From Sphingomonas sp. LaA6.9 (GTDB lineage Bacteria; Pseudomonadota; Alphaproteobacteria; Sphingomonadales; Sphingomonadaceae): a DNA stretch of 64,000 bases. A model generated the notes under the pieces. That model saw nothing but the letters and a program-made list of their open reading frames with translations, was not told where the DNA came from and made no database searches. Both the position numbers and the translations under genes were made by a program. Of this stretch, positions 1-64,000 are shown piece after piece (the first letter of the stretch is position 1; each line of letters begins with the position of its first letter). The stretch spans positions 1 through 64,000 of the forward strand of contig NZ_JAKVIO010000007.1 in assembly GCF_022601895.1 (NCBI RefSeq). Reading direction: 5' to 3'.

Positions 1-1
1 G

Positions 2-466
2 CGCGAGGACGCGCATGCGGTGATGCATCTCCACACGCCTTATGGGCAGGCGGTGTCGGCGATGGAGGAGGGGCTGCTGCCGCACACCCAGACCGCGATG
101 ATCGCGCGGCACGACATCGCCTATCACGACTATGAGGGGATCGCGACCGACCTCGACGAGCGCGAGCGGCTGGTGCAGGACCTCGGCCAGAAGAGCGCGA
201 TGCTGCTCCGCAACCACGGCACGCTGACCGTGGGCGAGACCGTCGGCCGCGCCTTCCTGCGCATGTATTTCCTCGAGCGCGCCTGCGAGGTGCAGGTCCA
301 TATGCTTTCGGCCGGCCGCAACGGCCTCAACAACCCGCCGCAGGGCACGCCCGAAAAGGTGAAAGAACAGACGACCGGGCCGACCATGGCAATGGCCGCC
401 GACCTCCTCGCCTGGCCCGCGCTCCTGAGGAAGCTCGACCGGATCGACGCGAGCTTCCGGGAGTAA
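2..466 (+). CDS. Class II aldolase/adducin family protein (5' end missing)
   Basis: Only the C-terminal 154 residues are in the window; the frame is open from base 2 and the start lies upstream. The fragment has the metal-binding HxH (HLHTPYG, bases 26-34) and the later NHGTL histidine that together hold the divalent metal in fuculose-phosphate aldolase-type enzymes, followed by the family's helix YFLERACEVQ. Members do retro-aldol cleavage of sugar phosphates or decarboxylation or epimerisation of related substrates; the substrate cannot be told from this part. The gene ends 95 bases before the next one, so it is probably the last gene of an upstream unit. Confidence 0.85.
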   Translation, partial: REDAHAVMHLHTPYGQAVSAMEEGLLPHTQTAMIARHDIAYHDYEGIATDLDERERLVQDLGQKSAMLLRNHGTLTVGETVGRAFLRMYFLERACEVQVHMLSAGRNGLNNPPQGTPEKVKEQTTGPTMAMAADLLAWPALLRKLDRIDASFRE

Positions 467-561
467 CCTCCGCCACGTCACGGTTGCGCGCGTAACATGG
501 TCTTGCGCGCGCGCCTGAATGGCCGCAACACCTCCGCCATCATTCTACGCCGGAGGTAAAG

Positions 562-2409
562 TTGCGCCGCAGGACCTTTCTCGCTTCCGTCCCCGCCGTT
601 GCGCTGGGCGCGCCGCTTCTCGCGCAACAGCCAGCGATTGCCACGGGTGGCAAGCCCGCACCCAGCCTGACCCCTGATCTGCCCTCAAGCTGGAAGCCCG
701 GCGAAGACCGGTTCATCCGCCCCGATGTCGGCGTGGGCGATCGTCCGGTGGGGGCGAGCTTCGGATCGCGCACCGCGGCCTATGGCATGTCGGGTGCAGC
801 GGGCACCGCGCATCCACTCGCGACGATGGCGGGGATCGACATATTGAAGCGCGGGGGTTCGGCGGTCGATGCGGCGATCGCGATCAATGCGTGCCTCGGT
901 TTCCTCGAGCCCACCGCCAACGGCATCGGCGGCGATTGCTATGTGATGCTGTGGGACCCCAAGGCCGGCAAGGTGATGGGGCTTGCGGGATCGGGCAAAT
1001 CACCCCGTGGCCTCAGCCTCGATACCGTCCGCAAGCGCGCGAAGAACGGCGTGCTGCCCCCTTACGGCGCGGTCACCGTCTCGGTGCCCGGCACGGTCGA
1101 TGCGTGGTGGATGCTCCACCAGCGTTACGGCAAATTGAAATGGGCCGAGATACTGCAGCCCGCGATCGAGCTCGCCGAGAATGGCGCGCCCGTCCCCGAC
1201 CTGATCGCCGTGTCGATCCGCCGCAGCCTTGCCAATTTCAAGCGCAATTCGGGGCAGATCGAGGAACTCGACAACGCGCTCAAAACCTGGGCGCCGGGTG
1301 GTGAAGCACCGAAGACGGGCGGCGTCTTCCGCAACCCCGATCTTGCGCGCACGCTGCGCATGATCGCGGAGGGCGGACGCGATGCTTTTTATGAGGGGCC
1401 GATCGCGAAGACGATCGACGCCTATTTCAAACGCATCGGCGGCTGGTTGCGCCATGAGGATCTCGCGGCGCATCGCGGCGAGTGGATCGAGCCGCACATG
1501 ACCAGCTATCGCGGCGTCGGCGTCCATGCGCTGGGCGCGAACACGCAGGGCATCGCGACCTTGCAAATGCTCAACATCCTCGAAAATTTCGACATGGGGG
1601 CGGCGGGCTTCCAGTCGCCGCTCTCGATCCATCTCCAGGCCGAGGCCAAGCGTCTCGCCTATGAGGACCGCGCGCGTTACTACGCCGATCCGCACTTCTC
1701 GAAAGTGCCCGTCGAGTGGCTCATCTCGAAGGAATATGCCGCCGAGCGCGCGAAGCTGATCCGCCCCGACCGCATCCTGACCCCCGTCCATCCCGGGCAC
1801 GCGCCGAGCAAGGGCGACACCACCTATTTCAGCTGCGCCGACAAGGACGGGATGATGGTCTCGATGATCCAGTCCAACTTCCGCGGCATGGGCTCGGGGC
1901 TGGTTGCCGACGGGCTCGGCTTCATGTTCCAGGATCGCGGCCAGCTCTTCTCGATGAAGGATGGCCACCCCAATATCTATGCGCCGGGCAAGCGCCCCTT
2001 CCAGACGATCATCCCCGGCTTCGCCACGAAGGACGGGCAGCCCTGGATGTCCTTCGGCGTGATGGGCGGCGACATGCAGCCGCAGGGGCAGACGCAGATC
2101 ATCGTCAACCGGCAGGATTATGGCCTCGAGATTCAGGCTGCGGGGGATTCGCCGCGCTGGCACCATGAAGGCTCGTCGCAATCGATGGGCGAGGATGATC
2201 CGAGCCTTGGCACGACAGGACTGCTCCGCCTCGAAAGCGGCGTGCCCGCCGCCACACGCGCGGCGCTCGCGGATATCGGCTGGAAGATCGGCGAAAGCGA
2301 TGGCGGCTTCGGTCGCTACGAGTGCGTCGAGCTGCGCCATGACGGCAAGGACCGCGTCTATGCCGCGGCGAGCGAGATGCGCGCCGATGGCTGCGCGCTG
2401 GCCTACTGA
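562..2409 (+). CDS. Gamma-glutamyltransferase-family Ntn hydrolase, Tat-exported
   Basis: A 615-residue self-processing N-terminal-nucleophile hydrolase. The N-terminus has a twin-arginine signal (RRRTFL then a hydrophobic stretch ending near LLAQQ), so a folded periplasmic protein is expected. Family marks are GGSAVDAAIA and GIGGD near residues 95-125, and GDTTYFSCADKDG, where Thr420 should become the new N-terminus and nucleophile of the small subunit after autocleavage. PGKRPFQTIIPGF also matches the family. The start is a TTG with GGAGG 5 bases upstream (552-556). Relatives split gamma-glutamyl amides or, in the HpxW group, oxamate; the substrate is not decided here. It stands alone, with 90 bases before the SulP gene. 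Confidence 0.88.
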   Translation: MRRRTFLASVPAVALGAPLLAQQPAIATGGKPAPSLTPDLPSSWKPGEDRFIRPDVGVGDRPVGASFGSRTAAYGMSGAAGTAHPLATMAGIDILKRGGSAVDAAIAINACLGFLEPTANGIGGDCYVMLWDPKAGKVMGLAGSGKSPRGLSLDTVRKRAKNGVLPPYGAVTVSVPGTVDAWWMLHQRYGKLKWAEILQPAIELAENGAPVPDLIAVSIRRSLANFKRNSGQIEELDNALKTWAPGGEAPKTGGVFRNPDLARTLRMIAEGGRDAFYEGPIAKTIDAYFKRIGGWLRHEDLAAHRGEWIEPHMTSYRGVGVHALGANTQGIATLQMLNILENFDMGAAGFQSPLSIHLQAEAKRLAYEDRARYYADPHFSKVPVEWLISKEYAAERAKLIRPDRILTPVHPGHAPSKGDTTYFSCADKDGMMVSMIQSNFRGMGSGLVADGLGFMFQDRGQLFSMKDGHPNIYAPGKRPFQTIIPGFATKDGQPWMSFGVMGGDMQPQGQTQIIVNRQDYGLEIQAAGDSPRWHHEGSSQSMGEDDPSLGTTGLLRLESGVPAATRAALADIGWKIGESDGGFGRYECVELRHDGKDRVYAAASEMRADGCALAY

Positions 2410-2499
2410 CGAGGCAGCTGCGCCCGCATAGTCGCTCGCGTAACGGCTCGGGGTTTGTCCCGATTGGCCGCCTCGCCGTCCGCTGCAATGCTCCGTCGC

Positions 2500-4224
2500 A
2501 TGAGCACGGCCGACATGGCGAACGCGCGCGGGCTGGAGCGCTGGTTGCCGGGATTGCGGCTCGTCCGCACCTATCGCCGCGAATGGCTTGGCAGCGACCT
2601 TGTTGCGGGGCTCTCGGTCGCCGCGGTCGCGCTGCCGATTGGCATCGCCTATGCCCAGCTCGCCGGCTTCCCGCCCGTCGTCGGGATCTATTCGTGCATA
2701 TTGCCCGCGGTCGCCTATGCGCTTTTCGGGTCTTCGCGCCAGCTCGTCGTCAATCCCGATGCCGCGGCCTGCGCGATGATCGCGGCCACCGTCGCGCCAC
2801 TCGCGGCGGGGGATGCCGCGCGCTATGCCGATCTGGCGATCGTGCTGACACTGCTGACCGGTGTTCTGTGCATCGTCGGCGGTCTGGCGGGCTTCGGCGT
2901 CATCGCCAACTTCCTGTCGCGGCCGATCCTGACCGGCTATCTCAACGGAATCGCGCTCAGCATCATCGCGGGGCAGCTCGGCACCTTGCTCGGCTATCAT
3001 GTCGAATCCGGCGGCTTTTTCAGAACCGTTGGCAGGGTGGTCGAACGGATCGGGCAGACGCACATGCCCACGCTGTTGCTCGGGTTGGCGCTGTTTGCGA
3101 TCGTGGTCATCCTGAAACGCACCATGCCGCGCGTTCCCGCGCCGCTGGTCGCGGCGGTTGTCGGCATCACTGCGGTTTATGCTATGGGGCTTGGCGCTCA
3201 GGGCGTCGCTGTCGTCGGTGCTGTGCCTGCAGGTTTCCCCGTACCGCACATCCCGACAGTGAGCCTCGAAGAGCTCTCCGGCCTCTTCTCCGGCGCCTGC
3301 GGGATCATGCTGGTCAGTTTCTGCAGCATGATGACGACCGCCCGGGGGTTTGCCGCGCGCAACGGCTACGGCATCAATTCCAACCAGGATCTGATCGCGC
3401 TTGGCGCCGCCGATATCGTGTCCGGATTGAGCCGCGGCTTCGCGGTCAGCGGCGCTGATTCCCGGACGGCAGTTGCGGATGCAAGCGGCGGCAAGACGCA
3501 GTTGGCGACGATCGTAGCCGCGCTGGTCATGGCGCTGGTACTGATCTTCCTCACGACGCCGCTCGCCTATGTGCCCACCGCGGCGCTCGCGGCCATTCTG
3601 ATTTCCTCGGCGCTTGGCCTGTTCGATTTCGCCTCGCTACGACGCTATTATCTCCAGAGTCCCGCCGAATTCCGCCACGCCATCGTCGCGATGCTCGGGG
3701 TGATGACGATCGGCGTGCTTCAGGGCGTGCTGATCGCGGTCGCTCTGGCGCTGCTGCGGCTGCTCGTCATGGCTTCGCGGCCCAATGACGCGGTGCTCGG
3801 AACCGTCGATGGGCAGCCCGGTGTCTATGCCCCCGGCGGAACCCCCGAGCCCGGCCTCCTGATCTATCGCTTTGACGGCGCGCTGCTCTTCTTCAACGCC
3901 GATCACTTCCTCGGGCGCCTCCGCTCGGCGATCGAGGCTGCGCCCCGGCGGCCCGAATGGGTGATCCTCGACATGGAGTCGATGCCCGTGCTCGACATCA
4001 CCGGGATCGAGGCGCTCGAGCGCCTGCGCGTCGAGTTCGAGGTGCGCGGCATCGTCTTCGCGCTCGCGCGGGGCAACAGCTTTGCGCTGACGATGCTTGA
4101 GCGGTCAGGGCTTGCCGAACGTATCGGCGCGGATCGACATTTTCCGACCGTCCATCACGGCGCAGAGGCATTCCGCGCCGCAGACAGGGTCGCTATTCCG
4201 CCGGGGTCGACGCCACCAGCTTGA
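2500..4224 (+). CDS. SulP family inorganic anion transporter with STAS domain
   Basis: An inner-membrane SLC26/SulP transporter of about 574 residues. The first ~400 residues hold the membrane domain with SulP marks (PPVVGIYS and SSRQLVVNPDAA) and about a dozen hydrophobic segments; the last ~110 residues are a cytoplasmic STAS domain with the typical LDITGIEAL helix start. Relatives carry sulfate, bicarbonate or C4-dicarboxylates. The frame is open from a TTG at 2455, but the first 15 residues add nothing and ATG 2500 is preferred. The 3' end overlaps the oppositely oriented bactofilin gene by 32 bases. Confidence 0.88.
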   Translation: MSTADMANARGLERWLPGLRLVRTYRREWLGSDLVAGLSVAAVALPIGIAYAQLAGFPPVVGIYSCILPAVAYALFGSSRQLVVNPDAAACAMIAATVAPLAAGDAARYADLAIVLTLLTGVLCIVGGLAGFGVIANFLSRPILTGYLNGIALSIIAGQLGTLLGYHVESGGFFRTVGRVVERIGQTHMPTLLLGLALFAIVVILKRTMPRVPAPLVAAVVGITAVYAMGLGAQGVAVVGAVPAGFPVPHIPTVSLEELSGLFSGACGIMLVSFCSMMTTARGFAARNGYGINSNQDLIALGAADIVSGLSRGFAVSGADSRTAVADASGGKTQLATIVAALVMALVLIFLTTPLAYVPTAALAAILISSALGLFDFASLRRYYLQSPAEFRHAIVAMLGVMTIGVLQGVLIAVALALLRLLVMASRPNDAVLGTVDGQPGVYAPGGTPEPGLLIYRFDGALLFFNADHFLGRLRSAIEAAPRRPEWVILDMESMPVLDITGIEALERLRVEFEVRGIVFALARGNSFALTMLERSGLAERIGADRHFPTVHHGAEAFRAADRVAIPPGSTPPA

Positions 4225-4648
4225 GCTGGCTTTCATGCTCGGAGGTGAGCAGCGGCGCGCTACCCTTGGCGGTGAAGCGGCCCTCGACGACGCCGCCGGT
4301 CTCGATGCTGATACTCTCATAGGCAACATCGCCCGTCACGCGCGCGGTGCGTGCGATGACGAGCTCGCGCGCGTTGATCGATCCGTCGACCATGCCCGAA
4401 AGCCGCGCGCTGTCGGCAACGACGCTGCCCGTGATGCGGCTACCTTCACCCTGGATCAGCGCGGCGCAGGAGATGTCCCCTGCGACGCTGCCATCGATAT
4501 GCAGGTCCACCGTCGCGCTGATATTCCCCGTCACGACAACGTCGGCACCGATGACCGAAAAGGTCGCTGCGCTGCGCGCGGCGCCCTTAGCCATTGGCTG
4601 CGGGCTTTGCGAACCGCTTCTGGACGTTGTCTTGGACTTTGAGAACAT
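4193..4648 (-). CDS. Bactofilin family cytoskeletal protein
   Basis: A 151-residue protein with the DUF583/bactofilin beta-helix. After a basic, Ser-rich tail of ~30 residues comes a run of short repeats (GNISATVDLHIDG, GDISCAALIQGEG and similar) that form the polymerising right-handed helix. Bactofilins assemble into membrane-associated filaments without nucleotide and often recruit cell-wall enzymes. GGAGG lies 9 bases before ATG 4648; a second ATG two codons upstream (4654) is too close to it. The gene overlaps the 3' end of the upstream M23 peptidase gene by about 60 bases, so its ribosome-binding site is inside that gene and translation is probably coupled. Confidence 0.9.
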   Translation of the reverse strand: MFSKSKTTSRSGSQSPQPMAKGAARSAATFSVIGADVVVTGNISATVDLHIDGSVAGDISCAALIQGEGSRITGSVVADSARLSGMVDGSINARELVIARTARVTGDVAYESISIETGGVVEGRFTAKGSAPLLTSEHESQLKLVASTPAE

Positions 4649-5741
4649 CGGCATTGGCCTCCAGAAAAGGTCGCGGATTCATCGGACGTCCATGGACGCG
4701 GACTTCGAAGTGCAGATGTGTGCCTGTCGAGCGGCCGGTATTGCCCATGCGCGCGACCTGTTCGCCGCGCGCGACCATGTCGCCGACCTTCACGTCGAAG
4801 CCTGAAAGATGGCCATAGCGCGTTTCGATGCCGTGGCCGTGATCGATCGTCACCAGATAGCCATAGCCCGAAGCCGGGCCGGCATGGATGACGCGTCCCG
4901 ACGCGGCGGCGACGATCGGCTGACCCATATGGCCCGAGAAATCGAGCCCGGCATGGAGCGCGGCGCCGCCGGTGAAGGGGTCCGATCGATAGCCGAAGCC
5001 GCTTGTCAGCGCCATTGGCGCGGTGGGCGCGGAATTGGGGATGGCGAGCAGCGTGCGCTCCATCAGGTCGAGCTGCCTCAGCGAGCTGGCGAGACGGACG
5101 AGCTGCATGTCCTTGGCCGAGCGCGCGCTCCTGACCGGGATCAGGGGGCCGCCCATCGCGAGCGGGCGGGCGCCCGCCAGCGCCCTGGGATTGAGGCCAT
5201 AGCGGCGGATCGCCTGCTCGGCCTGCCGCGCACGCAGTGCCGCGGCCATCGTCAGCGTCTCGGCAAAGGCGAGCTGGCGCTGCTCGATCCGCGCCAGCGG
5301 TGCGGCCTCGGGAATGACGGCGCCGATCTTTGTCGCCCTGGCGTCGGGGGTGGCCGTCGCGGCCTGCGGCTTCACGTTGCCGAAATAGCCCTCGACCATG
5401 CTGTCGAGCAGCTGCTGCCGCCTTTCGAGGCGCTCGGCCATGCCGTCGACGCTTGAACGATAGGCCTGCACGCGGCTTGCCGACTGGCTGACGGCCTCCT
5501 TCTGTGCACCGATGGCCAGGCGATCGCGCACCGTCTGGATCTGGAGTCCGACGATGACAACGGTCACCATCAGCCACGCGACGACGCCGACCAGCGCCAG
5601 CGACGCCAGCTTCATCTGGAATGCCGTGGTGATCTTCAGGAAACGCATCTGTCCGCCGGAGCGGACATAGATCTCGTGATCAGGGAAAAACCGGGCCGTT
5701 CGGGCATGAAGCCCGGCAAACCCCGCTCGAATTTTCAACAC
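4587..5741 (-). CDS. M23 family metallopeptidase (LytM domain), membrane-anchored
   Basis: A cell-wall endopeptidase of about 384 residues: a short cytoplasmic lead (FFPDHEIY), one transmembrane segment (LASLALVGVVAWLMVTVVIV), a coiled-coil stretch, then a LytM domain in the periplasm. The domain keeps all zinc ligands: HAGLD (HxxxD) and HLHFE (HxH), plus a conserved GYGYLVTIDHG. It should cut peptide crosslinks in peptidoglycan. Start choice is weak: GTG 5741 gives a normal family N-terminus, but the frame stays open to 5819. Bactofilin and M23 genes are paired in many bacteria (CcmA/Csd1 in Helicobacter; BacA/LmdC in alphaproteobacteria), which supports a joint role in cell shape. Confidence 0.88.
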   Translation of the reverse strand: MLKIRAGFAGLHARTARFFPDHEIYVRSGGQMRFLKITTAFQMKLASLALVGVVAWLMVTVVIVGLQIQTVRDRLAIGAQKEAVSQSASRVQAYRSSVDGMAERLERRQQLLDSMVEGYFGNVKPQAATATPDARATKIGAVIPEAAPLARIEQRQLAFAETLTMAAALRARQAEQAIRRYGLNPRALAGARPLAMGGPLIPVRSARSAKDMQLVRLASSLRQLDLMERTLLAIPNSAPTAPMALTSGFGYRSDPFTGGAALHAGLDFSGHMGQPIVAAASGRVIHAGPASGYGYLVTIDHGHGIETRYGHLSGFDVKVGDMVARGEQVARMGNTGRSTGTHLHFEVRVHGRPMNPRPFLEANADVLKVQDNVQKRFAKPAANG

Positions 5742-5924
5742 TTTGCGACCCGCTCTATACCGATTGGTGGCGCTCACATAGCAAGCGGCTTTCCGAGTCC
5801 CGAGTCGAACTGCTTCCACTCGTGACGAGTCGGTCGAGTCGTGCGACGAGACGTTTTCGTAAACGGAAAATTCAGCTTTGGTATTCGTTGTGGATGCGAA
5901 TCGACCGGCAGATTGAATCGATCG

Positions 5925-6332
5925 TTACGCTCCCGCCATCTCCATGATGACCTTCCATTCGCTTTCGGAGATAGGCACCACCGACAGGCGCGATTGTCGG
6001 ATCATTGGCAGTTCGGCGAGCCGCGGTTCGGCCTTGATCGCCTTGAGGCTGACGGGACGGGGGAGGGGTTTTACCGGCTTCACCCTGACGGCGACCCAGC
6101 GCCCGGTCTTGTCCGTTTTGTCGGGCTCGGCCTCGCCCGAAATTTCCATCACGCCCACGGCCTCGAGCCCGATATTGCTGTGATAGAACAGCACCTGGTC
6201 GCCCGCCTTCATCGCCTTCATGTGCAGCGCGGCCGTCGGGTTTCGCACGCCGTCCCAATAGCCTTCGCCATCGCGCACCAGATCGTCCCAGCCATAGGCG
6301 TCGGGTTCGGATTTCATAAGCCAGTACGCCAT
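5925..6332 (-). CDS. EVE domain-containing protein
   Basis: A 135-residue protein that is a single EVE domain, a PUA-like fold related to eukaryotic thymocyte nuclear protein 1. Diagnostic stretches are MAYWLMKSEPDAYGWDDL at the start, WDGVRNPTA, and DQVLFYHS followed by VGVMEISGEA. EVE/YTH-like domains bind modified bases in RNA or DNA; in bacteria stand-alone copies are common and their exact target is mostly unknown. The length is normal for the family. It is transcribed alone or behind the MFS gene, 76 bases away. Confidence 0.92.
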   Translation of the reverse strand: MAYWLMKSEPDAYGWDDLVRDGEGYWDGVRNPTAALHMKAMKAGDQVLFYHSNIGLEAVGVMEISGEAEPDKTDKTGRWVAVRVKPVKPLPRPVSLKAIKAEPRLAELPMIRQSRLSVVPISESEWKVIMEMAGA

Positions 6333-6408
6333 CGCGCTTCTCCCCGTGCGGCAGTCCTGCGGTGTTATGCCGTACGATCGCGGTAGCCAAGGGCCACCGC
6401 GCCGGGCT

Positions 6409-7641
6409 TCATGCCGGATGATGGAAGAGGCGTCCGCGCTCGCAGATCAGGATCGCGCCCAGCGCGCCGAGTCCGCACAGGAAGAAACCCGTATAAAGCG
6501 GGACGGTGGTGCCATCGAAGAACTGGCCGATCGTGATGCCGATGATCGCTCCGTTGACCGTCGAGAACGCGCCCTGAAGCGAACTGGCGGTGCCGGCCAC
6601 CTCGCCGACATGTTCCATCGCCAGCGCGCCAAAATTGGCGGTGGACAAGCCGAAGCAGCCCATGGCTGCGGACTGGAGCAGCGCAAAGGTCCAGATCGAT
6701 TCGTATCCGCTCGTCGCAACCAGCAGGTGAATGCTGCTCAGCACCGTGAAGCCGATCAGCGCCCAGTGGCCGATGAAACGCATCCCCAGGCGCACGACAA
6801 GGCGCGAGTTGATGAGCGAGCCCAGCGCCATCGTCACGGCCACGCTCGCGAAGAGCGGCGCGAGCAGATGTGGCGCGCCGAAGGTATCGGCGAAGACCTG
6901 CTGGACCGAGTTGATGAAGCCGTACAGCGCCCCGGTCAGGAAGGCGAGGGCAACGGTATATCCCACCGATTGCCGGTCGCGCAGGATCTTGCCGCAGGAC
7001 CGCCTGATCTGGGTCGGGTTGATCGCGATGCGGCGCTCGGGCGCCAGCGTTTCGGGAAGGCGCAGCGCGACCCAGATCAACAGTCCGACGCCGGTGAGGC
7101 CGAGCACGACGAAGATCCAGCGCCATGGCGCGACCAGCAGGATGAGCTGGCCCGCCGACGGCGCCAGTATCGGCGCGGCCATGAAGACGATGAACGCAAG
7201 GCTCATCACGCGCGCCATCTGACGGCCGACATAACGGTCGCGCACGATTGATGCGACGAGCGTCCGCCCGCCGGCGGAAGAGGCGCCTTGCAGCACGCGC
7301 GCAATCAGCAGTGTCTCGAAGGTCGGCGCCAGCGCCGCGATGACGCTGAACACGGCATAGGCTGCCAGTGCGGTCAGCAGGATGACGCGCCGGCCGAAAC
7401 GGTCCGACAGCGTGCCGACGAACAGCTGCGCGACACCGAAGCCGATCATGAAGGCCGCGATCACATATTGGCGATCATTCTCGGTCGGGATCGACAGCGA
7501 ATCGCCGATCGCCGGCAGCGCGGGCAGCATCGAGTCGATGCCGAATGCCACCATCGCCATGATCGCTGCCATCATCGCAACGAATTCGCGGAAACCCGGG
7601 CGCAGGCTCGTGGCGACTTCGGGATGGGCTGGCGCATTCAT
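6409..7641 (-). CDS. Bcr/CflA-type multidrug efflux MFS transporter
   Basis: A 410-residue, 12-helix major facilitator of the drug:H+ antiporter-1 group. The loop between helices 2 and 3 carries motif A (GTLSDRFGRRVILL), and helix 1 starts with the GIDSMLPALPAI stretch typical of Bcr/CflA proteins, which export bicyclomycin, chloramphenicol or other drugs. The ATG at 7641 follows a 20-residue cytoplasmic lead. No repressor gene adjoins it, but an 11-base palindrome lies about 50 bases upstream of the start. Confidence 0.88.
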   Translation of the reverse strand: MNAPAHPEVATSLRPGFREFVAMMAAIMAMVAFGIDSMLPALPAIGDSLSIPTENDRQYVIAAFMIGFGVAQLFVGTLSDRFGRRVILLTALAAYAVFSVIAALAPTFETLLIARVLQGASSAGGRTLVASIVRDRYVGRQMARVMSLAFIVFMAAPILAPSAGQLILLVAPWRWIFVVLGLTGVGLLIWVALRLPETLAPERRIAINPTQIRRSCGKILRDRQSVGYTVALAFLTGALYGFINSVQQVFADTFGAPHLLAPLFASVAVTMALGSLINSRLVVRLGMRFIGHWALIGFTVLSSIHLLVATSGYESIWTFALLQSAAMGCFGLSTANFGALAMEHVGEVAGTASSLQGAFSTVNGAIIGITIGQFFDGTTVPLYTGFFLCGLGALGAILICERGRLFHHPA

Positions 7642-7688
7642 GCCCCGGCCTTTGGCGCAAAGCCGCTCCCGGCGCCAGAGTCGCGTTC

Positions 7689-7699
7689 ACAATAATTGT
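7689..7699. promoter_or_regulatory. Short AT-rich palindrome upstream of the MFS efflux gene
   Basis: ACAATAATTGT is a perfect 5-1-5 palindrome in an otherwise GC-rich gap, 48 bases before the efflux gene start. It resembles half of a MarR/TetR-type operator. This is suggestive only. Confidence 0.25.
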
Positions 7700-7728
7700 T
7701 GCGGTGCAAACAAGTTCAGGTGTCGGGC

Positions 7729-8799
7729 TCAGCCGGCAAGACCCATTCCGAGCAGCAGCAGCAGGAAGATCACCAGCGTGAAGACCGTGAAATTGACCAG
7801 CAGGAAGGTTCGCAGCAGCGCCTTTGCCGTGCTTTGTTCATAGGCTCCCTTCAGCTGGAAGAACATGTGCACGGGTGGGATGAAGACGCCCGCAAGGACG
7901 AACCATCTGGAGCTGAGCCCCAGCGAGCCAAGCAGCGTCAGCGCGGTGAACAGCAGCGTCATGAAGGCCAGCGAGTAGGTCACGAAGACCGCATGGTCGT
8001 AAATGTGCCGCTTGCGGTGCCAGAAGAACAGCAGCCAGACGAAGGGCACCGATATGGGGATCAGCATCCACGAGAATTTATAGGCGTTGGTCTGGAGCTT
8101 GTAGAGCAGCAGATTGGGGTTTTCCCGCGCCTTGGCGATGCCCTTGTCGAGCCGATTCCAGCCCGTGCGCGCATCGCCGAGGAGCGTGTCGCCCTTTTCG
8201 GCAAGCACCGTCGGTCCGCCTTCGACGATCCTGACGACGCCCGAAACCGTCGCTTTTTCGCGCTCGAGTTCGCCGGTGTCCTTGCCCGCCGCGCGGGCGT
8301 CGGCGATCTGGCGGTCGATCTCCGCCAGCTTTGCCGCGATCTCGTCGCGCTTTGATTCGACTTCGATAGCACCTTGCCGGGCGATGTCGTTCTGGATCGC
8401 GGCGGGCGCCTCGAGATGACTGCCGAAGATGCTCAGCACCGCGAACATCAGGAAGACCGAGAAGAGAAACAGCGCGAGCGGCGAGACAAAGCGCATGCGC
8501 TCGCCCCGGATATAGCGGCGCGTGAGCTCGCCCGGGCGGAAGACCAGCAGCGGCAGCGTGCGCCAGATCTTGCCTTCGAAATGGAGCACGCCATGCGCGA
8601 TATCGTGCCAGATCGCGCCCAGCGATCGGTGGATATGGCCGGGCTGGCCGCAGCTATGGCAATGCGTGCCGATCAGTTTCGTCCCGCAATTCAGGCAGAT
8701 GCCCCCATCTGCGCCATGTCCGTCGACACCGCCCTCGACCGCGCGTGCGATCAGTCCGCCCGTGACCGCATCGCCGGCCGCTTCGATTTCCCCTGTCAT
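7729..8799 (-). CDS. DUF3667 membrane protein with N-terminal zinc ribbon
   Basis: A 356-residue protein of family DUF3667. Cys35/Cys38 and Cys47/Cys50 (CLNCG and CHSCG) form a zinc ribbon; next comes the family core IHRSLGAIWHDIAHG with TRRYIRGERMRFVSP, then four or so transmembrane helices. Between helix 1 and the C-terminal helices is a charged coiled coil (about residues 150-205) likely on the outer face. The function of the family is not known. It is head-to-head with proA, 77 bases apart. Confidence 0.88.
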   Translation of the reverse strand: MTGEIEAAGDAVTGGLIARAVEGGVDGHGADGGICLNCGTKLIGTHCHSCGQPGHIHRSLGAIWHDIAHGVLHFEGKIWRTLPLLVFRPGELTRRYIRGERMRFVSPLALFLFSVFLMFAVLSIFGSHLEAPAAIQNDIARQGAIEVESKRDEIAAKLAEIDRQIADARAAGKDTGELEREKATVSGVVRIVEGGPTVLAEKGDTLLGDARTGWNRLDKGIAKARENPNLLLYKLQTNAYKFSWMLIPISVPFVWLLFFWHRKRHIYDHAVFVTYSLAFMTLLFTALTLLGSLGLSSRWFVLAGVFIPPVHMFFQLKGAYEQSTAKALLRTFLLVNFTVFTLVIFLLLLLGMGLAG

Positions 8800-8876
8800 G
8801 TCGCTGAGATATCAGCGGTGTTCGCTGCTGTGGAGAGGCTATTTCGAAGCCGCGCCGATCGTGCTAGCGGGCGGAG

Positions 8877-10142
8877 ATGATCGAGAAGGGCATCGACTGC
8901 GGATCATTGATCCGTTCCATGGGTGAGGCCGCGCGCGGCGCGGCGCAATCGCTTGCCGGCGCCTCGAGCGCGCGCAAGGCCGCCGCGCTCGAGGCGGCAG
9001 CGGCAGCGATCCTGGCCGAACGCGACACGATCCTCGCCGCCAATGCCGAGGATATGGCGCGCGGCAGTGCCAATGGCCTTTCACCTGCGCTGCTCGACCG
9101 GCTCAGCCTTGATGTGAAGCGGCTCGAGGCGATGGCCGCCGGCGTCGAGGCGGTGGCGCATCTGCGCGATCCCGTCGGCCGGATCATCGACGAGACGCTG
9201 CGGCCCAACGGGCTCATCCTTCAGCGCGTGCGCGTGCCGCTCGGCGTGATCGGCATCATCTACGAAAGCCGGCCCAACGTCACCGCCGATGCGGGGGCGC
9301 TGTGCCTCAAATCGGGCAATGCCGCGATCCTGCGCGGCGGCTCGGAGGCGATGGCGAGCAACCGCGCGATCCATGCTGCGCTCGTGCGCGGGATCGTTTC
9401 CGAAGGGCTGCCCGAACACGCGATCCAGCTTGTCGGCGTCACTGACCGTGCGGCGGTGGGCGCGATGCTGACGGCGTCGGGGCTGATCGACATCATCGTC
9501 CCGCGCGGCGGCAAGTCGCTCGTCGCGCGCGTGCAGGAAGAGGCGCGCGTGCCCGTGCTCGCCCACCTCGACGGCATCAACCACGTCTATGTCGACGCGG
9601 CGGCCGATCCGGCCAAGGCGATCGACATCACCGTCAACGCCAAGATGCGTCGCACGGGCGTGTGCGGCGCGATGGAGACGCTGCTCATCGACCGTGGCTA
9701 TGCCGCGCCCGGGACGCTGGTCGACGCGCTCATCGACGCGGGCTGCACGGTGCGGGGCGACGCCGACGCTCAGGCGCTTGATCCGCGCGTTGCCGAAGCC
9801 GGTGACGAAGACTGGGACACCGAATATCTCGACGCCATCGCCTCGGTCGCATTTGTCGACGGGGTCGAGGGCGCAATGGCGCATATCGCGCGCCACGGGT
9901 CGCATCACACCGACGCGATCATCACCGAAGACAAGGCCGTCGCAGAGCGCTTCCTTGGCGGCGTCGACAGCGCGATCGTCGCGCATAATGCGTCGACGCA
10001 GTTCGCCGATGGCGGCGAATTCGGCCTAGGCGCAGAGATCGGCATCTCGACCGGCCGGCTCCACGCGCGCGGCCCCGTCGCGCTCGAAGGGCTCACGACC
10101 TACAAATGGCTGGTCCGCGGAACGGGGCAGACGCGGCCCTGA
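8877..10142 (+). CDS. proA: Glutamate-5-semialdehyde dehydrogenase
   Basis: Second enzyme of proline synthesis: reduces gamma-glutamyl phosphate to glutamate-5-semialdehyde with NADPH in the cytoplasm. The 421-residue protein has the ProA signature [14 protein letters not shown], the cofactor region [12 protein letters not shown], and the active-site cysteine Cys263 in [12 protein letters not shown]. Length is normal. The start ATG 8877 has GGAG directly before it, which is too close to be ideal; ATG 8919 is an alternative. No proB is nearby. It is the first gene of the proA-nadD-rsfS-rlmH-envC chain; its TGA overlaps the nadD ATG by one base. Confidence 0.96.
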
Positions 10143-10774
10143 TGGCGCGCGTCGGCCTTCTCGGCGGATCCTTCAACCCTGCGCATAGCGGACATCGCAA
10201 GATCAGCCTGTTCGCGATGGCGGCGCTGGGGCTCGACGAGGTGTGGTGGCTGGTGTCGCCGGGCAATCCGCTAAAGGACGGGGCGGGCGACATGGCGCCG
10301 CTGCGCGCGCGGCTTGCATCGGCGAACAGGATGGCGCGCGGCAGCAGGATTCGCGCGACCGCGATCGAGGCGCAAATGGGCACGCGATATACGATCGACA
10401 CGCTCCGCGCGCTCACGCGACGCTATCCAAAGATCGACTTTATCTGGTTGATGGGGGCCGACAATCTCGGCCAGTTTCACCGCTGGCGCGACTGGCGGGC
10501 AATTGCAGCCACAGTCCCGATTGCCGTAATCGCGCGTCCGGGTTATGATGGCACTGCCCGCGCAAGCCCTGCGATGGGTTGGCTCAGGGGGTTCGTCCGC
10601 CCCGCATGCCAGAGAAACAGTTGGACGCAATGGAGTTTGCCGGCGCTCGTGCTGTTGCGCTTTCGCCCCGACCCAACCTCCGCAACCCGTCTGCGACAGG
10701 CAGACCCCCATTGGCACCACGTCTTCGGCCGGAGCGCTCCGCGCGACGGTCTGACACGAGTGCCGATACCCTGA
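10142..10774 (+). CDS. nadD: Nicotinate-nucleotide adenylyltransferase
   Basis: Joins ATP and nicotinate mononucleotide to give deamido-NAD, the common step of NAD synthesis. The 210-residue protein opens with the nucleotidyltransferase motif GGSFNPAHSGH, has WLVSPGNPLK and LMGADNLGQFHRW, and ends with a degenerate form of the second motif (TSATRLRQ for the usual SSTxIR). The start ATG 10142 shares its A with the proA stop (TGATG), so translation is likely coupled. Confidence 0.94.
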   Translation: MARVGLLGGSFNPAHSGHRKISLFAMAALGLDEVWWLVSPGNPLKDGAGDMAPLRARLASANRMARGSRIRATAIEAQMGTRYTIDTLRALTRRYPKIDFIWLMGADNLGQFHRWRDWRAIAATVPIAVIARPGYDGTARASPAMGWLRGFVRPACQRNSWTQWSLPALVLLRFRPDPTSATRLRQADPHWHHVFGRSAPRDGLTRVPIP

Positions 10775-10784
10775 AGGAGCAACC

Positions 10785-11171
10785 TTGCCAGCCACCGCTT
10801 CCGCAAAAGTGCCCAATGACGCCGAAGGCGTCGAGGCGCTTCATCAACTCGTGCTCTCTTCGCTCGAAGACGACCAGGCGGTAGAGACGGTCTCCATCCC
10901 GCTAGCCGGAAAAAGCAGCATCGCCGATCACATGGTGATCGCGAGCGGCCGTTCTACGCGTCAGGTCGCCTCGATGGCGCAGAAACTCGTCGAGAAGATC
11001 AAGGCCGAGTTTCACCGGTCCGCGCGCATCGAGGGGCTTCCCAATGCCGATTGGGTGCTGATCGACGCGGGCGATGTGATCGTCCATCTCTTCCGTCCCG
11101 AGGTTCGTAGCTTCTACAATCTCGAGCGGATGTGGAATTTCGGGGACGCGCCCGCCGCCAACGAAGGCTGA
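10785..11171 (+). CDS. rsfS: Ribosome silencing factor RsfS
   Basis: Binds ribosomal protein uL14 and blocks subunit joining when nutrients run low. The 128-residue protein has the family core DHMVIASGRSTRQV, GLPNADWVLIDAGDVIVHLF and RSFYNLERMW. It starts at TTG 10785: AAGGAG (10774-10779) lies 5 bases before it and no ATG fits. It follows nadD by 10 bases and precedes rlmH by 13, the usual order in alphaproteobacteria. Confidence 0.94.
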   Translation: MPATASAKVPNDAEGVEALHQLVLSSLEDDQAVETVSIPLAGKSSIADHMVIASGRSTRQVASMAQKLVEKIKAEFHRSARIEGLPNADWVLIDAGDVIVHLFRPEVRSFYNLERMWNFGDAPAANEG

Positions 11172-11184
11172 GCGCGGACCCAAG

Positions 11185-11607
11185 ATGCTGCTCCATATCG
11201 TCGCCCGCGGGCGCATTGGCCGCGGGCCCGAGGCGGAGCTAGTCGATCGCTATGTCAAACGGCTGAACTGGCCGTTCAGGATGACCGAGCTGCCCGACAC
11301 CGGCGGCAAGATGCCTGTGCTTGAGCCGGGCACGGTGACGGTGATGCTCGACGAGAAGGGCGAGCAGCTGGGCTCGCTGCAATTCGCCAAGAAACTGGAG
11401 GCCTGGCGCGACCAGGGGCGGCGCGAGGTGCGCTTCCTCATCGGCGCGGCCGATGGCTTCGACGACGCGCAGCGCGCGCACGCAGACTTGCTGATCGCCT
11501 TTGGAAAGGCGACCTGGCCGCACCTCATGGCGCGCGCGATGCTCGCCGAACAATTGTGGCGCGCCACCTCCATCCTTGCCAACCACCCCTATCATCGCGA
11601 AGGATAG
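11185..11607 (+). CDS. rlmH: 23S rRNA (pseudouridine-1915-N3)-methyltransferase
   Basis: A small SPOUT methyltransferase, 140 residues, that methylates pseudouridine 1915 in helix 69 of 23S rRNA with S-adenosylmethionine. The knot region FLIGAADGFDDA and the C-terminal QLWRATSILANHPYHRE are the family's cofactor and substrate-binding marks. It is sandwiched between rsfS and envC with gaps of 13 and 5 bases, consistent with one transcript. Confidence 0.95.
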   Translation: MLLHIVARGRIGRGPEAELVDRYVKRLNWPFRMTELPDTGGKMPVLEPGTVTVMLDEKGEQLGSLQFAKKLEAWRDQGRREVRFLIGAADGFDDAQRAHADLLIAFGKATWPHLMARAMLAEQLWRATSILANHPYHREG

Positions 11608-11612
11608 TCCGC

Positions 11613-12809
11613 ATGAAGCGGGTGGCGATATGGGGTGGGATCGCGGTGCTGGGCCTGGGCCTCGGTGCCGCCACGCTTTCGCCCGCGGCGACGACGCTGA
11701 AGGACGAGCAGCGCGCGCTCATCAAGGCCAAGCAGGACGCGCTGATCGCGCATCAGCGCTCGCGCCAGTTCGAGCATGACGCCGCCGCGGAACGTGACGA
11801 GGCGGTCCGCGCGAAACGGCTCGCCGCAGCGGTCGCCGCGCGCATTCAGGAAGCCGAGGCGGGAATCGCCGCGGCCGAGGCACGCATTGCGATCGTTGCG
11901 CGCTTTCAGGCCGCCCAGCGCGCGCGGCTCGCCGAAAAACAGGGCGCGATCGTCCGTCTTGTCGCGGCGCTGCAGACGATGTCGCGCCGCCCGCCCGTGC
12001 TTGCGATCGTCCAGCCCGGGTCGACGCGCGATGTCGTCCATGTCCGCTCGCTGCTCGCAACCGTCATGCCCGTGGTCGAGGAACGCACCGCCGGGTTGCG
12101 CGACGAGGTTGCGCGCGGGCGCGCGCTCAGGCGTACCGCGGATCACGCGGCGGCGGCGCTGCGCGAAGGGCGGCAGAAGCTTCAGGCCGAGCGCGTGGCG
12201 CTGGCGCGGCTGGAGGCCGAGCACCGCGCGCGCTCGCAGCGCTACGCCAACAGCGCGATGTTCGAATCGGACCGCGCGCTCGCGCTCGGCGAGGAGGCGC
12301 GCGACATCACCGACCTGATGGACGAGCTGGAAGTGGCTGCGGTCACCCGCGAGGCGCTGGAAAGCCTGCCGGGGCCTCTGCTCAGGCCGCGCGCGATCAA
12401 TGGTGCCGCGCACGCACCGGTCGACCGCCGGCCCGCCGCAACGCGAAACCCGCCCTACCGGCTGCCGGTGGTGGGCGAGGTCGTGACCGGGTTGGGCGAA
12501 GTGTCCGTGGCGGGCACGCGCTCCAGGGGGATCACGCTCCAGACCGCACCCGATGCGCAGGTGGTCGCGCCGACAAGCGGCCGCATCGCCTTTGCCGCGC
12601 CCTGGCGCGGCTATGGCCAGATCGTGATCATCGACCATGGCGGCGGCGTGACGACACTGATCACGGGCATGACGCGGCTCGGCGTCAAGGTGGGCGACAA
12701 TGTCGAGCAGGGCAGTCCGCTTGGCCGCGCCGGGCAGGGGCGGCCGACGATCACGGTCGAGCTGCGCCGCGACGGCCAGCCCGTCGATATCGTGCCGCTC
12801 GTCAGCTGA
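11613..12809 (+). CDS. Murein hydrolase activator EnvC family protein
   Basis: A periplasmic division factor of 398 residues: signal peptide (AIWGGIAVLGLGLGAATLSPA), a long Ala/Arg/Glu-rich coiled coil (about 28-230), a linker, then a LytM domain in the last 110 residues. The LytM domain has lost the zinc ligands: the HxxxD position reads SRGITL and the HxH position reads TITVE, as in EnvC proteins that activate amidases without cutting peptidoglycan themselves. Start ATG 11613 is 5 bases after rlmH. The envC-ctpA order is common in alphaproteobacteria. Confidence 0.88.
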   Translation: MKRVAIWGGIAVLGLGLGAATLSPAATTLKDEQRALIKAKQDALIAHQRSRQFEHDAAAERDEAVRAKRLAAAVAARIQEAEAGIAAAEARIAIVARFQAAQRARLAEKQGAIVRLVAALQTMSRRPPVLAIVQPGSTRDVVHVRSLLATVMPVVEERTAGLRDEVARGRALRRTADHAAAALREGRQKLQAERVALARLEAEHRARSQRYANSAMFESDRALALGEEARDITDLMDELEVAAVTREALESLPGPLLRPRAINGAAHAPVDRRPAATRNPPYRLPVVGEVVTGLGEVSVAGTRSRGITLQTAPDAQVVAPTSGRIAFAAPWRGYGQIVIIDHGGGVTTLITGMTRLGVKVGDNVEQGSPLGRAGQGRPTITVELRRDGQPVDIVPLVS

Positions 12810-12847
12810 GGTTCAGGAAACATGCGTAAGCTGGTCGGGCTCCCTGT

Positions 12848-12880
12848 GGGGAAGGGGTTTGGCGGTGCCTGCCCCTTCCC
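12848..12880 (+). terminator. GC-rich hairpin after envC (possible terminator)
   Basis: GGGAAGGGG (12849-12857) pairs with CCCCTTCCC (12872-12880) across a 14-base loop, 39 bases after the envC stop. There is no T-run, so intrinsic termination is doubtful. The gap 12810-12990 otherwise shows nothing clear. Confidence 0.35.
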
Positions 12881-12990
12881 TGCTCCCTCACCGTTCGATC
12901 AGGGGCCGAACTTGCATTTCTCCGGCGCGTAAAAGCCTGTATGCTGCCCGGCAATTTCTGGGACTCCTTACTGCAGGAACCGTGACACAA

Positions 12991-14325
12991 ATGCCCAAGC
13001 CCATGATTCGCGCTGCCCTTGCCCTTTCGGCGGTGGCGCTGGTGCCCGCGACGACAGCCAGCATGGCCGCGGTGGATGCGACGACCTGGCGCGAGCTCGA
13101 CCAGTTCCTTGCCGTTTTCGAGCGCGTGCGCGCCGATTATGTCGAAAAGGTCGATGACGAGGCGCTGATCAAGGGCGCGATCGACGGCATGCTGTCCAGC
13201 CTCGATCCGCACAGCTCCTATCTCGACGCGCGCGATTTCGAGAATATGCGCACGCAGACCGATGGCGCCTATGGCGGGCTGGGCCTCACCGTCTCGATGG
13301 AAGACGGCGCGGTGAAGGTGATCACGCCGACCGAGGACACGCCTGCGTACAAGGCGGGGATCAAGGCGGGCGACTATATTACGCACCTCGACGGCACGCT
13401 GATCTATGGCGGCACGCTCGACGAGGCGGTCGACCAGATGCGCGGCAAGCCGGGCACGTCGATCAAGCTCACCATCGTCCGCCCCGGCCGCGACAAGCCC
13501 TTCGACGTCACGCTCACGCGCGAGATCATCGAGCTGAAGCCGGTGAAGTGGGAGGTGAAGAACAAGGTCGGCATCATCAACATCAATAGCTTCTCGCGCA
13601 CCACGGCGGAGAGCGTGCGCGCCGCGATCGTCGGCGTCGAGAAGTCGCTGGGCGCCAAGCCACTCGGCTATGTGATCGACCTGCGCTCCAACCCGGGCGG
13701 ATTGCTCGATCAGGCGGTCGAGGTGTCCGACGTGTTCCTCGAACGCGGCGAGGTCGTCTCGCAGCGGGGTCGCCAGAAGGGCGATATCGAGCGCTTCTAT
13801 GCGCGTCCGGGCGACATGGCGAAGGGTCTGCCCATCGTCGTGCTCGTCGATTCGGGCTCGGCGTCGGCCGCCGAGATCGTCGCCGGTGCGATCCAGGATC
13901 ACCACCGCGGCGTCGTGATGGGCGAACGCAGCTTTGGCAAGGGATCGGTGCAGACGCTGCTGCCGCTGACCGACACCACCGCGCTGCGGCTGACCACCGC
14001 GCGCTATTATACGCCCTCGGGTCGCTCGGTGCAGGAAGGCGGGATCGAACCCGACATCCAGGTGCCGCAGCTTTCGGATCCCGACTACAAGACGCGCCCG
14101 CGCTTCCGCGAGGCCGATCTCAAGCGCCACCTCATCAACGAGGCCAAGGTCGACAACAGCGTCCTCGAAGAGGATGCCAAGGACGATCCGCGCTTCAAGA
14201 TGACGGCCGAGGAGTTGAAGAAAAAGGGCGTCGAGGACTTCCAGCTCACCTACGCCATCGACTCGATCACGCGGCTCAACAAGCCGCTGACGGTTGCGGC
14301 GGCCCGTCCGACTCCCAAGCGCTGA
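12991..14325 (+). CDS. ctpA: C-terminal processing peptidase, S41 family
   Basis: A periplasmic serine protease of 444 residues: signal peptide (LALSAVALVPATTASMAAVD), a PDZ domain (about 85-170, GGLGLTVSMEDG to AYKAGIKAGDYI) and the S41 catalytic core. The Ser/Lys dyad is Ser292 in GSASAAEIVAGA and Lys317 in SFGKGSVQT, at the 25-residue spacing seen in CtpB. It removes C-terminal tails of envelope proteins, often hydrolases. ATG 12991 is chosen because it opens the signal peptide; the frame itself extends further upstream. The next gene, dsbB, starts 19 bases on. Confidence 0.93.
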   Translation: MPKPMIRAALALSAVALVPATTASMAAVDATTWRELDQFLAVFERVRADYVEKVDDEALIKGAIDGMLSSLDPHSSYLDARDFENMRTQTDGAYGGLGLTVSMEDGAVKVITPTEDTPAYKAGIKAGDYITHLDGTLIYGGTLDEAVDQMRGKPGTSIKLTIVRPGRDKPFDVTLTREIIELKPVKWEVKNKVGIININSFSRTTAESVRAAIVGVEKSLGAKPLGYVIDLRSNPGGLLDQAVEVSDVFLERGEVVSQRGRQKGDIERFYARPGDMAKGLPIVVLVDSGSASAAEIVAGAIQDHHRGVVMGERSFGKGSVQTLLPLTDTTALRLTTARYYTPSGRSVQEGGIEPDIQVPQLSDPDYKTRPRFREADLKRHLINEAKVDNSVLEEDAKDDPRFKMTAEELKKKGVEDFQLTYAIDSITRLNKPLTVAAARPTPKR

Positions 14326-14344
14326 CACGGACCGGGGGATCGTG

Positions 14345-14824
14345 ATGGACGCACTTGGCAAGGCGCGGGCGCTCGCGCTGCTTACGCCTGCAGCGCTTTT
14401 GGGCGGCGCGCTCGGTTCGCAATATCTGGGCGGGCTCCACCCGTGCGAGATGTGTTACTGGCAGCGCTGGCCGCACTGGGCGGCGCTCGCGCTCGCGCTG
14501 CTGGCGATCGCGCTGCGCAAGAGCGCGGCCGGGTTCTTGCTCCTCGCGCTTGCCGGCCTCGCGATCTTTGTCAGCGGCGCGATCGGTGTCTTCCACGCCG
14601 GCGTCGAATATGGCTGGTGGGAAGGGCTGACGAGCTGCTCGACCACGCTTTCGGGGGGTAGCACCGAGGATATATTGAACTCGATCATGGCGACCCCGGT
14701 GGTGCGCTGCGATCAGGCCCAATGGACGCTCGGCGGAATCTCGCTTGCCGGCTTCAACGCGATCTTTTCGATCGGCGCCGCGATCGCCATATGGATGCTG
14801 ATGGCGAAGGCGAGGAAGCAATGA
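14345..14824 (+). CDS. dsbB: Disulfide bond formation protein B
   Basis: A 159-residue inner-membrane protein with four helices that reoxidises DsbA and passes electrons to quinone. It has the first redox pair Cys34/Cys37 (CEMCYWQRW) and the second periplasmic pair Cys98/Cys122. The start is ATG 14345, with a GTG one codon upstream. Its stop overlaps the ATG of the next gene, a ubiquinone synthesis gene (ATGA), so the quinone partner and the redox protein are made together. Confidence 0.9.
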   Translation: MDALGKARALALLTPAALLGGALGSQYLGGLHPCEMCYWQRWPHWAALALALLAIALRKSAAGFLLLALAGLAIFVSGAIGVFHAGVEYGWWEGLTSCSTTLSGGSTEDILNSIMATPVVRCDQAQWTLGGISLAGFNAIFSIGAAIAIWMLMAKARKQ

Positions 14825-15357
14825 ACCCGATACGGCCCGGCGAGCGACGTCCCGACACCGCCTCGATGCTCCGCGTCGACCAGGCGGGCGAGTTCGGCGC
14901 GACGCGGATCTATGCCGGGCAGCTGGCGGTGATGGGCGACCGGCTCCCCGCCGCGCGCACGATTGCGGGCATGGCGGCGCAGGAAGAGCGTCACCGCAAA
15001 CATTTCGACACGATGATCGCGCAGCGCGGGGTGCGTCCGACGCTGCTCCAGCCGGTATGGCATGTGGCGGGCTTCGCGCTTGGCGCGGTCACCGCGGCGC
15101 TCGGTCCCGAAGCCGCGATGGCCTGCACCGCCGCGATCGAGACCGAGATCGACAAGCATTATTCCGAGCAGCTCGAGCAACTGGGCGACAGCGACCCCGA
15201 ACTTGCCTCGGCGATCGCCGAATTTCAGGCGGAGGAGGTCGAGCACCGCGATGCCGCGCTCGCGGCGGGCGCCGAAAATGCACCGGGCTATCCGCTGCTC
15301 AGTGCTGCGATCCGCATGGGGTGCCGCGCCGCCATCGCATTGTCGAAGCGGATCTGA
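14821..15357 (+). CDS. coq7: Demethoxyubiquinone hydroxylase (Coq7/CAT5 family)
   Basis: A 178-residue di-iron monooxygenase for the last hydroxylation in ubiquinone synthesis. The four-helix carboxylate bundle is readable: Glu24 (DQAGEFGA), Glu55 and His58 (EERH), Glu107 (AIETEID), Glu139 and His142 (EEVEH). A hydrophobic stretch around residues 80-103 would dip into the membrane. Length matches bacterial Coq7. The start ATG 14821 overlaps dsbB by 4 bases. Confidence 0.94.
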   Translation: MNPIRPGERRPDTASMLRVDQAGEFGATRIYAGQLAVMGDRLPAARTIAGMAAQEERHRKHFDTMIAQRGVRPTLLQPVWHVAGFALGAVTAALGPEAAMACTAAIETEIDKHYSEQLEQLGDSDPELASAIAEFQAEEVEHRDAALAAGAENAPGYPLLSAAIRMGCRAAIALSKRI

Positions 15358-15407
15358 CGTAACGGGGCGCCGTGCGTATCAACGGGGTAGCGTAAAGGAT
15401 TGATCGA

Positions 15408-15800
15408 ATGAAAAGCCCCATCCTCCTCGCGGCGCTTGCCCTTGCGGGTGCCGTCGCAACCCCGGCCGGCGCGCAGGAGACCGAGCGGATGCTCGTCATC
15501 TATGGCGACGACGAATGCCCGCGCGGGCAAAGCGAGGACGAGATCGTCGTCTGCGCGCGCCATCCCGAGTCCGAGCGCTTCCGGATCCCCGAGCGCTTCC
15601 GCGAAAAGGAAATTTCGCCGCAAAATGCCAATGAAAGCTGGGCAGTGCGCGCGGAAGCGCTTGAATATGCGGGCAGAACTGGCATCAACAGCTGCTCGGT
15701 CGTGGGGCCGGGTGGCTGGACGGGCTGCTATGCCGAGATGCTGCGCATCGCGAACGCGGAACGGCGACAGGCAGCGCGTGAGCGCGCCCGCGTTCCGTGA
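15408..15800 (+). CDS. Secreted protein of unknown function, paralogue A
   Basis: A 130-residue protein with a clear signal peptide (ILLAALALAGAVATPAGAQE). The mature part has YGDDECP, DEIVVCAR, ERFRIPERF, LEYAGRTGI and two more cysteines (NSCS and TGCY), giving four cysteines that could form two disulfides. No known domain is recognised. The next gene (15943) encodes a shorter-spaced paralogue with the same order of motifs, so the pair arose by duplication. AAGGA precedes the ATG by 7 bases. Its role is unknown; an envelope location is inferred. Confidence 0.75.
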   Translation: MKSPILLAALALAGAVATPAGAQETERMLVIYGDDECPRGQSEDEIVVCARHPESERFRIPERFREKEISPQNANESWAVRAEALEYAGRTGINSCSVVGPGGWTGCYAEMLRIANAERRQAARERARVP

Positions 15801-15942
15801 TAGGCTGAAAGCGGCGATTGCGAGACGAGGGGAAGCGCCCCGCGACTCGGAAATTGCGGAATAACAAGGATATGGAGCGGCAGATCCGATAGAGTCGGGC
15901 CGGAAGCCGCTCCCAGGGTCAGGCAGGGTTGAGGAGGAAGTT

Positions 15943-16428
15943 ATGATACGTCTTGTGGCCCCCGCAATTCTGCTGGCGCTTGTACCCTTGGGCGCGGCGC
16001 ATGCACAGGAGCGCGAGCGAATCAACCAGATCGTCGTCTATGGCGACGATCCATGCCCCGCGAGCAGCGCCGACGAGATTGTCGTGTGCGCGCGCAAGGG
16101 CGAGAATGAGCGCTTCCGCATTCCCGAGAACCTGCGCGGCAATCCCAATGATCCGGCGCGCGACAGCTGGGCGAACCATGCCGAGCGGCTCGAATATGTC
16201 GGCCGCACGGGCATCGGTTCGTGCAGCACCGCGGGATCGGGCGGTGCGTCGGGTTGCTTCAACCAGATCATGCGCCAGGCGCGCGAGGAACTTGCGTATG
16301 GCGACGGCACCAACTGGACCGGGCTCGTCGAGGCCGCGCGCGAGGAACGCCTGAGCCGCATCGACGCTGAAACCGCGCGTATCGAGGCGCAGATCAAGGC
16401 CGAAGAGGCGGCCAAGGCGCCGCAATAG
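15943..16428 (+). CDS. Secreted protein of unknown function, paralogue B
   Basis: A 161-residue paralogue of the preceding gene product: signal peptide ending near GAAHAQE, then YGDDPCP, DEIVVCARKGENERFRIPE, LEYVGRTGIGSCS and SGCFNQIM with the same four cysteines. It differs by an extra C-terminal ~35-residue charged helix (RIDAETARIEAQIKAEEAAK). GGAGGAAGTT just before ATG 15943 is a strong ribosome-binding site. The 142-base gap between the two paralogues shows no other gene. Confidence 0.78.
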   Translation: MIRLVAPAILLALVPLGAAHAQERERINQIVVYGDDPCPASSADEIVVCARKGENERFRIPENLRGNPNDPARDSWANHAERLEYVGRTGIGSCSTAGSGGASGCFNQIMRQAREELAYGDGTNWTGLVEAAREERLSRIDAETARIEAQIKAEEAAKAPQ

Positions 16429-16472
16429 GGATGCCTCGCCTCGCTGCTGATGCAGGCTGAGAGGAGCAGATC

Positions 16473-17198
16473 ATGAAGGGCAGCGTGCTGATCGTTGGCG
16501 TCGGTGCCTCACAGGGACTGGGTGCCGCGATCGCGCGCCGCTTTGCGTCCGAAGGCTATCCGGTGGTGATCGCGGGCCGCAATGCGGCGAAGCTGGAACA
16601 GACGCGGCAGGAACTCGAAGCTTCGGGCGCGCGCGTTACCGCCGTCGTTGGAGACGGATCGCTGGCGGCGGACGCCCAGAACTTCGTCGACGCCGCCGTC
16701 GCACAGGCGCCGCTGGAGCTTGCGATCCACAATGCGGGGTCCAACCAGCCCTCGCCATTCCTGAATGTATCGGAAGCGAGCTTCGAATCGCACTGGCGCG
16801 AGCACGCGCTTGGCGGTTTCCATCTCGCGCAGGCCGCGATCCCGAGGCTGCTGGAGAGGGGCGCCGGTGGCCTGTTCTTTACGGGCGCGAGCGGCAGCCT
16901 GCGCGGCAAGGCGAACTTCGCACCCTTCGCCGCCGCCAAGGCGGCGCTGCGCGCGCTCGCCCAGAGTCTGGCACGCGAGTTCGGGCCGCAGAACATCCAT
17001 GTCGCGCATGTCGTGATCGACGGCGGCATCGAGGGCGATCGCCTCCTGACGCTGCGCCCGCAGGTAAAGGCGCAGCGCGGCGTGGACGGCATGCTCAACA
17101 TCGACGCGATCGCCGAGGCCTATTGGGTGCTGCATCAACAGCACCGCAGCGCATGGACGCTCGAACTCGATTTGCGCCCATGGTCTGAAAATTTCTGA
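16473..17198 (+). CDS. Short-chain dehydrogenase/reductase family protein with altered active site
   Basis: A 241-residue Rossmann-fold protein. The cofactor loop reads GVGASQGLGAAIARRF and the NAG motif HNAGSNQPSP is present. At the catalytic YxxxK position the sequence is FAAAK (in NFAPFAAAKAALRALAQ): Lys is kept but Tyr is replaced by Phe, and the expected catalytic Ser lies in TGASGSLRG. The protein may bind NAD(P) without normal dehydrogenase chemistry, or use another residue. The ATG has a GAG/AGGAG site upstream. A strong hairpin follows the gene. Confidence 0.85.
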   Translation: MKGSVLIVGVGASQGLGAAIARRFASEGYPVVIAGRNAAKLEQTRQELEASGARVTAVVGDGSLAADAQNFVDAAVAQAPLELAIHNAGSNQPSPFLNVSEASFESHWREHALGGFHLAQAAIPRLLERGAGGLFFTGASGSLRGKANFAPFAAAKAALRALAQSLAREFGPQNIHVAHVVIDGGIEGDRLLTLRPQVKAQRGVDGMLNIDAIAEAYWVLHQQHRSAWTLELDLRPWSENF

Positions 17199-17243
17199 GC
17201 GGCAGGCGTGGTGGAAGGCGTGATCGGCCGTCGGCTTTGTTGT

Positions 17244-17266
17244 GGAAAGCGGACTCTCCGCTTTCC
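17244..17266. terminator. Perfect 10-bp hairpin between convergent genes
   Basis: GGAAAGCGGA (17244-17253) and TCCGCTTTCC (17257-17266) pair perfectly around CTC. It sits between the 3' ends of the SDR gene and the small membrane-protein gene, where a two-way transcription barrier is expected, but there is no T-run. It may also be a REP-type repeat, since GAAAGCGGACATTCGC follows 23 bases later. Confidence 0.4.
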
Positions 17267-17310
17267 AGTCGAGTCCGGTGAAAGCGGACATTCGCCGGTT
17301 GTGGCGACGG

Positions 17311-17607
17311 CTATCGCGTTCTGTAGAGCAAAGCATACAGCAACGAGTGAATTACGATGAACAGCCCTAGGGAGAAGAGCCAGAGAAAGGCGAGTTTCAA
17401 CGCAAAGGCAAATCCAGCCGCCACACCCGCAGCACAGACGATGCAAGTTCGGATGTTGGCTTTGGAGCTACCGAACGCGAGCTCCCTATAACCGCAGCAC
17501 GGTGTTGTCGGGAACCCGACCCTTAAAAATGCACTTAGGTGTGTGTAAATCGCCCAGTCGAGGGCAATTGACACGAACGCTTCAATCGCAACCTGTAGCA
17601 GCTCCAT
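17311..17607 (-). CDS. Small membrane protein of unknown function
   Basis: A 98-residue protein with two or three hydrophobic segments (VAIEAFVSIALDWAIY; CIVCAAGVAAGFAFALKLAF; WLFSLGLFIVIHSLLYALLY). No family is recognised. Base composition is less GC-rich than the neighbours, which hints at recent arrival. The frame is open to 17766, but ATG 17607 fits the hydrophobic start best; its ribosome-binding site is weak. This gene call is less certain than most. Confidence 0.5.
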   Translation of the reverse strand: MELLQVAIEAFVSIALDWAIYTHLSAFLRVGFPTTPCCGYRELAFGSSKANIRTCIVCAAGVAAGFAFALKLAFLWLFSLGLFIVIHSLLYALLYRTR

Positions 17608-17788
17608 CACTCTACAAACGCCCCTTTGCCCCGGCCGGTCTGCCGGTCCCCGCGAGCGTTTGCAATGTCGTCGGGTGCCGGCAGTCCGGTTTTGGCGTCT
17701 GCGGGCGACGCCGGGAATGACCACCTTGTCGGCGTGACCTGCCGCCCGGACCACTATCGGCCCCATCCGCCCGCACTTCGATCAACGA

Positions 17789-19018
17789 TCAGTCCGTTGT
17801 TCTGGCATCCTTCGCCGGCGGTTTTGCCAGGGCCTCGCACAAGCGATCGGTGGCCAGTGCGATGCGCGATTCGGCGGTGGCGCGGTTGGAAGAATTGTTC
17901 TCTACAGCGCGCGTTTCGGTGTTGAACGCGAGCAGGCTTCCGACGCGCTGGTCCGGACACAGGCTGAGATAGGCGCGAAAGCCATTCTGGTCGCCATTGT
18001 GCCCGACGAAGCGGACGCTCGCGCCGCGGTCGATGAAGAAGGACAGGCCGCTTTGTGTCGTGCTGGCCATCCGGCCCTGCGAAAAATCCTCGCCGGCCGC
18101 GATTTGCGGCTGCCACATCTCTTCGAGCGAGGATCGCTTCAGGACAAGCTCGTACGCGGACTGGCGGGCCGGGTCGCCGAGCAGGAAGGCCGCATATCGC
18201 GCCATATCGGGCATGGGCGCGTTGAGCCCGCCGTTCGACACGGTCACGCCGGTGTCGACGTCGAACGGGGCAGCGACGCGCTTGCCTTCGCGGATGTAAT
18301 AGCTGTGTGAGCGGTACCGCAGCAGATGCGGCGGCGTCCGGTCGAAATAGCTGGCGTGCATGCCCAGCGGCCTCAGGATGTTCTTGTCGATATAAACCTC
18401 GAAATCCTCGCCCGAGAGCCGCTCGATCACCTGCCCCAGATAGACGATGCCCGGATTGGAATAGCTGAACCGCGTGCCCGGCCGGAATCGAACTTCGGTA
18501 TAGGGAAGCATCGCCGCCAGTTGCGTCCAGCCTTTGGGTTCGAACGGCTGCCAGTCATGGTCGCGCCACGGCCATGTCGGGCCTCCGAAGCCCGCGCTGT
18601 GGCTCATCAGACGGCGTATCGTGATCGCGTTCGCGTCGCCGAACGGGTTATGGACCGTGGCAAGCTCGGGCACATAGCGGACGATCGGATCGTCCAGCTT
18701 CAGCAGTCCGCGATCGCGCAGTTGCATGATCGCGATCCCGGTCATGGTCTTGGTGATCGATGCCCAGTGATAGATGGTCCGGGTATCGACGGGGACATGT
18801 GCATCCGCGTCCTGCTCACCCAGATGATCGGCGGCGATGGTGCGACCGTCGCGCACCACGTAGAAGCTGCTTCCGACAATGCCCGCGCGCTGCATTTCGG
18901 CGCGGTGCAGCTTGCGAAAGTCGCTCAACTCCGCATCGAAGGAGGATCTCGCCATCGCGGCCGGGCCGGAAACCTGCGAAGCCGCAAACAGCAATGCGGC
19001 AGCGAACCAACGCGACAT
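17789..19018 (-). CDS. Serine hydrolase, beta-lactamase/S12 family, secreted
   Basis: A 409-residue exported class C beta-lactamase-like hydrolase. Signal peptide MSRWFAAALLFAASQVSGPA; nucleophile motif SITK (Ser87-Lys90); the second motif YSN (RFSYSNPGIVYLG); and the GHNGDQNG stretch near the C-terminus in place of KTG. Relatives are esterases, D-aminopeptidases or PBP-like enzymes; the substrate is open. The start ATG 19018 has GGGAAGAG upstream; the longer open frame to 19180 lacks a signal peptide. It is transcribed alone. Confidence 0.87.
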   Translation of the reverse strand: MSRWFAAALLFAASQVSGPAAMARSSFDAELSDFRKLHRAEMQRAGIVGSSFYVVRDGRTIAADHLGEQDADAHVPVDTRTIYHWASITKTMTGIAIMQLRDRGLLKLDDPIVRYVPELATVHNPFGDANAITIRRLMSHSAGFGGPTWPWRDHDWQPFEPKGWTQLAAMLPYTEVRFRPGTRFSYSNPGIVYLGQVIERLSGEDFEVYIDKNILRPLGMHASYFDRTPPHLLRYRSHSYYIREGKRVAAPFDVDTGVTVSNGGLNAPMPDMARYAAFLLGDPARQSAYELVLKRSSLEEMWQPQIAAGEDFSQGRMASTTQSGLSFFIDRGASVRFVGHNGDQNGFRAYLSLCPDQRVGSLLAFNTETRAVENNSSNRATAESRIALATDRLCEALAKPPAKDARTTD

Positions 19019-19224
19019 GGCGATCTCTTCCCCCTTGGTTTTCAGTCCGCTACTCTGGCGGAGAGGGGCTCTGAATGACAACCGGAAATCGTCCTGCTGC
19101 CGCGCGGTCATCGCGCGAAAGTCACGCGCGCAGTGGCCCGTTGGAAGCGGTCGGGGAGATCGCATGCGACGCCACGGCACGGCTGGCCGGAGCGCCGCTT
19201 CCGGCTATATCCGCGCGCTACCGC

Positions 19225-20037
19225 TCATGGTGCGCCGGGCTGGGGCTTGGGTGGGGGTGGCGTGGTGCCCGACGGCTGTTGCTGGTTCGGTGGTGGCACC
19301 GAGACATAGACAACCGTATCGCCTTCATATTGCGGCTGGTAATAGGCGCCGCCGCATGAATAATAGGCATAATAGCCATAGGGATAGGGCGCACAGCCAT
19401 AGGGCAGCGCATAGAACGCCGCGCCATAGGCCGCCGCTGTAAATCCGGCTATCGCGCCGATCGCGATACCGGCGGCGATCGGATAATCGAAATAGCCGCC
19501 CCAGCCGTCCCAGTCATTGTCGATATTGATGTCGTTGTTGATGTTGGTGTTGCGGTTGAAGTCTCTGTCGCCGCCTGGCCGGTCGCCGGCTCCCGGTCGT
19601 TGACCGCCGCCGGGCCGATCACTCGGCAATTGTCCCGCGCCCGGCCGATCACCGCCCGGTCGCTGTCCCGCTCCGGGTCGATCACCACCGCTCGGCAACT
19701 GGCCGGCGCTGGGCCGCTGCCCCGCTGCAGGTCGATCACCGCCGCCTGGCAACTGACCGGCGCTCGGTCGCTGGCTCGCGCTTGGCCGCTGACTGCCGCT
19801 CGGCCGCGTGCTGGGTCGGCTGAAGCTGCCGCCGCCGCCCGGCCGACTGTAACTTCCGCCCCGGCCGCCGCCTCCGCCGCCCCGGCTGAAGCCGCCGCCG
19901 CCGCCGCGGCTCATGCTCATCGAACCCCCGCCGCGAGCGCCGCCACCCCCGCGTCCGCGGGCGTCGGCAGCTTCGATCTGGACGAGGACAAGCGCCAGGA
20001 CCGAAGCGAGGCACATGAACGACGATGACCTGATCAT
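19225..20037 (-). CDS. Secreted Gly/Arg/Pro-rich repeat protein, partner of DUF2092 protein
   Basis: A 270-residue low-complexity protein. After a signal peptide (CLASVLALVLVQIEAADA) come RGRGGGGARGGGS-type RG repeats (to about residue 75), then imperfect repeats of GQRPSAGQLPSGGDRP (about 82-157), an Asn/Asp-rich link, a hydrophobic Gly/Ala segment (residues 186-210), a Tyr-rich part with two cysteines, and a Pro/Gln tail. No enzymatic domain is visible. ATG 20037 overlaps the TGA of the DUF2092 gene (ATGA), so the two are made together, and a joint envelope role is inferred. Confidence 0.75.
   Translation of the reverse strand: MIRSSSFMCLASVLALVLVQIEAADARGRGGGGARGGGSMSMSRGGGGGFSRGGGGGGRGGSYSRPGGGGSFSRPSTRPSGSQRPSASQRPSAGQLPGGGDRPAAGQRPSAGQLPSGGDRPGAGQRPGGDRPGAGQLPSDRPGGGQRPGAGDRPGGDRDFNRNTNINNDINIDNDWDGWGGYFDYPIAAGIAIGAIAGFTAAAYGAAFYALPYGCAPYPYGYYAYYSCGGAYYQPQYEGDTVVYVSVPPPNQQQPSGTTPPPPKPQPGAP
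19567..19794 (-). repeat. Tandem imperfect repeats inside the RG/Pro-rich gene
   Basis: About 75 codons made of variants of the units GQRPSAG, GQLPSGGDRP and GDRPGAG. The repeats keep the reading frame and vary in number and order, as expected from slippage within a coding region. They are not a CRISPR array because unit and spacer lengths vary and the frame is kept. Confidence 0.7.
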
Positions 20038-20810
20038 TTCACCGCCTCCGTCAAATTGGCCAGCGGAATCCGCAGCACATTCTTGCCCGGCACGAACGTG
20101 AAATCCTTTGCCGCCAAAGGCGGATCGAGTGTCCAGTTCAGCCGCGCGCTATAGGCGGGCAATGCCGGGTCGGTGCGATCGACGATCACAAGCTTGCGCG
20201 GAAGCGGGCGGTTGCCCTGCTCGATCCACACCTCCCAGTCGAAGTCGCCCTGCCGGAATGCCCAATGGTCGGTCGCAACGCCGTCGATGTTCGCGGTCCC
20301 CAGGCTGAAGCCCGAGGTCAGCGCCTCGAGGTCGGATTTGTCGCCATCATTCCAGCGGAACAGATCCTCGAGCGGAAGCGAGATTCCGAACCTGTCGTAA
20401 ATGGATTTCAGGAACTCGCGGTTGGTGGCCGGGGCGGGTGCCGAGGCATAGAAATTCAGTGTCGGGGCGTAGATGGTGAATGTCTTGCCGTCGTAGAAAT
20501 ACTGGCGATTTCTCACATCGCTGACGAAGTCGATCCAGATCCCCGGCCGCGCCACCTTGTACTTGACGACTGCGCCAATCTGCACGCGCTGGCCATCGGC
20601 GCTTATGATATCGCGCGTGGCATTGGAGGTCAGTTCAAAGGTTTTGAACGTGCTGAGAAAGTCGCTCATGCGCTTCAGCGCCGCAGCGGCTTCGGGATTG
20701 ACAGCTTCGCCGGCTGCCGGCTGGGCGGCGGCCGAACTGTCGGCCTGGCTGCTTGCTGGCGCGGCGATCATCAGTGTCGCGGCGCCACATACCGATACCA
20801 AGGCGCGCAT
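20034..20810 (-). CDS. DUF2092 domain-containing exported protein
   Basis: A 258-residue periplasmic protein of family DUF2092, related by fold to LolA/LolB-type lipoprotein carriers. Signal peptide ALVSVCGAATLMIAAPASSQ, then the core: LKRMSDFLSTFKTFELTS, GQRVQIGAVVKYKVARP, FYDGKTFTIYAPTLNFYAS and WEVWIEQGNRPLPRKLVI. Its biochemical role is unknown. ATG 20810 has GGAGAG upstream and is preferred to GTG 20822. The gene is coupled to the RG-rich gene. The 294 bases upstream (20811-21104) show no further gene. Confidence 0.86.
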   Translation of the reverse strand: MRALVSVCGAATLMIAAPASSQADSSAAAQPAAGEAVNPEAAAALKRMSDFLSTFKTFELTSNATRDIISADGQRVQIGAVVKYKVARPGIWIDFVSDVRNRQYFYDGKTFTIYAPTLNFYASAPAPATNREFLKSIYDRFGISLPLEDLFRWNDGDKSDLEALTSGFSLGTANIDGVATDHWAFRQGDFDWEVWIEQGNRPLPRKLVIVDRTDPALPAYSARLNWTLDPPLAAKDFTFVPGKNVLRIPLANLTEAVK

Positions 20811-21104
20811 ATTGCTCTCCACCCGGGTTTATCCGGACACGATTCCGATACACATGTCGTGTCTGGCTTTTCTGCCGTGAGCATAAGCAAACTGGCCTGC
20901 AGAGGCCTGTTACTCTTTCGATATTATCCTGAATCGCATGAGAAATATATATCCAGAAAGTCGGCGCGAGCGGTCTTCCCGGCTCTCCCGAGCTTGTCCT
21001 GGGAAGACGAGGGGGACTGGGCATGGCGGGATGGCGGGGCAAGGCGCCCGCGCCCGCATTTTAATCCGGTCGCCGACCATTTTCGACGGCTCCACTGTCG
21101 GGGC

Positions 21105-21545
21105 CTAATCCTTTGTGCCCCAGACAAAGAGGACCGTCAGGGCCGATGTGGTGCCGAGCGCAAAGGTCTTTGCCAGCGCCGCTGCGCCATTGTCCGTGCC
21201 CCATTGGAACAGCCCTGCCCCGACCATGAGTGACAGGCCGAACCACGAAAGCAGCGAGAGGCCGCCAGCCCAAACTGCAATGGACTTCGCCTCCCTGAAC
21301 TCCTCTGCTGTGCCTCTTCGCGCCGCAAACAAGTCCCACGCGCCTTTCAGAGCCGTCGCCGCAATCGCGAGCTGGCACAAGGTGATCAGCGCGAACGCGG
21401 CCCAGCTTATGGCCGGCGAACGCGCAGCCGACGGTGCGGCGTCAATCTGCTGACGCATTGCGCCTGTGTCGCCCAGGTTCTGCAGCGCATACATCAGGGA
21501 CGTCAGCCCGATGAGCGATACCAGCAGGCTTTTGAAAATTCGCAT
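21105..21545 (-). CDS. DUF2165 family small integral membrane protein
   Basis: A 146-residue protein with four predicted membrane helices (LLVSLIGLTSLMYALQNL; AAFALITLCQLAIAATALKG; AVWAGGLSLLSWFGLSLMVG; ALAKTFALGTTSALTVLFVW). It matches the DUF2165 pattern, including the QWGT stretch between helices 3 and 4. The function is not known. The gene is alone; downstream it converges on nothing for 282 bases. Confidence 0.82.
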   Translation of the reverse strand: MRIFKSLLVSLIGLTSLMYALQNLGDTGAMRQQIDAAPSAARSPAISWAAFALITLCQLAIAATALKGAWDLFAARRGTAEEFREAKSIAVWAGGLSLLSWFGLSLMVGAGLFQWGTDNGAAALAKTFALGTTSALTVLFVWGTKD

Positions 21546-21721
21546 CGTGGGCCCGGCCCCTCCGCATTGCTTGCGCCGATAGCTATCTCAGGAACGCAAT
21601 GGTCATCAAGAGTTCGCTATTGGCTCGGCGGCGACAAGTCAGGAACGGGCTGACCTGCTGCCCACCGCCCTGGCCTCTCTGTCCGGAAAGTCGGGGAAGC
21701 GGTCGTCGAACGCAGTATGCT

Positions 21722-21841
21722 CCCCTCCCTGCGAGGGAGGGGCTGGGGGTGGGTAGCGAGCGGAGCGAGCCCACTCTAACACCCGTGTTTTGATCGCCTG
21801 ACGGCGACACCCACCCCTAACCCCTCCCTTGCAGGGAGGGG
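21722..21841. repeat. Structured intergenic repeat: 33-bp inverted arms, each with an internal hairpin
   Basis: The arms 21722-21754 and 21809-21841 are inverted copies with 30 of 33 bases matching. Each arm contains a perfect 9-bp hairpin, CCCCTCCCT with AGGGAGGGG. The 54-base centre holds two smaller hairpins (AACACccGTGTT and TCGCCtgacGGCGA). The element fills most of a 520-base gene-free gap (21546-22065). It looks like a dispersed REP/BIME-type or MITE-like element; no gene is seen in the rest of the gap. Confidence 0.75.
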
Positions 21842-21978
21842 CAGAAATGCCGGTGTATGCGGACCGGCAGGTTTCATTCGTGGCTTCTGGCCGTCATCGA
21901 AAAAGGCGCGGATGACGGCCATCGCCACGCCCCGACAGCCGTCTGTCCTACATCCAATGTTCATGTCATGTTCTCGAC

Positions 21979-22002
21979 GGCGCCCGATTGGCCGGGCGCC
22001 GC
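21979..22002 (-). terminator. GC hairpin downstream of the DUF885 gene
   Basis: CGGCGCCCG (21979-21987) pairs with CGGGCGCCG (21994-22002), loop of 6, located 64 bases past the DUF885 stop on the minus strand. No T-run follows. Confidence 0.35.
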
Positions 22003-22065
22003 GAGAGGGCGAATACGATGCGCGTTTGTGAGAAAAGTGTGAAGCTAAGTGAAGCTAAGCCAGCT

Positions 22066-23814
22066 TCACGCGCTCGCCTTTTCGGTCGCGATCCAGCCGT
22101 CGATTTGCGCCTCGAGCACGTCGAGCGGGACCGCACCCTGACCGAGCACCGCGTCGTGAAAGCGGCGCAGGTCGAATTTGGGGCCGAGTTCCTTTTCGGC
22201 CCGCGCCCGCAATTCGCGGATTTTGAGTTCGCCGATCTTGTAGCCCAGCGCCTGACCCGGCCAGGTGATGTAGCGGTTGACCTCGGCGTTGATATTTGCG
22301 GCACTGAGCGCGCTGTTGTCGGTCATGAAGGCGACCGCCTGTTCCTTGGTCCAGCCCTTGGCATGGATGCCCGTATCGACGACGAGGCGGCACGCGCGCC
22401 ACATCTCGTAGCTCAGGCGCCCCATGTCCTTTTCGGGCGTGTCGTACAGCCCCATTTCGATCCCCAGCCGTTCCGAATAGAGGCCCCAGCCTTCGGTATA
22501 GGCGGTGAAGAAGGTCGCGTGGCGCCGCCATTCGGGCATGTCGAGCTCCTGCTGGAGCGAGATCTGGTGATGATGGCCGGGCACCGCTTCATGCACGCTG
22601 AGCGCAGGAACCTCCCAGAGCGGGCGCTGGTCGAGCTTGGATGTGTTGACGTAATAGGTGCCCGCAATGCCCGATTGCGGCGACCCCTGATTATAATAGG
22701 CGGTCGTCGTGCCTTCCGCGATCTCGGCGGGGATTTCGCGGATGCCATAGGGCAGGCGAGGCAGCTTGCCGAACAGCGTCGGCATCTTGCCGTCGATCGT
22801 CTTGTTGATCCGCGCGACCTTCTCCATCAGCTCTTCGGGGGTCTTCGCGTAATATTTGGGATTGGTGCGCAGTTCCTGGATGAAGGCCTCGCGGCTGGCA
22901 AAGCCCGCCTTCTTCGCGACCGTCTCCATCTCGGCGCGGATGCGCCTGACCTCGTCCAGCCCGATCCGGTGGATCTGGTCGGCGGTCAGGTCGGTGGTCG
23001 TCTCCGCGCGGATGCGGAAGGCGTAATATTTCGCGCCATCGGGCTGCGCCGAGACGCTCGCCGATTTCGCGCACTTCTTCAGGTAGGTGTCCGTGTAGAA
23101 GGCATAGTGCTTTGCATAGGCGGGGTTGATCACATCGGTGACGATCTGCCGCGCGCGCGCCTGCATCGCCGACCATTCGGCCTCGCCCATGTCGAGCGGC
23201 CGGGCCTTGAGGAAGGGCGCGTAGAAGCGCGATTTCGCCGGGTCCTCGGCAACCACCCCGACAATGCCCTTTTCGGATCCCTGGATCGCGACGCAGGGCA
23301 GCACATAGCCCTTGTCGACCGCGGCCTGCGTGATCTTGAGCGCCTCGTCGTTCAGCTTCGGATATTGCGCGATGCGCGTCAGATAGCTTCCGTAATCGGC
23401 CCTGGTGCGCATCGGCAAATTGTCCGCGAGCCCCGCAAAGCTCTGGTGCCATCCGTCATAGGTGGTGAAGAGCATCATGCGCTGGCCAAAGCCATTGGCC
23501 TCGATCGCCTCGGAGAGCGTGCGGCGCAGGATCGCCTTGTTGGTCTGGTCGGCGGGGGAGAGGCCGTTGGTCGGGATCGCATCGAGCCGCTTCAGGAATG
23601 CCGCGGCCTCGGCGGCGCGCCGGTCCGCGGCCTTCAGGCTGATGTCCTGGATCTGCGTGTCATAGTCGCGCACGCCCAGCGTCGTCGCAAATGCCGGGTT
23701 CTCCTTCAGCACCCACGCCCAATATTGATCGGTGAGCGCCTTGAAATCGTCGGTGGGCGCGGCGGCGGCGGGGGTTGCGAGCGCGAGGAGCGCCGGAAGA
23801 AGCAGTTTGGGCAT
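22066..23814 (-). CDS. DUF885 family putative zinc peptidase, exported
   Basis: A 582-residue protein of family DUF885, distantly related to M32-type carboxypeptidases. Signal peptide MPKLLLPALLALATPAAAAP. The metal motif SVHEAVPGHHHQ and the later YTEGWGLYSERLG are both present and match the family, as does the C-terminal ITWPGQALGYKIG. A role in digesting imported or periplasmic peptides is inferred from the family. ATG 23814 opens the signal peptide, though the frame stays open to 23931. Confidence 0.88.
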   Translation of the reverse strand: MPKLLLPALLALATPAAAAPTDDFKALTDQYWAWVLKENPAFATTLGVRDYDTQIQDISLKAADRRAAEAAAFLKRLDAIPTNGLSPADQTNKAILRRTLSEAIEANGFGQRMMLFTTYDGWHQSFAGLADNLPMRTRADYGSYLTRIAQYPKLNDEALKITQAAVDKGYVLPCVAIQGSEKGIVGVVAEDPAKSRFYAPFLKARPLDMGEAEWSAMQARARQIVTDVINPAYAKHYAFYTDTYLKKCAKSASVSAQPDGAKYYAFRIRAETTTDLTADQIHRIGLDEVRRIRAEMETVAKKAGFASREAFIQELRTNPKYYAKTPEELMEKVARINKTIDGKMPTLFGKLPRLPYGIREIPAEIAEGTTTAYYNQGSPQSGIAGTYYVNTSKLDQRPLWEVPALSVHEAVPGHHHQISLQQELDMPEWRRHATFFTAYTEGWGLYSERLGIEMGLYDTPEKDMGRLSYEMWRACRLVVDTGIHAKGWTKEQAVAFMTDNSALSAANINAEVNRYITWPGQALGYKIGELKIRELRARAEKELGPKFDLRRFHDAVLGQGAVPLDVLEAQIDGWIATEKASA

Positions 23815-23929
23815 AAAGTCCAGTCCCTTGAAACAGTGCGCGACGCTAGCGATGGTCCGGCCTGCTTTCCAGTGCAACGATCGCTCCGCTTCTTCGTTAC
23901 CCTTGTGAACCGAAGCGAGGAGCGCGGCC

Positions 23930-24139
23930 ATGAGCGACCATGTCTACAAGATCACCGAAGTCGTCGGATCGTCCTCTACCAGCATCGAGGACGCGATCGA
24001 AAAGGCGATCGCGCGAACCGCGAAATCACTGCATCGGCTCGACTGGTTCGAGGTCGTGGGCACGCGCGGCCACATCGTCGATGGCAAGGTCGGCCATTAT
24101 CAGGTGACGCTCAAGATCGGCTTCACGCTCGACGGATAG
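23930..24139 (+). CDS. Dodecin family flavin-binding protein
   Basis: A 69-residue protein that forms a hollow dodecamer storing flavins. It has all the family marks: [33 protein letters not shown] (Trp that stacks on the flavin) and [16 protein letters not shown] lies 8-13 bases before ATG 23930. It is divergent from the DUF885 gene (115-base gap) and convergent with the Yip1 gene. Confidence 0.95.
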
Positions 24140-24144
24140 CGCCG

Positions 24145-24855
24145 TCAGCGCGCGGCGCCTTCCAGCTTGCCGAGGTCGACCGAGCCGACGCCGGGCACCG
24201 AGAGAGTCCCCGGGACAGCGCCATCGTGAGCCGCCAATGTGGGGGCACCGACGAACATCGCCGTGACCGGCGCGACGATCGCGCCCATCGCCATGAAGGC
24301 GAGCACCGTGACGACCACAACCACGGCCGTATAGGGCAGTGCCTTGCCTTCGGGCGCCTTCATGAGCGTCGGCAGCCCAAGATAGAGGAGGTACAGGCTG
24401 TAGAGCCCGCCAATGACCGCGAAAATGCCAAGCGCGGGCAACAGGTTGAAGATGCCCGCGACCCAGCCGGCGGTCGCCGAATAGGCCGCGACCTTGAATG
24501 CCTGGATCCGGTTCGGGGTTGCATCGAATTTCGGTGCAAGGAAATCGATGACGAGCGCGATGACGAAGATCGAGGCGAGCGTCAGGACATATTGCACCAC
24601 CGCGGTGCCGAGCGCCTCGCCGATCGAGGGCCGGTAGGTGATCCCAAGGAACGAGTTTCCGAAGACAAGCGATCCGACCAGACCAGCAAGCGCGGGGATC
24701 GCGGCGAGCGGCAGCACCCAGCTTTTGTAGAGATCGGCAATCGTCGCGGGCTCGGGGTCGATTTTCGACCATTCATCGGTGGGCTTCAGCAACAGGTTTT
24801 TCGCGCGCGCGATCAGCGCCGCGCGGTCCTGCTCGCTGACTGGAAACTGATCCAT
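24145..24855 (-). CDS. Yip1 domain membrane protein
   Basis: A 236-residue membrane protein with the Yip1 core: a soluble start (ALIARAKNLLLKPTDEWSKI), then five hydrophobic helices and a short polar C-terminus. Bacterial Yip1 proteins have no settled role. GGGAGG lies 6 bases before ATG 24855, which decides against the upstream ATGs. It ends 5 bases from the dodecin stop, tail to tail. Confidence 0.85.
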   Translation of the reverse strand: MDQFPVSEQDRAALIARAKNLLLKPTDEWSKIDPEPATIADLYKSWVLPLAAIPALAGLVGSLVFGNSFLGITYRPSIGEALGTAVVQYVLTLASIFVIALVIDFLAPKFDATPNRIQAFKVAAYSATAGWVAGIFNLLPALGIFAVIGGLYSLYLLYLGLPTLMKAPEGKALPYTAVVVVVTVLAFMAMGAIVAPVTAMFVGAPTLAAHDGAVPGTLSVPGVGSVDLGKLEGAAR

Positions 24856-25123
24856 ATTCTGCCTCCCTGCATCACATGTTTCGAAACCAGCCGGCATCAT
24901 GCCGGCGCGACCATGTTCTTGTCAGGCGTTACGCCCCGCGATCAGTGGCTTATGTGCGCCCCGTCACAGCCCGCCCCCATTTTTCGCGATGCTATAGGCG
25001 GCACCGTCGGGCGGCAAGATGTCGTTGGTCGCGCACTTGCATCCATCCGTCTTATGGCGTTAACCTTATCTTGTGAGGCGGCCGGGCATTGGCTGGTCGT
25101 CGATCAAGGGAGAGCAGAGGAAA

Positions 25124-25489
25124 ATGGCGTCAGTCCCAATGCCGGAGTTCGGCACTTGGCAGAAAAGAATTTCGAACAACGCGGCCGGCGCGCTGCTGTT
25201 GTTCACGTTGCTGCACGTCACCTGCTTCACCGCCCTTGCGGGCTATTCCCGGTCCTCGCTCGTCAGCTATCTCGGTATCACGATCCTCGTCGGGCTGGTG
25301 ATCCCGGCCCTTGGGCGCGTCGAAGGGCGCTGGCATGGCGAGGCGCTGCGCGGTCTGACCGAGGCCGATCTGAACGCGCGCTTCCGCACCGAGCGCGTGC
25401 GTCTCTGGGGCGCGGCGATCGCGCTGCCTTTCGTGTGGAGTGGCCTGTTTCTGGGTGCCCTCCTTGCCTTCGGGCAATTCGCGGGCTGA
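25124..25489 (+). CDS. Small membrane protein of unknown function
   Basis: A 121-residue protein with three hydrophobic segments (AAGALLLFTLLHVTCFTALAGY; VSYLGITILVGLVIPALG; LWGAAIALPFVWSGLFLGALLAF) and a basic loop between the second and third. No family is recognised. AGAGG precedes ATG 25124. The 268 bases upstream hold no gene; the next gene (UdgX) starts 49 bases later on the same strand. Confidence 0.65.
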   Translation: MASVPMPEFGTWQKRISNNAAGALLLFTLLHVTCFTALAGYSRSSLVSYLGITILVGLVIPALGRVEGRWHGEALRGLTEADLNARFRTERVRLWGAAIALPFVWSGLFLGALLAFGQFAG

Positions 25490-25538
25490 ACTGGGAGCGT
25501 CGCATTCTCGTTAAGCCTCATGTGGAGGCGAGCAGGCG

Positions 25539-26177
25539 ATGCCAGAACATGATAGCGGGGCCTTGCTGGCGGCGATTGGCGCCGGGGTACAGGCGTGCAC
25601 GCGTTGCGATCTATACCGGCATGCGACACAGGCGGTCTTCGGCGAGGGACCTGTCGATGCGCGGCTCATGCTGGTCGGCGAATGCCCTGGCGATCAGGAG
25701 GATCTGCAGGGGCGCGTCTTTGTCGGCCCCGCGGGCCGGGTGCTCGATCGCGCGCTGGCGGATGCGGGGATCGACAGGGCGCGGACCTGGATCTCCAATG
25801 CGGTCAAGCATTTCAAGTTCGAGCCGCGCGGCAGGCGGCGGCTGCACGTCAAGCCCGATGCGGGTGAAATCACGGCCTGCCGATGGTGGATCGATCAGGA
25901 GGTGCGACTTGTCCGCCCCGCAATGGTTGTCGCGATGGGCGCAACCGCGGCGCGCTCGCTTTTCGGACGCGTCATGACGATAGGCCGCGAGCGCGGCCGC
26001 CTGCTCGAACTGCCCCACGGTGGCAATGCGTGGGTGACGGTCCACCCCAGCTATGTGCTCAGGATCGAGGACGGAGCGCGCGCCGAAGAGGAATATGCGC
26101 GCTTCGTCGACGATCTGCGGCAAGCTGCTGGGCACGCCACCGAAACAGTCAGCAGACCCTCAGGCCGTCTCCTTTGA
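25539..26177 (+). CDS. UdgX-type uracil-DNA glycosylase
   Basis: A 212-residue member of the family 4-like uracil-DNA glycosylases that carries the UdgX insert. Motif GECPGDQEDL followed by GRVFVGPAGRVLD, NAVKHFKFEPRGRRRLHVKP and HPSYVLR are all readable. UdgX proteins excise uracil and stay covalently bound through the histidine of the KRRIH loop; here that loop reads RRRLH with His103. Motif A has Cys49 where the usual sequence is GEQPGD. Cys20, Cys23, His91 and Cys114 are placed like the iron-sulfur ligands. A DNA-repair role is inferred. The 3' end overlaps the DJ-1 gene by 18 bases. Confidence 0.88.
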   Translation: MPEHDSGALLAAIGAGVQACTRCDLYRHATQAVFGEGPVDARLMLVGECPGDQEDLQGRVFVGPAGRVLDRALADAGIDRARTWISNAVKHFKFEPRGRRRLHVKPDAGEITACRWWIDQEVRLVRPAMVVAMGATAARSLFGRVMTIGRERGRLLELPHGGNAWVTVHPSYVLRIEDGARAEEEYARFVDDLRQAAGHATETVSRPSGRLL

Positions 26178-26843
26178 CCGCGTCGCGACCGCGCGAATAC
26201 GCGCGTCGCGATCGCCGGCCTGACCCGCGTACAGGGCCGAGAGCCGTGCCACGGTTTCGTGCGATGCCTTTTCGGGAACGCCCGAATCAAAGGGCGGGCC
26301 GGGATCATATTCAAGCCCGAGCTGGACCATTCTGGCATGATCTTCCCCCGCGATCTCGGCCATCAGCGCGAAGCCGAAATCGATGCCCGCGGTCACACCG
26401 CCGCCGGTGGCCCGGTTGCGATCGAACACGACACGCTGGCGAACGGGCTCGGCGCCGAACAATGAAAGATAGTCGTGCCATGCCCAATGGCAGGTCGCGC
26501 GATAGCCACCCAACAAACCGGCGGCGCCGAGAATGAGCGAGCCGGTGCACACGCTGGTCACCCAACCCGCGTCCGCGCCGATGCGCCCGAGCCATGCGAT
26601 CACCTCCTCGTCCTCCATCACGTCGGTGCAGCCAAAGCCGCCCGGAACGCAGAGAATGTCCGCATGCGCGATGTCGGCGAGCGTCGCGGTCGGGAGCACG
26701 GAAAAGCCCGCGTCGGTCGGAACGGGATCGCGCGTCTTCCACACATAGTCGACCCGCGCGCCGGGAAGGCGCGAGAGGACCTGCGCCGGACCAGTGAAAT
26801 CGAGCTGGGTCACGTTGGGATAGATCAGGAAAACGACGTGCAT
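26160..26843 (-). CDS. DJ-1/PfpI family protein, isonitrile hydratase-like
   Basis: A 227-residue enzyme of the DJ-1 superfamily closest in pattern to isonitrile hydratase (InhA), which turns isonitriles into N-substituted formamides. It has MTQLDFTGP-like VTQLDFTGPAQVLSRLPGA (Asp15) and the nucleophile elbow SVCTGSLILGAAGLL (Cys99, Thr100). The start is ATG 26843; the open frame continues upstream but without homology. It diverges from a GlxA-type regulator across an 81-base gap with a perfect palindrome, so control by that regulator is likely. Confidence 0.87.
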   Translation of the reverse strand: MHVVFLIYPNVTQLDFTGPAQVLSRLPGARVDYVWKTRDPVPTDAGFSVLPTATLADIAHADILCVPGGFGCTDVMEDEEVIAWLGRIGADAGWVTSVCTGSLILGAAGLLGGYRATCHWAWHDYLSLFGAEPVRQRVVFDRNRATGGGVTAGIDFGFALMAEIAGEDHARMVQLGLEYDPGPPFDSGVPEKASHETVARLSALYAGQAGDRDARIRAVATRSKETA

Positions 26844-26888
26844 GGCCTGGGTCTCCGGGGTTGGCTGGTCTGGATATCCCCATTGTGG

Positions 26889-26906
26889 CTTGTCAGAAAT
26901 GACAAG
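26889..26906. promoter_or_regulatory. Perfect palindrome between the DJ-1 and GlxA genes (candidate operator)
   Basis: CTTGTCA (26889-26895) and TGACAAG (26900-26906) are an exact inverted repeat around GAAA, in the middle of the 81-base divergent promoter region, 19 bases before the GlxA start. A dimeric regulator, probably the adjacent GlxA/AraC protein, is the natural candidate to bind it. Confidence 0.55.
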
Positions 26907-26924
26907 TAAGTACATTTTTGTGCC

Positions 26925-27887
26925 ATGTCGGGCCCAACGGTCATCCTCGCCTATGATGGCATCCAGATCCTCGATGTGACGGGGCCGTGCTCGGTGCTGG
27001 GCGCAGCCAATGATCTGCTCGGCCACGTCGCCTATGATATCGTCGTGACCGCGCGCGAGCGTGGAACCGTCCGCAGCAATTGCGGTGTGGAGATTGGCTG
27101 CCGCGCGCTCGCCGAGGTTCCGGCGACGGGCATCGACGCCTTCTTCGTTCCGGGCGGAAGCCGTGAGGGGCTCGCCGCCATGGTCGCCGATGACGCGGCG
27201 CGGCGCTGGGCAGAGTCGGCGCGCTGCGACGCGCGGCTCTACGGATCGATCTGTACGGGCAGCGTCGTGCTCGCGGCGTGGGGGATGATCGGCGAGCGGC
27301 GCTTCACAAGCCACTGGCAGGCGACCGGCCACCTCCGGCGAACCTACCCCGGGCTCAACCTCGATGCCGAGGCGATCTTCGTTGAGGATGGCCCGTTATG
27401 GACTTCGGCAGGGGTCACGACGGGTATCGATATGATGCTTGCGCTGGTCGAACGTGATCATGGCGCCGAAGTCGCGCAGAAGATTGCCCAAAGGCTCGTC
27501 CTCAGCGTCCGCCGGCCGGGCACGCAATCGCAGTTCAGCCCGCTCATCGCCGCGCAGGCGGGCAGGGAAGGGCGCTACCGCGATCTCGTCGGCTGGATCG
27601 CGCTCAATCTCGACAAGCCGCTCGGCGTCGAGGCGCTCGCCGATCGCGCGGGCGAGACGCTACGGAGTTTCCATCGCAACTTCGCGGACGCGACCGGGCA
27701 GCCGCCCGCGTCGTTCGTCACCGGCCTCCGCCTCGATCGCGCACGGACGCTGATCGCCGAGGGGCGCGCGCTCAAATCGGTGGCCGCGGAAACCGGCTTT
27801 CCCGATGTCGCGCGATTGTCGGCGGCATTTCGCCGACGTTTTGGTATGACCGCCAACGCATACAGGGCGGTTCACGCGGCCGCCTGA
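26925..27887 (+). CDS. GlxA family transcriptional regulator (DJ-1/PfpI plus AraC HTH)
   Basis: A 320-residue regulator with an N-terminal DJ-1-like domain (about 1-175; SICTGSVVLAAWG with Cys110) and a C-terminal AraC-type double helix-turn-helix (about 215-315; VEALADRAGETLRSFHRNF and GFPDVARLSAAFRRRFG). The sensor half likely binds a small molecule rather than acting as an enzyme. ATG 26925 lies next to the palindrome. It is followed after 28 bases by the NADH dehydrogenase-like gene. Confidence 0.92.
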   Translation: MSGPTVILAYDGIQILDVTGPCSVLGAANDLLGHVAYDIVVTARERGTVRSNCGVEIGCRALAEVPATGIDAFFVPGGSREGLAAMVADDAARRWAESARCDARLYGSICTGSVVLAAWGMIGERRFTSHWQATGHLRRTYPGLNLDAEAIFVEDGPLWTSAGVTTGIDMMLALVERDHGAEVAQKIAQRLVLSVRRPGTQSQFSPLIAAQAGREGRYRDLVGWIALNLDKPLGVEALADRAGETLRSFHRNFADATGQPPASFVTGLRLDRARTLIAEGRALKSVAAETGFPDVARLSAAFRRRFGMTANAYRAVHAAA

Positions 27888-27915
27888 CCGGGATCTTCAT
27901 TCGGCGGGGGGCACC

Positions 27916-29232
27916 GTGACGGCAAAGAAGACACAGATCGTGATCGTCGGCGGAGGCGCCGGTGGGCTCGAACTCGCAAGGCGGCTCGGCGCGCGTTACG
28001 GCCGCAAGCGTCACGACATCATCCTCGTCGACCGCAATCACACGCATGTCTGGAAGCCGCTGCTGCATGAGGTGGCGGCAGGATCGCTCGACGCCAATCT
28101 CGACGAGGTCGGCTATCGCAGCCACTGCCATCGCTGGGGATATCGCTTCTTTCCCGGTACTCTGGAAGCTATCGACCCTGACGAGCGCGAGGTGATCATC
28201 GCGCCGCTGCTCGATGAGGATGGCAGCGAGCTCATCGCACGCCACCGGATCCGCTTTGACTATCTCGTGCTCGCAATGGGCTCGGTCAGCAATGATTTCG
28301 GTACGCCGGGGGTGCGCGAACATTGCATCTTCCTCGACAGCCGTATCCAGGCCGATCGCTTCAGGAACAGGCTGCTCAATCACTGCCTTCGCGTCTCGCA
28401 CGAGATGGTCGCCGATCCTGCGAGCGATGCGCATGTCCGTATCGCGATCGTCGGTGGAGGGGCCACGGGGGTCGAGCTCGCCGCGGAACTCTACAATGCA
28501 GCGGGGGCGCTGCGCCACTACGGCCTTGAGGTTTTCGATGAGGATCGGCTGGAGGTGACGCTGATTGAAGCGGGACCGCGCATCCTTCCCGCGCTGCCCG
28601 AAAAGCTCGCCGAAGCAGCACAGGCCGAACTGGAGGCGCTGGGCGTCCGCGTGCTGGCGGGAACGCCCGTGACCGAGGCGACCGCCGACGCGATCGTAAC
28701 GCAATCAGGCGAGAGAATCGTGGCGGACCTGAAGCTCTGGGCGGCCGGTGTGCGCGGCGCCCCCGTTGCGGGCGGCAGCGGCGGACTCGAACTCAACCGC
28801 ATCGGCCAGTTCGTCGTTCGTCCCACGTTGCAGACCACGCGCGACGACCGCATCTTCGCGATCGGGGATTGCTGCTCATGCCTGTTGCCAGGCGCCGAGC
28901 GCCCGGTGCCGCCGCGTGCGCAGTCGGCACATCAGATGGCTGCGACCGCCTGGCACAATCTGGTTGCGCTGATGGAGGGACGAGAGCCCGTGGCGTTCCG
29001 CTATCACGATCACGGTTCGCTCGTGTCGCTCAGCCGCTTTTCCACGGTGGGAAGCCTGATGGGAAACCTGATCGGCGGGCGCATGGCGATCGAGGGGCGC
29101 TTGGCGCGCTTCGTCTATACCTCGCTCTACCGGATGCACCTGATCGCGATCCACGGCTGGCTCAAGGGCGCCGCGCTGATCGCGGTCGGACAGGTCAACG
29201 CAATCATCCGCCCGCGGTTGAAGCTGCATTAG
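27916..29232 (+). CDS. NAD(P)/FAD-dependent oxidoreductase, type II NADH dehydrogenase family
   Basis: A 438-residue flavoprotein like NDH-2, which passes electrons from NADH to quinone without pumping protons. Two dinucleotide-binding motifs are clear (IVIVGGGAGGLELARRLG and IAIVGGGATGVELAAEL), as is the FAD contact TRDDRIFAIGDCCS. The C-terminal ~80 residues are hydrophobic and amphipathic (MHLIAIHGWLKGAALIAVG), fitting membrane attachment. It starts at GTG 27916 behind a G-rich ribosome-binding site. It may be co-transcribed with the GlxA-type gene. Confidence 0.88.
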   Translation: MTAKKTQIVIVGGGAGGLELARRLGARYGRKRHDIILVDRNHTHVWKPLLHEVAAGSLDANLDEVGYRSHCHRWGYRFFPGTLEAIDPDEREVIIAPLLDEDGSELIARHRIRFDYLVLAMGSVSNDFGTPGVREHCIFLDSRIQADRFRNRLLNHCLRVSHEMVADPASDAHVRIAIVGGGATGVELAAELYNAAGALRHYGLEVFDEDRLEVTLIEAGPRILPALPEKLAEAAQAELEALGVRVLAGTPVTEATADAIVTQSGERIVADLKLWAAGVRGAPVAGGSGGLELNRIGQFVVRPTLQTTRDDRIFAIGDCCSCLLPGAERPVPPRAQSAHQMAATAWHNLVALMEGREPVAFRYHDHGSLVSLSRFSTVGSLMGNLIGGRMAIEGRLARFVYTSLYRMHLIAIHGWLKGAALIAVGQVNAIIRPRLKLH

Positions 29233-29235
29233 GCA

Positions 29236-29389
29236 GTGAACCCGTAAATTGGGAATGTCCGTTATGTCGTGGCGGGTTCAACTGGTCATCGCAACACCTC
29301 TCGTAGTTTATCGACGGGTGTTTCGAAGCCCAAGGTCTTTCGGGGTCGCTGATTGAGGCGCAGGGCAACTGCTGGAAAATGGGTTCAGT
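29236..29389 (-). mobile_element. IS30-family transposase tail remnant
   Basis: On the minus strand, bases 29360-29286 read RLNQRPRKTLGFETPVDKLR then EVLR and a stop, the C-terminus of an IS30-family transposase; everything upstream in that gene is gone. The piece is bounded by TGAACCC near 29238 and its inverse GGGTTCA near 29382, so it may be an internally deleted, MITE-like copy of about 150 bases. It interrupts a MarR-type regulator fragment. Confidence 0.7.
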
Positions 29390-29628
29390 TCTGGCGACAC
29401 CGTTGCGATGAGCGATCGTCCTTCACCGGTAATCGAGGCGAGGAAGCGGCGGCCGTCCTTTTCGCAAGTGCGCCGCGTCATCAGCTTAAGAGCCTCCAGA
29501 TCCTTCAATATGCGCGACAGGCGGGGGCCGGGCAGCATCGAACGGTTCGCCAGCTCGGAAAGATCGATCTCGTCGACCGCGCTCGGAATTGTCAGGACGC
29601 GCCATTGCGGATCGGTCAGGTCGTGCGC
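29385..29628 (-). pseudogene. MarR/HpaR-type regulator, broken at both ends
   Basis: The minus strand encodes the winged-helix core of a MarR regulator like HpaR: LTDPQWRVLTIPSAVDEIDL, then SELANRSMLPGPRLSRILKD and DGRRFLASITGEGRSLIATV. The N-terminal ~35 residues are missing, because this frame runs into the 3' end of the kinase gene, and the C-terminus is replaced by the IS30 remnant after SPEL. It is therefore not functional. Confidence 0.75.
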
Positions 29629-30560
29629 CTGCGGCGTCGCGCAACCACTTCCGTCAGCCGATCGATGTCGGCCAGGTCGCACAGGCCGGTCCCCGGCGTC
29701 ATGGCGGTCGCCGCGCCTGCGGCGATGCCGAGGCGAAATGCCGCGCCAACGTCCAGCCCTTGTGCCAGGCCAAAGGTCATTGCGCCGAGAAAGCTGTCCC
29801 CTGCGCCGACCGCGCTGCGCGTTTTCACCTTGATCGCCGGAAGCCTCTCCGTCGTGTCGGCCGATGCGAGCAGAGCACCGTGATGGCCAAGTGTCACGGC
29901 AACATATTTCGCTTGCCCTGATCGAATGATGCCGGACGCGACCTCCGCGATGCTTTCGTCGGATGGCAGCGTGCGGCCGGCAAGCTGTTCGAGTTCGCCA
30001 CGACTTGGCTTGACCAGGAAGATATTGCCTCCGGCCAATGTGCGCCGCAGTGCTGCGCCCGACGTGTCGAGCACGAGCAGCGTGCCGCGTGCGTGCATGA
30101 TCCGCGCGAGGCGCGCATAGCAATCATCGGCTATGCCGCGCGGCAGAGATCCGCTGAGCACCAGATAGTCGCAGCGCAAACTGGCAAGCGCCTGGAAACA
30201 GGCCTGCCATTCGGGCTCGCTGACCAGCGGGCCCTCGGGAACGAAGCGATATTCGAGGCCGGTCGAGCGTTCGAAGACCGAATGGCTGATCCGTGTATGG
30301 CCTGCGATGTCGAAACAGGTGCGGGAAATGCCGTCGCGATCGAGCAAGCTGCTCAGAACCGCACCCGTAGCGCCGCCGCCCAGGTAGAAGGCGTGCACCC
30401 TGCCACCCAGTCGCTTCACGATGCGTGCGACGTTGATGCCGCCGCCACCGGGGTCGTAGCGCTCATTGGTCGTGCGGACCTTGCGGGTCGGGCGCACGAG
30501 ATCGGCGTCGCACGAGCCGTCGATTGCCGGATTCAGGGTGAGCGTCACGATCGATTTCAT
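29616..30560 (-). CDS. PfkB family sugar kinase (1-phosphofructokinase-like)
   Basis: A 314-residue ribokinase-fold kinase. N-terminal LTLNPAID and GGGGINVARIVKRLGG match hexose-phosphate kinases (PfkB, FruK, LacC); the C-terminal GAGDSFLGAMTFGLA has the anion hole and catalytic Asp. Phosphorylation of fructose-6-phosphate, fructose-1-phosphate or tagatose-6-phosphate is likely. No PTS genes are near, and its place next to stress proteins resembles hypoxia-type regulons. The final residues (RRRRRT) overlap the MarR remnant, so the tail may have been changed by that rearrangement. Confidence 0.88.
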   Translation of the reverse strand: MKSIVTLTLNPAIDGSCDADLVRPTRKVRTTNERYDPGGGGINVARIVKRLGGRVHAFYLGGGATGAVLSSLLDRDGISRTCFDIAGHTRISHSVFERSTGLEYRFVPEGPLVSEPEWQACFQALASLRCDYLVLSGSLPRGIADDCYARLARIMHARGTLLVLDTSGAALRRTLAGGNIFLVKPSRGELEQLAGRTLPSDESIAEVASGIIRSGQAKYVAVTLGHHGALLASADTTERLPAIKVKTRSAVGAGDSFLGAMTFGLAQGLDVGAAFRLGIAAGAATAMTPGTGLCDLADIDRLTEVVARRRRRTT

Positions 30561-30611
30561 GGCGCAGTTCCTGCGGGCAGACTTGATCGGCGGGGCAACC
30601 GGACCGTCACG

Positions 30612-31760
30612 CTAGGATGTGAGGTGTCGGCTGCGAGGAACCGACACGGGCAGCGACGTCCCGCTAAGTGCGGGCTTCTGCCTGCCGCCGTGTCGCGCCT
30701 CCTCTATCAGCAGGAACTCGAGCAGATTTTCCCAGGTGACGAACCCGGCTATCTTCCCCTCAGCGTCCGCGACCTCGACGGCGGCCGCGCCCTGCTCAAG
30801 CAGCCGCACCGCTTCTTCGGCGCTCGCGCCAGCTGGTATCGAGGGAAAATCGGCCTGCATCACATCCCCCACAACAATGTGTTCACTGCCTTGCTGCAGC
30901 GCCTTGATGATCCGGTCGCGCGTCAGCAGGCCGCGCAGATGGCCGGTTCGGTCGACCACGGGAAACTCATGCTGGGCGGTGCGGATCAGACCGTCCGCAG
31001 CTGCCGACAGCGGCGCGTCGATCGCCAGGCTTTCGAAGCTCGTGATCATCAGGTCGGCCGCGGTCCTTCCGGCAGTTGCGCGGCGCAACTGTGCCAACCC
31101 TGCCTCGGCGCCCGCCGCCATGTAAATGAAGACCGCGATCAGGACGAGGATGAAATGGCCCATCATGACGCCGAAGATTCCGAACAGGAATGCAATGATC
31201 TGGCCCATGGTCGCTGCGACGCGTGTGGCACGGGCGTGCCCCATCCGCACGGCAAGCAAGGCGCGCAGGGCGCGGCCCCCATCCATCGGGAAGGCCGGGA
31301 TGAGGTTGAATATGGCGAGCGACAGATTGGCGAGCGCCAGCATCTCGATCAGACCCGGCCTCGGATCGGCCGCCAGCACAAGGCCGGGCGCGGGCAACCC
31401 GCCAAGATATAGAACGAGCACGGCTGCGATGACGAGGTTCACCATCGGTCCCGCCAGCGCGATGAGCAACTCCTGTTGCGGCTTTTCCGGCATCCGATCC
31501 ATTCGCGCCACACCGCCGATGGGAAGCAATGTGACGTCTGGCGTGCGGACACCGAAATGCAGCGCAGTCAGGATATGGCCGAACTCGTGCAGGACAACGC
31601 ACAGGAAGAGCAGCGCGAAGAAGGCGAGACCCCAGACGGCCGCAGGCATGCCCGCCTGGGCGTACGACATCGCGGCGATCCAGAGCAGGAACAGAAGCAA
31701 GGTGACATGAATCCGAATGACCGTGCCCTTCACGGTTCCGATCGAAAACGACCAGCTCAT
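30612..31760 (-). CDS. Site-2 protease family membrane metalloprotease with CBS pair
   Basis: A 382-residue intramembrane zinc protease. The HEFGH motif (His58, Glu59, His62) and the third-ligand motif NLIPAFPMDGG (Asp160) are intact inside the membrane domain; a CBS pair follows (about 240-355), as in the SpoIVFB-like/CBS subgroup. CBS domains bind adenine nucleotides and probably tune activity. The substrate is unknown. ATG 31760 begins MSWSFSIGTVKGTVIRIH, the usual family start. A candidate EcfG promoter lies 55-80 bases upstream. Confidence 0.9.
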   Translation of the reverse strand: MSWSFSIGTVKGTVIRIHVTLLLFLLWIAAMSYAQAGMPAAVWGLAFFALLFLCVVLHEFGHILTALHFGVRTPDVTLLPIGGVARMDRMPEKPQQELLIALAGPMVNLVIAAVLVLYLGGLPAPGLVLAADPRPGLIEMLALANLSLAIFNLIPAFPMDGGRALRALLAVRMGHARATRVAATMGQIIAFLFGIFGVMMGHFILVLIAVFIYMAAGAEAGLAQLRRATAGRTAADLMITSFESLAIDAPLSAAADGLIRTAQHEFPVVDRTGHLRGLLTRDRIIKALQQGSEHIVVGDVMQADFPSIPAGASAEEAVRLLEQGAAAVEVADAEGKIAGFVTWENLLEFLLIEEARHGGRQKPALSGTSLPVSVPRSRHLTS

Positions 31761-31814
31761 GGCGAACTCCAGACCTCTGCGATTGCGGCTGGCCACCATG
31801 TCTAGAGGCAGCCG

Positions 31815-31840
31815 GACGTGGTCCCTATCCGTAAGGTTCC
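31815..31840 (-). promoter_or_regulatory. Candidate EcfG (general stress) promoter for the site-2 protease gene
   Basis: On the minus strand GGAAC (31840-31836) and CGTC (31818-31815) are 17 bases apart, close to the alphaproteobacterial EcfG consensus GGAAC-N16/17-CGTT. It reads towards the protease gene start at 31760. Confidence 0.4.
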
Positions 31841-31876
31841 TGATCGGGAGAGGCCCGGCTCTCTAGAGGCGCCCCA

Positions 31877-32281
31877 TCACTGCGTCGTCGCAGGATTCCC
31901 CGAACTGCGTGAGCGCATCCTCCAGATAATCCGCCAGTAGCGCATCCCGAGCAGATAGGCGGCCGTGCGATCATTGTGATTGCGCCCGGCCTCGGCGCGC
32001 AATTCTCCCCAATCTGCCAACTCGCCGTCGCCGCGGCCCAGCCAGGCCATTGCGACGAGGTCGATCTGCTCATCCTCGTCGAGCGCGTCGATGAAGGCGG
32101 TCACCTCCTCGAGCGAGGGATCGTCGCCATGATCCTCGAGCACGTCGATCATCCCGTCGTCGCTGGGGTTCGAACCGGAGTCGGGATCGCTGATCCCGTC
32201 CTTGACGTCGATTTCGCGCGCCTTGATGACGATGAAGCAGACCTGTTCGGGCGAGACGGACAAGGCGGGAGCGTCGTTCAT
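31877..32281 (-). CDS. DUF3775 domain-containing protein
   Basis: A 134-residue acidic cytoplasmic protein of family DUF3775: LSVSPEQVCFIVIKAREIDV at the start, an Asp/Glu-rich middle, then TAFIDALDEDEQIDLVAMAW and AAYLLGMRYW. The function is unknown. ATG 32281 is 22 bases after the stop of the CBS protein gene, so the two form an operon. Confidence 0.87.
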   Translation of the reverse strand: MNDAPALSVSPEQVCFIVIKAREIDVKDGISDPDSGSNPSDDGMIDVLEDHGDDPSLEEVTAFIDALDEDEQIDLVAMAWLGRGDGELADWGELRAEAGRNHNDRTAAYLLGMRYWRIIWRMRSRSSGNPATTQ

Positions 32282-32303
32282 GCGCGTGGTCCTTGCTCTC
32301 GCC

Positions 32304-32750
32304 TCAATGGACAGGAATTGTTTGCGAATGGCGGCCATGCGGACGGCAGATGTGGCTCAGCGTCTCGCTGACATCTTCCTTGTCATCGGCCTCGCGCGCG
32401 GCATCGCCGATCGTGAACATGCCGACAAGCTCGCCCGAGCCGGAGCAGACGGGTATGCGGCGAATCTGCTCGTCGGACATGATTTCAAGAACGTCATCGA
32501 CGTCATCGTCCTCACGGCAATGGCGGACATCCTGGCTCATCACGCGGAGCACGGGCGCGCCGTGGTTGAGCGAGGTCGCGACGCCGCGGATCGCGATGTC
32601 GCGGTCGGTCACCATGCCGACAAGCTCGCCGTCCTCGACAACGGGCAGGGCCCCGATATCGTGATCCGCCATCATCCTCGCGGCGTTGACCATGCTCTCG
32701 GTAGGCAGGATCGAATGGACAGTGCGCGACATTGCCTGGCTGATCTTCAT
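32304..32750 (-). CDS. CBS domain pair protein
   Basis: A 148-residue stand-alone CBS pair: first repeat MVNAARMMADHDIGALPVVE with GMVTDRDIAIR, second VDDVLEIMSDEQIRRIPVC with GMFTIGDAARE. Such proteins bind AMP/ATP or NADH and often sense energy state; they are frequent in stress regulons. GGGAGG lies 6 bases before ATG 32750, deciding the start against an upstream in-frame ATG. Confidence 0.88.
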   Translation of the reverse strand: MKISQAMSRTVHSILPTESMVNAARMMADHDIGALPVVEDGELVGMVTDRDIAIRGVATSLNHGAPVLRVMSQDVRHCREDDDVDDVLEIMSDEQIRRIPVCSGSGELVGMFTIGDAAREADDKEDVSETLSHICRPHGRHSQTIPVH

Positions 32751-32810
32751 CTTGGCCTCCCGGTGCACGCGCCACGCGCCCGTCCGGAACGGGGCAGACA
32801 TCGGCGCTTT

Positions 32811-32935
32811 AGAGCCTGATCGTTGAGGTGGAAGCCCTGCGCGCTTCCGCCGAAAGCGTGAATCAGGCTCTATTCAAATGGGTGAGACCTTGATTCACGC
32901 TTCAGGCTGATTCAGCCTGAAACGATCAAGGTCTC
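32811..32935. repeat. Nested multi-hairpin intergenic element
   Basis: Four interlocking inverted repeats: AGAGCCTGA (32811-32819) with TCAGGCTCT (32863-32871); AAGCGTGAATCA (32854-32865) with TGATTCACGCTT (32891-32902); GAGACCTTGAT (32884-32894) with ATCAAGGTCTC (32925-32935); and TTCAGGCTGA (32901-32910) with TCAGCCTGAA (32912-32921). The alternative pairings are mutually exclusive. It lies in the 313-base gene-free gap 32751-33063, upstream of the CBS gene and downstream of the ZIP-like gene. A REP-like element or structured leader is possible. Confidence 0.7.
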
Positions 32936-32962
32936 GGATGAATCTCCTGATACGCGGCCACC

Positions 32963-32988
32963 AACCCGGATGTGATAGGGAATGTTCC
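32963..32988 (-). promoter_or_regulatory. Candidate EcfG promoter upstream of the CBS-DUF3775 operon
   Basis: Minus-strand GGAAC (32988-32984), 17-base spacer, GGTT (32966-32963) resembles GGAAC-N16/17-CGTT. It is about 210 bases before the CBS start, with the hairpin element in between as a long leader. Confidence 0.35.
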
Positions 32989-33063
32989 TTAGCCAGCGGC
33001 GAATGCTGCCGCTCGCGGCCGACGGCCTGGCGGATGGCTCGAACCTTGCCCTGGTCGCGATGG

Positions 33064-33852
33064 TCACAGGCGGAGGTTCAGGCCCGACAGCATGAACATG
33101 AGCAGGAATCCAGCCGCCGTGGCTAGTCCCGCGGATTGCCGGAACTGGGTCTTTTCCGACTTGGGGAGCAGATCGGTCACGGTCAGGTAGAACATGCCTC
33201 CGGCCCCCAGCGCCAGCAGGAATCCCAGCATGGCTGGCGGCATGGCGCGCAGGAACAACCAGCCCAGCAGTGCCGAGACGAACACTGAAAGCCCGATCAG
33301 GCCGGTCCAGCCAAGAATGCGCCGGCGTATATGCTGCGATTTTTCGGCACGGATGAGTTCGCCGATGCTGAGCGCCTCGCTGACATTGTCGATGGCGATC
33401 GCGATGCCCATCATCGCGCCGAGCCCGGGGTCGGCGGCAATGCCGACGCCGATGCTTACCCCCTCGACCAGTTCCTCGATGCTTGTGCCGCCCGCGAGCA
33501 GCACGATATCGGATCCCCGCCTTTCCCGATGCTTGCGCAGACGCATCATTCGGGGCCGCTCGTCGGCCTCGTCGCCGACGATCAGGCCACGGTTGAGGTA
33601 GAGATCGAAGCCGTAGATCAACAAAAACCCAAGGATGAAACCGCTGGCCGACAGCATCAGGCCCGCAGAATTTCGGGCCTGTGGCAACATTTCGAACGAG
33701 AAGGTCCCGAGCAATATGCCCGCAGCCCCGCCCACGGCAATCGAGAGAATGAGGGTTGCCGTGCGCATCCAGAGCGCAATCAGCCCGCCCATCAGCGAAC
33801 TGAGCGCGGCTATGCCTGCGATGATCACGACCACAAGGAAATCGTCGGGCAT
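33064..33852 (-). CDS. ZIP-like membrane protein lacking canonical metal-site histidines
   Basis: A 262-residue protein with eight hydrophobic segments in the ZIP arrangement and a charged cytoplasmic loop (about residues 95-115). The ZIP helix-4 motif, usually HNxxEG, reads SIEELVEGVSIG, and the helix-5 motif, usually HExxEG, reads AIDNVSEALSIG; Glu is kept but the metal-binding His residues are not. Metal transport may be altered or absent. ATG 33852 is preferred; the frame stays open to 33996. The gap to the divergent gene at 34011 is 158 bases. Confidence 0.78.
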   Translation of the reverse strand: MPDDFLVVVIIAGIAALSSLMGGLIALWMRTATLILSIAVGGAAGILLGTFSFEMLPQARNSAGLMLSASGFILGFLLIYGFDLYLNRGLIVGDEADERPRMMRLRKHRERRGSDIVLLAGGTSIEELVEGVSIGVGIAADPGLGAMMGIAIAIDNVSEALSIGELIRAEKSQHIRRRILGWTGLIGLSVFVSALLGWLFLRAMPPAMLGFLLALGAGGMFYLTVTDLLPKSEKTQFRQSAGLATAAGFLLMFMLSGLNLRL

Positions 33853-34010
33853 TGCCTGGTCCTCGACCGTGTCTCCCGAAGGTACTGGAGCCTGACCCGG
33901 AGGCCGCGTGTGCGACCATAGGTAAGTTCCCGGATTCCGCCTGGCCCGCCTGAGATCGATACATTGCCGTGGACGCAGCACCATGCGTTCGCTCATGGAG
34001 GATGAATATC

Positions 34011-34469
34011 ATGACATTCTCACGGTGCGACATGCTGGCATCGGCCATCATGCTCGCGGGCACCGCAGGTGGCGCCGAACCGGTGCCCCGCGCGATCGAA
34101 AACGACATTCGCGAAGCGATGAGGATCGAGGCCTATGGCGAACGGTTGAATCTGGCACTCGCCGAGCGCGCGCGGCTGGCGGGCAATCCTGCGGATGCGG
34201 CGCTCCATCAACAGGCGGCAGCCACTGATCGCGCGCAATTTTCCAGGCACCTGGCGATGCTGGACATGGCGACCCCCGACGACGGACTCCGCGAGGCGCT
34301 GGGCGCGGCGCTGGAACAGGGACGTCAGTATTCCTCGGCCAAGTTCCGGGCGCGGGCGTTGCAGAACGAGGCAATGGCGGACCACTTCCAAGAGCTTGAC
34401 GGCATCGCGGCGCAGCAGCGTGACCGTTTTGGCGAAGCGTTGAAGGCGCGGCCCGGCGGGGGGCGGTGA
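34011..34469 (+). CDS. Exported helical protein of unknown function
   Basis: A 152-residue protein with a short signal peptide (MLASAIMLAGTAGGAEP). The rest is Ala/Arg/Glu-rich and should be helical, resembling DUF4142-like or ferritin-like bundles in pattern, though no metal motif is seen. GGAGG lies 9 bases before ATG 34011. Its TGA overlaps the next ATG (TGATG), so it is translated with a 54-residue membrane protein. Confidence 0.6.
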   Translation: MTFSRCDMLASAIMLAGTAGGAEPVPRAIENDIREAMRIEAYGERLNLALAERARLAGNPADAALHQQAAATDRAQFSRHLAMLDMATPDDGLREALGAALEQGRQYSSAKFRARALQNEAMADHFQELDGIAAQQRDRFGEALKARPGGGR

Positions 34470-34633
34470 TGCGGCGGGCGCGAAACCGGCTGGTACAGGT
34501 CAGGCGCAGTCCGTCTGCGATGGGCGTAGCCTTCGTCCTTGCCGGCGCTGTGGTCCTGGCGGGCCTGATCTGGCTGATCGCGACAATCGCCGCGGATCTG
34601 TGGGTGACGGTGAACGCCTATCTCCAGCCCTGA
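34469..34633 (+). CDS. Small single-pass membrane protein (54 residues)
   Basis: Begins at ATG 34469, one base inside the stop of the previous gene. A basic start (MRRARNRLVQVRRSPS) is followed by one strong membrane helix (VAFVLAGAVVLAGLIWLIATI) and a short outer tail ending AYLQP. The positive-inside pattern and translational coupling support a real gene. No family is recognised. Confidence 0.5.
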   Translation: MRRARNRLVQVRRSPSAMGVAFVLAGAVVLAGLIWLIATIAADLWVTVNAYLQP

Positions 34634-34656
34634 GCCCGGGCCCCTGAGCGCCGGGC
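34634..34656. terminator. Hairpin between convergent genes
   Basis: GCCCGG (34634-34639) pairs with CCGGGC (34651-34656) in the 30-base gap between two converging genes. A bidirectional terminator role is possible; no T-run. Confidence 0.3.
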
Positions 34657-34663
34657 CGGACAA

Positions 34664-35335
34664 TTATCCCGGCAGTTCATAGCGTTGTGCGCGCCGCAAA
34701 AGCGCAATCACCTCTTCATCGGTTGTCTGGTCGAAATCGCGATAGTGCAGGCCGACCGCGTGAAACGGATATGGCGTCGTCAGGCAGATTATTTCGTCGC
34801 ACTCTGCCTCCAGCTCCGCGAAAGTATCTGCGGGCGCCACAGGAACCGCCAGGACGAGCCGCGCGGGGTGGCTGCGTCTGAGGCCCTTGAGCGCGGCGCG
34901 TACCGTTGCGCCGGTTGCGATGCCATCGTCGACAAGGATGACCGTGCGCCCCTCGATATCGGCGGGTGGCGTACCGGTCTGATAGCGCTGGCGCCGGCGC
35001 TCGATCTCGGCAAGCTGACTGCGCATCGCATCCTGAATATAGGTCGGGCTCAGCGCGAACTCGCGCACGAGATCCTCGTTCAGCACGATTTGGGGATGTG
35101 CGCCGTCAACCACCGCGCCGATGCCAAGTTCTTCATGGCCGGGCGCTCCGATCTTGCGTACCATCACAAGGTCGAGCTCGGCGTCGAACGCCTGCGCAAC
35201 CTCGAAGGCCACCGGGACGCCGCCGCGCGGCAGCGCGAGCACCACGGGGTTCGTGTCGCTCAGGTGGCGGAGTGCGGCGGCCAAGCGCAGCCCGGCCTCC
35301 CTGCGATTGAGGAACTCGGGTTTATGCGCCTGCAT
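34664..35335 (-). CDS. Phosphoribosyltransferase family protein
   Basis: A 223-residue PRTase-fold protein. The PRPP-binding motif VILVDDGIATGATVRAAL is intact; the start carries LALPRGGVPVAFEVAQAF and MVRKIGAPGHEELGIGAV, typical of the stand-alone group often fused or adjacent to dienelactone-hydrolase-like proteins. The substrate is unknown. GGAG lies 6 bases before ATG 35335, better than ATG 35350. It overlaps the hydrolase gene by 14 bases and closes a three-gene operon with the erythromycin-esterase-like gene. Confidence 0.88.
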   Translation of the reverse strand: MQAHKPEFLNRREAGLRLAAALRHLSDTNPVVLALPRGGVPVAFEVAQAFDAELDLVMVRKIGAPGHEELGIGAVVDGAHPQIVLNEDLVREFALSPTYIQDAMRSQLAEIERRRQRYQTGTPPADIEGRTVILVDDGIATGATVRAALKGLRRSHPARLVLAVPVAPADTFAELEAECDEIICLTTPYPFHAVGLHYRDFDQTTDEEVIALLRRAQRYELPG

Positions 35336-35996
35336 TTTCGGCTCCTGCACGCGTGGTTGAAAGATGGGTGGTGAACCAGCGCGCCGCCTCGACGATGACG
35401 CGATCGAGCGTACCGGGTTCCTCGAAAAGATGGCCGGCGCCGGTGACGATCACGAGCTCCTTGGGCGCGAGAATGCGCGCCAATGCCGCGCGATTGAGCG
35501 CAATGACGGGCGTGTCGAGGCTGCCCACGATCAGCAGCGTCGGGGCATGGAGCCGCTCGAGCGCGTCTCCCGCAAGGTCGGGGCGCCCTTCGCGCGATAC
35601 GATCGCACCGATCCGACCATCGACCTCGGCCGCCGCCATCATGGCGGCACCGGCACCGGTGCTTGCGCCGAAATAGCCTATGCGAAGCCCGGCGAAGCTA
35701 TGTACCGAGCTGGCCCAGTCGGTCGCCTCGACAAGGCGTTCAGCCAGTAATGGAATGTTGAAGACGTTGCGCCGGTCGGCCTCCTCATTGAGGTCGAGCA
35801 GGTCGATGAGCAATGTGCCCAGGCCTGCGCGGCGAAGCCCGGCGGCGACATAGTTGTTGCGCGGGCTGTGCCGCCCGCTGCCGCTGCCATGCGCGAAGAT
35901 CACGAGACCCAGCGGATGTTCGGGCACGTCAAGAAAGCCTGAAAGCTGATGCTTGCCGATCGCGACATGTTCGTTGTCGTAGAGCAGGCGTGACAT
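35322..35996 (-). CDS. Alpha/beta hydrolase (dienelactone hydrolase-like)
   Basis: A 224-residue cytoplasmic hydrolase. The triad is visible: nucleophile elbow GASTGAGAAM, acid in VGSLDTPV, histidine in TGAGHLFEEPG; the oxyanion loop is FAHGSGSGR. This small type is repeatedly found with phosphoribosyltransferases, as here. The ATG at 35996 follows the upstream gene's stop with 2 bases between. The substrate is not known. Confidence 0.87.
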   Translation of the reverse strand: MSRLLYDNEHVAIGKHQLSGFLDVPEHPLGLVIFAHGSGSGRHSPRNNYVAAGLRRAGLGTLLIDLLDLNEEADRRNVFNIPLLAERLVEATDWASSVHSFAGLRIGYFGASTGAGAAMMAAAEVDGRIGAIVSREGRPDLAGDALERLHAPTLLIVGSLDTPVIALNRAALARILAPKELVIVTGAGHLFEEPGTLDRVIVEAARWFTTHLSTTRAGAENAGA

Positions 35997-35998
35997 GA

Positions 35999-37342
35999 TC
36001 AAAGTCCAAAGGGATAGGTTTCGGGTGCGCCATGTGGCCGCTCATGGCCCAGAGGCGATACGGCGCTGGTTTGTTCGAACCAGACCCAGGCATCGAACTG
36101 CTCGGCCAGAACGGTTTCGAAATAGTGGCTCAAAAGCTCGGTTTCGGGCCGGTAGACAACACCGATCGCGCGCTCGAGCAGCGGCGTCCTGAGCATTGCC
36201 GCAAGCTCGCGGCGCCCCGGACCGCGCCAATCGGTGAGCGTTCGCGCAAGTCCGGTGCGGCGAAAGGCGTGCTCGTAGCTGTCGATGCGCGCGGGCTGGA
36301 CCGTCATGATGCGCATATCGGCGCCCCAGTCGCTGGCGGCGGCGACGGTGCCGGTATCGGTGCCGAAACCGATCAGCACAGCCTCGTCGCCGAACGCCAT
36401 GCGGCATAGCTCGCCGATATTGAACTCGCCCTGCCAGCCCATTGCGGTCGCAGCGGCATTGCCGACGTGCGAATTATGCGCCCAGACAACGGCCTTTGCA
36501 TGCTCGCCACGGTGCGCGAGCAACGCCTGGAGCGTGCCGAACATGTGCCGGTCGCGCAGGTTCCAGCTCTCCGTGGATCCCTGATACATCACACGGTAGT
36601 AGCGCTCGGCAGCACGAACGATCCGCGCGTTCTGCACGGCATCGAACCAGGCCTCCCCATCGGCATGGAAGAGGTCGATGCGGTGGCGGAGCATGTCGCG
36701 GAGCTGCTCGACGACGCGCTCCTCGCAACTGTCGCGCCCGCCATGGACGACCGCGCGGCCATAATGGGCGGGCTCGTCCTGCCAGGGCGTCAGGCAGCCA
36801 TAGCGGCGGCGCGCGACGGCGGCGCGTTCGGGATCCGCCTTGTCGAGAAAGGCGAGCACCGCATCGATCGACTCGCCGAGGCTGTACACGTCGAGGCCGT
36901 GGAACGATGCCCGGTCGCCCGCAGGCAACGGCTCATTGTGGCGGCGCAGCCAGTCGGCAAAGGCGAGAACCTCGGCATTGCGCCACATCCAGGTCGGGAA
37001 GCGAACGAAGGCCTCGCCGCGGCGCGGACGCGGCGCGTGATGCCGCGCATAGCCGTCTATGCGTGCGGCATCGGGCCAGTCGGCCTCGACCGCGACGATG
37101 TTGAAGCCGTGATGTTCGATCAGCCGCCGCGTGATCGCGGCGCGGGCGCGATAGAATTCCGACGTACCATGCGTCGCTTCGCCGAGCAGCACGACGCGTG
37201 CATCGCCGTATCGGTCGAAGAACTGGCCGAACGCCTGCTGATCATCGGCGGAAGGCAGTGGCTCGGCATGATGGTGCAGGCTTTCCACCAGCGCATCGGG
37301 GGCGGGACGCCCCGTTCTCCTCGGAATCCACGCTTCGCTCAT
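35999..37342 (-). CDS. Erythromycin esterase-like protein
   Basis: A 447-residue member of the EreA/EreB superfamily. Key stretches: VVLLGEATHGTSEFYRAR with catalytic-type Glu/His, IVAVEADWPDAARIDGY, and AVVWAHNSHVGNAAAT. True Ere enzymes open macrolide rings; most family members in environmental bacteria sit with stress genes and have unknown substrates, so resistance should not be assumed. ATG 37342 begins MSEAWIPRR. It leads the operon with the hydrolase and the phosphoribosyltransferase. Confidence 0.86.
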   Translation of the reverse strand: MSEAWIPRRTGRPAPDALVESLHHHAEPLPSADDQQAFGQFFDRYGDARVVLLGEATHGTSEFYRARAAITRRLIEHHGFNIVAVEADWPDAARIDGYARHHAPRPRRGEAFVRFPTWMWRNAEVLAFADWLRRHNEPLPAGDRASFHGLDVYSLGESIDAVLAFLDKADPERAAVARRRYGCLTPWQDEPAHYGRAVVHGGRDSCEERVVEQLRDMLRHRIDLFHADGEAWFDAVQNARIVRAAERYYRVMYQGSTESWNLRDRHMFGTLQALLAHRGEHAKAVVWAHNSHVGNAAATAMGWQGEFNIGELCRMAFGDEAVLIGFGTDTGTVAAASDWGADMRIMTVQPARIDSYEHAFRRTGLARTLTDWRGPGRRELAAMLRTPLLERAIGVVYRPETELLSHYFETVLAEQFDAWVWFEQTSAVSPLGHERPHGAPETYPFGL

Positions 37343-37481
37343 CGTCGGTCTCCGGCAACGGCCAGAAGATCGCGCATTGGCGGGGCACAATCACTAAGGA
37401 AGGATACGGATGCGCAAGACGCGCGGGCACGGGCTGTGTCATGGAACGGCCCGAAGCCGGCTCATGGTGACGTCTCCCGCT

Positions 37482-37883
37482 TTAGTGGGTGCGCTGCTTC
37501 ACCTTCACCGCTTCCGGCGCAATCGTGTAATCGACGTTCACGACGGTGAAGCCTTTGCCGGCCAAAACCTTGAGATAGTTGGTTAGGTCGCCTCTACGCT
37601 CTGAGACAAACCCACCGCCATGCACCCACACGATCAATGGTGAGCCAGGGTTGGGCTAGGCTGGCCGCAGCACATCCAGCACCGCGTCGCTGTCGGCCTG
37701 GTCATAATGCAAGGTGTGCAAGCTGACGGTGGCCGGGACATGCTTTTCAAGCTTCCCGGAGGCTTCCGCCACGCCCTTATCGAAGATCGCACGAATGATG
37801 TAGACGCTTGGCCAAGGCGAGAGGAGGAAGGCGACAGCGATGGCTGCGGCGGCTGCCAGGAGCCCTAAAAGCCACTTGCGCAT
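37482..37883 (-). pseudogene. Alpha/beta hydrolase with internal stop and lost C-terminus
   Basis: From ATG 37883 the minus strand encodes a signal anchor (MRKWLLGLLAAAAAIAVAFL), then LLSPWPSVYIIRAIFDKG and DVLRPA, then a TAG at 37658-37656. The same frame goes on with PGSPLIVWVHGGGFVSERRG and VVNVDYTIAPEAVKVKQR and stops at 37484-37482. That is the oxyanion region of a carboxylesterase-type hydrolase; the nucleophile elbow and the remaining ~200 residues are absent. Both the stop and the truncation mark it as dead. Confidence 0.8.
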
Positions 37884-37964
37884 CCAATCCTCCCGCTGGT
37901 CCGGGCATCGACTGTAACTCAAATCTGGACCAATGTCCGCTCGCGCCTTCTCCCGTCAGTGCCG

Positions 37965-38000
37965 GCCGATATCCCCCTCTCGATCGAGGGGGATATCGGC
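37965..38000. repeat. Perfect 15-bp hairpin downstream of the TonB receptor gene
   Basis: GCCGATATCCCCCTC (37965-37979) and GAGGGGGATATCGGC (37986-38000) pair exactly around TCGATC. It is 65 bases after the receptor stop. Without a T-run it may be a REP-type element that also stabilises or ends the receptor mRNA. Confidence 0.55.
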
Positions 38001-38064
38001 GCTCGCCTCGGGCTACGATGCCACGACGGCGAGCGCGAAGGATCAACCTCGCCGGTCAGCGAAC

Positions 38065-41061
38065 TCAGCGCAGCTTCATGCGGACGCCGACGCGGAATGC
38101 CCGTCCGAGCAGATCGCTATAGGTGCTGTTCGCGGCGAGGCCGGTTTCGGGCAGCAGGATCGGATCGGCGTCGAACAGGTTGGTGACGTTGACGAAGAAC
38201 TCCGCGTCGCCACGGCCCATTGCGTCGAACTTGAACGTCGCGTTGAGATCGACATAGGTCGCGCCCCCGATGCTGTTATCCTCGTAGGTCGGGAACTGGT
38301 TGGTCGAGATCGGGCAGGTGGTCCCGCACTCGATGCCCGTGGCGTCGTACCTGCCGTCGCTCACCCCGCGCGCCGTCGCGGTCAGCGAGTAATCCTCGGT
38401 GTCGTAGGTTGCGGAGAAGCGGTAGATCCACTTCGGCGTGATCGATTGCGTGCCGGTGCCGACACCAAGCGTCCCGACGGAGTTGAGCGGCACGAATCCC
38501 GGCACGCCGGTGGTGACGATGTTGTCGATGTAGCGCGTCGCCAGACCGCGCAGGGAGAGATTGCCCGCGCCGATGGGCATCCGGTACGCCGCTTCCAGAT
38601 CGAGACCGCGCATGACGATGCTGGAGAAATTGACCGGCTGGCGGCTGATCAGGACGCGCGAAGGATTGGCCGGGTCAGGCGTGATTGCTGCGCAGAAGTC
38701 CGCCAGCCCCTCGAAACAGCGGTTGACGATGTCGTCCGCGCTGAGGCTGTCGATCGCGTCCTTCACCTTGACGTCGAAATAATCGACCGACGCGGTGAAG
38801 CCCGGAAGGAAGCGCGGCGAGAACACCGCGCCGACGTTCCACGAATCCGCCTTCTCCGGATCCAGATTCAGGTTGCCCGTGATCGTACCCAGATAGGAGA
38901 GGCTGGCTCCATAAGTGCCGGTCCCCGGCCCCACTCCGGGGAAGAACGGGTTGGTGACGGTGGAGGTGTTGGCGGTGCCCGCCTGATACAGCTCATTGAG
39001 GTTGGGCGCGCGGATATCGCGCGAGCGTGTTGCACGCAAACGGATGTCCTCGATCGGCTGCCAGGTTGCACCCAGCTTCCACGTCGTGACGAAGCCCGAG
39101 GTCGAATAGTCGGTGCCACGTACCGCCCCGTTGAACTCGAATCCGTAGCCCAGCGGCACGACCGTTTCGAGATAGGCTTCCTTGACGTCGTAGCTGCCCT
39201 TGCTGGGGCGGTAGTTGCCGACCGACCAAACGCTGGTCGATGCGCCGGTAGCCGGGTTGAAGATGGGCTGGAACTCGGTGGGCACGAAGCCGGAAATCTT
39301 CTCCTTGCGATACTCGGCGCCGATCGCGACACTGACGTCGCCCGCCCAGGTTGCGAACGGCGTGAGCGACAGGTTGGCGCCGACGACGGTCTGTTCGAGC
39401 GTCTGATCGCGGAACGGATCGCCCAGAATATAGTCGACCGCAGCGGGATCGGCGACGCCGATGCCCAACAGGTTGAGCGGACGGCAGGCGAGATCGTCAT
39501 CCGCCGCGCTGGCGTTGACGTTGATCAGGCACTGGATCGACCCGACCGGCAAGTTGTTTGGGTTGCCGGCGGGCGCGAACACGGCGGCGAGCGCGTTGTT
39601 TCTGCGCACGGTCTGCTGAATATTGGTCAGCTGCTCGTGCAATTCGGCACGGCCGTACTGGCCGTAAACGTCCCAGCGCGCCGGCTTGTCGAAAGCGTCG
39701 AAACCGCCCTCCGCGCCGATCAGATAGCGTTGCACCTTGCGCTCGTTATTCGAGCCGCGGCCGGGCAGGTCGACGGCGGTCGTCGCCAGCGTGGCGCTGG
39801 TCAGGCCCGTTAGCCGCGCAGGCCCGAGCGTGTTGTAGAGGAAAGCGTTGCAAGTAAGCGGAGCCGCCGCCGCCGTTGCCGCGGCGCCGCAACCGGTCGC
39901 ATTCAGCGAGAGGCCGGTCATCAGGTTCGGGCCGGCGTTGAACAAGGTCTCCTGCTGATTGTACGAAGCCTCGGCAAAAAGCGTGACCCCGTCGCTGACA
40001 TCGAAGCTCAGCCTGCCGAAGAGGCCATAGCGGTCTTCTTCCGCGTTGAGGCCGATGCGGCGGCCCGAATCATTGACCCGCCAGTCGCCGCCTTGCGTCA
40101 GCGAGGGGGTCGAGGAGCAGGCAGGCGACGGAAATGTCAGGCTGCCATACTGGTACTGGTTGATAGAACCGGCTTGACCGAAATAGGTGCCGCAGAGCCG
40201 GTTGGCGACGCCACCGGCCGAACCGGTAATAAGCCCGCCGGGGGTCGAGTTGGCTGCGCCGACCTGGGTGCGGAAGAGGTAACGCGGCACGGTGCTGTTG
40301 GCTGTCCAGGCAGGGTTCTGGATGCGCACGAACCCGGTGTGGTTCCAGTCGCGATCGACCTGGAAGATGCCGTCAGTATGGGCGAGCTCGCCGGCCAGGA
40401 TCAGGCGGCCGCGCCCATCGGCGAACTTGAAACCGGCGGCAATCTCAGCCGAGTAATTGAAGCCGTCACCCCTTTCGGTGATGCCGGTGTCGGCGGACAG
40501 CTTCAGGCCCTCGAACTTCTTGTTGAGGATGAAGTTGGTCACGCCGGCAACCGCGTCGGAACCATACTGGGCCGATGCGCCACCGGTCACCACCTCGACG
40601 CGCTCGACCAGCGATTGCGGGATCGTGTTGATGTCGACGACGCCGTTGGCGGTCGAGCCCACCGAGCGCCGCCCGTCGATCAGCACGAGCGTGCGTACGG
40701 TGCCCAGGCTGCGCAGGTTGAGCGCGTTGATCCCCGCGATGCCGTTGCTGAGTTCAAGGCGCGAGTTCGACGGACGGATGGACGCCGCGAGCGCGGGAAG
40801 CTGATTGACGAAGTCCGCGATGTTGTTGGTCGGCGAGGAATTCTCGATGTCTTCCTCGGTCATAACCTGCAGCGGGGTCGGCGCCTGGAAGCCATCGCGC
40901 ACGACGCGCGTTCCCGTGACCACGATCTCGCTGCCGTCGGCAGCCTTCGCGGGTGTCTCCGCCGGCGCGGCGTCCTGCGCCACACCCATGCCCGACCAGC
41001 ACAACGCGGCCAGCGCCGTCCCCGTAGCCAGAAACCGCAGCCTCGTCGTCACATCACGCAT
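38065..41061 (-). CDS. TonB-dependent outer-membrane receptor
   Basis: A 998-residue receptor: signal peptide (TGTALAALCWSGMGVAQDAA), plug domain (about 45-170; EIVVTGTRVVRDGF, VEVVTGGASAQYGSDAVAGV) and a large 22-strand barrel with extended loops carrying cysteine pairs. The last residue is preceded by a beta signal (RAFRVGVRMKLR). No ligand can be read from sequence; the size and the context of peptide and D-glutamate genes suggest peptides or muropeptides. AAGGGGG precedes ATG 41061. It diverges from the AmpG-like importer gene, so both may answer to one signal. Confidence 0.93.
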   Translation of the reverse strand: MRDVTTRLRFLATGTALAALCWSGMGVAQDAAPAETPAKAADGSEIVVTGTRVVRDGFQAPTPLQVMTEEDIENSSPTNNIADFVNQLPALAASIRPSNSRLELSNGIAGINALNLRSLGTVRTLVLIDGRRSVGSTANGVVDINTIPQSLVERVEVVTGGASAQYGSDAVAGVTNFILNKKFEGLKLSADTGITERGDGFNYSAEIAAGFKFADGRGRLILAGELAHTDGIFQVDRDWNHTGFVRIQNPAWTANSTVPRYLFRTQVGAANSTPGGLITGSAGGVANRLCGTYFGQAGSINQYQYGSLTFPSPACSSTPSLTQGGDWRVNDSGRRIGLNAEEDRYGLFGRLSFDVSDGVTLFAEASYNQQETLFNAGPNLMTGLSLNATGCGAAATAAAAPLTCNAFLYNTLGPARLTGLTSATLATTAVDLPGRGSNNERKVQRYLIGAEGGFDAFDKPARWDVYGQYGRAELHEQLTNIQQTVRRNNALAAVFAPAGNPNNLPVGSIQCLINVNASAADDDLACRPLNLLGIGVADPAAVDYILGDPFRDQTLEQTVVGANLSLTPFATWAGDVSVAIGAEYRKEKISGFVPTEFQPIFNPATGASTSVWSVGNYRPSKGSYDVKEAYLETVVPLGYGFEFNGAVRGTDYSTSGFVTTWKLGATWQPIEDIRLRATRSRDIRAPNLNELYQAGTANTSTVTNPFFPGVGPGTGTYGASLSYLGTITGNLNLDPEKADSWNVGAVFSPRFLPGFTASVDYFDVKVKDAIDSLSADDIVNRCFEGLADFCAAITPDPANPSRVLISRQPVNFSSIVMRGLDLEAAYRMPIGAGNLSLRGLATRYIDNIVTTGVPGFVPLNSVGTLGVGTGTQSITPKWIYRFSATYDTEDYSLTATARGVSDGRYDATGIECGTTCPISTNQFPTYEDNSIGGATYVDLNATFKFDAMGRGDAEFFVNVTNLFDADPILLPETGLAANSTYSDLLGRAFRVGVRMKLR

Positions 41062-41136
41062 GATTGCCCCCTTGTTGTGATTCCGCCCTCCCAAGGCGGT
41101 TGCCGCATTAAGAGTCACATCAAGCGCTGAGTGCCA

Positions 41137-41166
41137 TAGTATCTGGTTGCAAGGGCATAACCGCAA
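41137..41166 (-). promoter_or_regulatory. Candidate sigma-70-type promoter for the TonB receptor
   Basis: On the minus strand TTGCGG (41166-41161) and GATACT/ATACTA (41143-41137) are spaced by 17-18 bases, about 75 bases before the receptor ATG. The match to TTGACA/TATAAT is partial. Confidence 0.3.
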
Positions 41167-41319
41167 GGAAACTGTCATCTTTCTGCAACAGTTTTGCCGC
41201 CTATGCGCCGCGCCCGTATGGCGGCCATTGACTGGCGGCATGCTTGGCCCGAGCAAGGGTCGCGGGGGCCGAGCCTGGCCGGAGGAGGCCGCCAGCCGGC
41301 ATATGCGATGGAAACAGCA

Positions 41320-42822
41320 ATGAGTGATGCTGGCACAGCCACGGCGGGCACATTCGTGCCATCGGCGCTGCCGTCAATCCGCGCACGTCAGGCGCTCTAC
41401 ATCCTGCTCGGCTTCTCGGCAGGGCTGCCCTTCTACATGTTCTCGACGGTGCTGATGCTCAGGCTCCAGGCGCATGGGGTCGGCCTCGTCATCATCGGTT
41501 TCTTCGCCTGGGTGCAGTTGCTGCCGACCTTCAAGTTCCTGTGGGCGCCGATGCTCGACCAGTTCGACGTGCCGGGCTTTGCGCGTTTCTGGGGCAAGCG
41601 CCGCGGGTGGATCATGCTCTCGCAGCTCGGCATCTTCACAGCGATGATCGCGATGGCGCTGACGTCATCGGATGCGGATCTTGCGATAACCGCACTGTTC
41701 GCGGTGCTCCTCGCTTTCTGGACAACGACGCTTGAGGTCGCCGCCGATGCCTGGCGCATCGAGATCGCACCCACGCAACACGAGCAGGGACCGGTCGCAG
41801 CAGCGAACCTGTGGGGGTATCGCACCGCGATGGTCGCAGCGGGGAGCGGCGCGCTACTGATCGCCGATCAGGCCGACTGGACGATCTCCTATCTCGCGAT
41901 CGCCGCCGCCGCCTTTCTCCCGTTTCCCATACTCGCCGCGATGCGCCCCGATCCCGCGCATGGCGGCAACCGATGGGCTGCGCTTGGTGCGGGATTGATC
42001 GCAAGCGGCCTGATCCTGTTCGCGGCGATGCTGCTGACCGCGGCCGCGGGCTGGCTGCTCCTCGGTGCGGCCGCACAACTGGGCGTCAGCGACAAGACCA
42101 ATGTCACGCCCTATGTGCTCGTGATCTGCATGGTGCCGTTCCTGATCATGGCGGCGGCTATACCCCGGATCCGCACGCTGGCGTCAGGGCATCCGCTGCG
42201 GCGATCTGCGGCGGTTGGCCCGTATGTCGATTTCTTCTGGCGTTATGCCTATGGCGCGCTGCTGGTGCTGGCCTTTGTTTCGGTATACCGGATGGGCGAC
42301 GTGCTGGCGCTCAACCTGTCCAAGCCGATGATCAAGCAACTGGGCTATTCGCTGAGCGAGATCGGTCGCGCCGACAGCTATGTGGCGCTGATTGCGAGCA
42401 TCGTCGGCGTGGGGCTGGGCGGCTTGATGGCGGCGCGCTGGCGCTGGGGCGTAACGCTCTCGATCGGAGCGGTCTTTGCCGCACTCGGCAATTTCGGCTT
42501 TGTCTGGCTGGCGCATCAGACGCCGTCCGAAGCCACGCTCTACATCGCCACCGCGGCTGACCAGTTCGGCAACGGCATGGCGGGGGCGATCTTCGTCGTC
42601 TATCTCTCGATGCTGGTGAACCCGCGCTATCCAGGCGCGCAATATGCCTTCCTCTCGGGCTTCGCCTTTCTGCTGCCGCGACTGCTGTCGGGCGCCGGCG
42701 GCGCGATGGTCATGCAGATCGGCTATGACGGATTCTTCATCCTGTCGGGGGTGGTGAGCCTAGCCGCCATTCTCTTCCTGCCGCTGATCGCGCGCATCCG
42801 GCCGAGGGGGGAAGGCATATGA
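41320..42822 (+). CDS. AmpG-like (PAT family) MFS importer
   Basis: A 12-14-helix inner-membrane transporter of about 500 residues. YILLGFSAGLPFYMFSTVLM, FFAWVQLLPTFKFLWAPMLD and LEVAADAWRIE are AmpG/PAT-family marks; helix 4 begins after a basic loop (WGKRRGWIMLSQ). AmpG imports GlcNAc-anhydroMurNAc-peptides; MlrD of microcystin-degrading sphingomonads is in the same family. Starts at ATG 41308 and ATG 41320 are both possible; 41320 has GGAAA at better distance. Its stop overlaps the S12 hydrolase start (ATGA), so import and cytosolic cleavage are coupled. Confidence 0.86.
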   Translation: MSDAGTATAGTFVPSALPSIRARQALYILLGFSAGLPFYMFSTVLMLRLQAHGVGLVIIGFFAWVQLLPTFKFLWAPMLDQFDVPGFARFWGKRRGWIMLSQLGIFTAMIAMALTSSDADLAITALFAVLLAFWTTTLEVAADAWRIEIAPTQHEQGPVAAANLWGYRTAMVAAGSGALLIADQADWTISYLAIAAAAFLPFPILAAMRPDPAHGGNRWAALGAGLIASGLILFAAMLLTAAAGWLLLGAAAQLGVSDKTNVTPYVLVICMVPFLIMAAAIPRIRTLASGHPLRRSAAVGPYVDFFWRYAYGALLVLAFVSVYRMGDVLALNLSKPMIKQLGYSLSEIGRADSYVALIASIVGVGLGGLMAARWRWGVTLSIGAVFAALGNFGFVWLAHQTPSEATLYIATAADQFGNGMAGAIFVVYLSMLVNPRYPGAQYAFLSGFAFLLPRLLSGAGGAMVMQIGYDGFFILSGVVSLAAILFLPLIARIRPRGEGI

Positions 42823-43820
42823 TCGACGACGCATTCGTCCCGGCCGCGGACGCTGTGGCTGAGGGCCGCATTCCCGGAGCTACGCTCGGTATCGTCGCGG
42901 CGGACGGACGGCGCTGGGTGAAGACCGCGGGTAAGGCCGCGCTGGTGCCCGAGCCCGAGCAACTGACGGTCGATCACTGGTTCGATCTCGCCTCGGTCAG
43001 CAAGGTGGTCGCCACCACCATGATGATCCTCGAGCTCGCCGATGCGGGGAGGATCGACCTTGACGCGCCGTTGACCACCGCCATCCCCGATCTGCGGCAA
43101 TATGACGTCGCGAGCGCCGCGGAGCGTAAGATCACCTTTCGCGACTGCCTGGCGCACCGGACATTCCTTCCCGCGGTCGAGCCGATCTATACCTATGGGG
43201 AAGACCCCGCGCGTCTGCGCGCATTCGTGCTCCAGCGCGAATGGCGGCAGGGGCCGGCCGTCTATTCGGACATCAACTATATCCTGCTCGGGATCGCGAT
43301 CGAACGCATCACCGGCGCGCCGCTTTCGGATTGGCCGCTCGGCGAAGGGCTGAGCTACGGACCGCCCCCCGGGCCCGTAGTCGCCACCGAGCATTGCCAG
43401 TGGCGTGGCCGCGTCCTGAAAGGCGAGGTGCATGACGAGAACGCCTCGGCACTGGGCGGCGCGCCCGGCCATGCCGGACTGTTCGGCACGGTGGACGGCG
43501 TGCTTGGCTTTGCTCAAGGGCTCCTCGATGGCAGCGGCGCGTCGCCGGCGACGCTTGCCGCGATCCGCACACGCATGAATGGCGATCGCACCGCCGGGTG
43601 GGAACGACGCTTTGCCGGCTGGCCGGGCGGCGATGCCTGCTCGGACGAGACGATCGGGCATACCGGTTTCACGGGCACGGGCCTGTGGATCGATTTCGAG
43701 CGCGGGCTCGCCTGGACCCTGCTCACCAATCGCGTCCACCCGACGCGCCACCGCGACAGCGGCATATTCACGCTGCGGCCGGCAACGGGCGATGCGGTGA
43801 TCGCGGCGTGGCGCGGCTGA
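42819..43820 (+). CDS. Cytoplasmic serine hydrolase, S12/beta-lactamase family
   Basis: A 333-residue hydrolase without a signal peptide. Nucleophile motif SVSK (Ser59-Lys62), second motif YSDIN where YxN is usual, and third motif HTGFTGTG in place of KTG. Family members include D-aminopeptidases, esterases and MlrB. Because it is translationally coupled to an importer, its substrate should be what the importer brings in, probably a peptide with D-residues. The 3' end is 6 bases from the convergent dacB stop. Confidence 0.87.
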   Translation: MIDDAFVPAADAVAEGRIPGATLGIVAADGRRWVKTAGKAALVPEPEQLTVDHWFDLASVSKVVATTMMILELADAGRIDLDAPLTTAIPDLRQYDVASAAERKITFRDCLAHRTFLPAVEPIYTYGEDPARLRAFVLQREWRQGPAVYSDINYILLGIAIERITGAPLSDWPLGEGLSYGPPPGPVVATEHCQWRGRVLKGEVHDENASALGGAPGHAGLFGTVDGVLGFAQGLLDGSGASPATLAAIRTRMNGDRTAGWERRFAGWPGGDACSDETIGHTGFTGTGLWIDFERGLAWTLLTNRVHPTRHRDSGIFTLRPATGDAVIAAWRG

Positions 43821-43826
43821 CGTTAC

Positions 43827-45281
43827 TCAGTTTTCCGCGGCGATCATCTCGAGCACCGCATCCATCGTCGTGGTCGCCTTGATATTTTCAGGCACGTCAT
43901 TGGCGTAGATCGAAAAGATCAGCTCGCGCCCGCTTTTTGTGGTCATATAGCCAGAAAGCGCGTTGGTTGCGTTGAGCGTGCCCGTCTTGGCGAACAACCG
44001 GCCCTCGAGCGTGGTGCCGCGGAAGCGTTTGGACAGTGTTCCGTCCACGCCCGCCACGGGAAGCGTCTGGCGCCAGGCCGCGCCCCAGGGCTGTTGGGCG
44101 ATCCAGCGCAGCAGCTTCGTCATGCCGCGCGGAGCCACGCGGTTATAGGTCGACATGCCCGAACCGTCGGAAAAGTCGTAGGCGCTCCGCGCCACGCCCG
44201 CATTCTCCATGATCGCTCGGACCGCCGCAACGCCGTCGCCGATCGATCCCGTGCCCTTATGTGTGGCGACGCGTCTGAGCAACAGTTCGGCGTGGAGATT
44301 CTGGCTGACCTTGTTGATCTCGACGATGTCGTCGGCGAGCGGGGGCGGAGAGAGCGTGGCCAACACAGGCAATGCGGGCGGGCGTGCGGGCGGCGTCTGC
44401 TTGCGGATCGCGGGATCGTCGGCCGGCGCCAGCGGCCGGTGGCGCACCGCGATACCGCCGGTCACGCGCACGCCGCGCGCCGCGAGCAGCTCCTTCAGGC
44501 GCCAGGCAGTGTAGTGAGCCGGATCATCGATGCTGAGCCGCAGGTCCTCGGGTTTGGCACCCGCGACGATCGTGCCCGTCAGCCGAACCGCATCGCCATT
44601 CGGCTCGCGCGCGAAGTCGACCTTGGTCTCGCCCGCAGCGACGGTCAGGACGCGATTGTCGATCGTGTAGTAGGACGGCCCTTCTGCGCGGGCGGTGGCG
44701 CCGGGCGCCGTGGGTGAGACCGTAAGCACCAGCTCATTGTCGTCCATGGTCAGCGCCGAGGTCGCTGTGCCGTATCGCGAGGAAATGTTGTTCCAGCTCA
44801 TTCCCGGGCTCCAGCGCTCGTCGGGAAAAAGCGTGTCGTCGCCCACGATATCGCCGACCAGGCGCGTGCGCGCCGAAACCGCATCGGCAAGCGTGGCAAG
44901 ACAATTCGTCACGCAGTTCGCAGCCCCTGAAAGCCGCGCGTCGCCTCTGCCGATCAGAACGACATCGGGCGCTCCGCGGCCATTCTGGTCGAGCCGCACC
45001 GCCGTGCCCCCTCCCGCGTCGGGCTGTTCAAGCCCGCCGAGCGTTGCATAGGCCGCGGCGGTGGTGACAATCTTCGTATTGGACGCCGGGATGAAGCGAT
45101 CATCGGGGGAGATCGCGATCAGTTCCTTGCCATCGCTGGTGGTCACGACCAGACCGAAGCGCGTCCCGGGTCCCGCCTCGGCCAGTCTGGCCTCTATGCG
45201 CGCCTGAAGCGGTGTCTGGGCCGTGGCGGGCATGGCGGCCGTGGCGAGCGAAAGCGTGAGCGTGGTGCGTAGCAGGATCAT
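43827..45281 (-). CDS. dacB: D-alanyl-D-alanine carboxypeptidase/endopeptidase, PBP4 type (S13)
   Basis: A 484-residue periplasmic penicillin-binding protein. Signal peptide LRTTLTLSLATAAMPATAQ; active-site motifs SNTK (Ser67-Lys70), SDGSGMSTYN and KTGTLNATNALSG are all intact, with the large insert between motifs 1 and 2 that marks class C low-mass PBPs. It removes terminal D-Ala or cuts D-Ala-mDAP crosslinks, releasing peptides that the neighbouring genes could take up. It diverges from the S9 peptidase gene across 141 bases. Confidence 0.93.
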   Translation of the reverse strand: MILLRTTLTLSLATAAMPATAQTPLQARIEARLAEAGPGTRFGLVVTTSDGKELIAISPDDRFIPASNTKIVTTAAAYATLGGLEQPDAGGGTAVRLDQNGRGAPDVVLIGRGDARLSGAANCVTNCLATLADAVSARTRLVGDIVGDDTLFPDERWSPGMSWNNISSRYGTATSALTMDDNELVLTVSPTAPGATARAEGPSYYTIDNRVLTVAAGETKVDFAREPNGDAVRLTGTIVAGAKPEDLRLSIDDPAHYTAWRLKELLAARGVRVTGGIAVRHRPLAPADDPAIRKQTPPARPPALPVLATLSPPPLADDIVEINKVSQNLHAELLLRRVATHKGTGSIGDGVAAVRAIMENAGVARSAYDFSDGSGMSTYNRVAPRGMTKLLRWIAQQPWGAAWRQTLPVAGVDGTLSKRFRGTTLEGRLFAKTGTLNATNALSGYMTTKSGRELIFSIYANDVPENIKATTTMDAVLEMIAAEN

Positions 45282-45422
45282 CCTGCGAGCCTAGTTCCGA
45301 CTTCGCCCAACGCAATCACCCGGGGATCATTCAGAGTGTTGGCGTGCCCATAACCGCCTGGCATGACGGGGGAGTTCGCGCTTGTGACGCTGCGCCATGC
45401 ACTACAGACAGAAGGCATGAAC

Positions 45423-47459
45423 ATGCTGAGGGGGCTCTGGCTGATCTTTTGCGCGGCTGGGCTGGCACTGTCCGGTCCGTCGGCTGCCGGCGACCGCGTA
45501 ACGCTTGCCGACGCGCTGGCGCTGCCCGTCGCGAGCGGACTTGCCGGTGCACGCGACGTGCCCCGCTTCGCCTGGGTCGAAAATATTGCCGGCGTGCGCA
45601 ATATCTGGACCGCCGATCGGGGCGCCCCCGCCCGCCGACTGACCGCGTACAGCGCGGATGACGGGCAGCAGCTCTATGATCTGATGTTCAGTGACAACGG
45701 CAGGCACCTCGCCTTTGTCGCCGGCGGGGACGGCGAGTTTCCCGACGATGACCGGCCCAACGCGGGCCAGGGTGCGGAAACGCCGGCCCAGCAGGTCTTC
45801 GTCGTTGCGACCGATGGCGGCGCGCCTAAACGCGTTGGCGAGGGGCATTCGCCCGCCTTTGATCCGAAGGGTGAACGGCTTGCCTATACCCGCAAAGGCG
45901 AAATCTGGCTGTGGCACGCTGGCGCTGCACCGCGCAGGCTGGCCGAGGTGTCAGGCGACGTCACCGCGCTGCAATGGTCGCCCGATGGCGCGCGGTTGCT
46001 GTTCGTCGACAATCGCGACGATCACAGCTTCGTGGCACTGCTCGACATTGCATCGGCACGGCTGACCTATCTCGATCCCGGGCTCGGCTATTCGGTCGAA
46101 CCAGCCTTCTCTCCCGACGGACGACAGGTTGCCTTCATCCGCTATGTCGATCCGCCTCAGGGCGCGGACGACGCAGCCGGGCCTTATTGGTCGATCCGGA
46201 TCGCCGATGCCGCGAGCGGCGCGGCGCATGTGCTCTGGACCGCTCCGCAAGGCATTGGGGGGCGCTACTACGGCACGCGCAGCCGCAATCTGTTCTGGAG
46301 CAGCGCGGGTGAGATCATATTCCCATGGGAACGCAGCGGCTGGGTCCATGCCTATGCGCTCGACGCGAAGAACGGCGGCACGCCGCGCGCGCTCACACGG
46401 GGCGCCTTCGAGGTCGAGAGCTTCCTGCTCGACGCCCCCGGCCGCAATCTGATCTATGCAAGCAATGCGGGCGACATCGACAGGCGCCATGTCTGGCGCC
46501 AGCGTCTCGACGGCGGCGCGCCCGAGGCGATGACGCAGGGCGAGGGGATTGAGAGCAATCCGACGATCGCCGGCGATGCGCTCGCCGTGATTGCGAGCGA
46601 CGCGCGCCGGCTGGCTCATCCCGCGCTCATTGCGCGCCAGCTACAGCCGCTCGGCAAGATCGTGGAGGCGCAGGGGTTCGTCACCCCCGAAGCCGTGACC
46701 TTCACCGCGGAAGACGGCGTGCAGGTCCACGGCCAGCTTTTCCTCGGCCGCGCGAACGGCAAGCGACCCGCGATCGTCTTCGTCCATGGCGGGCCGCGGC
46801 GGCAGATGCTGCTCGGCTTCCACCCGTCGGGCTATTATTCGAACACCTATGCGATGAACCAGTATCTCGCGGCGCAGGGCTACACCGTGCTTGCGGTCAA
46901 TTATCGCAGCGGCACCGGCTATGGGCAGGCGTTTCGCGAGGCGCGCGACACGGGCCGGGGCGGTGCATCCGAATATCGCGACGTGCTCGCTGCCGGCAGG
47001 TGGCTCGCCGCGCGGGAGGATGTCGATGCCGCGCGGATCGGCATCTGGGGCGGGAGCTGGGGTGGCTATCTGACGGCGCTGGCACTTGCGCGCGACAGTG
47101 CGCTTTTCGCCGCCGGGGTCGACCTGCACGGCGTGCACACGCTGCTGCGGACGGTGCCCGCCAGCCTTTCTCCCAAGGCGCAGGAGGCGGCGCGCCAGCT
47201 TCAATGGGACAGTTCACCCATGGCAGCGCTCGACCGCTGGAAATCGCCGGTGCTGCTCATTCATGGCGACGACGACAGGAACGTGCCCTTCTGGCAGTCG
47301 CTGCTGCTGGCGCGCGAACTCTCGGCGCGGCGCATCCCCTTTCAGGAGCGGACCTTTCCCAACGAACGGCACAGCTTTTTCCGGCACCAAAGCTGGCTGC
47401 TGAGCATGGAGGCGACCGAGGCATTTTTCGAGGCGACATTGAGGGGGGAAGCGAAGTGA
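45423..47459 (+). CDS. S9 family prolyl oligopeptidase-type peptidase, exported
   Basis: A 678-residue secreted serine peptidase. A signal peptide (LRGLWLIFCAAGLALSGPSA) is followed by a WD40-like beta-propeller (about 40-400; repeats such as LQWSPDGARLLFV and PAFSPDGRQVAFI) and an alpha/beta-hydrolase domain with Ser545 (GGSWGGY), Asp618 (HGDDDRNVP) and His650 (NERHSF). It should trim short peptides in the periplasm. AGAAGG is 7 bases before ATG 45423. It is coupled to the amidohydrolase gene (GTGA overlap). Confidence 0.91.
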   Translation: MLRGLWLIFCAAGLALSGPSAAGDRVTLADALALPVASGLAGARDVPRFAWVENIAGVRNIWTADRGAPARRLTAYSADDGQQLYDLMFSDNGRHLAFVAGGDGEFPDDDRPNAGQGAETPAQQVFVVATDGGAPKRVGEGHSPAFDPKGERLAYTRKGEIWLWHAGAAPRRLAEVSGDVTALQWSPDGARLLFVDNRDDHSFVALLDIASARLTYLDPGLGYSVEPAFSPDGRQVAFIRYVDPPQGADDAAGPYWSIRIADAASGAAHVLWTAPQGIGGRYYGTRSRNLFWSSAGEIIFPWERSGWVHAYALDAKNGGTPRALTRGAFEVESFLLDAPGRNLIYASNAGDIDRRHVWRQRLDGGAPEAMTQGEGIESNPTIAGDALAVIASDARRLAHPALIARQLQPLGKIVEAQGFVTPEAVTFTAEDGVQVHGQLFLGRANGKRPAIVFVHGGPRRQMLLGFHPSGYYSNTYAMNQYLAAQGYTVLAVNYRSGTGYGQAFREARDTGRGGASEYRDVLAAGRWLAAREDVDAARIGIWGGSWGGYLTALALARDSALFAAGVDLHGVHTLLRTVPASLSPKAQEAARQLQWDSSPMAALDRWKSPVLLIHGDDDRNVPFWQSLLLARELSARRIPFQERTFPNERHSFFRHQSWLLSMEATEAFFEATLRGEAK

Positions 47460-48742
47460 AACGCTGGCTGCGCAACCTCCTCGCGCTGGTGGGCGCATTT
47501 GCCTGTGCCGCCACGGCGCATGCCGAGCCCGAGACACTCATCCGCGGCGCGCGCGTTTTCGATGGCACGGGCGCGCCCGCACGGATCCGCGACGTACTCG
47601 TGCGCGGCGACAGGATCGTCGCGGTCGGGCGGCATATCCGCGTCCGCGATGCCGAGGTCGTCGATGCAAACGGGCTGACGCTGCTTCCGGGGCTGCACGA
47701 TCTCCACGTCCATACGCCGCGCGTCGCATTCGAGGGTGCCGAGGCGCTTGCGGACACGCACCGGCCCTATCTCGCGAGCGGGGTGACGTCGATCAACGAA
47801 TATTCGGTTTCGGGACCGATGCTCGCGCCCATCCGCGCGATCGTCGCCTCGGGGCAGGCGGACGCGCCGCATATGGTCCTCGCTATCAGGCTTGGCGTGC
47901 CGCACGGCCATGGCACCGAATCCGAGTTCACCAATTCGATCACAACGCAGGTCACCACGCCTGCCGAGGCGCGGGCCGCGATGAAAGAGCTGCTGTCCTC
48001 GCGCCCCGATGTCATCAAGGTCTTCGCGGATGGCTGGCGCTACGCGCGCGACGCCGACCGACCCGACATGGACCTGCCGACATTAAAGGCAATCGTCGAT
48101 GCTGCGCACGCCCGGAATATCCGCGTCGTGACGCATACGGTGACGCTCGCGGGCGCCAAGCGTGCGGCGCGCGCGGGCGTGGACGCGCTGGTCCACGGCG
48201 TCGGCGACGCGAGGGTCGACCGCGAGCTGATCGGGTTGATGAAAAAGCACCGGACCGCCTATGTGCCGACGCTCGTCGTCTATGAGCCGAAACAGGACCG
48301 CACGCTGCTTGCCGCGGAATGGAGCCGGCTGCGACCGCGCGACCTCGAACGCGAGACGGAGCGCAAGGCGGAACCGAACGCGCCCATTCCCGAATATGAA
48401 TCGCGGCGCTGGCAGATCATGCAGGATAATGTCCGGCTGCTGCGCGCGGGCGGAATCCGCATCGGCGTCGGCACCGACACCGGCATTGGTGGCGTCTATC
48501 CCGGCCTTGCCGCGCAGCGCGAGATCCGGTTGTTGACTACGCTTGGCTTTACCCCGCGCGAGGCGCTGGTGGCCGCGACAAGCACGAGCGCGCGGATCAT
48601 GGGCGCTCGCGATCATGGCCGCATCGGCCGCGGTCAGCGCGCTGATCTGGTGTTGGTGGCTGGCAGGCCCGACGAGCAGATCGAGGATTTGTATCAGGTG
48701 CGCCGGACATGGGTTTCGGGACGCGCCGTGAGTTTTGACTAA
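47456..48742 (+). CDS. Exported metal-dependent amidohydrolase (imidazolonepropionase/Xaa-dipeptidase-like)
   Basis: A 428-residue periplasmic amidohydrolase. It starts at GTG 47456 inside the S9 stop (GTGA) with GGGGGGAAG upstream, and has a signal peptide (LLALVGAFACAATAHAE). Metal-site residues are readable: HDLHVHTP (HxH), VIKVFADGW (Lys), VVTHTVT and LVHGVGD (His), and GTDTGIGG (Asp). Relatives hydrolyse Xaa-Pro or Xaa-Arg/Lys dipeptides; given the neighbour, a dipeptidase role is inferred. It converges on the PhyH gene, 21 bases away. Confidence 0.87.
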   Translation: MKRWLRNLLALVGAFACAATAHAEPETLIRGARVFDGTGAPARIRDVLVRGDRIVAVGRHIRVRDAEVVDANGLTLLPGLHDLHVHTPRVAFEGAEALADTHRPYLASGVTSINEYSVSGPMLAPIRAIVASGQADAPHMVLAIRLGVPHGHGTESEFTNSITTQVTTPAEARAAMKELLSSRPDVIKVFADGWRYARDADRPDMDLPTLKAIVDAAHARNIRVVTHTVTLAGAKRAARAGVDALVHGVGDARVDRELIGLMKKHRTAYVPTLVVYEPKQDRTLLAAEWSRLRPRDLERETERKAEPNAPIPEYESRRWQIMQDNVRLLRAGGIRIGVGTDTGIGGVYPGLAAQREIRLLTTLGFTPREALVAATSTSARIMGARDHGRIGRGQRADLVLVAGRPDEQIEDLYQVRRTWVSGRAVSFD

Positions 48743-48763
48743 CGCCGTTGGGGCAGCGACCCA

Positions 48764-49606
48764 TCACACATAATGCGGCTCGCCGCGTTCGCGCAGTTCC
48801 TCATAATGGACCAGTGCGGGCTCCGGTCCCAAGGGTACGGGTTCGCCATCGCGAAATGCCCATTCGCCGCGATCGCAATCCTCGGCGCGGACATAGCCGT
48901 TGATGTAGAGACGCCGGCGATGACCGGAGCGGTTGGTGCCCGATCCATGGACCAGATAGGGATTCCAGAGTGCCAGATCGCCCGGCTCAAGTGTGACGTC
49001 GATCGCGTCCGCGGGCGAAAGCGATGCCGCCTTCAGCGCGGCGTCGCTCATCGCGGTGCCGAGAACCTCGGTCGAGCAATCGAGGCCGAGGTCGCCCCTC
49101 AGATGGCTTGCCGGAATGAAGCGCATGCAGCCCGATTCGGGCGTGTGCGGATCGATCGCGAGCCCGGTCTGGACATAGGATGTCGCAAGGTTGCGATAGG
49201 CCCATTGAGGCTGACGAAAGCGCGAATCCTGATGCCAGGCGAAATCGCCGAGCGACCCCGGCGCCTTCCAGTGAACCTGGTTGATGATCTGCTTGAGGTT
49301 CGATCCGAGCAGGGGCTGCAGCAATCGCGCAAAACGGGGGTCTAGGCGGACTGCGTTCAGCGCGGCGATGTGATAGGACGGCCATTGCGCCATCCGCACC
49401 AGCGGTTCGCCATCTTCGCGCGGGGTGACGTTGTAAAACAGGTTTCCGTGCCGGAAGCTGCGCCCGTGGCGTACCCCTTCTTCGTGCAGCTGGTCGATCG
49501 CCGCGCCGATCGCCGCGATTTCATCCACATCGAAGAAGCCCCTGATCACCGCATAGCCGTCGCGCTGGTACCGGGTGACGAGATCCTCTGGATACGCGTT
49601 CGCCAT
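48764..49606 (-). CDS. Phytanoyl-CoA dioxygenase (PhyH) family protein
   Basis: A 280-residue Fe(II)/2-oxoglutarate-dependent oxygenase. The iron triad is clear: His125 and Asp127 in AWHQDSRF, His220 in YLVHGSGTN; an Arg for 2-oxoglutarate follows (HRRRLYING). It ends the minus-strand D-glutamate operon, 5 bases after the symporter. Hydroxylation of an amino acid or a small acid is plausible; the substrate is unknown. Its co-substrate 2-oxoglutarate is one step from glutamate. ATG 49606 is used although the frame is open to 49699. Confidence 0.88.
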   Translation of the reverse strand: MANAYPEDLVTRYQRDGYAVIRGFFDVDEIAAIGAAIDQLHEEGVRHGRSFRHGNLFYNVTPREDGEPLVRMAQWPSYHIAALNAVRLDPRFARLLQPLLGSNLKQIINQVHWKAPGSLGDFAWHQDSRFRQPQWAYRNLATSYVQTGLAIDPHTPESGCMRFIPASHLRGDLGLDCSTEVLGTAMSDAALKAASLSPADAIDVTLEPGDLALWNPYLVHGSGTNRSGHRRRLYINGYVRAEDCDRGEWAFRDGEPVPLGPEPALVHYEELRERGEPHYV

Positions 49607-49611
49607 CTCGC

Positions 49612-50856
49612 TCAGGCCTCCGGGCGTGATCGGTATACGGCCTCGTCGAGTTCGCCCTCCCAGCGCGCAACCGTGGTCGCCACCGTCAGGTTGGCGCAAG
49701 CGCTGGGGACGGTGCGTGTCATGTCGAGCAGCCGGTCGAAGGGCAGGACGAAGCCGACGACGAGCGCGGTCTGCTCGGGCGCAACGCCGACCGCCGAAAG
49801 CACCGCGGCGAGCATGAAGAGCGAGGCAGAGGGCACGGGCGCGGTCCCGAACGCGGCGAGCGCACCTGTCAGCAGGACGAGGCCATAGACCGCGGGAGAG
49901 AGCGGCGTGCCGAAAGCCTGGAGCGCGAACATGCTGAGCAGCCCGACATACATGGCCGTGCCGTCCTTGCCGATGCTTGCGCCGAGCGGCAGCACTGTCG
50001 AGAAGATCGGGCGGCTGATGCCGAGGTTATTCTCGGCAACGCGCATCGCGACGGGCAGCGTCGCCGAACTCGATGACGTCGAAAAGGCCACGACGAGTGC
50101 GTCGACGATGCCGCGGAAGAAAGGCAGCACGGGAAGGCGTGCAAGCAGCCGCAGGATGAGGTTGTGCACGACGACGATCTGTATGAGCGAGCCGATCACC
50201 ACCGCCAGCGCGAGCCAGCCGACATTGACGAACACCGCCGCGCCGTTCGCGGCGACCGCGTTCGCAATCAGCGCGAAGACGCCGAAGGGCGTTGCCTCCA
50301 TCACGATGCCGACGATCTTGAGCAGTACCGCCGAGGCCGACTGCAAGAATGCGGCAAACGGCTTGCCCGCCTCGCCCGCGACGACGGTGCCGACGCCGGT
50401 CAGGATCGCGACGAAGATCAGCGCCAGCATGTCGCCCTTGGCGAGTGCTTCAAAGATGTTGAGTGGGATGATGCCGACGAGCTGCTGATAGGGCGTGACG
50501 GGCTCTCCAAGCGCATGCGGCGCCGCTGTACCGAGCGGCGCGCCGACGCCGGGCTGGACGAGCGCTGCGACCACCATCCCCACCGACACCGCGATCGCGG
50601 TGGTGAGCGCGAACAACCCGATCGTCCGGCCGCCAAGGCTTCCGAGTCGCCTGGGATCGGCAAGCGACGTGATACCCGCCGCGATCGTGACGAGCACGAT
50701 CGGAGCCACGAGCATGCGGATCGCGCGCACGAAAAGGTCACCGAGGAACGCGACCGATGGCGCGGCCGATGGCCAGACAAAGGCGAGGATCAGTCCAAGC
50801 GCCAGCCCGCCGAGGACGCGCTTCCACAACGCTATGGCGAACCAGCCGCGGATCAT
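49612..50856 (-). CDS. Dicarboxylate/amino acid:cation symporter (DAACS/GltP family)
   Basis: A 414-residue inner-membrane carrier of the GltPh/DctA family. Marks include the serine-rich hairpin FSTSSSSATLPVAM, GASIGKDGTAMYVG, and the C-terminal substrate loop FDRLLDMTRTVPSACANL (usually NVxGD at the end, so the substrate site differs a little). Glutamate, aspartate or a C4 acid is likely. ATG 50856 overlaps the deacylase stop (ATGA). In this operon it may import D- or L-glutamate freed in the periplasm. Confidence 0.9.
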   Translation of the reverse strand: MIRGWFAIALWKRVLGGLALGLILAFVWPSAAPSVAFLGDLFVRAIRMLVAPIVLVTIAAGITSLADPRRLGSLGGRTIGLFALTTAIAVSVGMVVAALVQPGVGAPLGTAAPHALGEPVTPYQQLVGIIPLNIFEALAKGDMLALIFVAILTGVGTVVAGEAGKPFAAFLQSASAVLLKIVGIVMEATPFGVFALIANAVAANGAAVFVNVGWLALAVVIGSLIQIVVVHNLILRLLARLPVLPFFRGIVDALVVAFSTSSSSATLPVAMRVAENNLGISRPIFSTVLPLGASIGKDGTAMYVGLLSMFALQAFGTPLSPAVYGLVLLTGALAAFGTAPVPSASLFMLAAVLSAVGVAPEQTALVVGFVLPFDRLLDMTRTVPSACANLTVATTVARWEGELDEAVYRSRPEA

Positions 50857-52424
50857 GTGCAGGAGCCCGTTGGCTTGTGCGCGAGCGCACGGCCCGTAGC
50901 TTTGCCAGTGGGCTTGCCGCCTTCAACAGCTACCACGCCGTTCACGACGACCGAACGCACACCTTCTGTGAGCAGCGTTGGTGCGTCATAGGTTGCACGT
51001 TCGCGATAGCGCCTGGGGTCGAAGATCACGATGTCGGCGAAGGCACCCGCGCGCAGATGACCGCGCCCATCGAGCCCGAACGTGTCGGCGGTCTGCGCGC
51101 TGCTGCGTTCGATGAACTCGCGCAGCGTCAGAACCTTCTCGGTAACGACATATTTGGCGTATTTGCGCGCGAAAGATCCGTACATGCGCGGATGGCCGGC
51201 CGAGGCGTCGGAGCCCGTCATCACCCAGGGCCGCTTCATGAAAGCCGCGATATCCTGCTCGCTCTGATTGAACGACGCGACGCCGGGATCGTGATCGCGG
51301 ATGACCGCGATGGCAGCGCTGACTGCATCTCCGCCATGTGTCTCGGCGACCTTTGCAAGCGTCGCTCCCTTGTGGTGCCCTTCAGTAATCAGCAGTGCAG
51401 CCGCGCCGCCGCGCTTGCGGAGATTCTCGGTCATGTCGGCGCGCAATCGACCCGCAAGCGCCGCGTCGTCGAAGCGCCGGAGCAGCGCGGCACGCCCGCC
51501 ATCCTGTGCCCAGCGCGGTACCAGCGAAGCGGTGAGGCTGGTTCCCGACGCCGACCAGGGGTACTGGTCGGCGGTGACCTTCACACCCTGCGCGCGCGCC
51601 GCTTCCACGATTCCGATGATCTCGCCCGCCTGCCCTTGGACATCGACGCCCAGCGCCTTGATGTGTGCAATGTGGACGGGCATCTGCGCCTGCCGCCCCA
51701 CGTCGATCGCTTCCTCGATCGCGGCCTTGAGCCCGATCGAGTAGCTCGATTCATCGCGGATATGGCTGTCATAGGTGCCCCCGAACGATCCGGCCTCGCG
51801 GGCCAGCGCCACCACTTCCTCGCGCTTCGCGAAACTCTGCGGTGCGTAGAACAGTCCCGTTGAAAGGCCGAGCGCCCCTTCGCACATTGCCCTGGCGACG
51901 AGCCCCTTCATGCGCGCAAGTTCTTCTGCGGTGGGTTCGCGATCGGTCTCGCCGATCACGGCCTTCCTTACGGGCCCGAGGCCGACATAGGTCGCATAGT
52001 TGACGCCCACAGGCTTGCCGGCAGCCCTGCCGAGCACAGCCGCGACGTCCGGATCGCCGCCGCCATCATTGCCAATGAAAGCGGTGGTCACGCCTTGCAT
52101 GAGGAAGGGCAGGATGAGCCGTTCCTGCGCATCGTCGGAGGCAAGCATCGCGCCCGCATGGGTGTGCGGATCAATGAAACCGGGCGCGACTACCATCCCG
52201 CTCGCGTCGATCACGTGTTTCGCCTGCACATTGGCACGGGGCGCGACGAGGCGGATGCGATCGCCGGTGACCGCGACATCGCCGACAAAGGGCTCGTCCG
52301 AACCGGTGTAGACGGTACCGCCGCGGATCAGCAGGTCCACCTGTTCAGGCGCGGGAGCCGCGCCGAGCGTTGAGATCGCGATCGTGAGCATCGCCGCCGC
52401 ACGCGCAATCCTCGGCTTTATCAT
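50853..52424 (-). CDS. N-acyl-D-amino-acid deacylase (D-aminoacylase)-like amidohydrolase, exported
   Basis: A 523-residue member of the D-aminoacylase group of amidohydrolases. Signal peptide AAAMLTIAISTLGAAPAPE suggests a periplasmic site. Metal residues: His87/His89 in PGFIDPHTHAG, the conserved Cys in MCEGALGLSTGLFY, SHIRDES, VHIAHIKALG and TGSDASAGHP. It should remove acyl or aminoacyl groups from D-amino acids. ATG 52424 overlaps the dgcA stop (ATGA). Confidence 0.87.
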   Translation of the reverse strand: MIKPRIARAAAMLTIAISTLGAAPAPEQVDLLIRGGTVYTGSDEPFVGDVAVTGDRIRLVAPRANVQAKHVIDASGMVVAPGFIDPHTHAGAMLASDDAQERLILPFLMQGVTTAFIGNDGGGDPDVAAVLGRAAGKPVGVNYATYVGLGPVRKAVIGETDREPTAEELARMKGLVARAMCEGALGLSTGLFYAPQSFAKREEVVALAREAGSFGGTYDSHIRDESSYSIGLKAAIEEAIDVGRQAQMPVHIAHIKALGVDVQGQAGEIIGIVEAARAQGVKVTADQYPWSASGTSLTASLVPRWAQDGGRAALLRRFDDAALAGRLRADMTENLRKRGGAAALLITEGHHKGATLAKVAETHGGDAVSAAIAVIRDHDPGVASFNQSEQDIAAFMKRPWVMTGSDASAGHPRMYGSFARKYAKYVVTEKVLTLREFIERSSAQTADTFGLDGRGHLRAGAFADIVIFDPRRYRERATYDAPTLLTEGVRSVVVNGVVAVEGGKPTGKATGRALAHKPTGSCT

Positions 52425-53410
52425 TCTTCCCCCCAGAAACCTGTGGCCGGCGGCACGAGCATCCCGTGCGCTTCGGCAACGCCACCGACCCGATCCTCCC
52501 GGAGCCAGAGCGGCCCGTCAAGGTCGGCGAAGCCTGAGAGGCGGGCGACGTGCAACGCAGGCGCGATCGAAAGCGACGAACAGATCATGCAGCCGGTCAT
52601 CAATTGCATGCCACGCCCCTGCGCGGCGTCGGCGAGGCGCAGTGCTTCGGTGAGCCCCCCGGTCTTGTCGAGCTTGACGTTCACCGCCTGATAGCGCCGC
52701 GCGACCACATCGAGATCGTCCGCCACATGGATCGCTTCATCGGCACAGATCGGCACTGCCGAACTGAAACCTTCGAGCCACGCATCCTCGCCCGCGGGGA
52801 CGGGCTGCTCGAGCAGCGCGACGCGGCATTGCAGCAGCACGTTCTGAAGCCTCTCGGTGAGCGCCTGATCCCAGCTTTCATTGGGGTCGACGATCAGGGC
52901 CGCGGCGGGCGCGGCGGCACGGACCGCCAGGATTTGCGCTGCAGGATCATTGGCGTCTACTTTCACCTTGATCAGCGGCGCATCGGCGATCGCGGAGGCG
53001 GCGCGCGCCATCGCATCGGGTGTATCGATGACGACGGTGAGCGCGGTCGGAAGTCTTCCGGGGGGCGGCGCTCCGATCATCGCGGCGACACTCGATCCCG
53101 CAAGCCGCGCCTCGAGATCCCACAGCGCGCAATCGAGCGCGTTGCGTGCCGCGCCCGGCGGCAGCAGCGTGAGCAACGTCGCACGATCGGCGCCGTCCTC
53201 CACCGCGCCGCGCACGCTCCCGATCATTGCCAGTGCACTCTCGACGCTTTCGCCATAGCGTGCATAGGGGACGCCTTCACCGCGCCCTTTGAGCGCGCCT
53301 TGCGCGATCGTGACCGTGACGACGTCGGCCTCTGTTTTTACCCCCCGCGAAATGCGGAAGGGCGATTTCAGCGCGAAACGGTCGTGACGGGCTTCGAGAT
53401 GTCGGGGCAC
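52421..53410 (-). CDS. dgcA: Enolase-superfamily dipeptide epimerase / N-acetyl-D-Glu racemase DgcA
   Basis: A 329-residue muconate-lactonising-type enzyme. The acid/base lysines Lys148-x-Lys150 (IKVKVD) and Lys246 (VNVKLDKTGG), and metal ligands Asp175 (VDPNESW), Glu201 (LEQPVP) and Asp224 (CADEAI), are all present. Related proteins epimerise L-Ala-D-Glu; the DgcA group is described as racemising N-acetyl-D-glutamate. Adjacent dgcN favours the latter, but both are possible. The start is GTG 53410, overlapping the end of dgcN by 43 bases. Confidence 0.88.
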   Translation of the reverse strand: MPRHLEARHDRFALKSPFRISRGVKTEADVVTVTIAQGALKGRGEGVPYARYGESVESALAMIGSVRGAVEDGADRATLLTLLPPGAARNALDCALWDLEARLAGSSVAAMIGAPPPGRLPTALTVVIDTPDAMARAASAIADAPLIKVKVDANDPAAQILAVRAAAPAAALIVDPNESWDQALTERLQNVLLQCRVALLEQPVPAGEDAWLEGFSSAVPICADEAIHVADDLDVVARRYQAVNVKLDKTGGLTEALRLADAAQGRGMQLMTGCMICSSLSIAPALHVARLSGFADLDGPLWLREDRVGGVAEAHGMLVPPATGFWGEE

Positions 53411-54402
53411 AGCAATTCATCCATGATCGTATCGAGGCCGAAGCGCATCGGATCGGTGCAGGGAAGCTCGAAAGCCAGTGCGGTCTCATCGCACAGCCGC
53501 CGCGCCGCCGCTTCGTCCATCGCCGAGGTATTGAGGCAGATGCCGACCGCGCGGACACCGGGGCTGGTAAGCCGCGCCATGTGCAGGTTGAGCTCGAGGC
53601 ACTCGCCGAGGCCCGGCAGGTCCCGGCCGGCGATCCCGCGCATATGCGTGCGCGAGGGATCGTGGCACAGCACGATCGCCTCGGGCTGTGCGCCGTGGAG
53701 AAGTCCTGTCGAAACCCCCGCGAAGGAGGGGTGAAAGAGCGAACCCTGACCCTCGATCACGTCCCAGCCGTCATCATCGCGCGCGGGTGCAAGCTGCTCG
53801 ATGGCGCCCGAGATGAAGTCGGCGACGACGGCATCGACGGGAACCCCCGCGCCGGCGATCAATATGCCGGTCTGGCCCGTCGCACGGAAATCGGCGCTCT
53901 TGCCACGCGCCCGGATCGCATCGACCAGCGCAAGCGAAGCGTACATCTTGCCGACCGAACAATCGGTGCCGACCGTCAGCAGGCGGTGGCCGGCGCGGGG
54001 GCGACCGTTGCCGACCACGAGATTTGCGGGCGGATCGCGGACGTCGAACAGTTGCAGACCATGCCGTTGCGCCGCTTCGACCAGACGCGGTTCGTCGCGC
54101 AGTCGCTGATGGAGGCCCGATGCGACGTTCATGCCCGCCTCGAGCGCGGCGAGCGCGTCCTCGATCAGGTCGGGGGCCATCGTGCCGCCCGAATTGGCAA
54201 TGCCCAGTACGAGAGTGCGCGCGCCCGCCGCCGCCGCTTCGGCGATCGTCAGGCGTGGCAGACCCAGCGTAAGCGGGCAATCATCGTGCCGGAACTCGCC
54301 GACGCAATCCGGAGCGCGAAAGGTCGCGAGACCGCGGGAGGTCTTGATCCCGACCGAATCCGTGCTTCGGCCGAGATAGAGCAGAAAGGGTGCAGGTATC
54401 AT
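53368..54402 (-). CDS. dgcN: DUF1611 family protein, D-glutamate N-acetyltransferase DgcN-like
   Basis: A 344-residue DUF1611 protein with a Rossmann-like first half and a P-loop ATPase-like second half. The nucleotide loop is GTDCSVGKM (145-153); FLLYLGRSTDSVGIKTSRGL at the start and DPSRTHMRG are family marks. Proteins of this family paired with DgcA are described as transferring an acetyl group to D-glutamate as the first step of its breakdown. ATG 54402 starts the conserved part. It is 68 bases downstream of the LysR gene. Confidence 0.88.
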   Translation of the reverse strand: MIPAPFLLYLGRSTDSVGIKTSRGLATFRAPDCVGEFRHDDCPLTLGLPRLTIAEAAAAGARTLVLGIANSGGTMAPDLIEDALAALEAGMNVASGLHQRLRDEPRLVEAAQRHGLQLFDVRDPPANLVVGNGRPRAGHRLLTVGTDCSVGKMYASLALVDAIRARGKSADFRATGQTGILIAGAGVPVDAVVADFISGAIEQLAPARDDDGWDVIEGQGSLFHPSFAGVSTGLLHGAQPEAIVLCHDPSRTHMRGIAGRDLPGLGECLELNLHMARLTSPGVRAVGICLNTSAMDEAAARRLCDETALAFELPCTDPMRFGLDTIMDELLCPDISKPVTTVSR

Positions 54403-54470
54403 CCTATGCACGGTAAGCCGCCCGCGCGCCAACCGGGCATAGCGAGTGCGCGCGAGACCATAGCCGCGCG

Positions 54471-55355
54471 TTATGACCCGTCGATGACCTTGGCCAGCGT
54501 CTTGAGAAAGGTGGTAGCCAGCGCGGTCGGCGGCCGGTTGATCAGGAACAGCGCATGGACATCGAAGGCCAGCGACGGCTTGAGCGGGCGCATAGCGAGG
54601 CCCGGCCCGAGCGACGCCTGCGCAGTGAAACTGTCGACAACGGTAAGCCCCACCCCGGCGCGCACCAGCGCTGTCGCGATATAGAAGGTGCGCGCCGACA
54701 CCACTTCATCAAGCTCTATTCCGAGACGTTCCAGCTCCTGCGTGAAGATGTAGCCGATCGGTCCGCTCGCCGCGACGCTGACCAGCCGGTGGCCGCGCAG
54801 ATGCGAGAGTTCGAGGCGCGGCGGGGCATCGGGCATGTCCTCCTCGCGGTACAGCACCGCAAGTTCGCCCTCGCTCAGCCAGCGACTGCCGACGGGTGCG
54901 GTCGGCGGCACTTCATAGGCGATCGCGATATCGGTCTCGCGTTCATAGAGCTTGCGCACGAGATCGTCGTGATGGACGGTCTGGAGGTCGAACTTCACAT
55001 CCTGATGCGTGCGCAGGAAGCGCGCGACCGCGATCGGGAGCGCGCCGAGCGCGAGCGAGGGGAGCGCCGAGATCCGCAGCGTCCTCCCCGCACCGCGCCG
55101 CAGATTGCGCCCCGCCTCGCGCAGCGAATAGACCCTGTCCTGGATCTCGCGCACTTCCTCGAACAGCATGTGCGCGTCCTCGGTGGGCACCAGCCCGCCA
55201 TTCGTCCGCTCGAACAGCGGAAAGCCGAGCAGCGATTCCGCATGGCGAAGCGTCTTCGATACCGAGGGCTGCGAAATATTGAGCGCGCGCGCCGCGGCCG
55301 TGACCGAACCGTTGGTATAGACCGCGTGGAAGATCTCGATATGGCGCAGCTTCAT
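54471..55355 (-). CDS. LysR family transcriptional regulator of the D-glutamate operon
   Basis: A 294-residue LysR protein: winged helix-turn-helix (1-60; [20 protein letters not shown]) and a two-lobed inducer domain. Unlike most LysR genes it is not divergent but lies within the minus-strand operon between an S12 hydrolase and dgcN. Its ATG overlaps the hydrolase stop (ATGA). Control of the downstream dgcN-dgcA genes and self-regulation are inferred. Confidence 0.9.
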
Positions 55356-56539
55356 CGTTGCGCCGCCCTGGTTTCCTGGGCCAGTGCCTCTTCGGTGGCG
55401 GTGAAGGCGGACCGTTTGCCCGCATCGTCCGCGGGAACGTCGGTCGCGAAATAGGCGACCCCGGTGCCGCGTTCGCGGTCGATCCACAGCCCCGAGCGCA
55501 GGCCATAGGCATCGCCCGCATGGCCGAAGCGCCGGCGTCCGTCGCCGAACACGTCGTCGCGGCACCCCTTTTGCGAGGTCGCGAGAAAGGTCACGGCCAG
55601 CCCGTAACTGCAATAGAAACCCATATTCGCCGCGCCTGTCGTCTCATCGCTGCCGGTGTCGCCGTTACTGCCGTCAAAAGTCCATAGCGGCCGCTCGAGC
55701 AATGCCACCGAGCGGGGGCTGAGCAGGGTGACGCCATCTACACTGCCTTGCCCCAGCAGCAGGCGCCCGATCCGCGCGAGCCCGCGCGCCGAAATGCGCA
55801 ACCCCCCTTGCGGCGAGAATATCGCGCCGTTCGTGCCGGGCTGCCACTGCGTCAGGTCGCAATTGCCGTCGCGCGCGGGTTGCACAGCACATGCGGGCTT
55901 TGTGTCATGATTGTCGTCACGCACCGGAACGCCCGCTCGATAGAGGACGACCGCGCGTGCGGCGGTTCGGTCGCTGCAACTGGACCAGTTGTAGCAGGCA
56001 TCGAGCTTGAGCGGTGCCAGGACGAGGCGATCCATCAGCCGGTCGAAACGCTCGCCCGTTGCGCGTTCCATCACCGCGGCGATTACCGGAAAATTGATGT
56101 TGGCATAGCGGAAAAAGGCGCCCGGAGGATGCTCGACATCCCATGCCTTGGGGTCGGTCAGCACGCTTTTCAGCTCGGCATCGAGCGGGAGCACATAGTC
56201 GATCCCGTCATTGAGCCCCGAACGGTGCGAGAGCAGCAGCTTCAGGGTGATTGGCTGGTCCGGAAATGCAGGGCTGCGCAGCCGCCAGCCGAGCAGGGCG
56301 GAGACATCGGCATCGAGATCGAGCCGACCCTGCTCGACCAGTCGCATCACCGCGATCGCGATCACCAGCTTCGAAATGGATGCCACGCGCACCGGATCGT
56401 CGGCGGTGGCTCTCCGTCCCGTCGCGATATCGGCAAAGCCGGACGCCTGTGCGGCGACCTCGCCCTCCCGATCGAAGGAAACGCGAACACTGGCAGCGGG
56501 TTGGGAAGCTGCGGCGAGCAGCGTGGCGGTAAGCAGCAT
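55352..56539 (-). CDS. Exported serine hydrolase, S12/beta-lactamase family
   Basis: A 395-residue secreted hydrolase with signal peptide [17 protein letters not shown], nucleophile motif SISK (Ser54-Lys57), second motif YANIN, and GHAGDAYG near the C-terminus where KTG would be. Extra cysteines ([18 protein letters not shown]) may form disulfides. As first gene of the D-glutamate operon it probably cuts a peptide in the periplasm. ATG 56539 is preferred; TTG 56581 in the same frame would lengthen the signal peptide. Confidence 0.87.
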
Positions 56540-56711
56540 AGGACAAACTAAACAGAAGGTCCCACGCAGTTCAATGCGCAACGATCATCGCATGACTCAT
56601 TGCGGACAGGCGTTGTGCAGAGCGCCCGCATCCGGGCTGTGCCGCCGCCGCGCCGCGCCGCGGGCACGTCGGCCCGATCGGGGTCGGATCAGGCGGCCTT
56701 GTCTCCCTGAT

Positions 56712-56731
56712 CTCCCCGCATTCACGGGGAG
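56712..56731 (-). terminator. Hairpin downstream of the acyltransferase gene
   Basis: CTCCCCG (56712-56718) pairs with CGGGGAG (56725-56731), loop of 6, only 14 bases past the acyltransferase stop. It separates that gene from the S12 gene 205 bases downstream; no T-run. Confidence 0.4.
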
Positions 56732-56744
56732 CGGATTCTGGCTG

Positions 56745-57755
56745 TCAAGCGGGCGCTAGCTGTGGCGATGCGCGCCGCCTGTGCAGATATGCCAGCAGCG
56801 GTTTTTCGACAAATTCGTGCAGGGCAATGCCGATGGTCATCCCATAGGTGAAGATGATGAGCGCCAGTATGTCCGCCTGCATTGGCGGGAGGCGCAGGAA
56901 GGCGGACATCAGAAGCGAATGGCCGAGATAGACGCTGTAGGATGCGTCGCCGAGATATGTGAGGAAGGACTTGCGCGCCTCGATTCCAAGCGCGCCGGCA
57001 ACGATAAGCGCGGCGGGAATGCCCCACCACACCACGCGTTCAAACGCCACCTTGCCGTTCAGCACATCGGGCATCCACATCAACGCGCCATCGCGTGATG
57101 GCAACGCAATCAGCGCTGCTACGCCGGCAATGACCATCGTCCACGCCAGCGCCCGGCTGTTCCATTGCCAGCGCCGCCACAGCGCCGCGATCGCCACACC
57201 CATCAGGAATTCGAGGATGATCGGATTGCCGATCACCTGAAGCACGGGCCACCCCCATTGCACGCGCCCGAACCAGGCCGCGGCATAGACCGCGATCAGG
57301 ACGAGCGCCCAATGACGCGCCCAGATCACCAGCGCCGCCGAAAGATAGAACAGCATCTCGAAATTGAGCGTCCACCCGACGGCGATATAGGGCACCGATA
57401 TCCTGTCGCCCCACGCCCCCCAGAACAGGTACGACGTTGCCAGCCGATCCGGCTCGATCACGCCGCTCGCCAGTACGGCCACGACAATATAGGGGATCGT
57501 CGCGACATAATAGAGCGGCATCACGCGCAGGAAGCGTCGCCGCATGAACGCCGATGGCGACCCTCCCGCCACCAGAAAGATGATGACCCCGCTCAATACG
57601 AAGAACACGTCGACGCCAGCTGCGGCGATATTGGCCAGCCGGCCATCGACGAGGAATCCCTCGGTCGCCGGAACCCGGAAGGCGTGGGCAACCACGACCG
57701 ATGCGGCCGCAAGCCCGCGCACAACCTGCAATGACAAGATACGATTCCGTGACAT
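56745..57755 (-). CDS. Acyltransferase 3 family membrane protein (OafA-like)
   Basis: A 336-residue inner-membrane O-acyltransferase with about ten helices. The catalytic-type His lies in SVVVAHAF and the family stretch GVDVFFVLSGVIIF follows; an Arg pair comes after (MRRRFLRVMP). Such enzymes acetylate surface polysaccharides or peptidoglycan. The acceptor is unknown. ATG 57755 begins MSRNRILSLQVVRGLAA, the normal start. Confidence 0.87.
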   Translation of the reverse strand: MSRNRILSLQVVRGLAAASVVVAHAFRVPATEGFLVDGRLANIAAAGVDVFFVLSGVIIFLVAGGSPSAFMRRRFLRVMPLYYVATIPYIVVAVLASGVIEPDRLATSYLFWGAWGDRISVPYIAVGWTLNFEMLFYLSAALVIWARHWALVLIAVYAAAWFGRVQWGWPVLQVIGNPIILEFLMGVAIAALWRRWQWNSRALAWTMVIAGVAALIALPSRDGALMWMPDVLNGKVAFERVVWWGIPAALIVAGALGIEARKSFLTYLGDASYSVYLGHSLLMSAFLRLPPMQADILALIIFTYGMTIGIALHEFVEKPLLAYLHRRRASPQLAPA

Positions 57756-57804
57756 CGCGCGCCTATTGCAAGGCGATGACGCGAAATCCAGAATATTCGC
57801 GGGC

Positions 57805-58725
57805 CTAGTTCGTGAAATCCGGGAGAGCGGCGCCCGTCGCCTCATGGACGATCCAGTCGCGGAAATGGCGGAAGATCGGGTTCGCCATGCGATCGGGCGG
57901 ATAGACGAGATAATAGGCCTGCTCGCCCGATATCGGCAGCGCGAAGGGGCAGGCGAGTGCGCCCGATTTGAGCTCGGGTTCGATCAGGAAGCTCGGGATC
58001 AGCGCCACGCCAGCGCCCGCAGCTGCCGCCTGGGCGAGCATCAGAAAATGTTCGAAGCTCGGCCCCACCGCGGGTGCGGCGGCCGCAACGCCCGCGCGCT
58101 CGAACCACTCTGCCCAGGCATTGCGACGCGACGACTGGACGAGCAGGGGGAGCCTGGCGAGATCGGCGGGGGTTTCGATCGCATGCTCGGCGAGCAGCGC
58201 GGGCGCCGTCACCGGGATCGCCTCTTCGCGGAACAGCAGGTCGTGTTCGACGCGCGGCCAGTCGGGCAGGCCGAAATGGATCGCGGCGTCGAAGCTTTCA
58301 TCGGCGAAGTCGAACTCGTCCGACCGCGCGAGGAAATTGACGATCAGGCCGGGATGGCGCTCGGTCAGCCGGGGCAGGCGCGGAGCGAGCCAGCGCATGC
58401 CGAAGCTCGGCAGCGTCGCAATCGACAGTTCGCGCTCGGGGCGTCGTTCGAGCGTGCGCGCGGTAGCGCGGCGGATGCGTTCGAGCGCGGGCATGATCGC
58501 ATCGGCATAATCGCGGCCCTCGGCATTCAGGCTGACGCGCCGGCCCTTGCGCTCGAACAGCGGGGTCTGCAGCCAGTCCTCCAGATGCGCGATCTGGCGG
58601 CTCACCGCGCTCTGGGTCAGCCCGACCTCCTCGCCGGCACGCGAGAAGCTGCCATGGCGTGCGGCGGCTGCGAAGCAATGGAGCGCGGCCATTGGCGGCA
58701 GCAGCCGTCTTGATGTGTCACTCAT
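57805..58725 (-). CDS. LysR family regulator divergent from the DUF1338-ast operon
   Basis: A 306-residue LysR protein of the GcvA-like group: LPPMAALHCFAAAARHGSFS, then ELTQSAV-type GLTQSAVSRQIAHLEDWL and LFERKGRRVSL, followed by the inducer domain. It stands head to head with the DUF1338 operon, 87 bases apart, the usual layout for a LysR regulator and its target. The gap holds AAAC-N6-GTTT (58741-58754), a possible dyad for binding. Confidence 0.9.
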   Translation of the reverse strand: MSDTSRRLLPPMAALHCFAAAARHGSFSRAGEEVGLTQSAVSRQIAHLEDWLQTPLFERKGRRVSLNAEGRDYADAIMPALERIRRATARTLERRPERELSIATLPSFGMRWLAPRLPRLTERHPGLIVNFLARSDEFDFADESFDAAIHFGLPDWPRVEHDLLFREEAIPVTAPALLAEHAIETPADLARLPLLVQSSRRNAWAEWFERAGVAAAAPAVGPSFEHFLMLAQAAAAGAGVALIPSFLIEPELKSGALACPFALPISGEQAYYLVYPPDRMANPIFRHFRDWIVHEATGAALPDFTN

Positions 58726-58812
58726 TCCAAATACTCATATAAACATGCGGGTTTGTCGTTTTGTGGGTCGCGCGCGATGATGCAGTGAGCGTCATATCCC
58801 GTGGAGGCGTAT

Positions 58813-59838
58813 ATGACGAGTTCGAATGAGAGTGTGATCCTGAAACTGGCGGCGTCGGTGCTCGGCATCGATGCGGCGAAGGCAGCGATCGCCAAGCTCG
58901 AACTCGATCCCGCGCTCGACAGCGCGGGCTCGGCGATCGTTTCGCGCGCGAGCTTCGCAATGGCGTTGAACGTCGTGCTGTTCGACGACCTGCTCGCGCG
59001 CGTGCCCACGGGTGCGGCCTATGTCGCCGATGCGACCGTCGGGGGTGGCAAGCTGTTCTTCGATCATGGCGCGCTGCGCACGATCCGTTTCGCCAATGGC
59101 CCGACGGGTGCGCTGCCCGCGGGCCAGGACGCGTTCGCGCGTATCCTGAAGCCGCTCGGCTACAGCGTCGCGAATGTCTATCCGCTGCCGCGCCTCGGCA
59201 TGACCGGCCGCGCCTGGTGCCATCTCGACGCGCCCGAGAGCATCCCGCAATTCTTCGTGAGCGAACTGCATGTCGAGCGCTTCGGCGCCGGGTTCGAGCG
59301 CGTGGCGCAGCGCGTGTTCGGCAGCTCGCGCGATCCCCTGGGCAAGTCCGCCTATGCGGCGCTCGCCCATTTCGCCGAGATCGAATGCGTGCCCTTCGAT
59401 CTCGCGGTTGCGGCGTTGCCCGAGATCGTCGCGGCATTCGGGCGTCATCACGATATACCCGCGCTCGCCGATTATGAAGCGCTGCTGGCACACTCGGCCG
59501 AGGCGGCGTGGATTGCGACCGAGGGCAATGCCTTTAACCATGCGACCGACCGCGTCGCCGATGTCGAGGCGCTAGCCGGGGCGCAGCGGACGCTTGGCCG
59601 GCCCGTGAAGGACGCGGTCGAAGTCTCGGCGAGCGGTCGCGTGCGCCAGACCGCATTCCGTGCCGATCATGTCGAGCGCCGCTTCGTCGATGCCGACGGC
59701 GCGACGGTGACGCTGAGCGTGCCGGGCTCCTTCTACGAATTCATAACGCGCGACGTCGATCCCGCGACGGGCAGGCTCGATCTGGGCTTCGACAGCAGCA
59801 ATGCGCAGGGCATCTTCGCGATGACCAGGGCCGCATGA
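58813..59838 (+). CDS. DUF1338 protein, 2-oxoadipate dioxygenase/decarboxylase (HglS) family
   Basis: A 341-residue Fe(II) enzyme family member. HglS of Pseudomonas putida converts 2-oxoadipate to D-2-hydroxyglutarate with loss of CO2. The metal site is readable: His85 with Arg89 four residues on (DHGALRT), His243 in AFNHATDRV, and Glu309 in FYEFITR. The protein is about 120 residues shorter than HglS, so the substrate may differ. GGAGG lies 5 bases before ATG 58813. Its stop overlaps the next gene (ATGA), whose product should oxidise D-2-hydroxyglutarate. Confidence 0.85.
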   Translation: MTSSNESVILKLAASVLGIDAAKAAIAKLELDPALDSAGSAIVSRASFAMALNVVLFDDLLARVPTGAAYVADATVGGGKLFFDHGALRTIRFANGPTGALPAGQDAFARILKPLGYSVANVYPLPRLGMTGRAWCHLDAPESIPQFFVSELHVERFGAGFERVAQRVFGSSRDPLGKSAYAALAHFAEIECVPFDLAVAALPEIVAAFGRHHDIPALADYEALLAHSAEAAWIATEGNAFNHATDRVADVEALAGAQRTLGRPVKDAVEVSASGRVRQTAFRADHVERRFVDADGATVTLSVPGSFYEFITRDVDPATGRLDLGFDSSNAQGIFAMTRAA

Positions 59839-61259
59839 GCGATCTCCTCGCCGCGCTGGGCGATGCGATCGGGGCAAGCCACGTGCTCGCCGATCGCACC
59901 GATCTGGAGCGCTATGAGACGGATGGCCGCCAGTCGGGCGGCCGTGCGCTTGCGGTGCTGCGGCCCGCGAGCAGCGGCGAGGTGTCGGCGATCCTGCGAC
60001 TTGCCGCCGAACATGGCGCGACCGTCGTGCCGCAGGGCGCGCGCACGGGGCTGGTCGGCGCCGGCCTCGCCGATGATGGCGGCGATGCGCTGATCCTGAG
60101 CCTCGACCGGCTTGCACGCGCGCCCGAGATCGATGTCGCCAATCGCACGGTCACGGCGGATGCAGGTGTGCTGCTCTCGACGATCAATGCCGCCGCGGGC
60201 GAACACGGTCTGTTTCTGCCCATCGATCTTGGTGCCGATCCCTCGGTGGGTGGCATGATTGCGGCCAATACCGGCGGCGCGCGCTTCCTGCGCTATGGCG
60301 ATGTGCGGCGCAACCTGCTCGGGCTCGAAGCCGTGCTCGCCGATGGCGAGGGGACGGTGCTCGAACTGGGCGGCGCGCTGTGGAAGAACAATGTCGGGCT
60401 CGACCTCAAGCAGCTTTTCGCGGGTGCATCAGGGTCGCTTGGCGTGATCACGCGCGCGACGCTGGCACTGCAGCCGAAGCCGACCGCGCAGGTGACCGCG
60501 CTCGTCGCACTCCGGCGGCCCGAGGCTGCAGCTGAACTGCTGGCGTTGCTCGAAGCGCGCTTCGGCATGCTGATCAGCGCGTTCGAGGGGATGTCAGCGC
60601 CCGCGCTCGACGCGGCCTTCGCGCATGTCGCACGGCTCAAAAATCCGTTTTCGGGCGCGATGCCGCCCTATGCCGTGCTGGTCGAGCTTTCGAGCGGGCC
60701 GGTGCTTGATGAGGATGCGCTCGAGGCGAAACTGGGCGAGGCGCTCGCCGATATCATGGCATGCGCCAACTCGCCGATCATCGACATCGCGATCGATCGC
60801 CGCGACGCGCTCTGGGCGATCCGCCACGCAATCCCCGAGGGGCTGCGCGCTTCGGGCCAGGTCGTCGCGTGCGACATCGCGCTCAGGCGCGGTGACGTCA
60901 TGCGCTTTCGCGCCGAAGCGCTTGGCGAGATCGGCGCGCGCTGGCCGGGCCTGACCGTCCATGATTTCGGGCATGTCGGCGATGGCGGCCTCCACTTCAA
61001 CATGGTCTGGCCGCGTGCCAATGGCCCGCTCGATCCCGCGGTGGCGGCGGCGGTGCACGATCATGTCTTCTCCAAGGTGGTGGAGCAGTTCGGCGGCAGC
61101 TTCAGCGCCGAGCATGGCATCGGGCCGCGCAACATCAGACATTATGCGCGCTTCGTCCCCGAGCCGGCCCGGCGCGTGGCGGGGCAGATACAGCGCATCG
61201 TCGCGCCGCAGGGCCTGGGGCGCGTCGATTTCGGATCAACCAGCACACAGGAAGGATAG
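59835..61259 (+). CDS. FAD-linked D-2-hydroxyacid dehydrogenase (D-2-hydroxyglutarate dehydrogenase-like)
   Basis: A 474-residue flavoprotein of the VAO/GlcD family. The FAD domain has VVPQGARTGLVGAGL, DLGADPSVGGMIAANTGG and GASGSLGVITRATL; the C-terminal domain has the metal and substrate histidines DFGHVGDGGLHFN and SAEHGIGPRN. D-lactate, glycolate and D-2-hydroxyglutarate are family substrates; coupling to a DUF1338 enzyme makes D-2-hydroxyglutarate to 2-oxoglutarate the best guess. Confidence 0.87.
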   Translation: MSDLLAALGDAIGASHVLADRTDLERYETDGRQSGGRALAVLRPASSGEVSAILRLAAEHGATVVPQGARTGLVGAGLADDGGDALILSLDRLARAPEIDVANRTVTADAGVLLSTINAAAGEHGLFLPIDLGADPSVGGMIAANTGGARFLRYGDVRRNLLGLEAVLADGEGTVLELGGALWKNNVGLDLKQLFAGASGSLGVITRATLALQPKPTAQVTALVALRRPEAAAELLALLEARFGMLISAFEGMSAPALDAAFAHVARLKNPFSGAMPPYAVLVELSSGPVLDEDALEAKLGEALADIMACANSPIIDIAIDRRDALWAIRHAIPEGLRASGQVVACDIALRRGDVMRFRAEALGEIGARWPGLTVHDFGHVGDGGLHFNMVWPRANGPLDPAVAAAVHDHVFSKVVEQFGGSFSAEHGIGPRNIRHYARFVPEPARRVAGQIQRIVAPQGLGRVDFGSTSTQEG

Positions 61260-61266
61260 AGAGAGA

Positions 61267-62463
61267 ATGTCGGACAGGATCATGGCGGTCTACAACCGCG
61301 CGCCCATGGTGTTCGAACGCGGCGTGGGCCCGTGGCTCTACACGCAGGACGGTGAAGCCTGGCTCGATTGCGTCGCGGGCATCGCGACCAACGGCCTTGG
61401 TCACGCCAACCCCAAACTTGTTGCCGCGCTCACCGAGCAGGCGGGCAAGATCTGGCATTTGTCCAACATCTTCCGCATTCCGGGGCAGGAAGAACTCGCC
61501 GAGCGACTGACTGCCAACAGCTTTGCCGACACCGTCTTTTTCGGCAATTCGGGCTCGGAGGCGATCGAGTGCGCGCTCAAGACCGCGCGCAAATATCACG
61601 CCGCCAATGGCCAGCCCGAGCGCATCGACATTATCGGCTTTGGCGGCTCGTTCCACGGTCGCACCTATGCCGCAGTCAACGCCTCGGGCAACGCGACCTA
61701 TCTCGAAGGCTTCGGCCCGCGCCTGCCCGGGTTCATCCAGCTCAGCCTCGACGATATGGACGCGATTGCCGCGGCGATCGCGCGTCCGACTACGGCGGCG
61801 CTGATCGTCGAGCCCGTGCAGGGCGAGGGTGGCGCCCGTGCGCTCACCGGCGAATGGCTGCTCGAGGTGCGCCGCCTCTGCACCGAGGCGGGCGTCCTCC
61901 TCATCTATGACGAAGTCCAGTCGGGCATGGGCCGCACCGGCAAGCTGTTCGCGCACCAGTGGTTTGCGGGCGCCGAGCCTGACATCATGGCGGTTGCCAA
62001 GGCGCTGGGCGGCGGCTTCCCCGTCGGCGCATGTCTCGCCACCGCCGAGGCCGCCAAGGGCATGACCTTCGGCGCGCATGGTTCGACCTTTGGCGGCAAC
62101 CCGCTCGCAATGGCGGTGGGCATCGCGGCGTTCGACGAGATCGCGCGCCCCGAAACGCTCGATCATGCCGCGAAGGTCGCGGAAACGCTATCGAACGGCC
62201 TCAGCGACATTGCTGCCCGTTATGCCGACATCATCGTCGATGTGCGCGGCAAGGGGCTGCTGATCGGGGTCAAGATGGTGACCAACAACCGCGAATTCAT
62301 GGCGGCCGCGCGCGATCAGCGCCTGCTCGTTGCGGGTGGTGGCGAGAATTGCGTGCGCCTGCTGCCGCCGCTCAATATGCCGATCGAGGACGCGAAGGAA
62401 GCGCTGGTGCGCTTCGAGGCGACCTGCGCGGCGGTGCGCGCCACGCTCGCCCAGGCGGCCTGA
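61267..62463 (+). CDS. astC: Acetylornithine/succinylornithine aminotransferase family
   Basis: A 398-residue class III aminotransferase. The PLP lysine is Lys245 ([11 protein letters not shown]), with Asp215 in [13 protein letters not shown] and the phosphate loop GNSGSEA. In the AST pathway it turns succinylornithine into succinylglutamate semialdehyde; ArgD of arginine synthesis is nearly identical in sequence, so the name rests on the adjacent astA and astD. It may also accept lysine-type substrates. ATG 61267 follows AGAGAGA and its TGA shares one base with the astA start. Confidence 0.85.
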
Positions 62464-63473
62464 TGCTCTTCATCAGGCCGGCGGGTCCCGCCGATATCGA
62501 TGCGATGATGGAGCTCGCGGTCCTTTCGGGCCCGGGCTTCACCAGTCTTCCCGAGGATGAGGCCACGCTCGCCGAGCGGCTCGCGGTGTCGGCCGCCAGC
62601 TTTGCCGGCGAGACCGCGCCCGCCGAAGCCTGGTACACATTGATGCTGGAGGACTCGGAAACCGGACGGGTCGAAGGGCTGGCAGGCGTCCGCGCTGCCG
62701 TGGGGCTGAAACGCCCGCATTTCTCGTTCCGCGTCGTGACGCTTGCGCAATATTCCTCGGCGATCGATACGCGCTTCGATCACCGTGCGCTCGTGCTCGT
62801 CAACGAATGCGGCGGCTGGACCGAGGTGGGCTCGCTCTTCCTGCGTCCCGAGGCACGCGCAGGTGGTGCGGGCAGCCTGCTCGCGCGCTCGCGCTACATG
62901 TTGATCGGTGCCGACCCGCTGCGCTTTTCCGAAACCGTCATGGCCGAACTACGCGGCTGGTTCGAGGATGACGGGACGACGAGCCCGTTCTGGGAAGGCG
63001 TCGCGAGCAAATTCTACCGTCTGCCCTTTAGCGAGGCCGACCGGATGGTGATGTCGACCGACGGCCAGTTCATCCTCGACCTCGCGCCGCGCCACCCGAT
63101 CTATGTCGAGCTGATCGACGAAGCCGCGTGCAATGCGATCGGCCGCTGCCACCGCGATGGCGAGGCGGCGATGGCGATGCTGAAACGCGAAGGCTTCAGC
63201 GCCTCGGGGCTGATCGACATCTTCGACGGCGGGCCGACCGTGACCGCGCCGCGCGATTCGATCGCGACGATCCGCAGCGGCCGCACGCTGCGTGTCGCGA
63301 TCGCGGACGATGCCGGCGCCGCAGAACCGGCCTTGCTTTCCACCACCGCAATCGCCAGCTTCCGGGCGATCCGCGCCGATGTCTCGGTGAGCGACAATCG
63401 CGCGGTCATCGGCCGCGATGCTGCCCGGTTGCTCGGCGTGAACACGGACGACATGATAAGGGTGAACCAATGA
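62463..63473 (+). CDS. astA: Arginine N-succinyltransferase
   Basis: A 336-residue enzyme that starts arginine breakdown by moving succinyl from succinyl-CoA to the alpha-amino group. Start [19 protein letters not shown], then FSFRVVTLAQYSSAI-type core, NECGGWTEVGSLFL, FWEGVASKFYRLPF and RHPIYVELI are typical AstA blocks. The ATG shares its A with the astC stop; the TGA overlaps the astD ATG. Confidence 0.94.
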   Translation: MLFIRPAGPADIDAMMELAVLSGPGFTSLPEDEATLAERLAVSAASFAGETAPAEAWYTLMLEDSETGRVEGLAGVRAAVGLKRPHFSFRVVTLAQYSSAIDTRFDHRALVLVNECGGWTEVGSLFLRPEARAGGAGSLLARSRYMLIGADPLRFSETVMAELRGWFEDDGTTSPFWEGVASKFYRLPFSEADRMVMSTDGQFILDLAPRHPIYVELIDEAACNAIGRCHRDGEAAMAMLKREGFSASGLIDIFDGGPTVTAPRDSIATIRSGRTLRVAIADDAGAAEPALLSTTAIASFRAIRADVSVSDNRAVIGRDAARLLGVNTDDMIRVNQ

Positions 63474-64000
63474 CCGATCTCTACATTAACGGGCACTGGA
63501 ATGGCGGTCGTGGCGAGCCCTTCGCCTCGCTCGATCCGGCGACGGGCGATCAGGTCTGGCACGGCCGCGCCGCCACGCCCGAAGACTGCGCATCCGCCAT
63601 CGCTGCCGCGCGTTCGGCATTTCCGGGCTGGGCGGACACTCCGCTCGACGATCGCATCGCCGCGGTGAAGCGCTTCGCCGAGCAGCTCGAACGCCGCAAG
63701 CCCGCCTTTGCCGAGGCGATTTCGCGCGAAACGGGCAAGGCGCTCTGGGAAACCACCACGGAGATCGCTGCGATGATCGGCAAGGTCGGCATCTCGATCG
63801 CCGCCTATTCCGAGCGCACCGGCACGCGCGAGGCAGCGATGGATTTCGGGCGCGCCGTGCTGCGCCACCGCCCGCACGGCGTGATGGCGGTGCTGGGCCC
63901 GTACAACTTTCCCGGCCACCTTCCCAACGGGCATATCGTCCCCGCATTGATCGCGGGCGACACGGTCGTCTTCAAGCCCTCCGAGCTCACCCCGCATACC
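63470..64000 (+). CDS. astD: Succinylglutamate-semialdehyde dehydrogenase (3' end beyond window)
   Basis: The first 177 residues of an aldehyde dehydrogenase: LYINGHWNGGRGEPFASLDP, then RETGKALWETTTEIAAMIGK and GVMAVLGPYNFPGHLPNGHI, matching AstD. The catalytic Cys and Glu lie past the window end. ATG 63470 overlaps astA by 4 bases. astB, if present, should lie further downstream or elsewhere. Confidence 0.93.
   Translation, partial: MTDLYINGHWNGGRGEPFASLDPATGDQVWHGRAATPEDCASAIAAARSAFPGWADTPLDDRIAAVKRFAEQLERRKPAFAEAISRETGKALWETTTEIAAMIGKVGISIAAYSERTGTREAAMDFGRAVLRHRPHGVMAVLGPYNFPGHLPNGHIVPALIAGDTVVFKPSELTPHT

Follow-up and report, generated by a model that had tools for sequence, protein, structure and literature searches.

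The stretch of DNA analysed here (the window, 64,000 nucleotides in full length) carries between 38 and 56 kb a block of genes encoding a TonB-dependent receptor, transporters, hydrolases, a LysR-type regulator and the predicted D-glutamate enzymes DgcN and DgcA (Table 1). All genes named in the initial annotation are present where it placed them, and their families were verified with Pfam and NCBIfam. Overlaps of 4 bases join AmpG to S12a, S9 to the amidohydrolase, S12b to LysR, DgcA to the D-aminoacylase-like gene and the latter to SDF; SDF and PhyH are separated by 5 bases, LysR and DgcN by 68.

Table 1 Genes of the block, with the evidence for family assignment and their occurrence among 44 related loci
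Gene product	Position	Strand	Evidence and remarks
TonB-dependent receptor	38065..41061	-	PF00593 1.6e-34, PF07715 1.5e-18; start ATG 41061; 25/44 loci
AmpG-family MFS importer	41308..42822	+	TIGR00901 351.2 bits (cut-off 350); solved AmpG structures 5e-37
S12 serine hydrolase S12a	42819..43820	+	PF00144 2.8e-37; probably cytosolic; ATGA overlap with AmpG
PBP4/DacB-type D-Ala-D-Ala carboxypeptidase/endopeptidase, predicted exported	43827..45281	-	TIGR00666 226.5 bits (cut-off 107.8)
S9 prolyl-oligopeptidase-family peptidase, predicted exported, accessory	45423..47459	+	PF00326 2.9e-40; 3/44 loci
Amidohydrolase, Xaa-Pro dipeptidase-like, accessory	47456..48742	+	PF01979 3.6e-20; export-like N-terminus; GTGA overlap with S9; 6/44 loci
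PhyH-family 2-oxoglutarate oxygenase, seldom conserved	48764..49606	-	PF05721 1.4e-28; 4/44 loci
SDF (Na+:dicarboxylate family) symporter, candidate D-Glu importer	49612..50856	-	PF00375 1.4e-99; 36/44 loci
D-aminoacylase-like amidohydrolase, predicted exported	50853..52424	-	PF07969 8.2e-22; 40/44 loci
DgcA, predicted N-acetyl-D-Glu racemase (enolase superfamily)	52421..53410, start uncertain	-	NF042940 431.9 bits (cut-off 400); 43/44 loci
DgcN, predicted D-Glu N-acetyltransferase (DUF1611)	53368..54402	-	NF041892 503.4 bits (cut-off 480); PDB 7xrj 3e-94
LysR-type regulator, in operon	54471..55355	-	PF03466 5.5e-27, PF00126 2.7e-20; 40/44 loci
S12 serine hydrolase S12b, possibly exported, accessory	55352..56539	-	PF00144 6.3e-47; ATGA overlap with LysR; 9/44 loci

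Export was judged by a rough and permissive custom rule for signal peptides. The rule was informative for PBP4, S9, the TonB receptor and the D-aminoacylase-like enzyme, had no case of the amidohydrolase to judge and was ambiguous for the two S12 hydrolases: it flagged S12a in 14 of 35 cases, which speaks against a cytosolic site, and only 6 of 14 homologues of S12b. The amidohydrolase scored 120.9 bits against NF051886, below the cut-off of 500. The symporter, described initially as glutamate-type, belongs to the SDF family, and this designation holds at the family level only, as all four NCBIfam models listed for it fell below their cut-offs. No SusD-like lipoprotein family, a trait of SusCD-type loci, was found beside the TonB receptor in the ORFs scanned between 38 and 56 kb. 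Genes for NagZ, AmpD, AnmK or lytic transglycosylases were likewise not identified among the scanned ORFs of the block, which would thus leave a muropeptide's sugar end unprocessed.

The initial annotation proposed that the parts act in series, and named as grounds for its refutation a neighbourhood conserved no further than dgcN-dgcA. Conservation extends well past this pair. Among 44 loci of the sphingomonad DgcN clade, collected blind to their content, the D-aminoacylase-like gene recurs in 40, LysR in 40, SDF in 36, PBP4 in 30, the TonB receptor in 25, S12a in 24 and AmpG in 22; these counts are lower bounds, because the flanks end at 10 kb and some contigs sooner. Common action of these genes is thus backed by their conserved neighbourhood, while membership in the unit lacks such backing for S12b (9 loci), the amidohydrolase (6), PhyH (4) and S9 (3). 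A wider count of 56 loci adds 12 to the 44 named ones; we give the 44-locus figures first since these loci were cut without regard to AmpG, S12a and PBP4, unlike some of the other 12, which were cut to include known positions of these genes. None of AmpG, S12a and PBP4 lies within the flanks examined in 12 of the 44 loci, and all three are absent from all 36 loci outside the sphingomonad clade. Among sphingomonads the set is kept in at least four gene orders and several orientations, and the orders differ between subclades of the DgcN tree. In five loci, three of them from Sphingopyxis, AmpG, S12a and PBP4 follow co-directionally downstream of LysR-DgcN-DgcA-SDF, and a Sphingobium plasmid again carries dacB with a TonB receptor, an amidohydrolase, LysR, dgcN, dgcA and the symporter. 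Chance alone does not explain this grouping of genes.

Window-type DgcN was found in 16 of 99 genomes of the family. It is also present in 9 of the 10 genomes carrying window-type AmpG, 11 of the 13 with S12a and 12 of the 20 with PBP4 (carriers of AmpG and PBP4 being defined at E ≤ 1e-40); these 99 genomes share descent and are not independent points for co-occurrence, and the p values carry no correction for it. Where both genes are present, the distance to DgcN is at most 20 kb for AmpG in 8 of 9 genomes, for S12a in 10 of 11 and for PBP4 in 12 of 12, and at most 10 kb for PBP4 in all 12. That AmpG and PBP4 are housekeeping genes was rejected, as their window-type forms occur in only 10 and 20 of the 99 genomes, respectively, and the genome holds another AmpG-family gene. 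This other of the two copies, located elsewhere (at C29, 363 bits), can serve ordinary recycling.

It could be argued that a dgc operon for free D-glutamate and a separate wall-recycling cluster of AmpG, S12a and PBP4 share the region by chance. Such a division would fit the genomes that hold members of the trio without window-type DgcN (AmpG or S12a in G027 and G024, with G021 as a further case, and PBP4 in 8 of its 20 carriers), and also genome G091, in which the set is split into two parts 1.3 Mb apart. The split, however, crosses the proposed border: one part unites the TonB receptor, the D-aminoacylase-like gene, S12a and AmpG, and the other PBP4, SDF, DgcA, DgcN, LysR and S12b, so that the D-aminoacylase-like gene stays with AmpG and PBP4 with DgcN. 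As the linkage also persists, at the frequencies given above, across several gene orders and orientations, we regard two independent neighbours as improbable.

AmpG passes the cut-off of TIGR00901 only marginally (350.1 bits in the genome search, slightly more with the long ORF) and lies far under the cut-offs of both equivalog models for muropeptide transporters (153 against 756 for PRK11010 and 164 against 656 for PRK11902). S12a adjoins it in 26 of the 26 loci carrying both, and residues S59, K62, Y149-S-D and H281-T-G of S12a are invariant in 27 aligned sequences. An attempt to deduce the substrate of S12a from its fold was rejected: the AlphaFold model (mean pLDDT 83) matches a large number of S12 proteins, among them DD-peptidases, esterases and D-amino acid amidase, about equally, and thus the fold indicates no substrate.

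The D-aminoacylase-like enzyme is related to solved D-aminoacylases (4e-57) and to the N-acyl-D-Glu deacylase 3gip (2e-52). By the same rough rule a signal-like N-terminus was present in 66 of 68 homologues, hence the enzyme should act outside the cytosol. The position of Cys96, a metal ligand in solved D-aminoacylases, is occupied by Asp in 69 of 69 aligned sequences; that of Ser289 is Gly in 66 and Asn in 3, in a column that is possibly shifted, with a Ser nearby. The family does not show the residue pattern of the AfDam/BbDam type (metal ligand Cys96, Ser289 for the alpha-carboxylate). Section 10 of PMC12017989, whose numbering we mapped onto the alignment, describes the metal ligands and the Ser as strictly conserved in known D-aminoacylases. 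The loop with Arg295 of BbDam, the residue for the gamma-carboxylate, was not alignable; 44 of the 69 sequences retain an Arg close by.

DgcN and DgcA of the window both exceed the NCBI curated (equivalog) cut-offs. Seven DgcN proteins on the same side of the DgcN tree as the window one, which is itself among them, were scored with NF041892 (cut-off 480), and all reach 503-556. The genome contains six DUF1611/DgcN loci, five of which the initial annotation had overlooked; the gene combination that it singled out is real, and to present it as one full combination undersells a genome with six parallel DgcN loci. The five paralogues (437-448) belong to a second DgcN clade and stay below the same cut-off, as do four second-clade proteins from other genomes (440-472); three DgcA paralogues of the genome reach 361-382 with NF042940, below 400. 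TonB receptors, S12 hydrolases, M19 dipeptidases and D-aminoacylase-like enzymes are abundant at second-clade loci and almost missing from 20 control stretches, which contained LysR2 in two cases, SDF in one and a TonB receptor in one. The controls were set manually at round-number coordinates, blind to what they contain; 14 came from genomes that also supplied a test stretch and the other 6 from further genomes, with 6 of the 12 test genomes lacking a control. The gene adjoining one second-clade DgcN (L011:10117-11280) matched nothing in NCBIfam at E ≤ 0.001 or among PDB sequences at E ≤ 1, and in Pfam nothing below E 0.27; its predicted model (mean pLDDT 86) has as nearest folds APC/LeuT-type transporters including BasC, YcsG and Nramp (E about 1e-5, TM up to 0.70).

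Taken together, the evidence makes it reasonably probable that the block serves to scavenge compounds bearing D-glutamate, in all likelihood stem-peptide fragments of foreign or own peptidoglycan. The TonB receptor would carry them across the outer membrane. PBP4 and the D-aminoacylase-like amidohydrolase, whose export is predicted from sequence, may trim them in the periplasm, optionally with S9, the amidohydrolase and S12b. The SDF symporter would admit free D-Glu and the second AmpG larger fragments, which the coupled S12a would cut in the cytosol. DgcN would then acetylate D-Glu and DgcA convert N-acetyl-D-Glu to N-acetyl-L-Glu, as membership in the curated equivalog families suggests. Since the block has no identified cytosolic ArgE-type deacetylase, general enzymes would channel N-acetyl-L-Glu towards L-Glu or into the synthesis of arginine. 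The locus is probably switched by LysR.

The substrate may also be secreted peptides rich in or containing D-Glu (poly-gamma-D-glutamate, non-ribosomal peptides, cyanobacterial cyclic peptides), the relatives of AmpG and PBP4 having been recruited as a general D-peptide transporter and hydrolase. D-isoGlu occurs in cyanobacterial cyclic peptides. Sphingopyxis strains degrade microcystins by the mlr cluster, which according to PMC6563193 comprises three hydrolases and the oligopeptide-transporter-like MlrD; our literature text search found no paper joining microcystin, mlrD and AmpG. The bare pass of AmpG over its cut-off agrees with such a substrate, as do the second-clade loci, which have S12 hydrolases and M19 dipeptidases, at times with PTR2-type transporters, instead of AmpG and PBP4. 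We nevertheless consider it unlikely, for the window locus has AmpG together with PBP4, a member of a family of D-Ala-D-Ala enzymes; each belongs to a wall-fragment family, and relatives retain both.

The best reading of the block is that of a putative D-Glu scavenging locus, one among several parallel D-peptide loci; the five others, with second-clade DgcN, probably do likewise for other D-amino-acid peptides. More tentatively, and short of an even chance, sphingomonads may run parallel modular loci for the consumption of D-amino-acid peptides. Each would join a DgcN-type enzyme that uses acetyl-CoA and has a distinct specificity to a TonB receptor of its own, to S12, M19 or D-aminoacylase-like hydrolases and to a separate importer (AmpG, PTR2, an amino-acid permease or a transporter of APC-type fold without a Pfam family), the window locus being the D-Glu member and the second clade serving other D-amino acids. 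D-amino acids form a long-lived fraction of soil and ocean organic matter, much of it of cell-wall origin. If the proposal is true, the entry of such material through the outer membrane and its trimming become tied to the recently described DgcN-DgcA route, the extra AmpG and S12a gain a role outside wall recycling, and the second DgcN clade emerges as a set of enzymes with directly testable substrates.

No paper describing the full gene combination was among the matches listed in literature text searches, whose scope excluded most subscription journals and the founding DgcN paper. A TonB receptor adjoining a D-aminoacylase gene as an uptake and cleavage unit has been proposed for N-acyl-D-amino acids in the marine gammaproteobacterium NOR5-3; DgcN, DgcA, AmpG and PBP4 go unmentioned for that locus in the accessible text of PMC3400609. 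The D-aminoacylase-like enzyme is sequence-related to AfDam (1m7j) and BbDam (3gip) and retains aligned His, Lys and Asp, but differs by its predicted export and by the Asp and mostly Gly at the Cys96 and Ser289 positions. With peptidoglycan recycling the locus shares AmpG and PBP4/DacB family membership; here, however, AmpG is an extra copy that tracks DgcN and overlaps an S12 gene, with no NagZ, AmpD or AnmK identified in the block. Enterobacter and Klebsiella plasmids also carry the dgcN-dgcA pair, which in one Enterobacter record adjoins a glutathione-type ABC transporter. The closest relation is to the DgcN-DgcA pathway of D-glutamate catabolism (Yu et al. 2023, ISME J 17:537, as cited in PMC12363236): the two genes are adjacent here and both exceed the curated cut-offs, but they are accompanied by a second AmpG, S12a, PBP4, a receptor of the outer membrane and a predicted exported D-aminoacylase-like enzyme, and the sphingomonad genome adds five second-clade DgcN loci.

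All of the genes that the initial annotation had named in the block at 38065..56539 were located in the window where it had placed them. The minus-strand operon, which begins with S12b (the S12 hydrolase gene overlapping LysR), has four-base overlaps at several of its junctions, and the remaining genes, including S12a (the S12 hydrolase gene overlapping AmpG), lie to its left.

Genes of the proposed D-glutamate (D-Glu) scavenging block, with window coordinates
Gene	Coordinates	Strand	Position and remarks
S12b	56539-55352	minus	first gene of operon
LysR	55355-54471	minus	operon
DgcN (DUF1611)	54402-53368	minus	operon; NCBI equivalog model 503.4 bits, cut-off 480
DgcA	53410-52421	minus	operon; NCBI equivalog model 431.9 bits, cut-off 400
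D-aminoacylase-like amidohydrolase	52424-50853	minus	operon
SDF (Na+:dicarboxylate-family) symporter	50856-49612	minus	operon
PhyH	49606-48764	minus	last gene of operon
S9 + amidohydrolase		plus	left of operon; GTGA overlap
PBP4		minus	left of operon
AmpG + S12a		plus	left of operon; ATGA overlap
TonB receptor		minus	left of operon, divergent

Just outside the block, at 35999-37390, a protein of the erythromycin esterase family is encoded (PF05139, 1.5e-131). On the other side, at 58801-61259, a 2-oxoadipate dioxygenase/decarboxylase gene (HGLS, PF07063) overlaps an FAD-linked oxidase gene; such a pair belongs to D-lysine catabolism, so two D-amino-acid routes may be neighbours here.

That the block genes stay together through rearrangement argues most strongly for a task shared by them. 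One genome per species was scanned for named loci, and the best 80 of at least 587 were considered with flanks of up to 10 kb; at least 78 loci, named and further ones, had a DgcN of ≥60% identity. In a DgcN tree of 120 rows, built by a quick method with SH-aLRT support, 58 rows formed a sphingomonad clade (support 100). The 44 named loci of this clade, taken from those best 80 of at least 587, gave the following counts, each to be read as at least: DgcA 43, LysR 40, D-aminoacylase-like 40, SDF 36, PBP4 30, receptor 25, S12a 24, AmpG 22, S12b 9, amidohydrolase 6, PhyH 4 and S9 3; AmpG, S12a and PBP4 were all missing within these flanks from 12 of the 44. The counts are lower bounds because AmpG in the window itself lies 10.5 kb from DgcN. 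When 12 more loci were added, some of them cut with AmpG or S12a positions already known, and a duplicate and the window itself were excluded, the numbers among 56 were at least 53 (DgcA), 51 (LysR), 51 (D-aminoacylase-like), 42 (SDF), 39 (PBP4), 31 (receptor), 30 (S12a), 27 (AmpG), 12 (S12b), 11 (amidohydrolase), 7 (S9) and 4 (PhyH). A further 36 loci fall outside this clade but on the same side of the tree as the window; they had DgcA (at least 31), D-aminoacylase-like (at least 12) and SDF genes (at least 10), and none had AmpG, S12a or PBP4 at the identity thresholds used, among the matches listed; AmpG and S12a were seen beside DgcN only within the sphingomonad clade and, among the same matches, were adjacent in 26/26 loci with both. 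Gene order differs by DgcN subclade: AmpG and S12a face the operon (window type); the D-aminoacylase-like gene comes first, with LysR after DgcA or SDF; LysR-DgcN-DgcA-SDF is followed co-directionally by AmpG, S12a, PBP4 and receptor (a type seen in Sphingopyxis); or PBP4, S12a and AmpG lie divergently on the opposite side (locus L031).

The family was sampled with the window DgcN, AmpG, S12a and PBP4 as queries against 99 genomes of 94 genera. Window-type DgcN (≥65% identity, the next group reaching ≤53%) was present in 16 and any DgcN match in 24; at E ≤ 1e-40, AmpG was carried by 10 genomes (9 with window-type DgcN), S12a by 13 (11) and PBP4 by 20 (12, window-type DgcN being missing in the other 8). 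Hypergeometric probabilities of this co-occurrence, uncorrected for descent, were 6e-8, 2e-9 and 2e-7, respectively. In genomes with both genes, AmpG was ≤20 kb from DgcN in 8/9, S12a in 10/11 and PBP4 in 12/12, the last <10 kb in all 12. Some results speak against the block being a unit, among them the 8 PBP4 genomes without window-type DgcN. Genome G027 has AmpG and PBP4 without any DgcN match, and G024 has S12a without DgcN, AmpG or PBP4. In G021, of the same genus, DgcA, D-aminoacylase-like, SDF, amidohydrolase, PBP4, S12a and receptor genes are clustered on contig C4 (locus L125) with no DgcN match there, the sole one in that genome (48%) being on a different contig. G091 holds the receptor, D-aminoacylase-like gene, S12a and AmpG in one place and PBP4, SDF, DgcA, DgcN, LysR and S12b in another, 1.3 Mb off. 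A housekeeping role for the window AmpG was rejected, the genome having a better-scoring AmpG-family gene on another contig, C29 (363 bits vs 350).

The D-aminoacylase-like protein matches solved D-aminoacylases and an N-acyl-D-Glu deacylase. By our own rule for a signal-like N-terminus, 66/68 of its homologues (≥45% identity) were positive, against 6/85 for DgcA and 13/118 for DgcN, so that the enzyme should act before import. When the window protein was aligned with 68 others of ≥48% identity, the His, Lys and Asp residues that line up with those of the solved enzymes were kept in 69/69. The position of Cys96, one of the metal ligands in solved D-aminoacylases, is Asp in 69/69, and that of Ser289 is Gly in 66/69, a column that could be shifted. 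Since metal ligands and carboxylate-anchoring residues are described as strictly conserved in known groups in an excerpt of a 2025 JBC paper (PMC12017989), these replacements suggest that the enzyme probably forms a group apart from known D-aminoacylases. Loci L051 and L129 each have three consecutive D-aminoacylase-like matches adjoining DgcN.

At the level of sequence, the families, gene order, coupling, export signals and conservation of the block are established. Its products would act in series: uptake across the outer membrane by the TonB receptor, trimming in the periplasm, import of D-Glu via SDF and of larger pieces via AmpG, cutting of the latter by S12a, and acetylation and racemisation of D-Glu by DgcN/DgcA, with deacetylation left to general enzymes. 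The preferred source material is wall peptides, AmpG and PBP4 both belonging to wall-related families and D-Glu being part of the stem peptides of the wall; secreted D-Glu polymers or cyclic peptides are a serious rival source.

The genome of LaA6.9 has six DUF1611 copies, including that in the window. Contig C76 combines a PTR2 transporter, TonB receptor, DPPIV/S9, M19 dipeptidase, DgcN, DgcA, D-aminoacylase-like and amino-acid permease genes; C32 DgcA, DgcN, PTR2, S12, D-aminoacylase-like, receptor and DUF885; C93 S15, S12, DgcN, two M19, D-aminoacylase-like and receptor genes without a DgcA match; C78, at a contig end, D-aminoacylase-like, DgcN and DgcA; and C31 S12, amidohydrolase, DgcN, an unknown membrane protein and M19 without a DgcA or D-aminoacylase-like match. 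The 10-kb surroundings of DUF1611 genes make up 2.6% of the genome and hold 4/6 of its M19 genes (binomial 7e-6) and 6/23 of its S12 matches, the window contributing two of the six (2e-5). The other five DgcN proteins score 437-448 bits, under the cut-off of 480, and form with 20 proteins of other genomes a second clade of 25 rows, separated from the other 95 with support 99 at a split where some long branches meet. Outside this genome the family sample contained 22 second-type copies; 20 of these (all but those of G011 and G063) were compared by their surroundings, which spanned at most 20 kb and were clearly shorter in two cases. TonB receptor genes occurred in 17, S12 in 16, DgcA in 12, D-aminoacylase-like and the unknown membrane protein in 11 each, M19 in 10 and PTR2 in 4; of 20 hand-set control stretches, one contained a TonB receptor gene, two LysR2 and one SDF, and 0/20 had any of the other six. 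Genome G085 has seven DgcN copies. The unknown protein (L011:10117-11280, on C31) and 11 relatives are multi-pass membrane proteins; neither Pfam nor NCBIfam assigns it significantly to a family, PDB sequences gave no match, and its predicted fold is that of an APC/LeuT-type transporter. At C46:49663-56083, on a contig with no DUF1611 match, two S12 hydrolases flank an M19 dipeptidase, possibly a further D-peptide locus.

A plasmid collection of 72,556 records has dgcN homologues (E ≤ 1e-30) on 83, of which 20 are from Klebsiella, and on one Enterobacter plasmid (L154) a glutathione-type ABC transporter adjoins dgcN-dgcA. DgcN-DgcA, AmpG and PBP4 are already known, the founding DgcN-DgcA paper having reportedly appeared in ISME J in 2023. 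According to an mSystems paper (PMC12363236), acidic D-amino acids and their amides are racemised by a pathway in which dgcN is the key gene. For a marine bacterium, PMC3400609 notes a TonB receptor next to a D-aminoacylase. Judged by the literature matches listed, the new elements are that the block genes are kept in combination, that a second AmpG goes together with S12a, and that the genome has six parallel loci and a second clade of DgcN.
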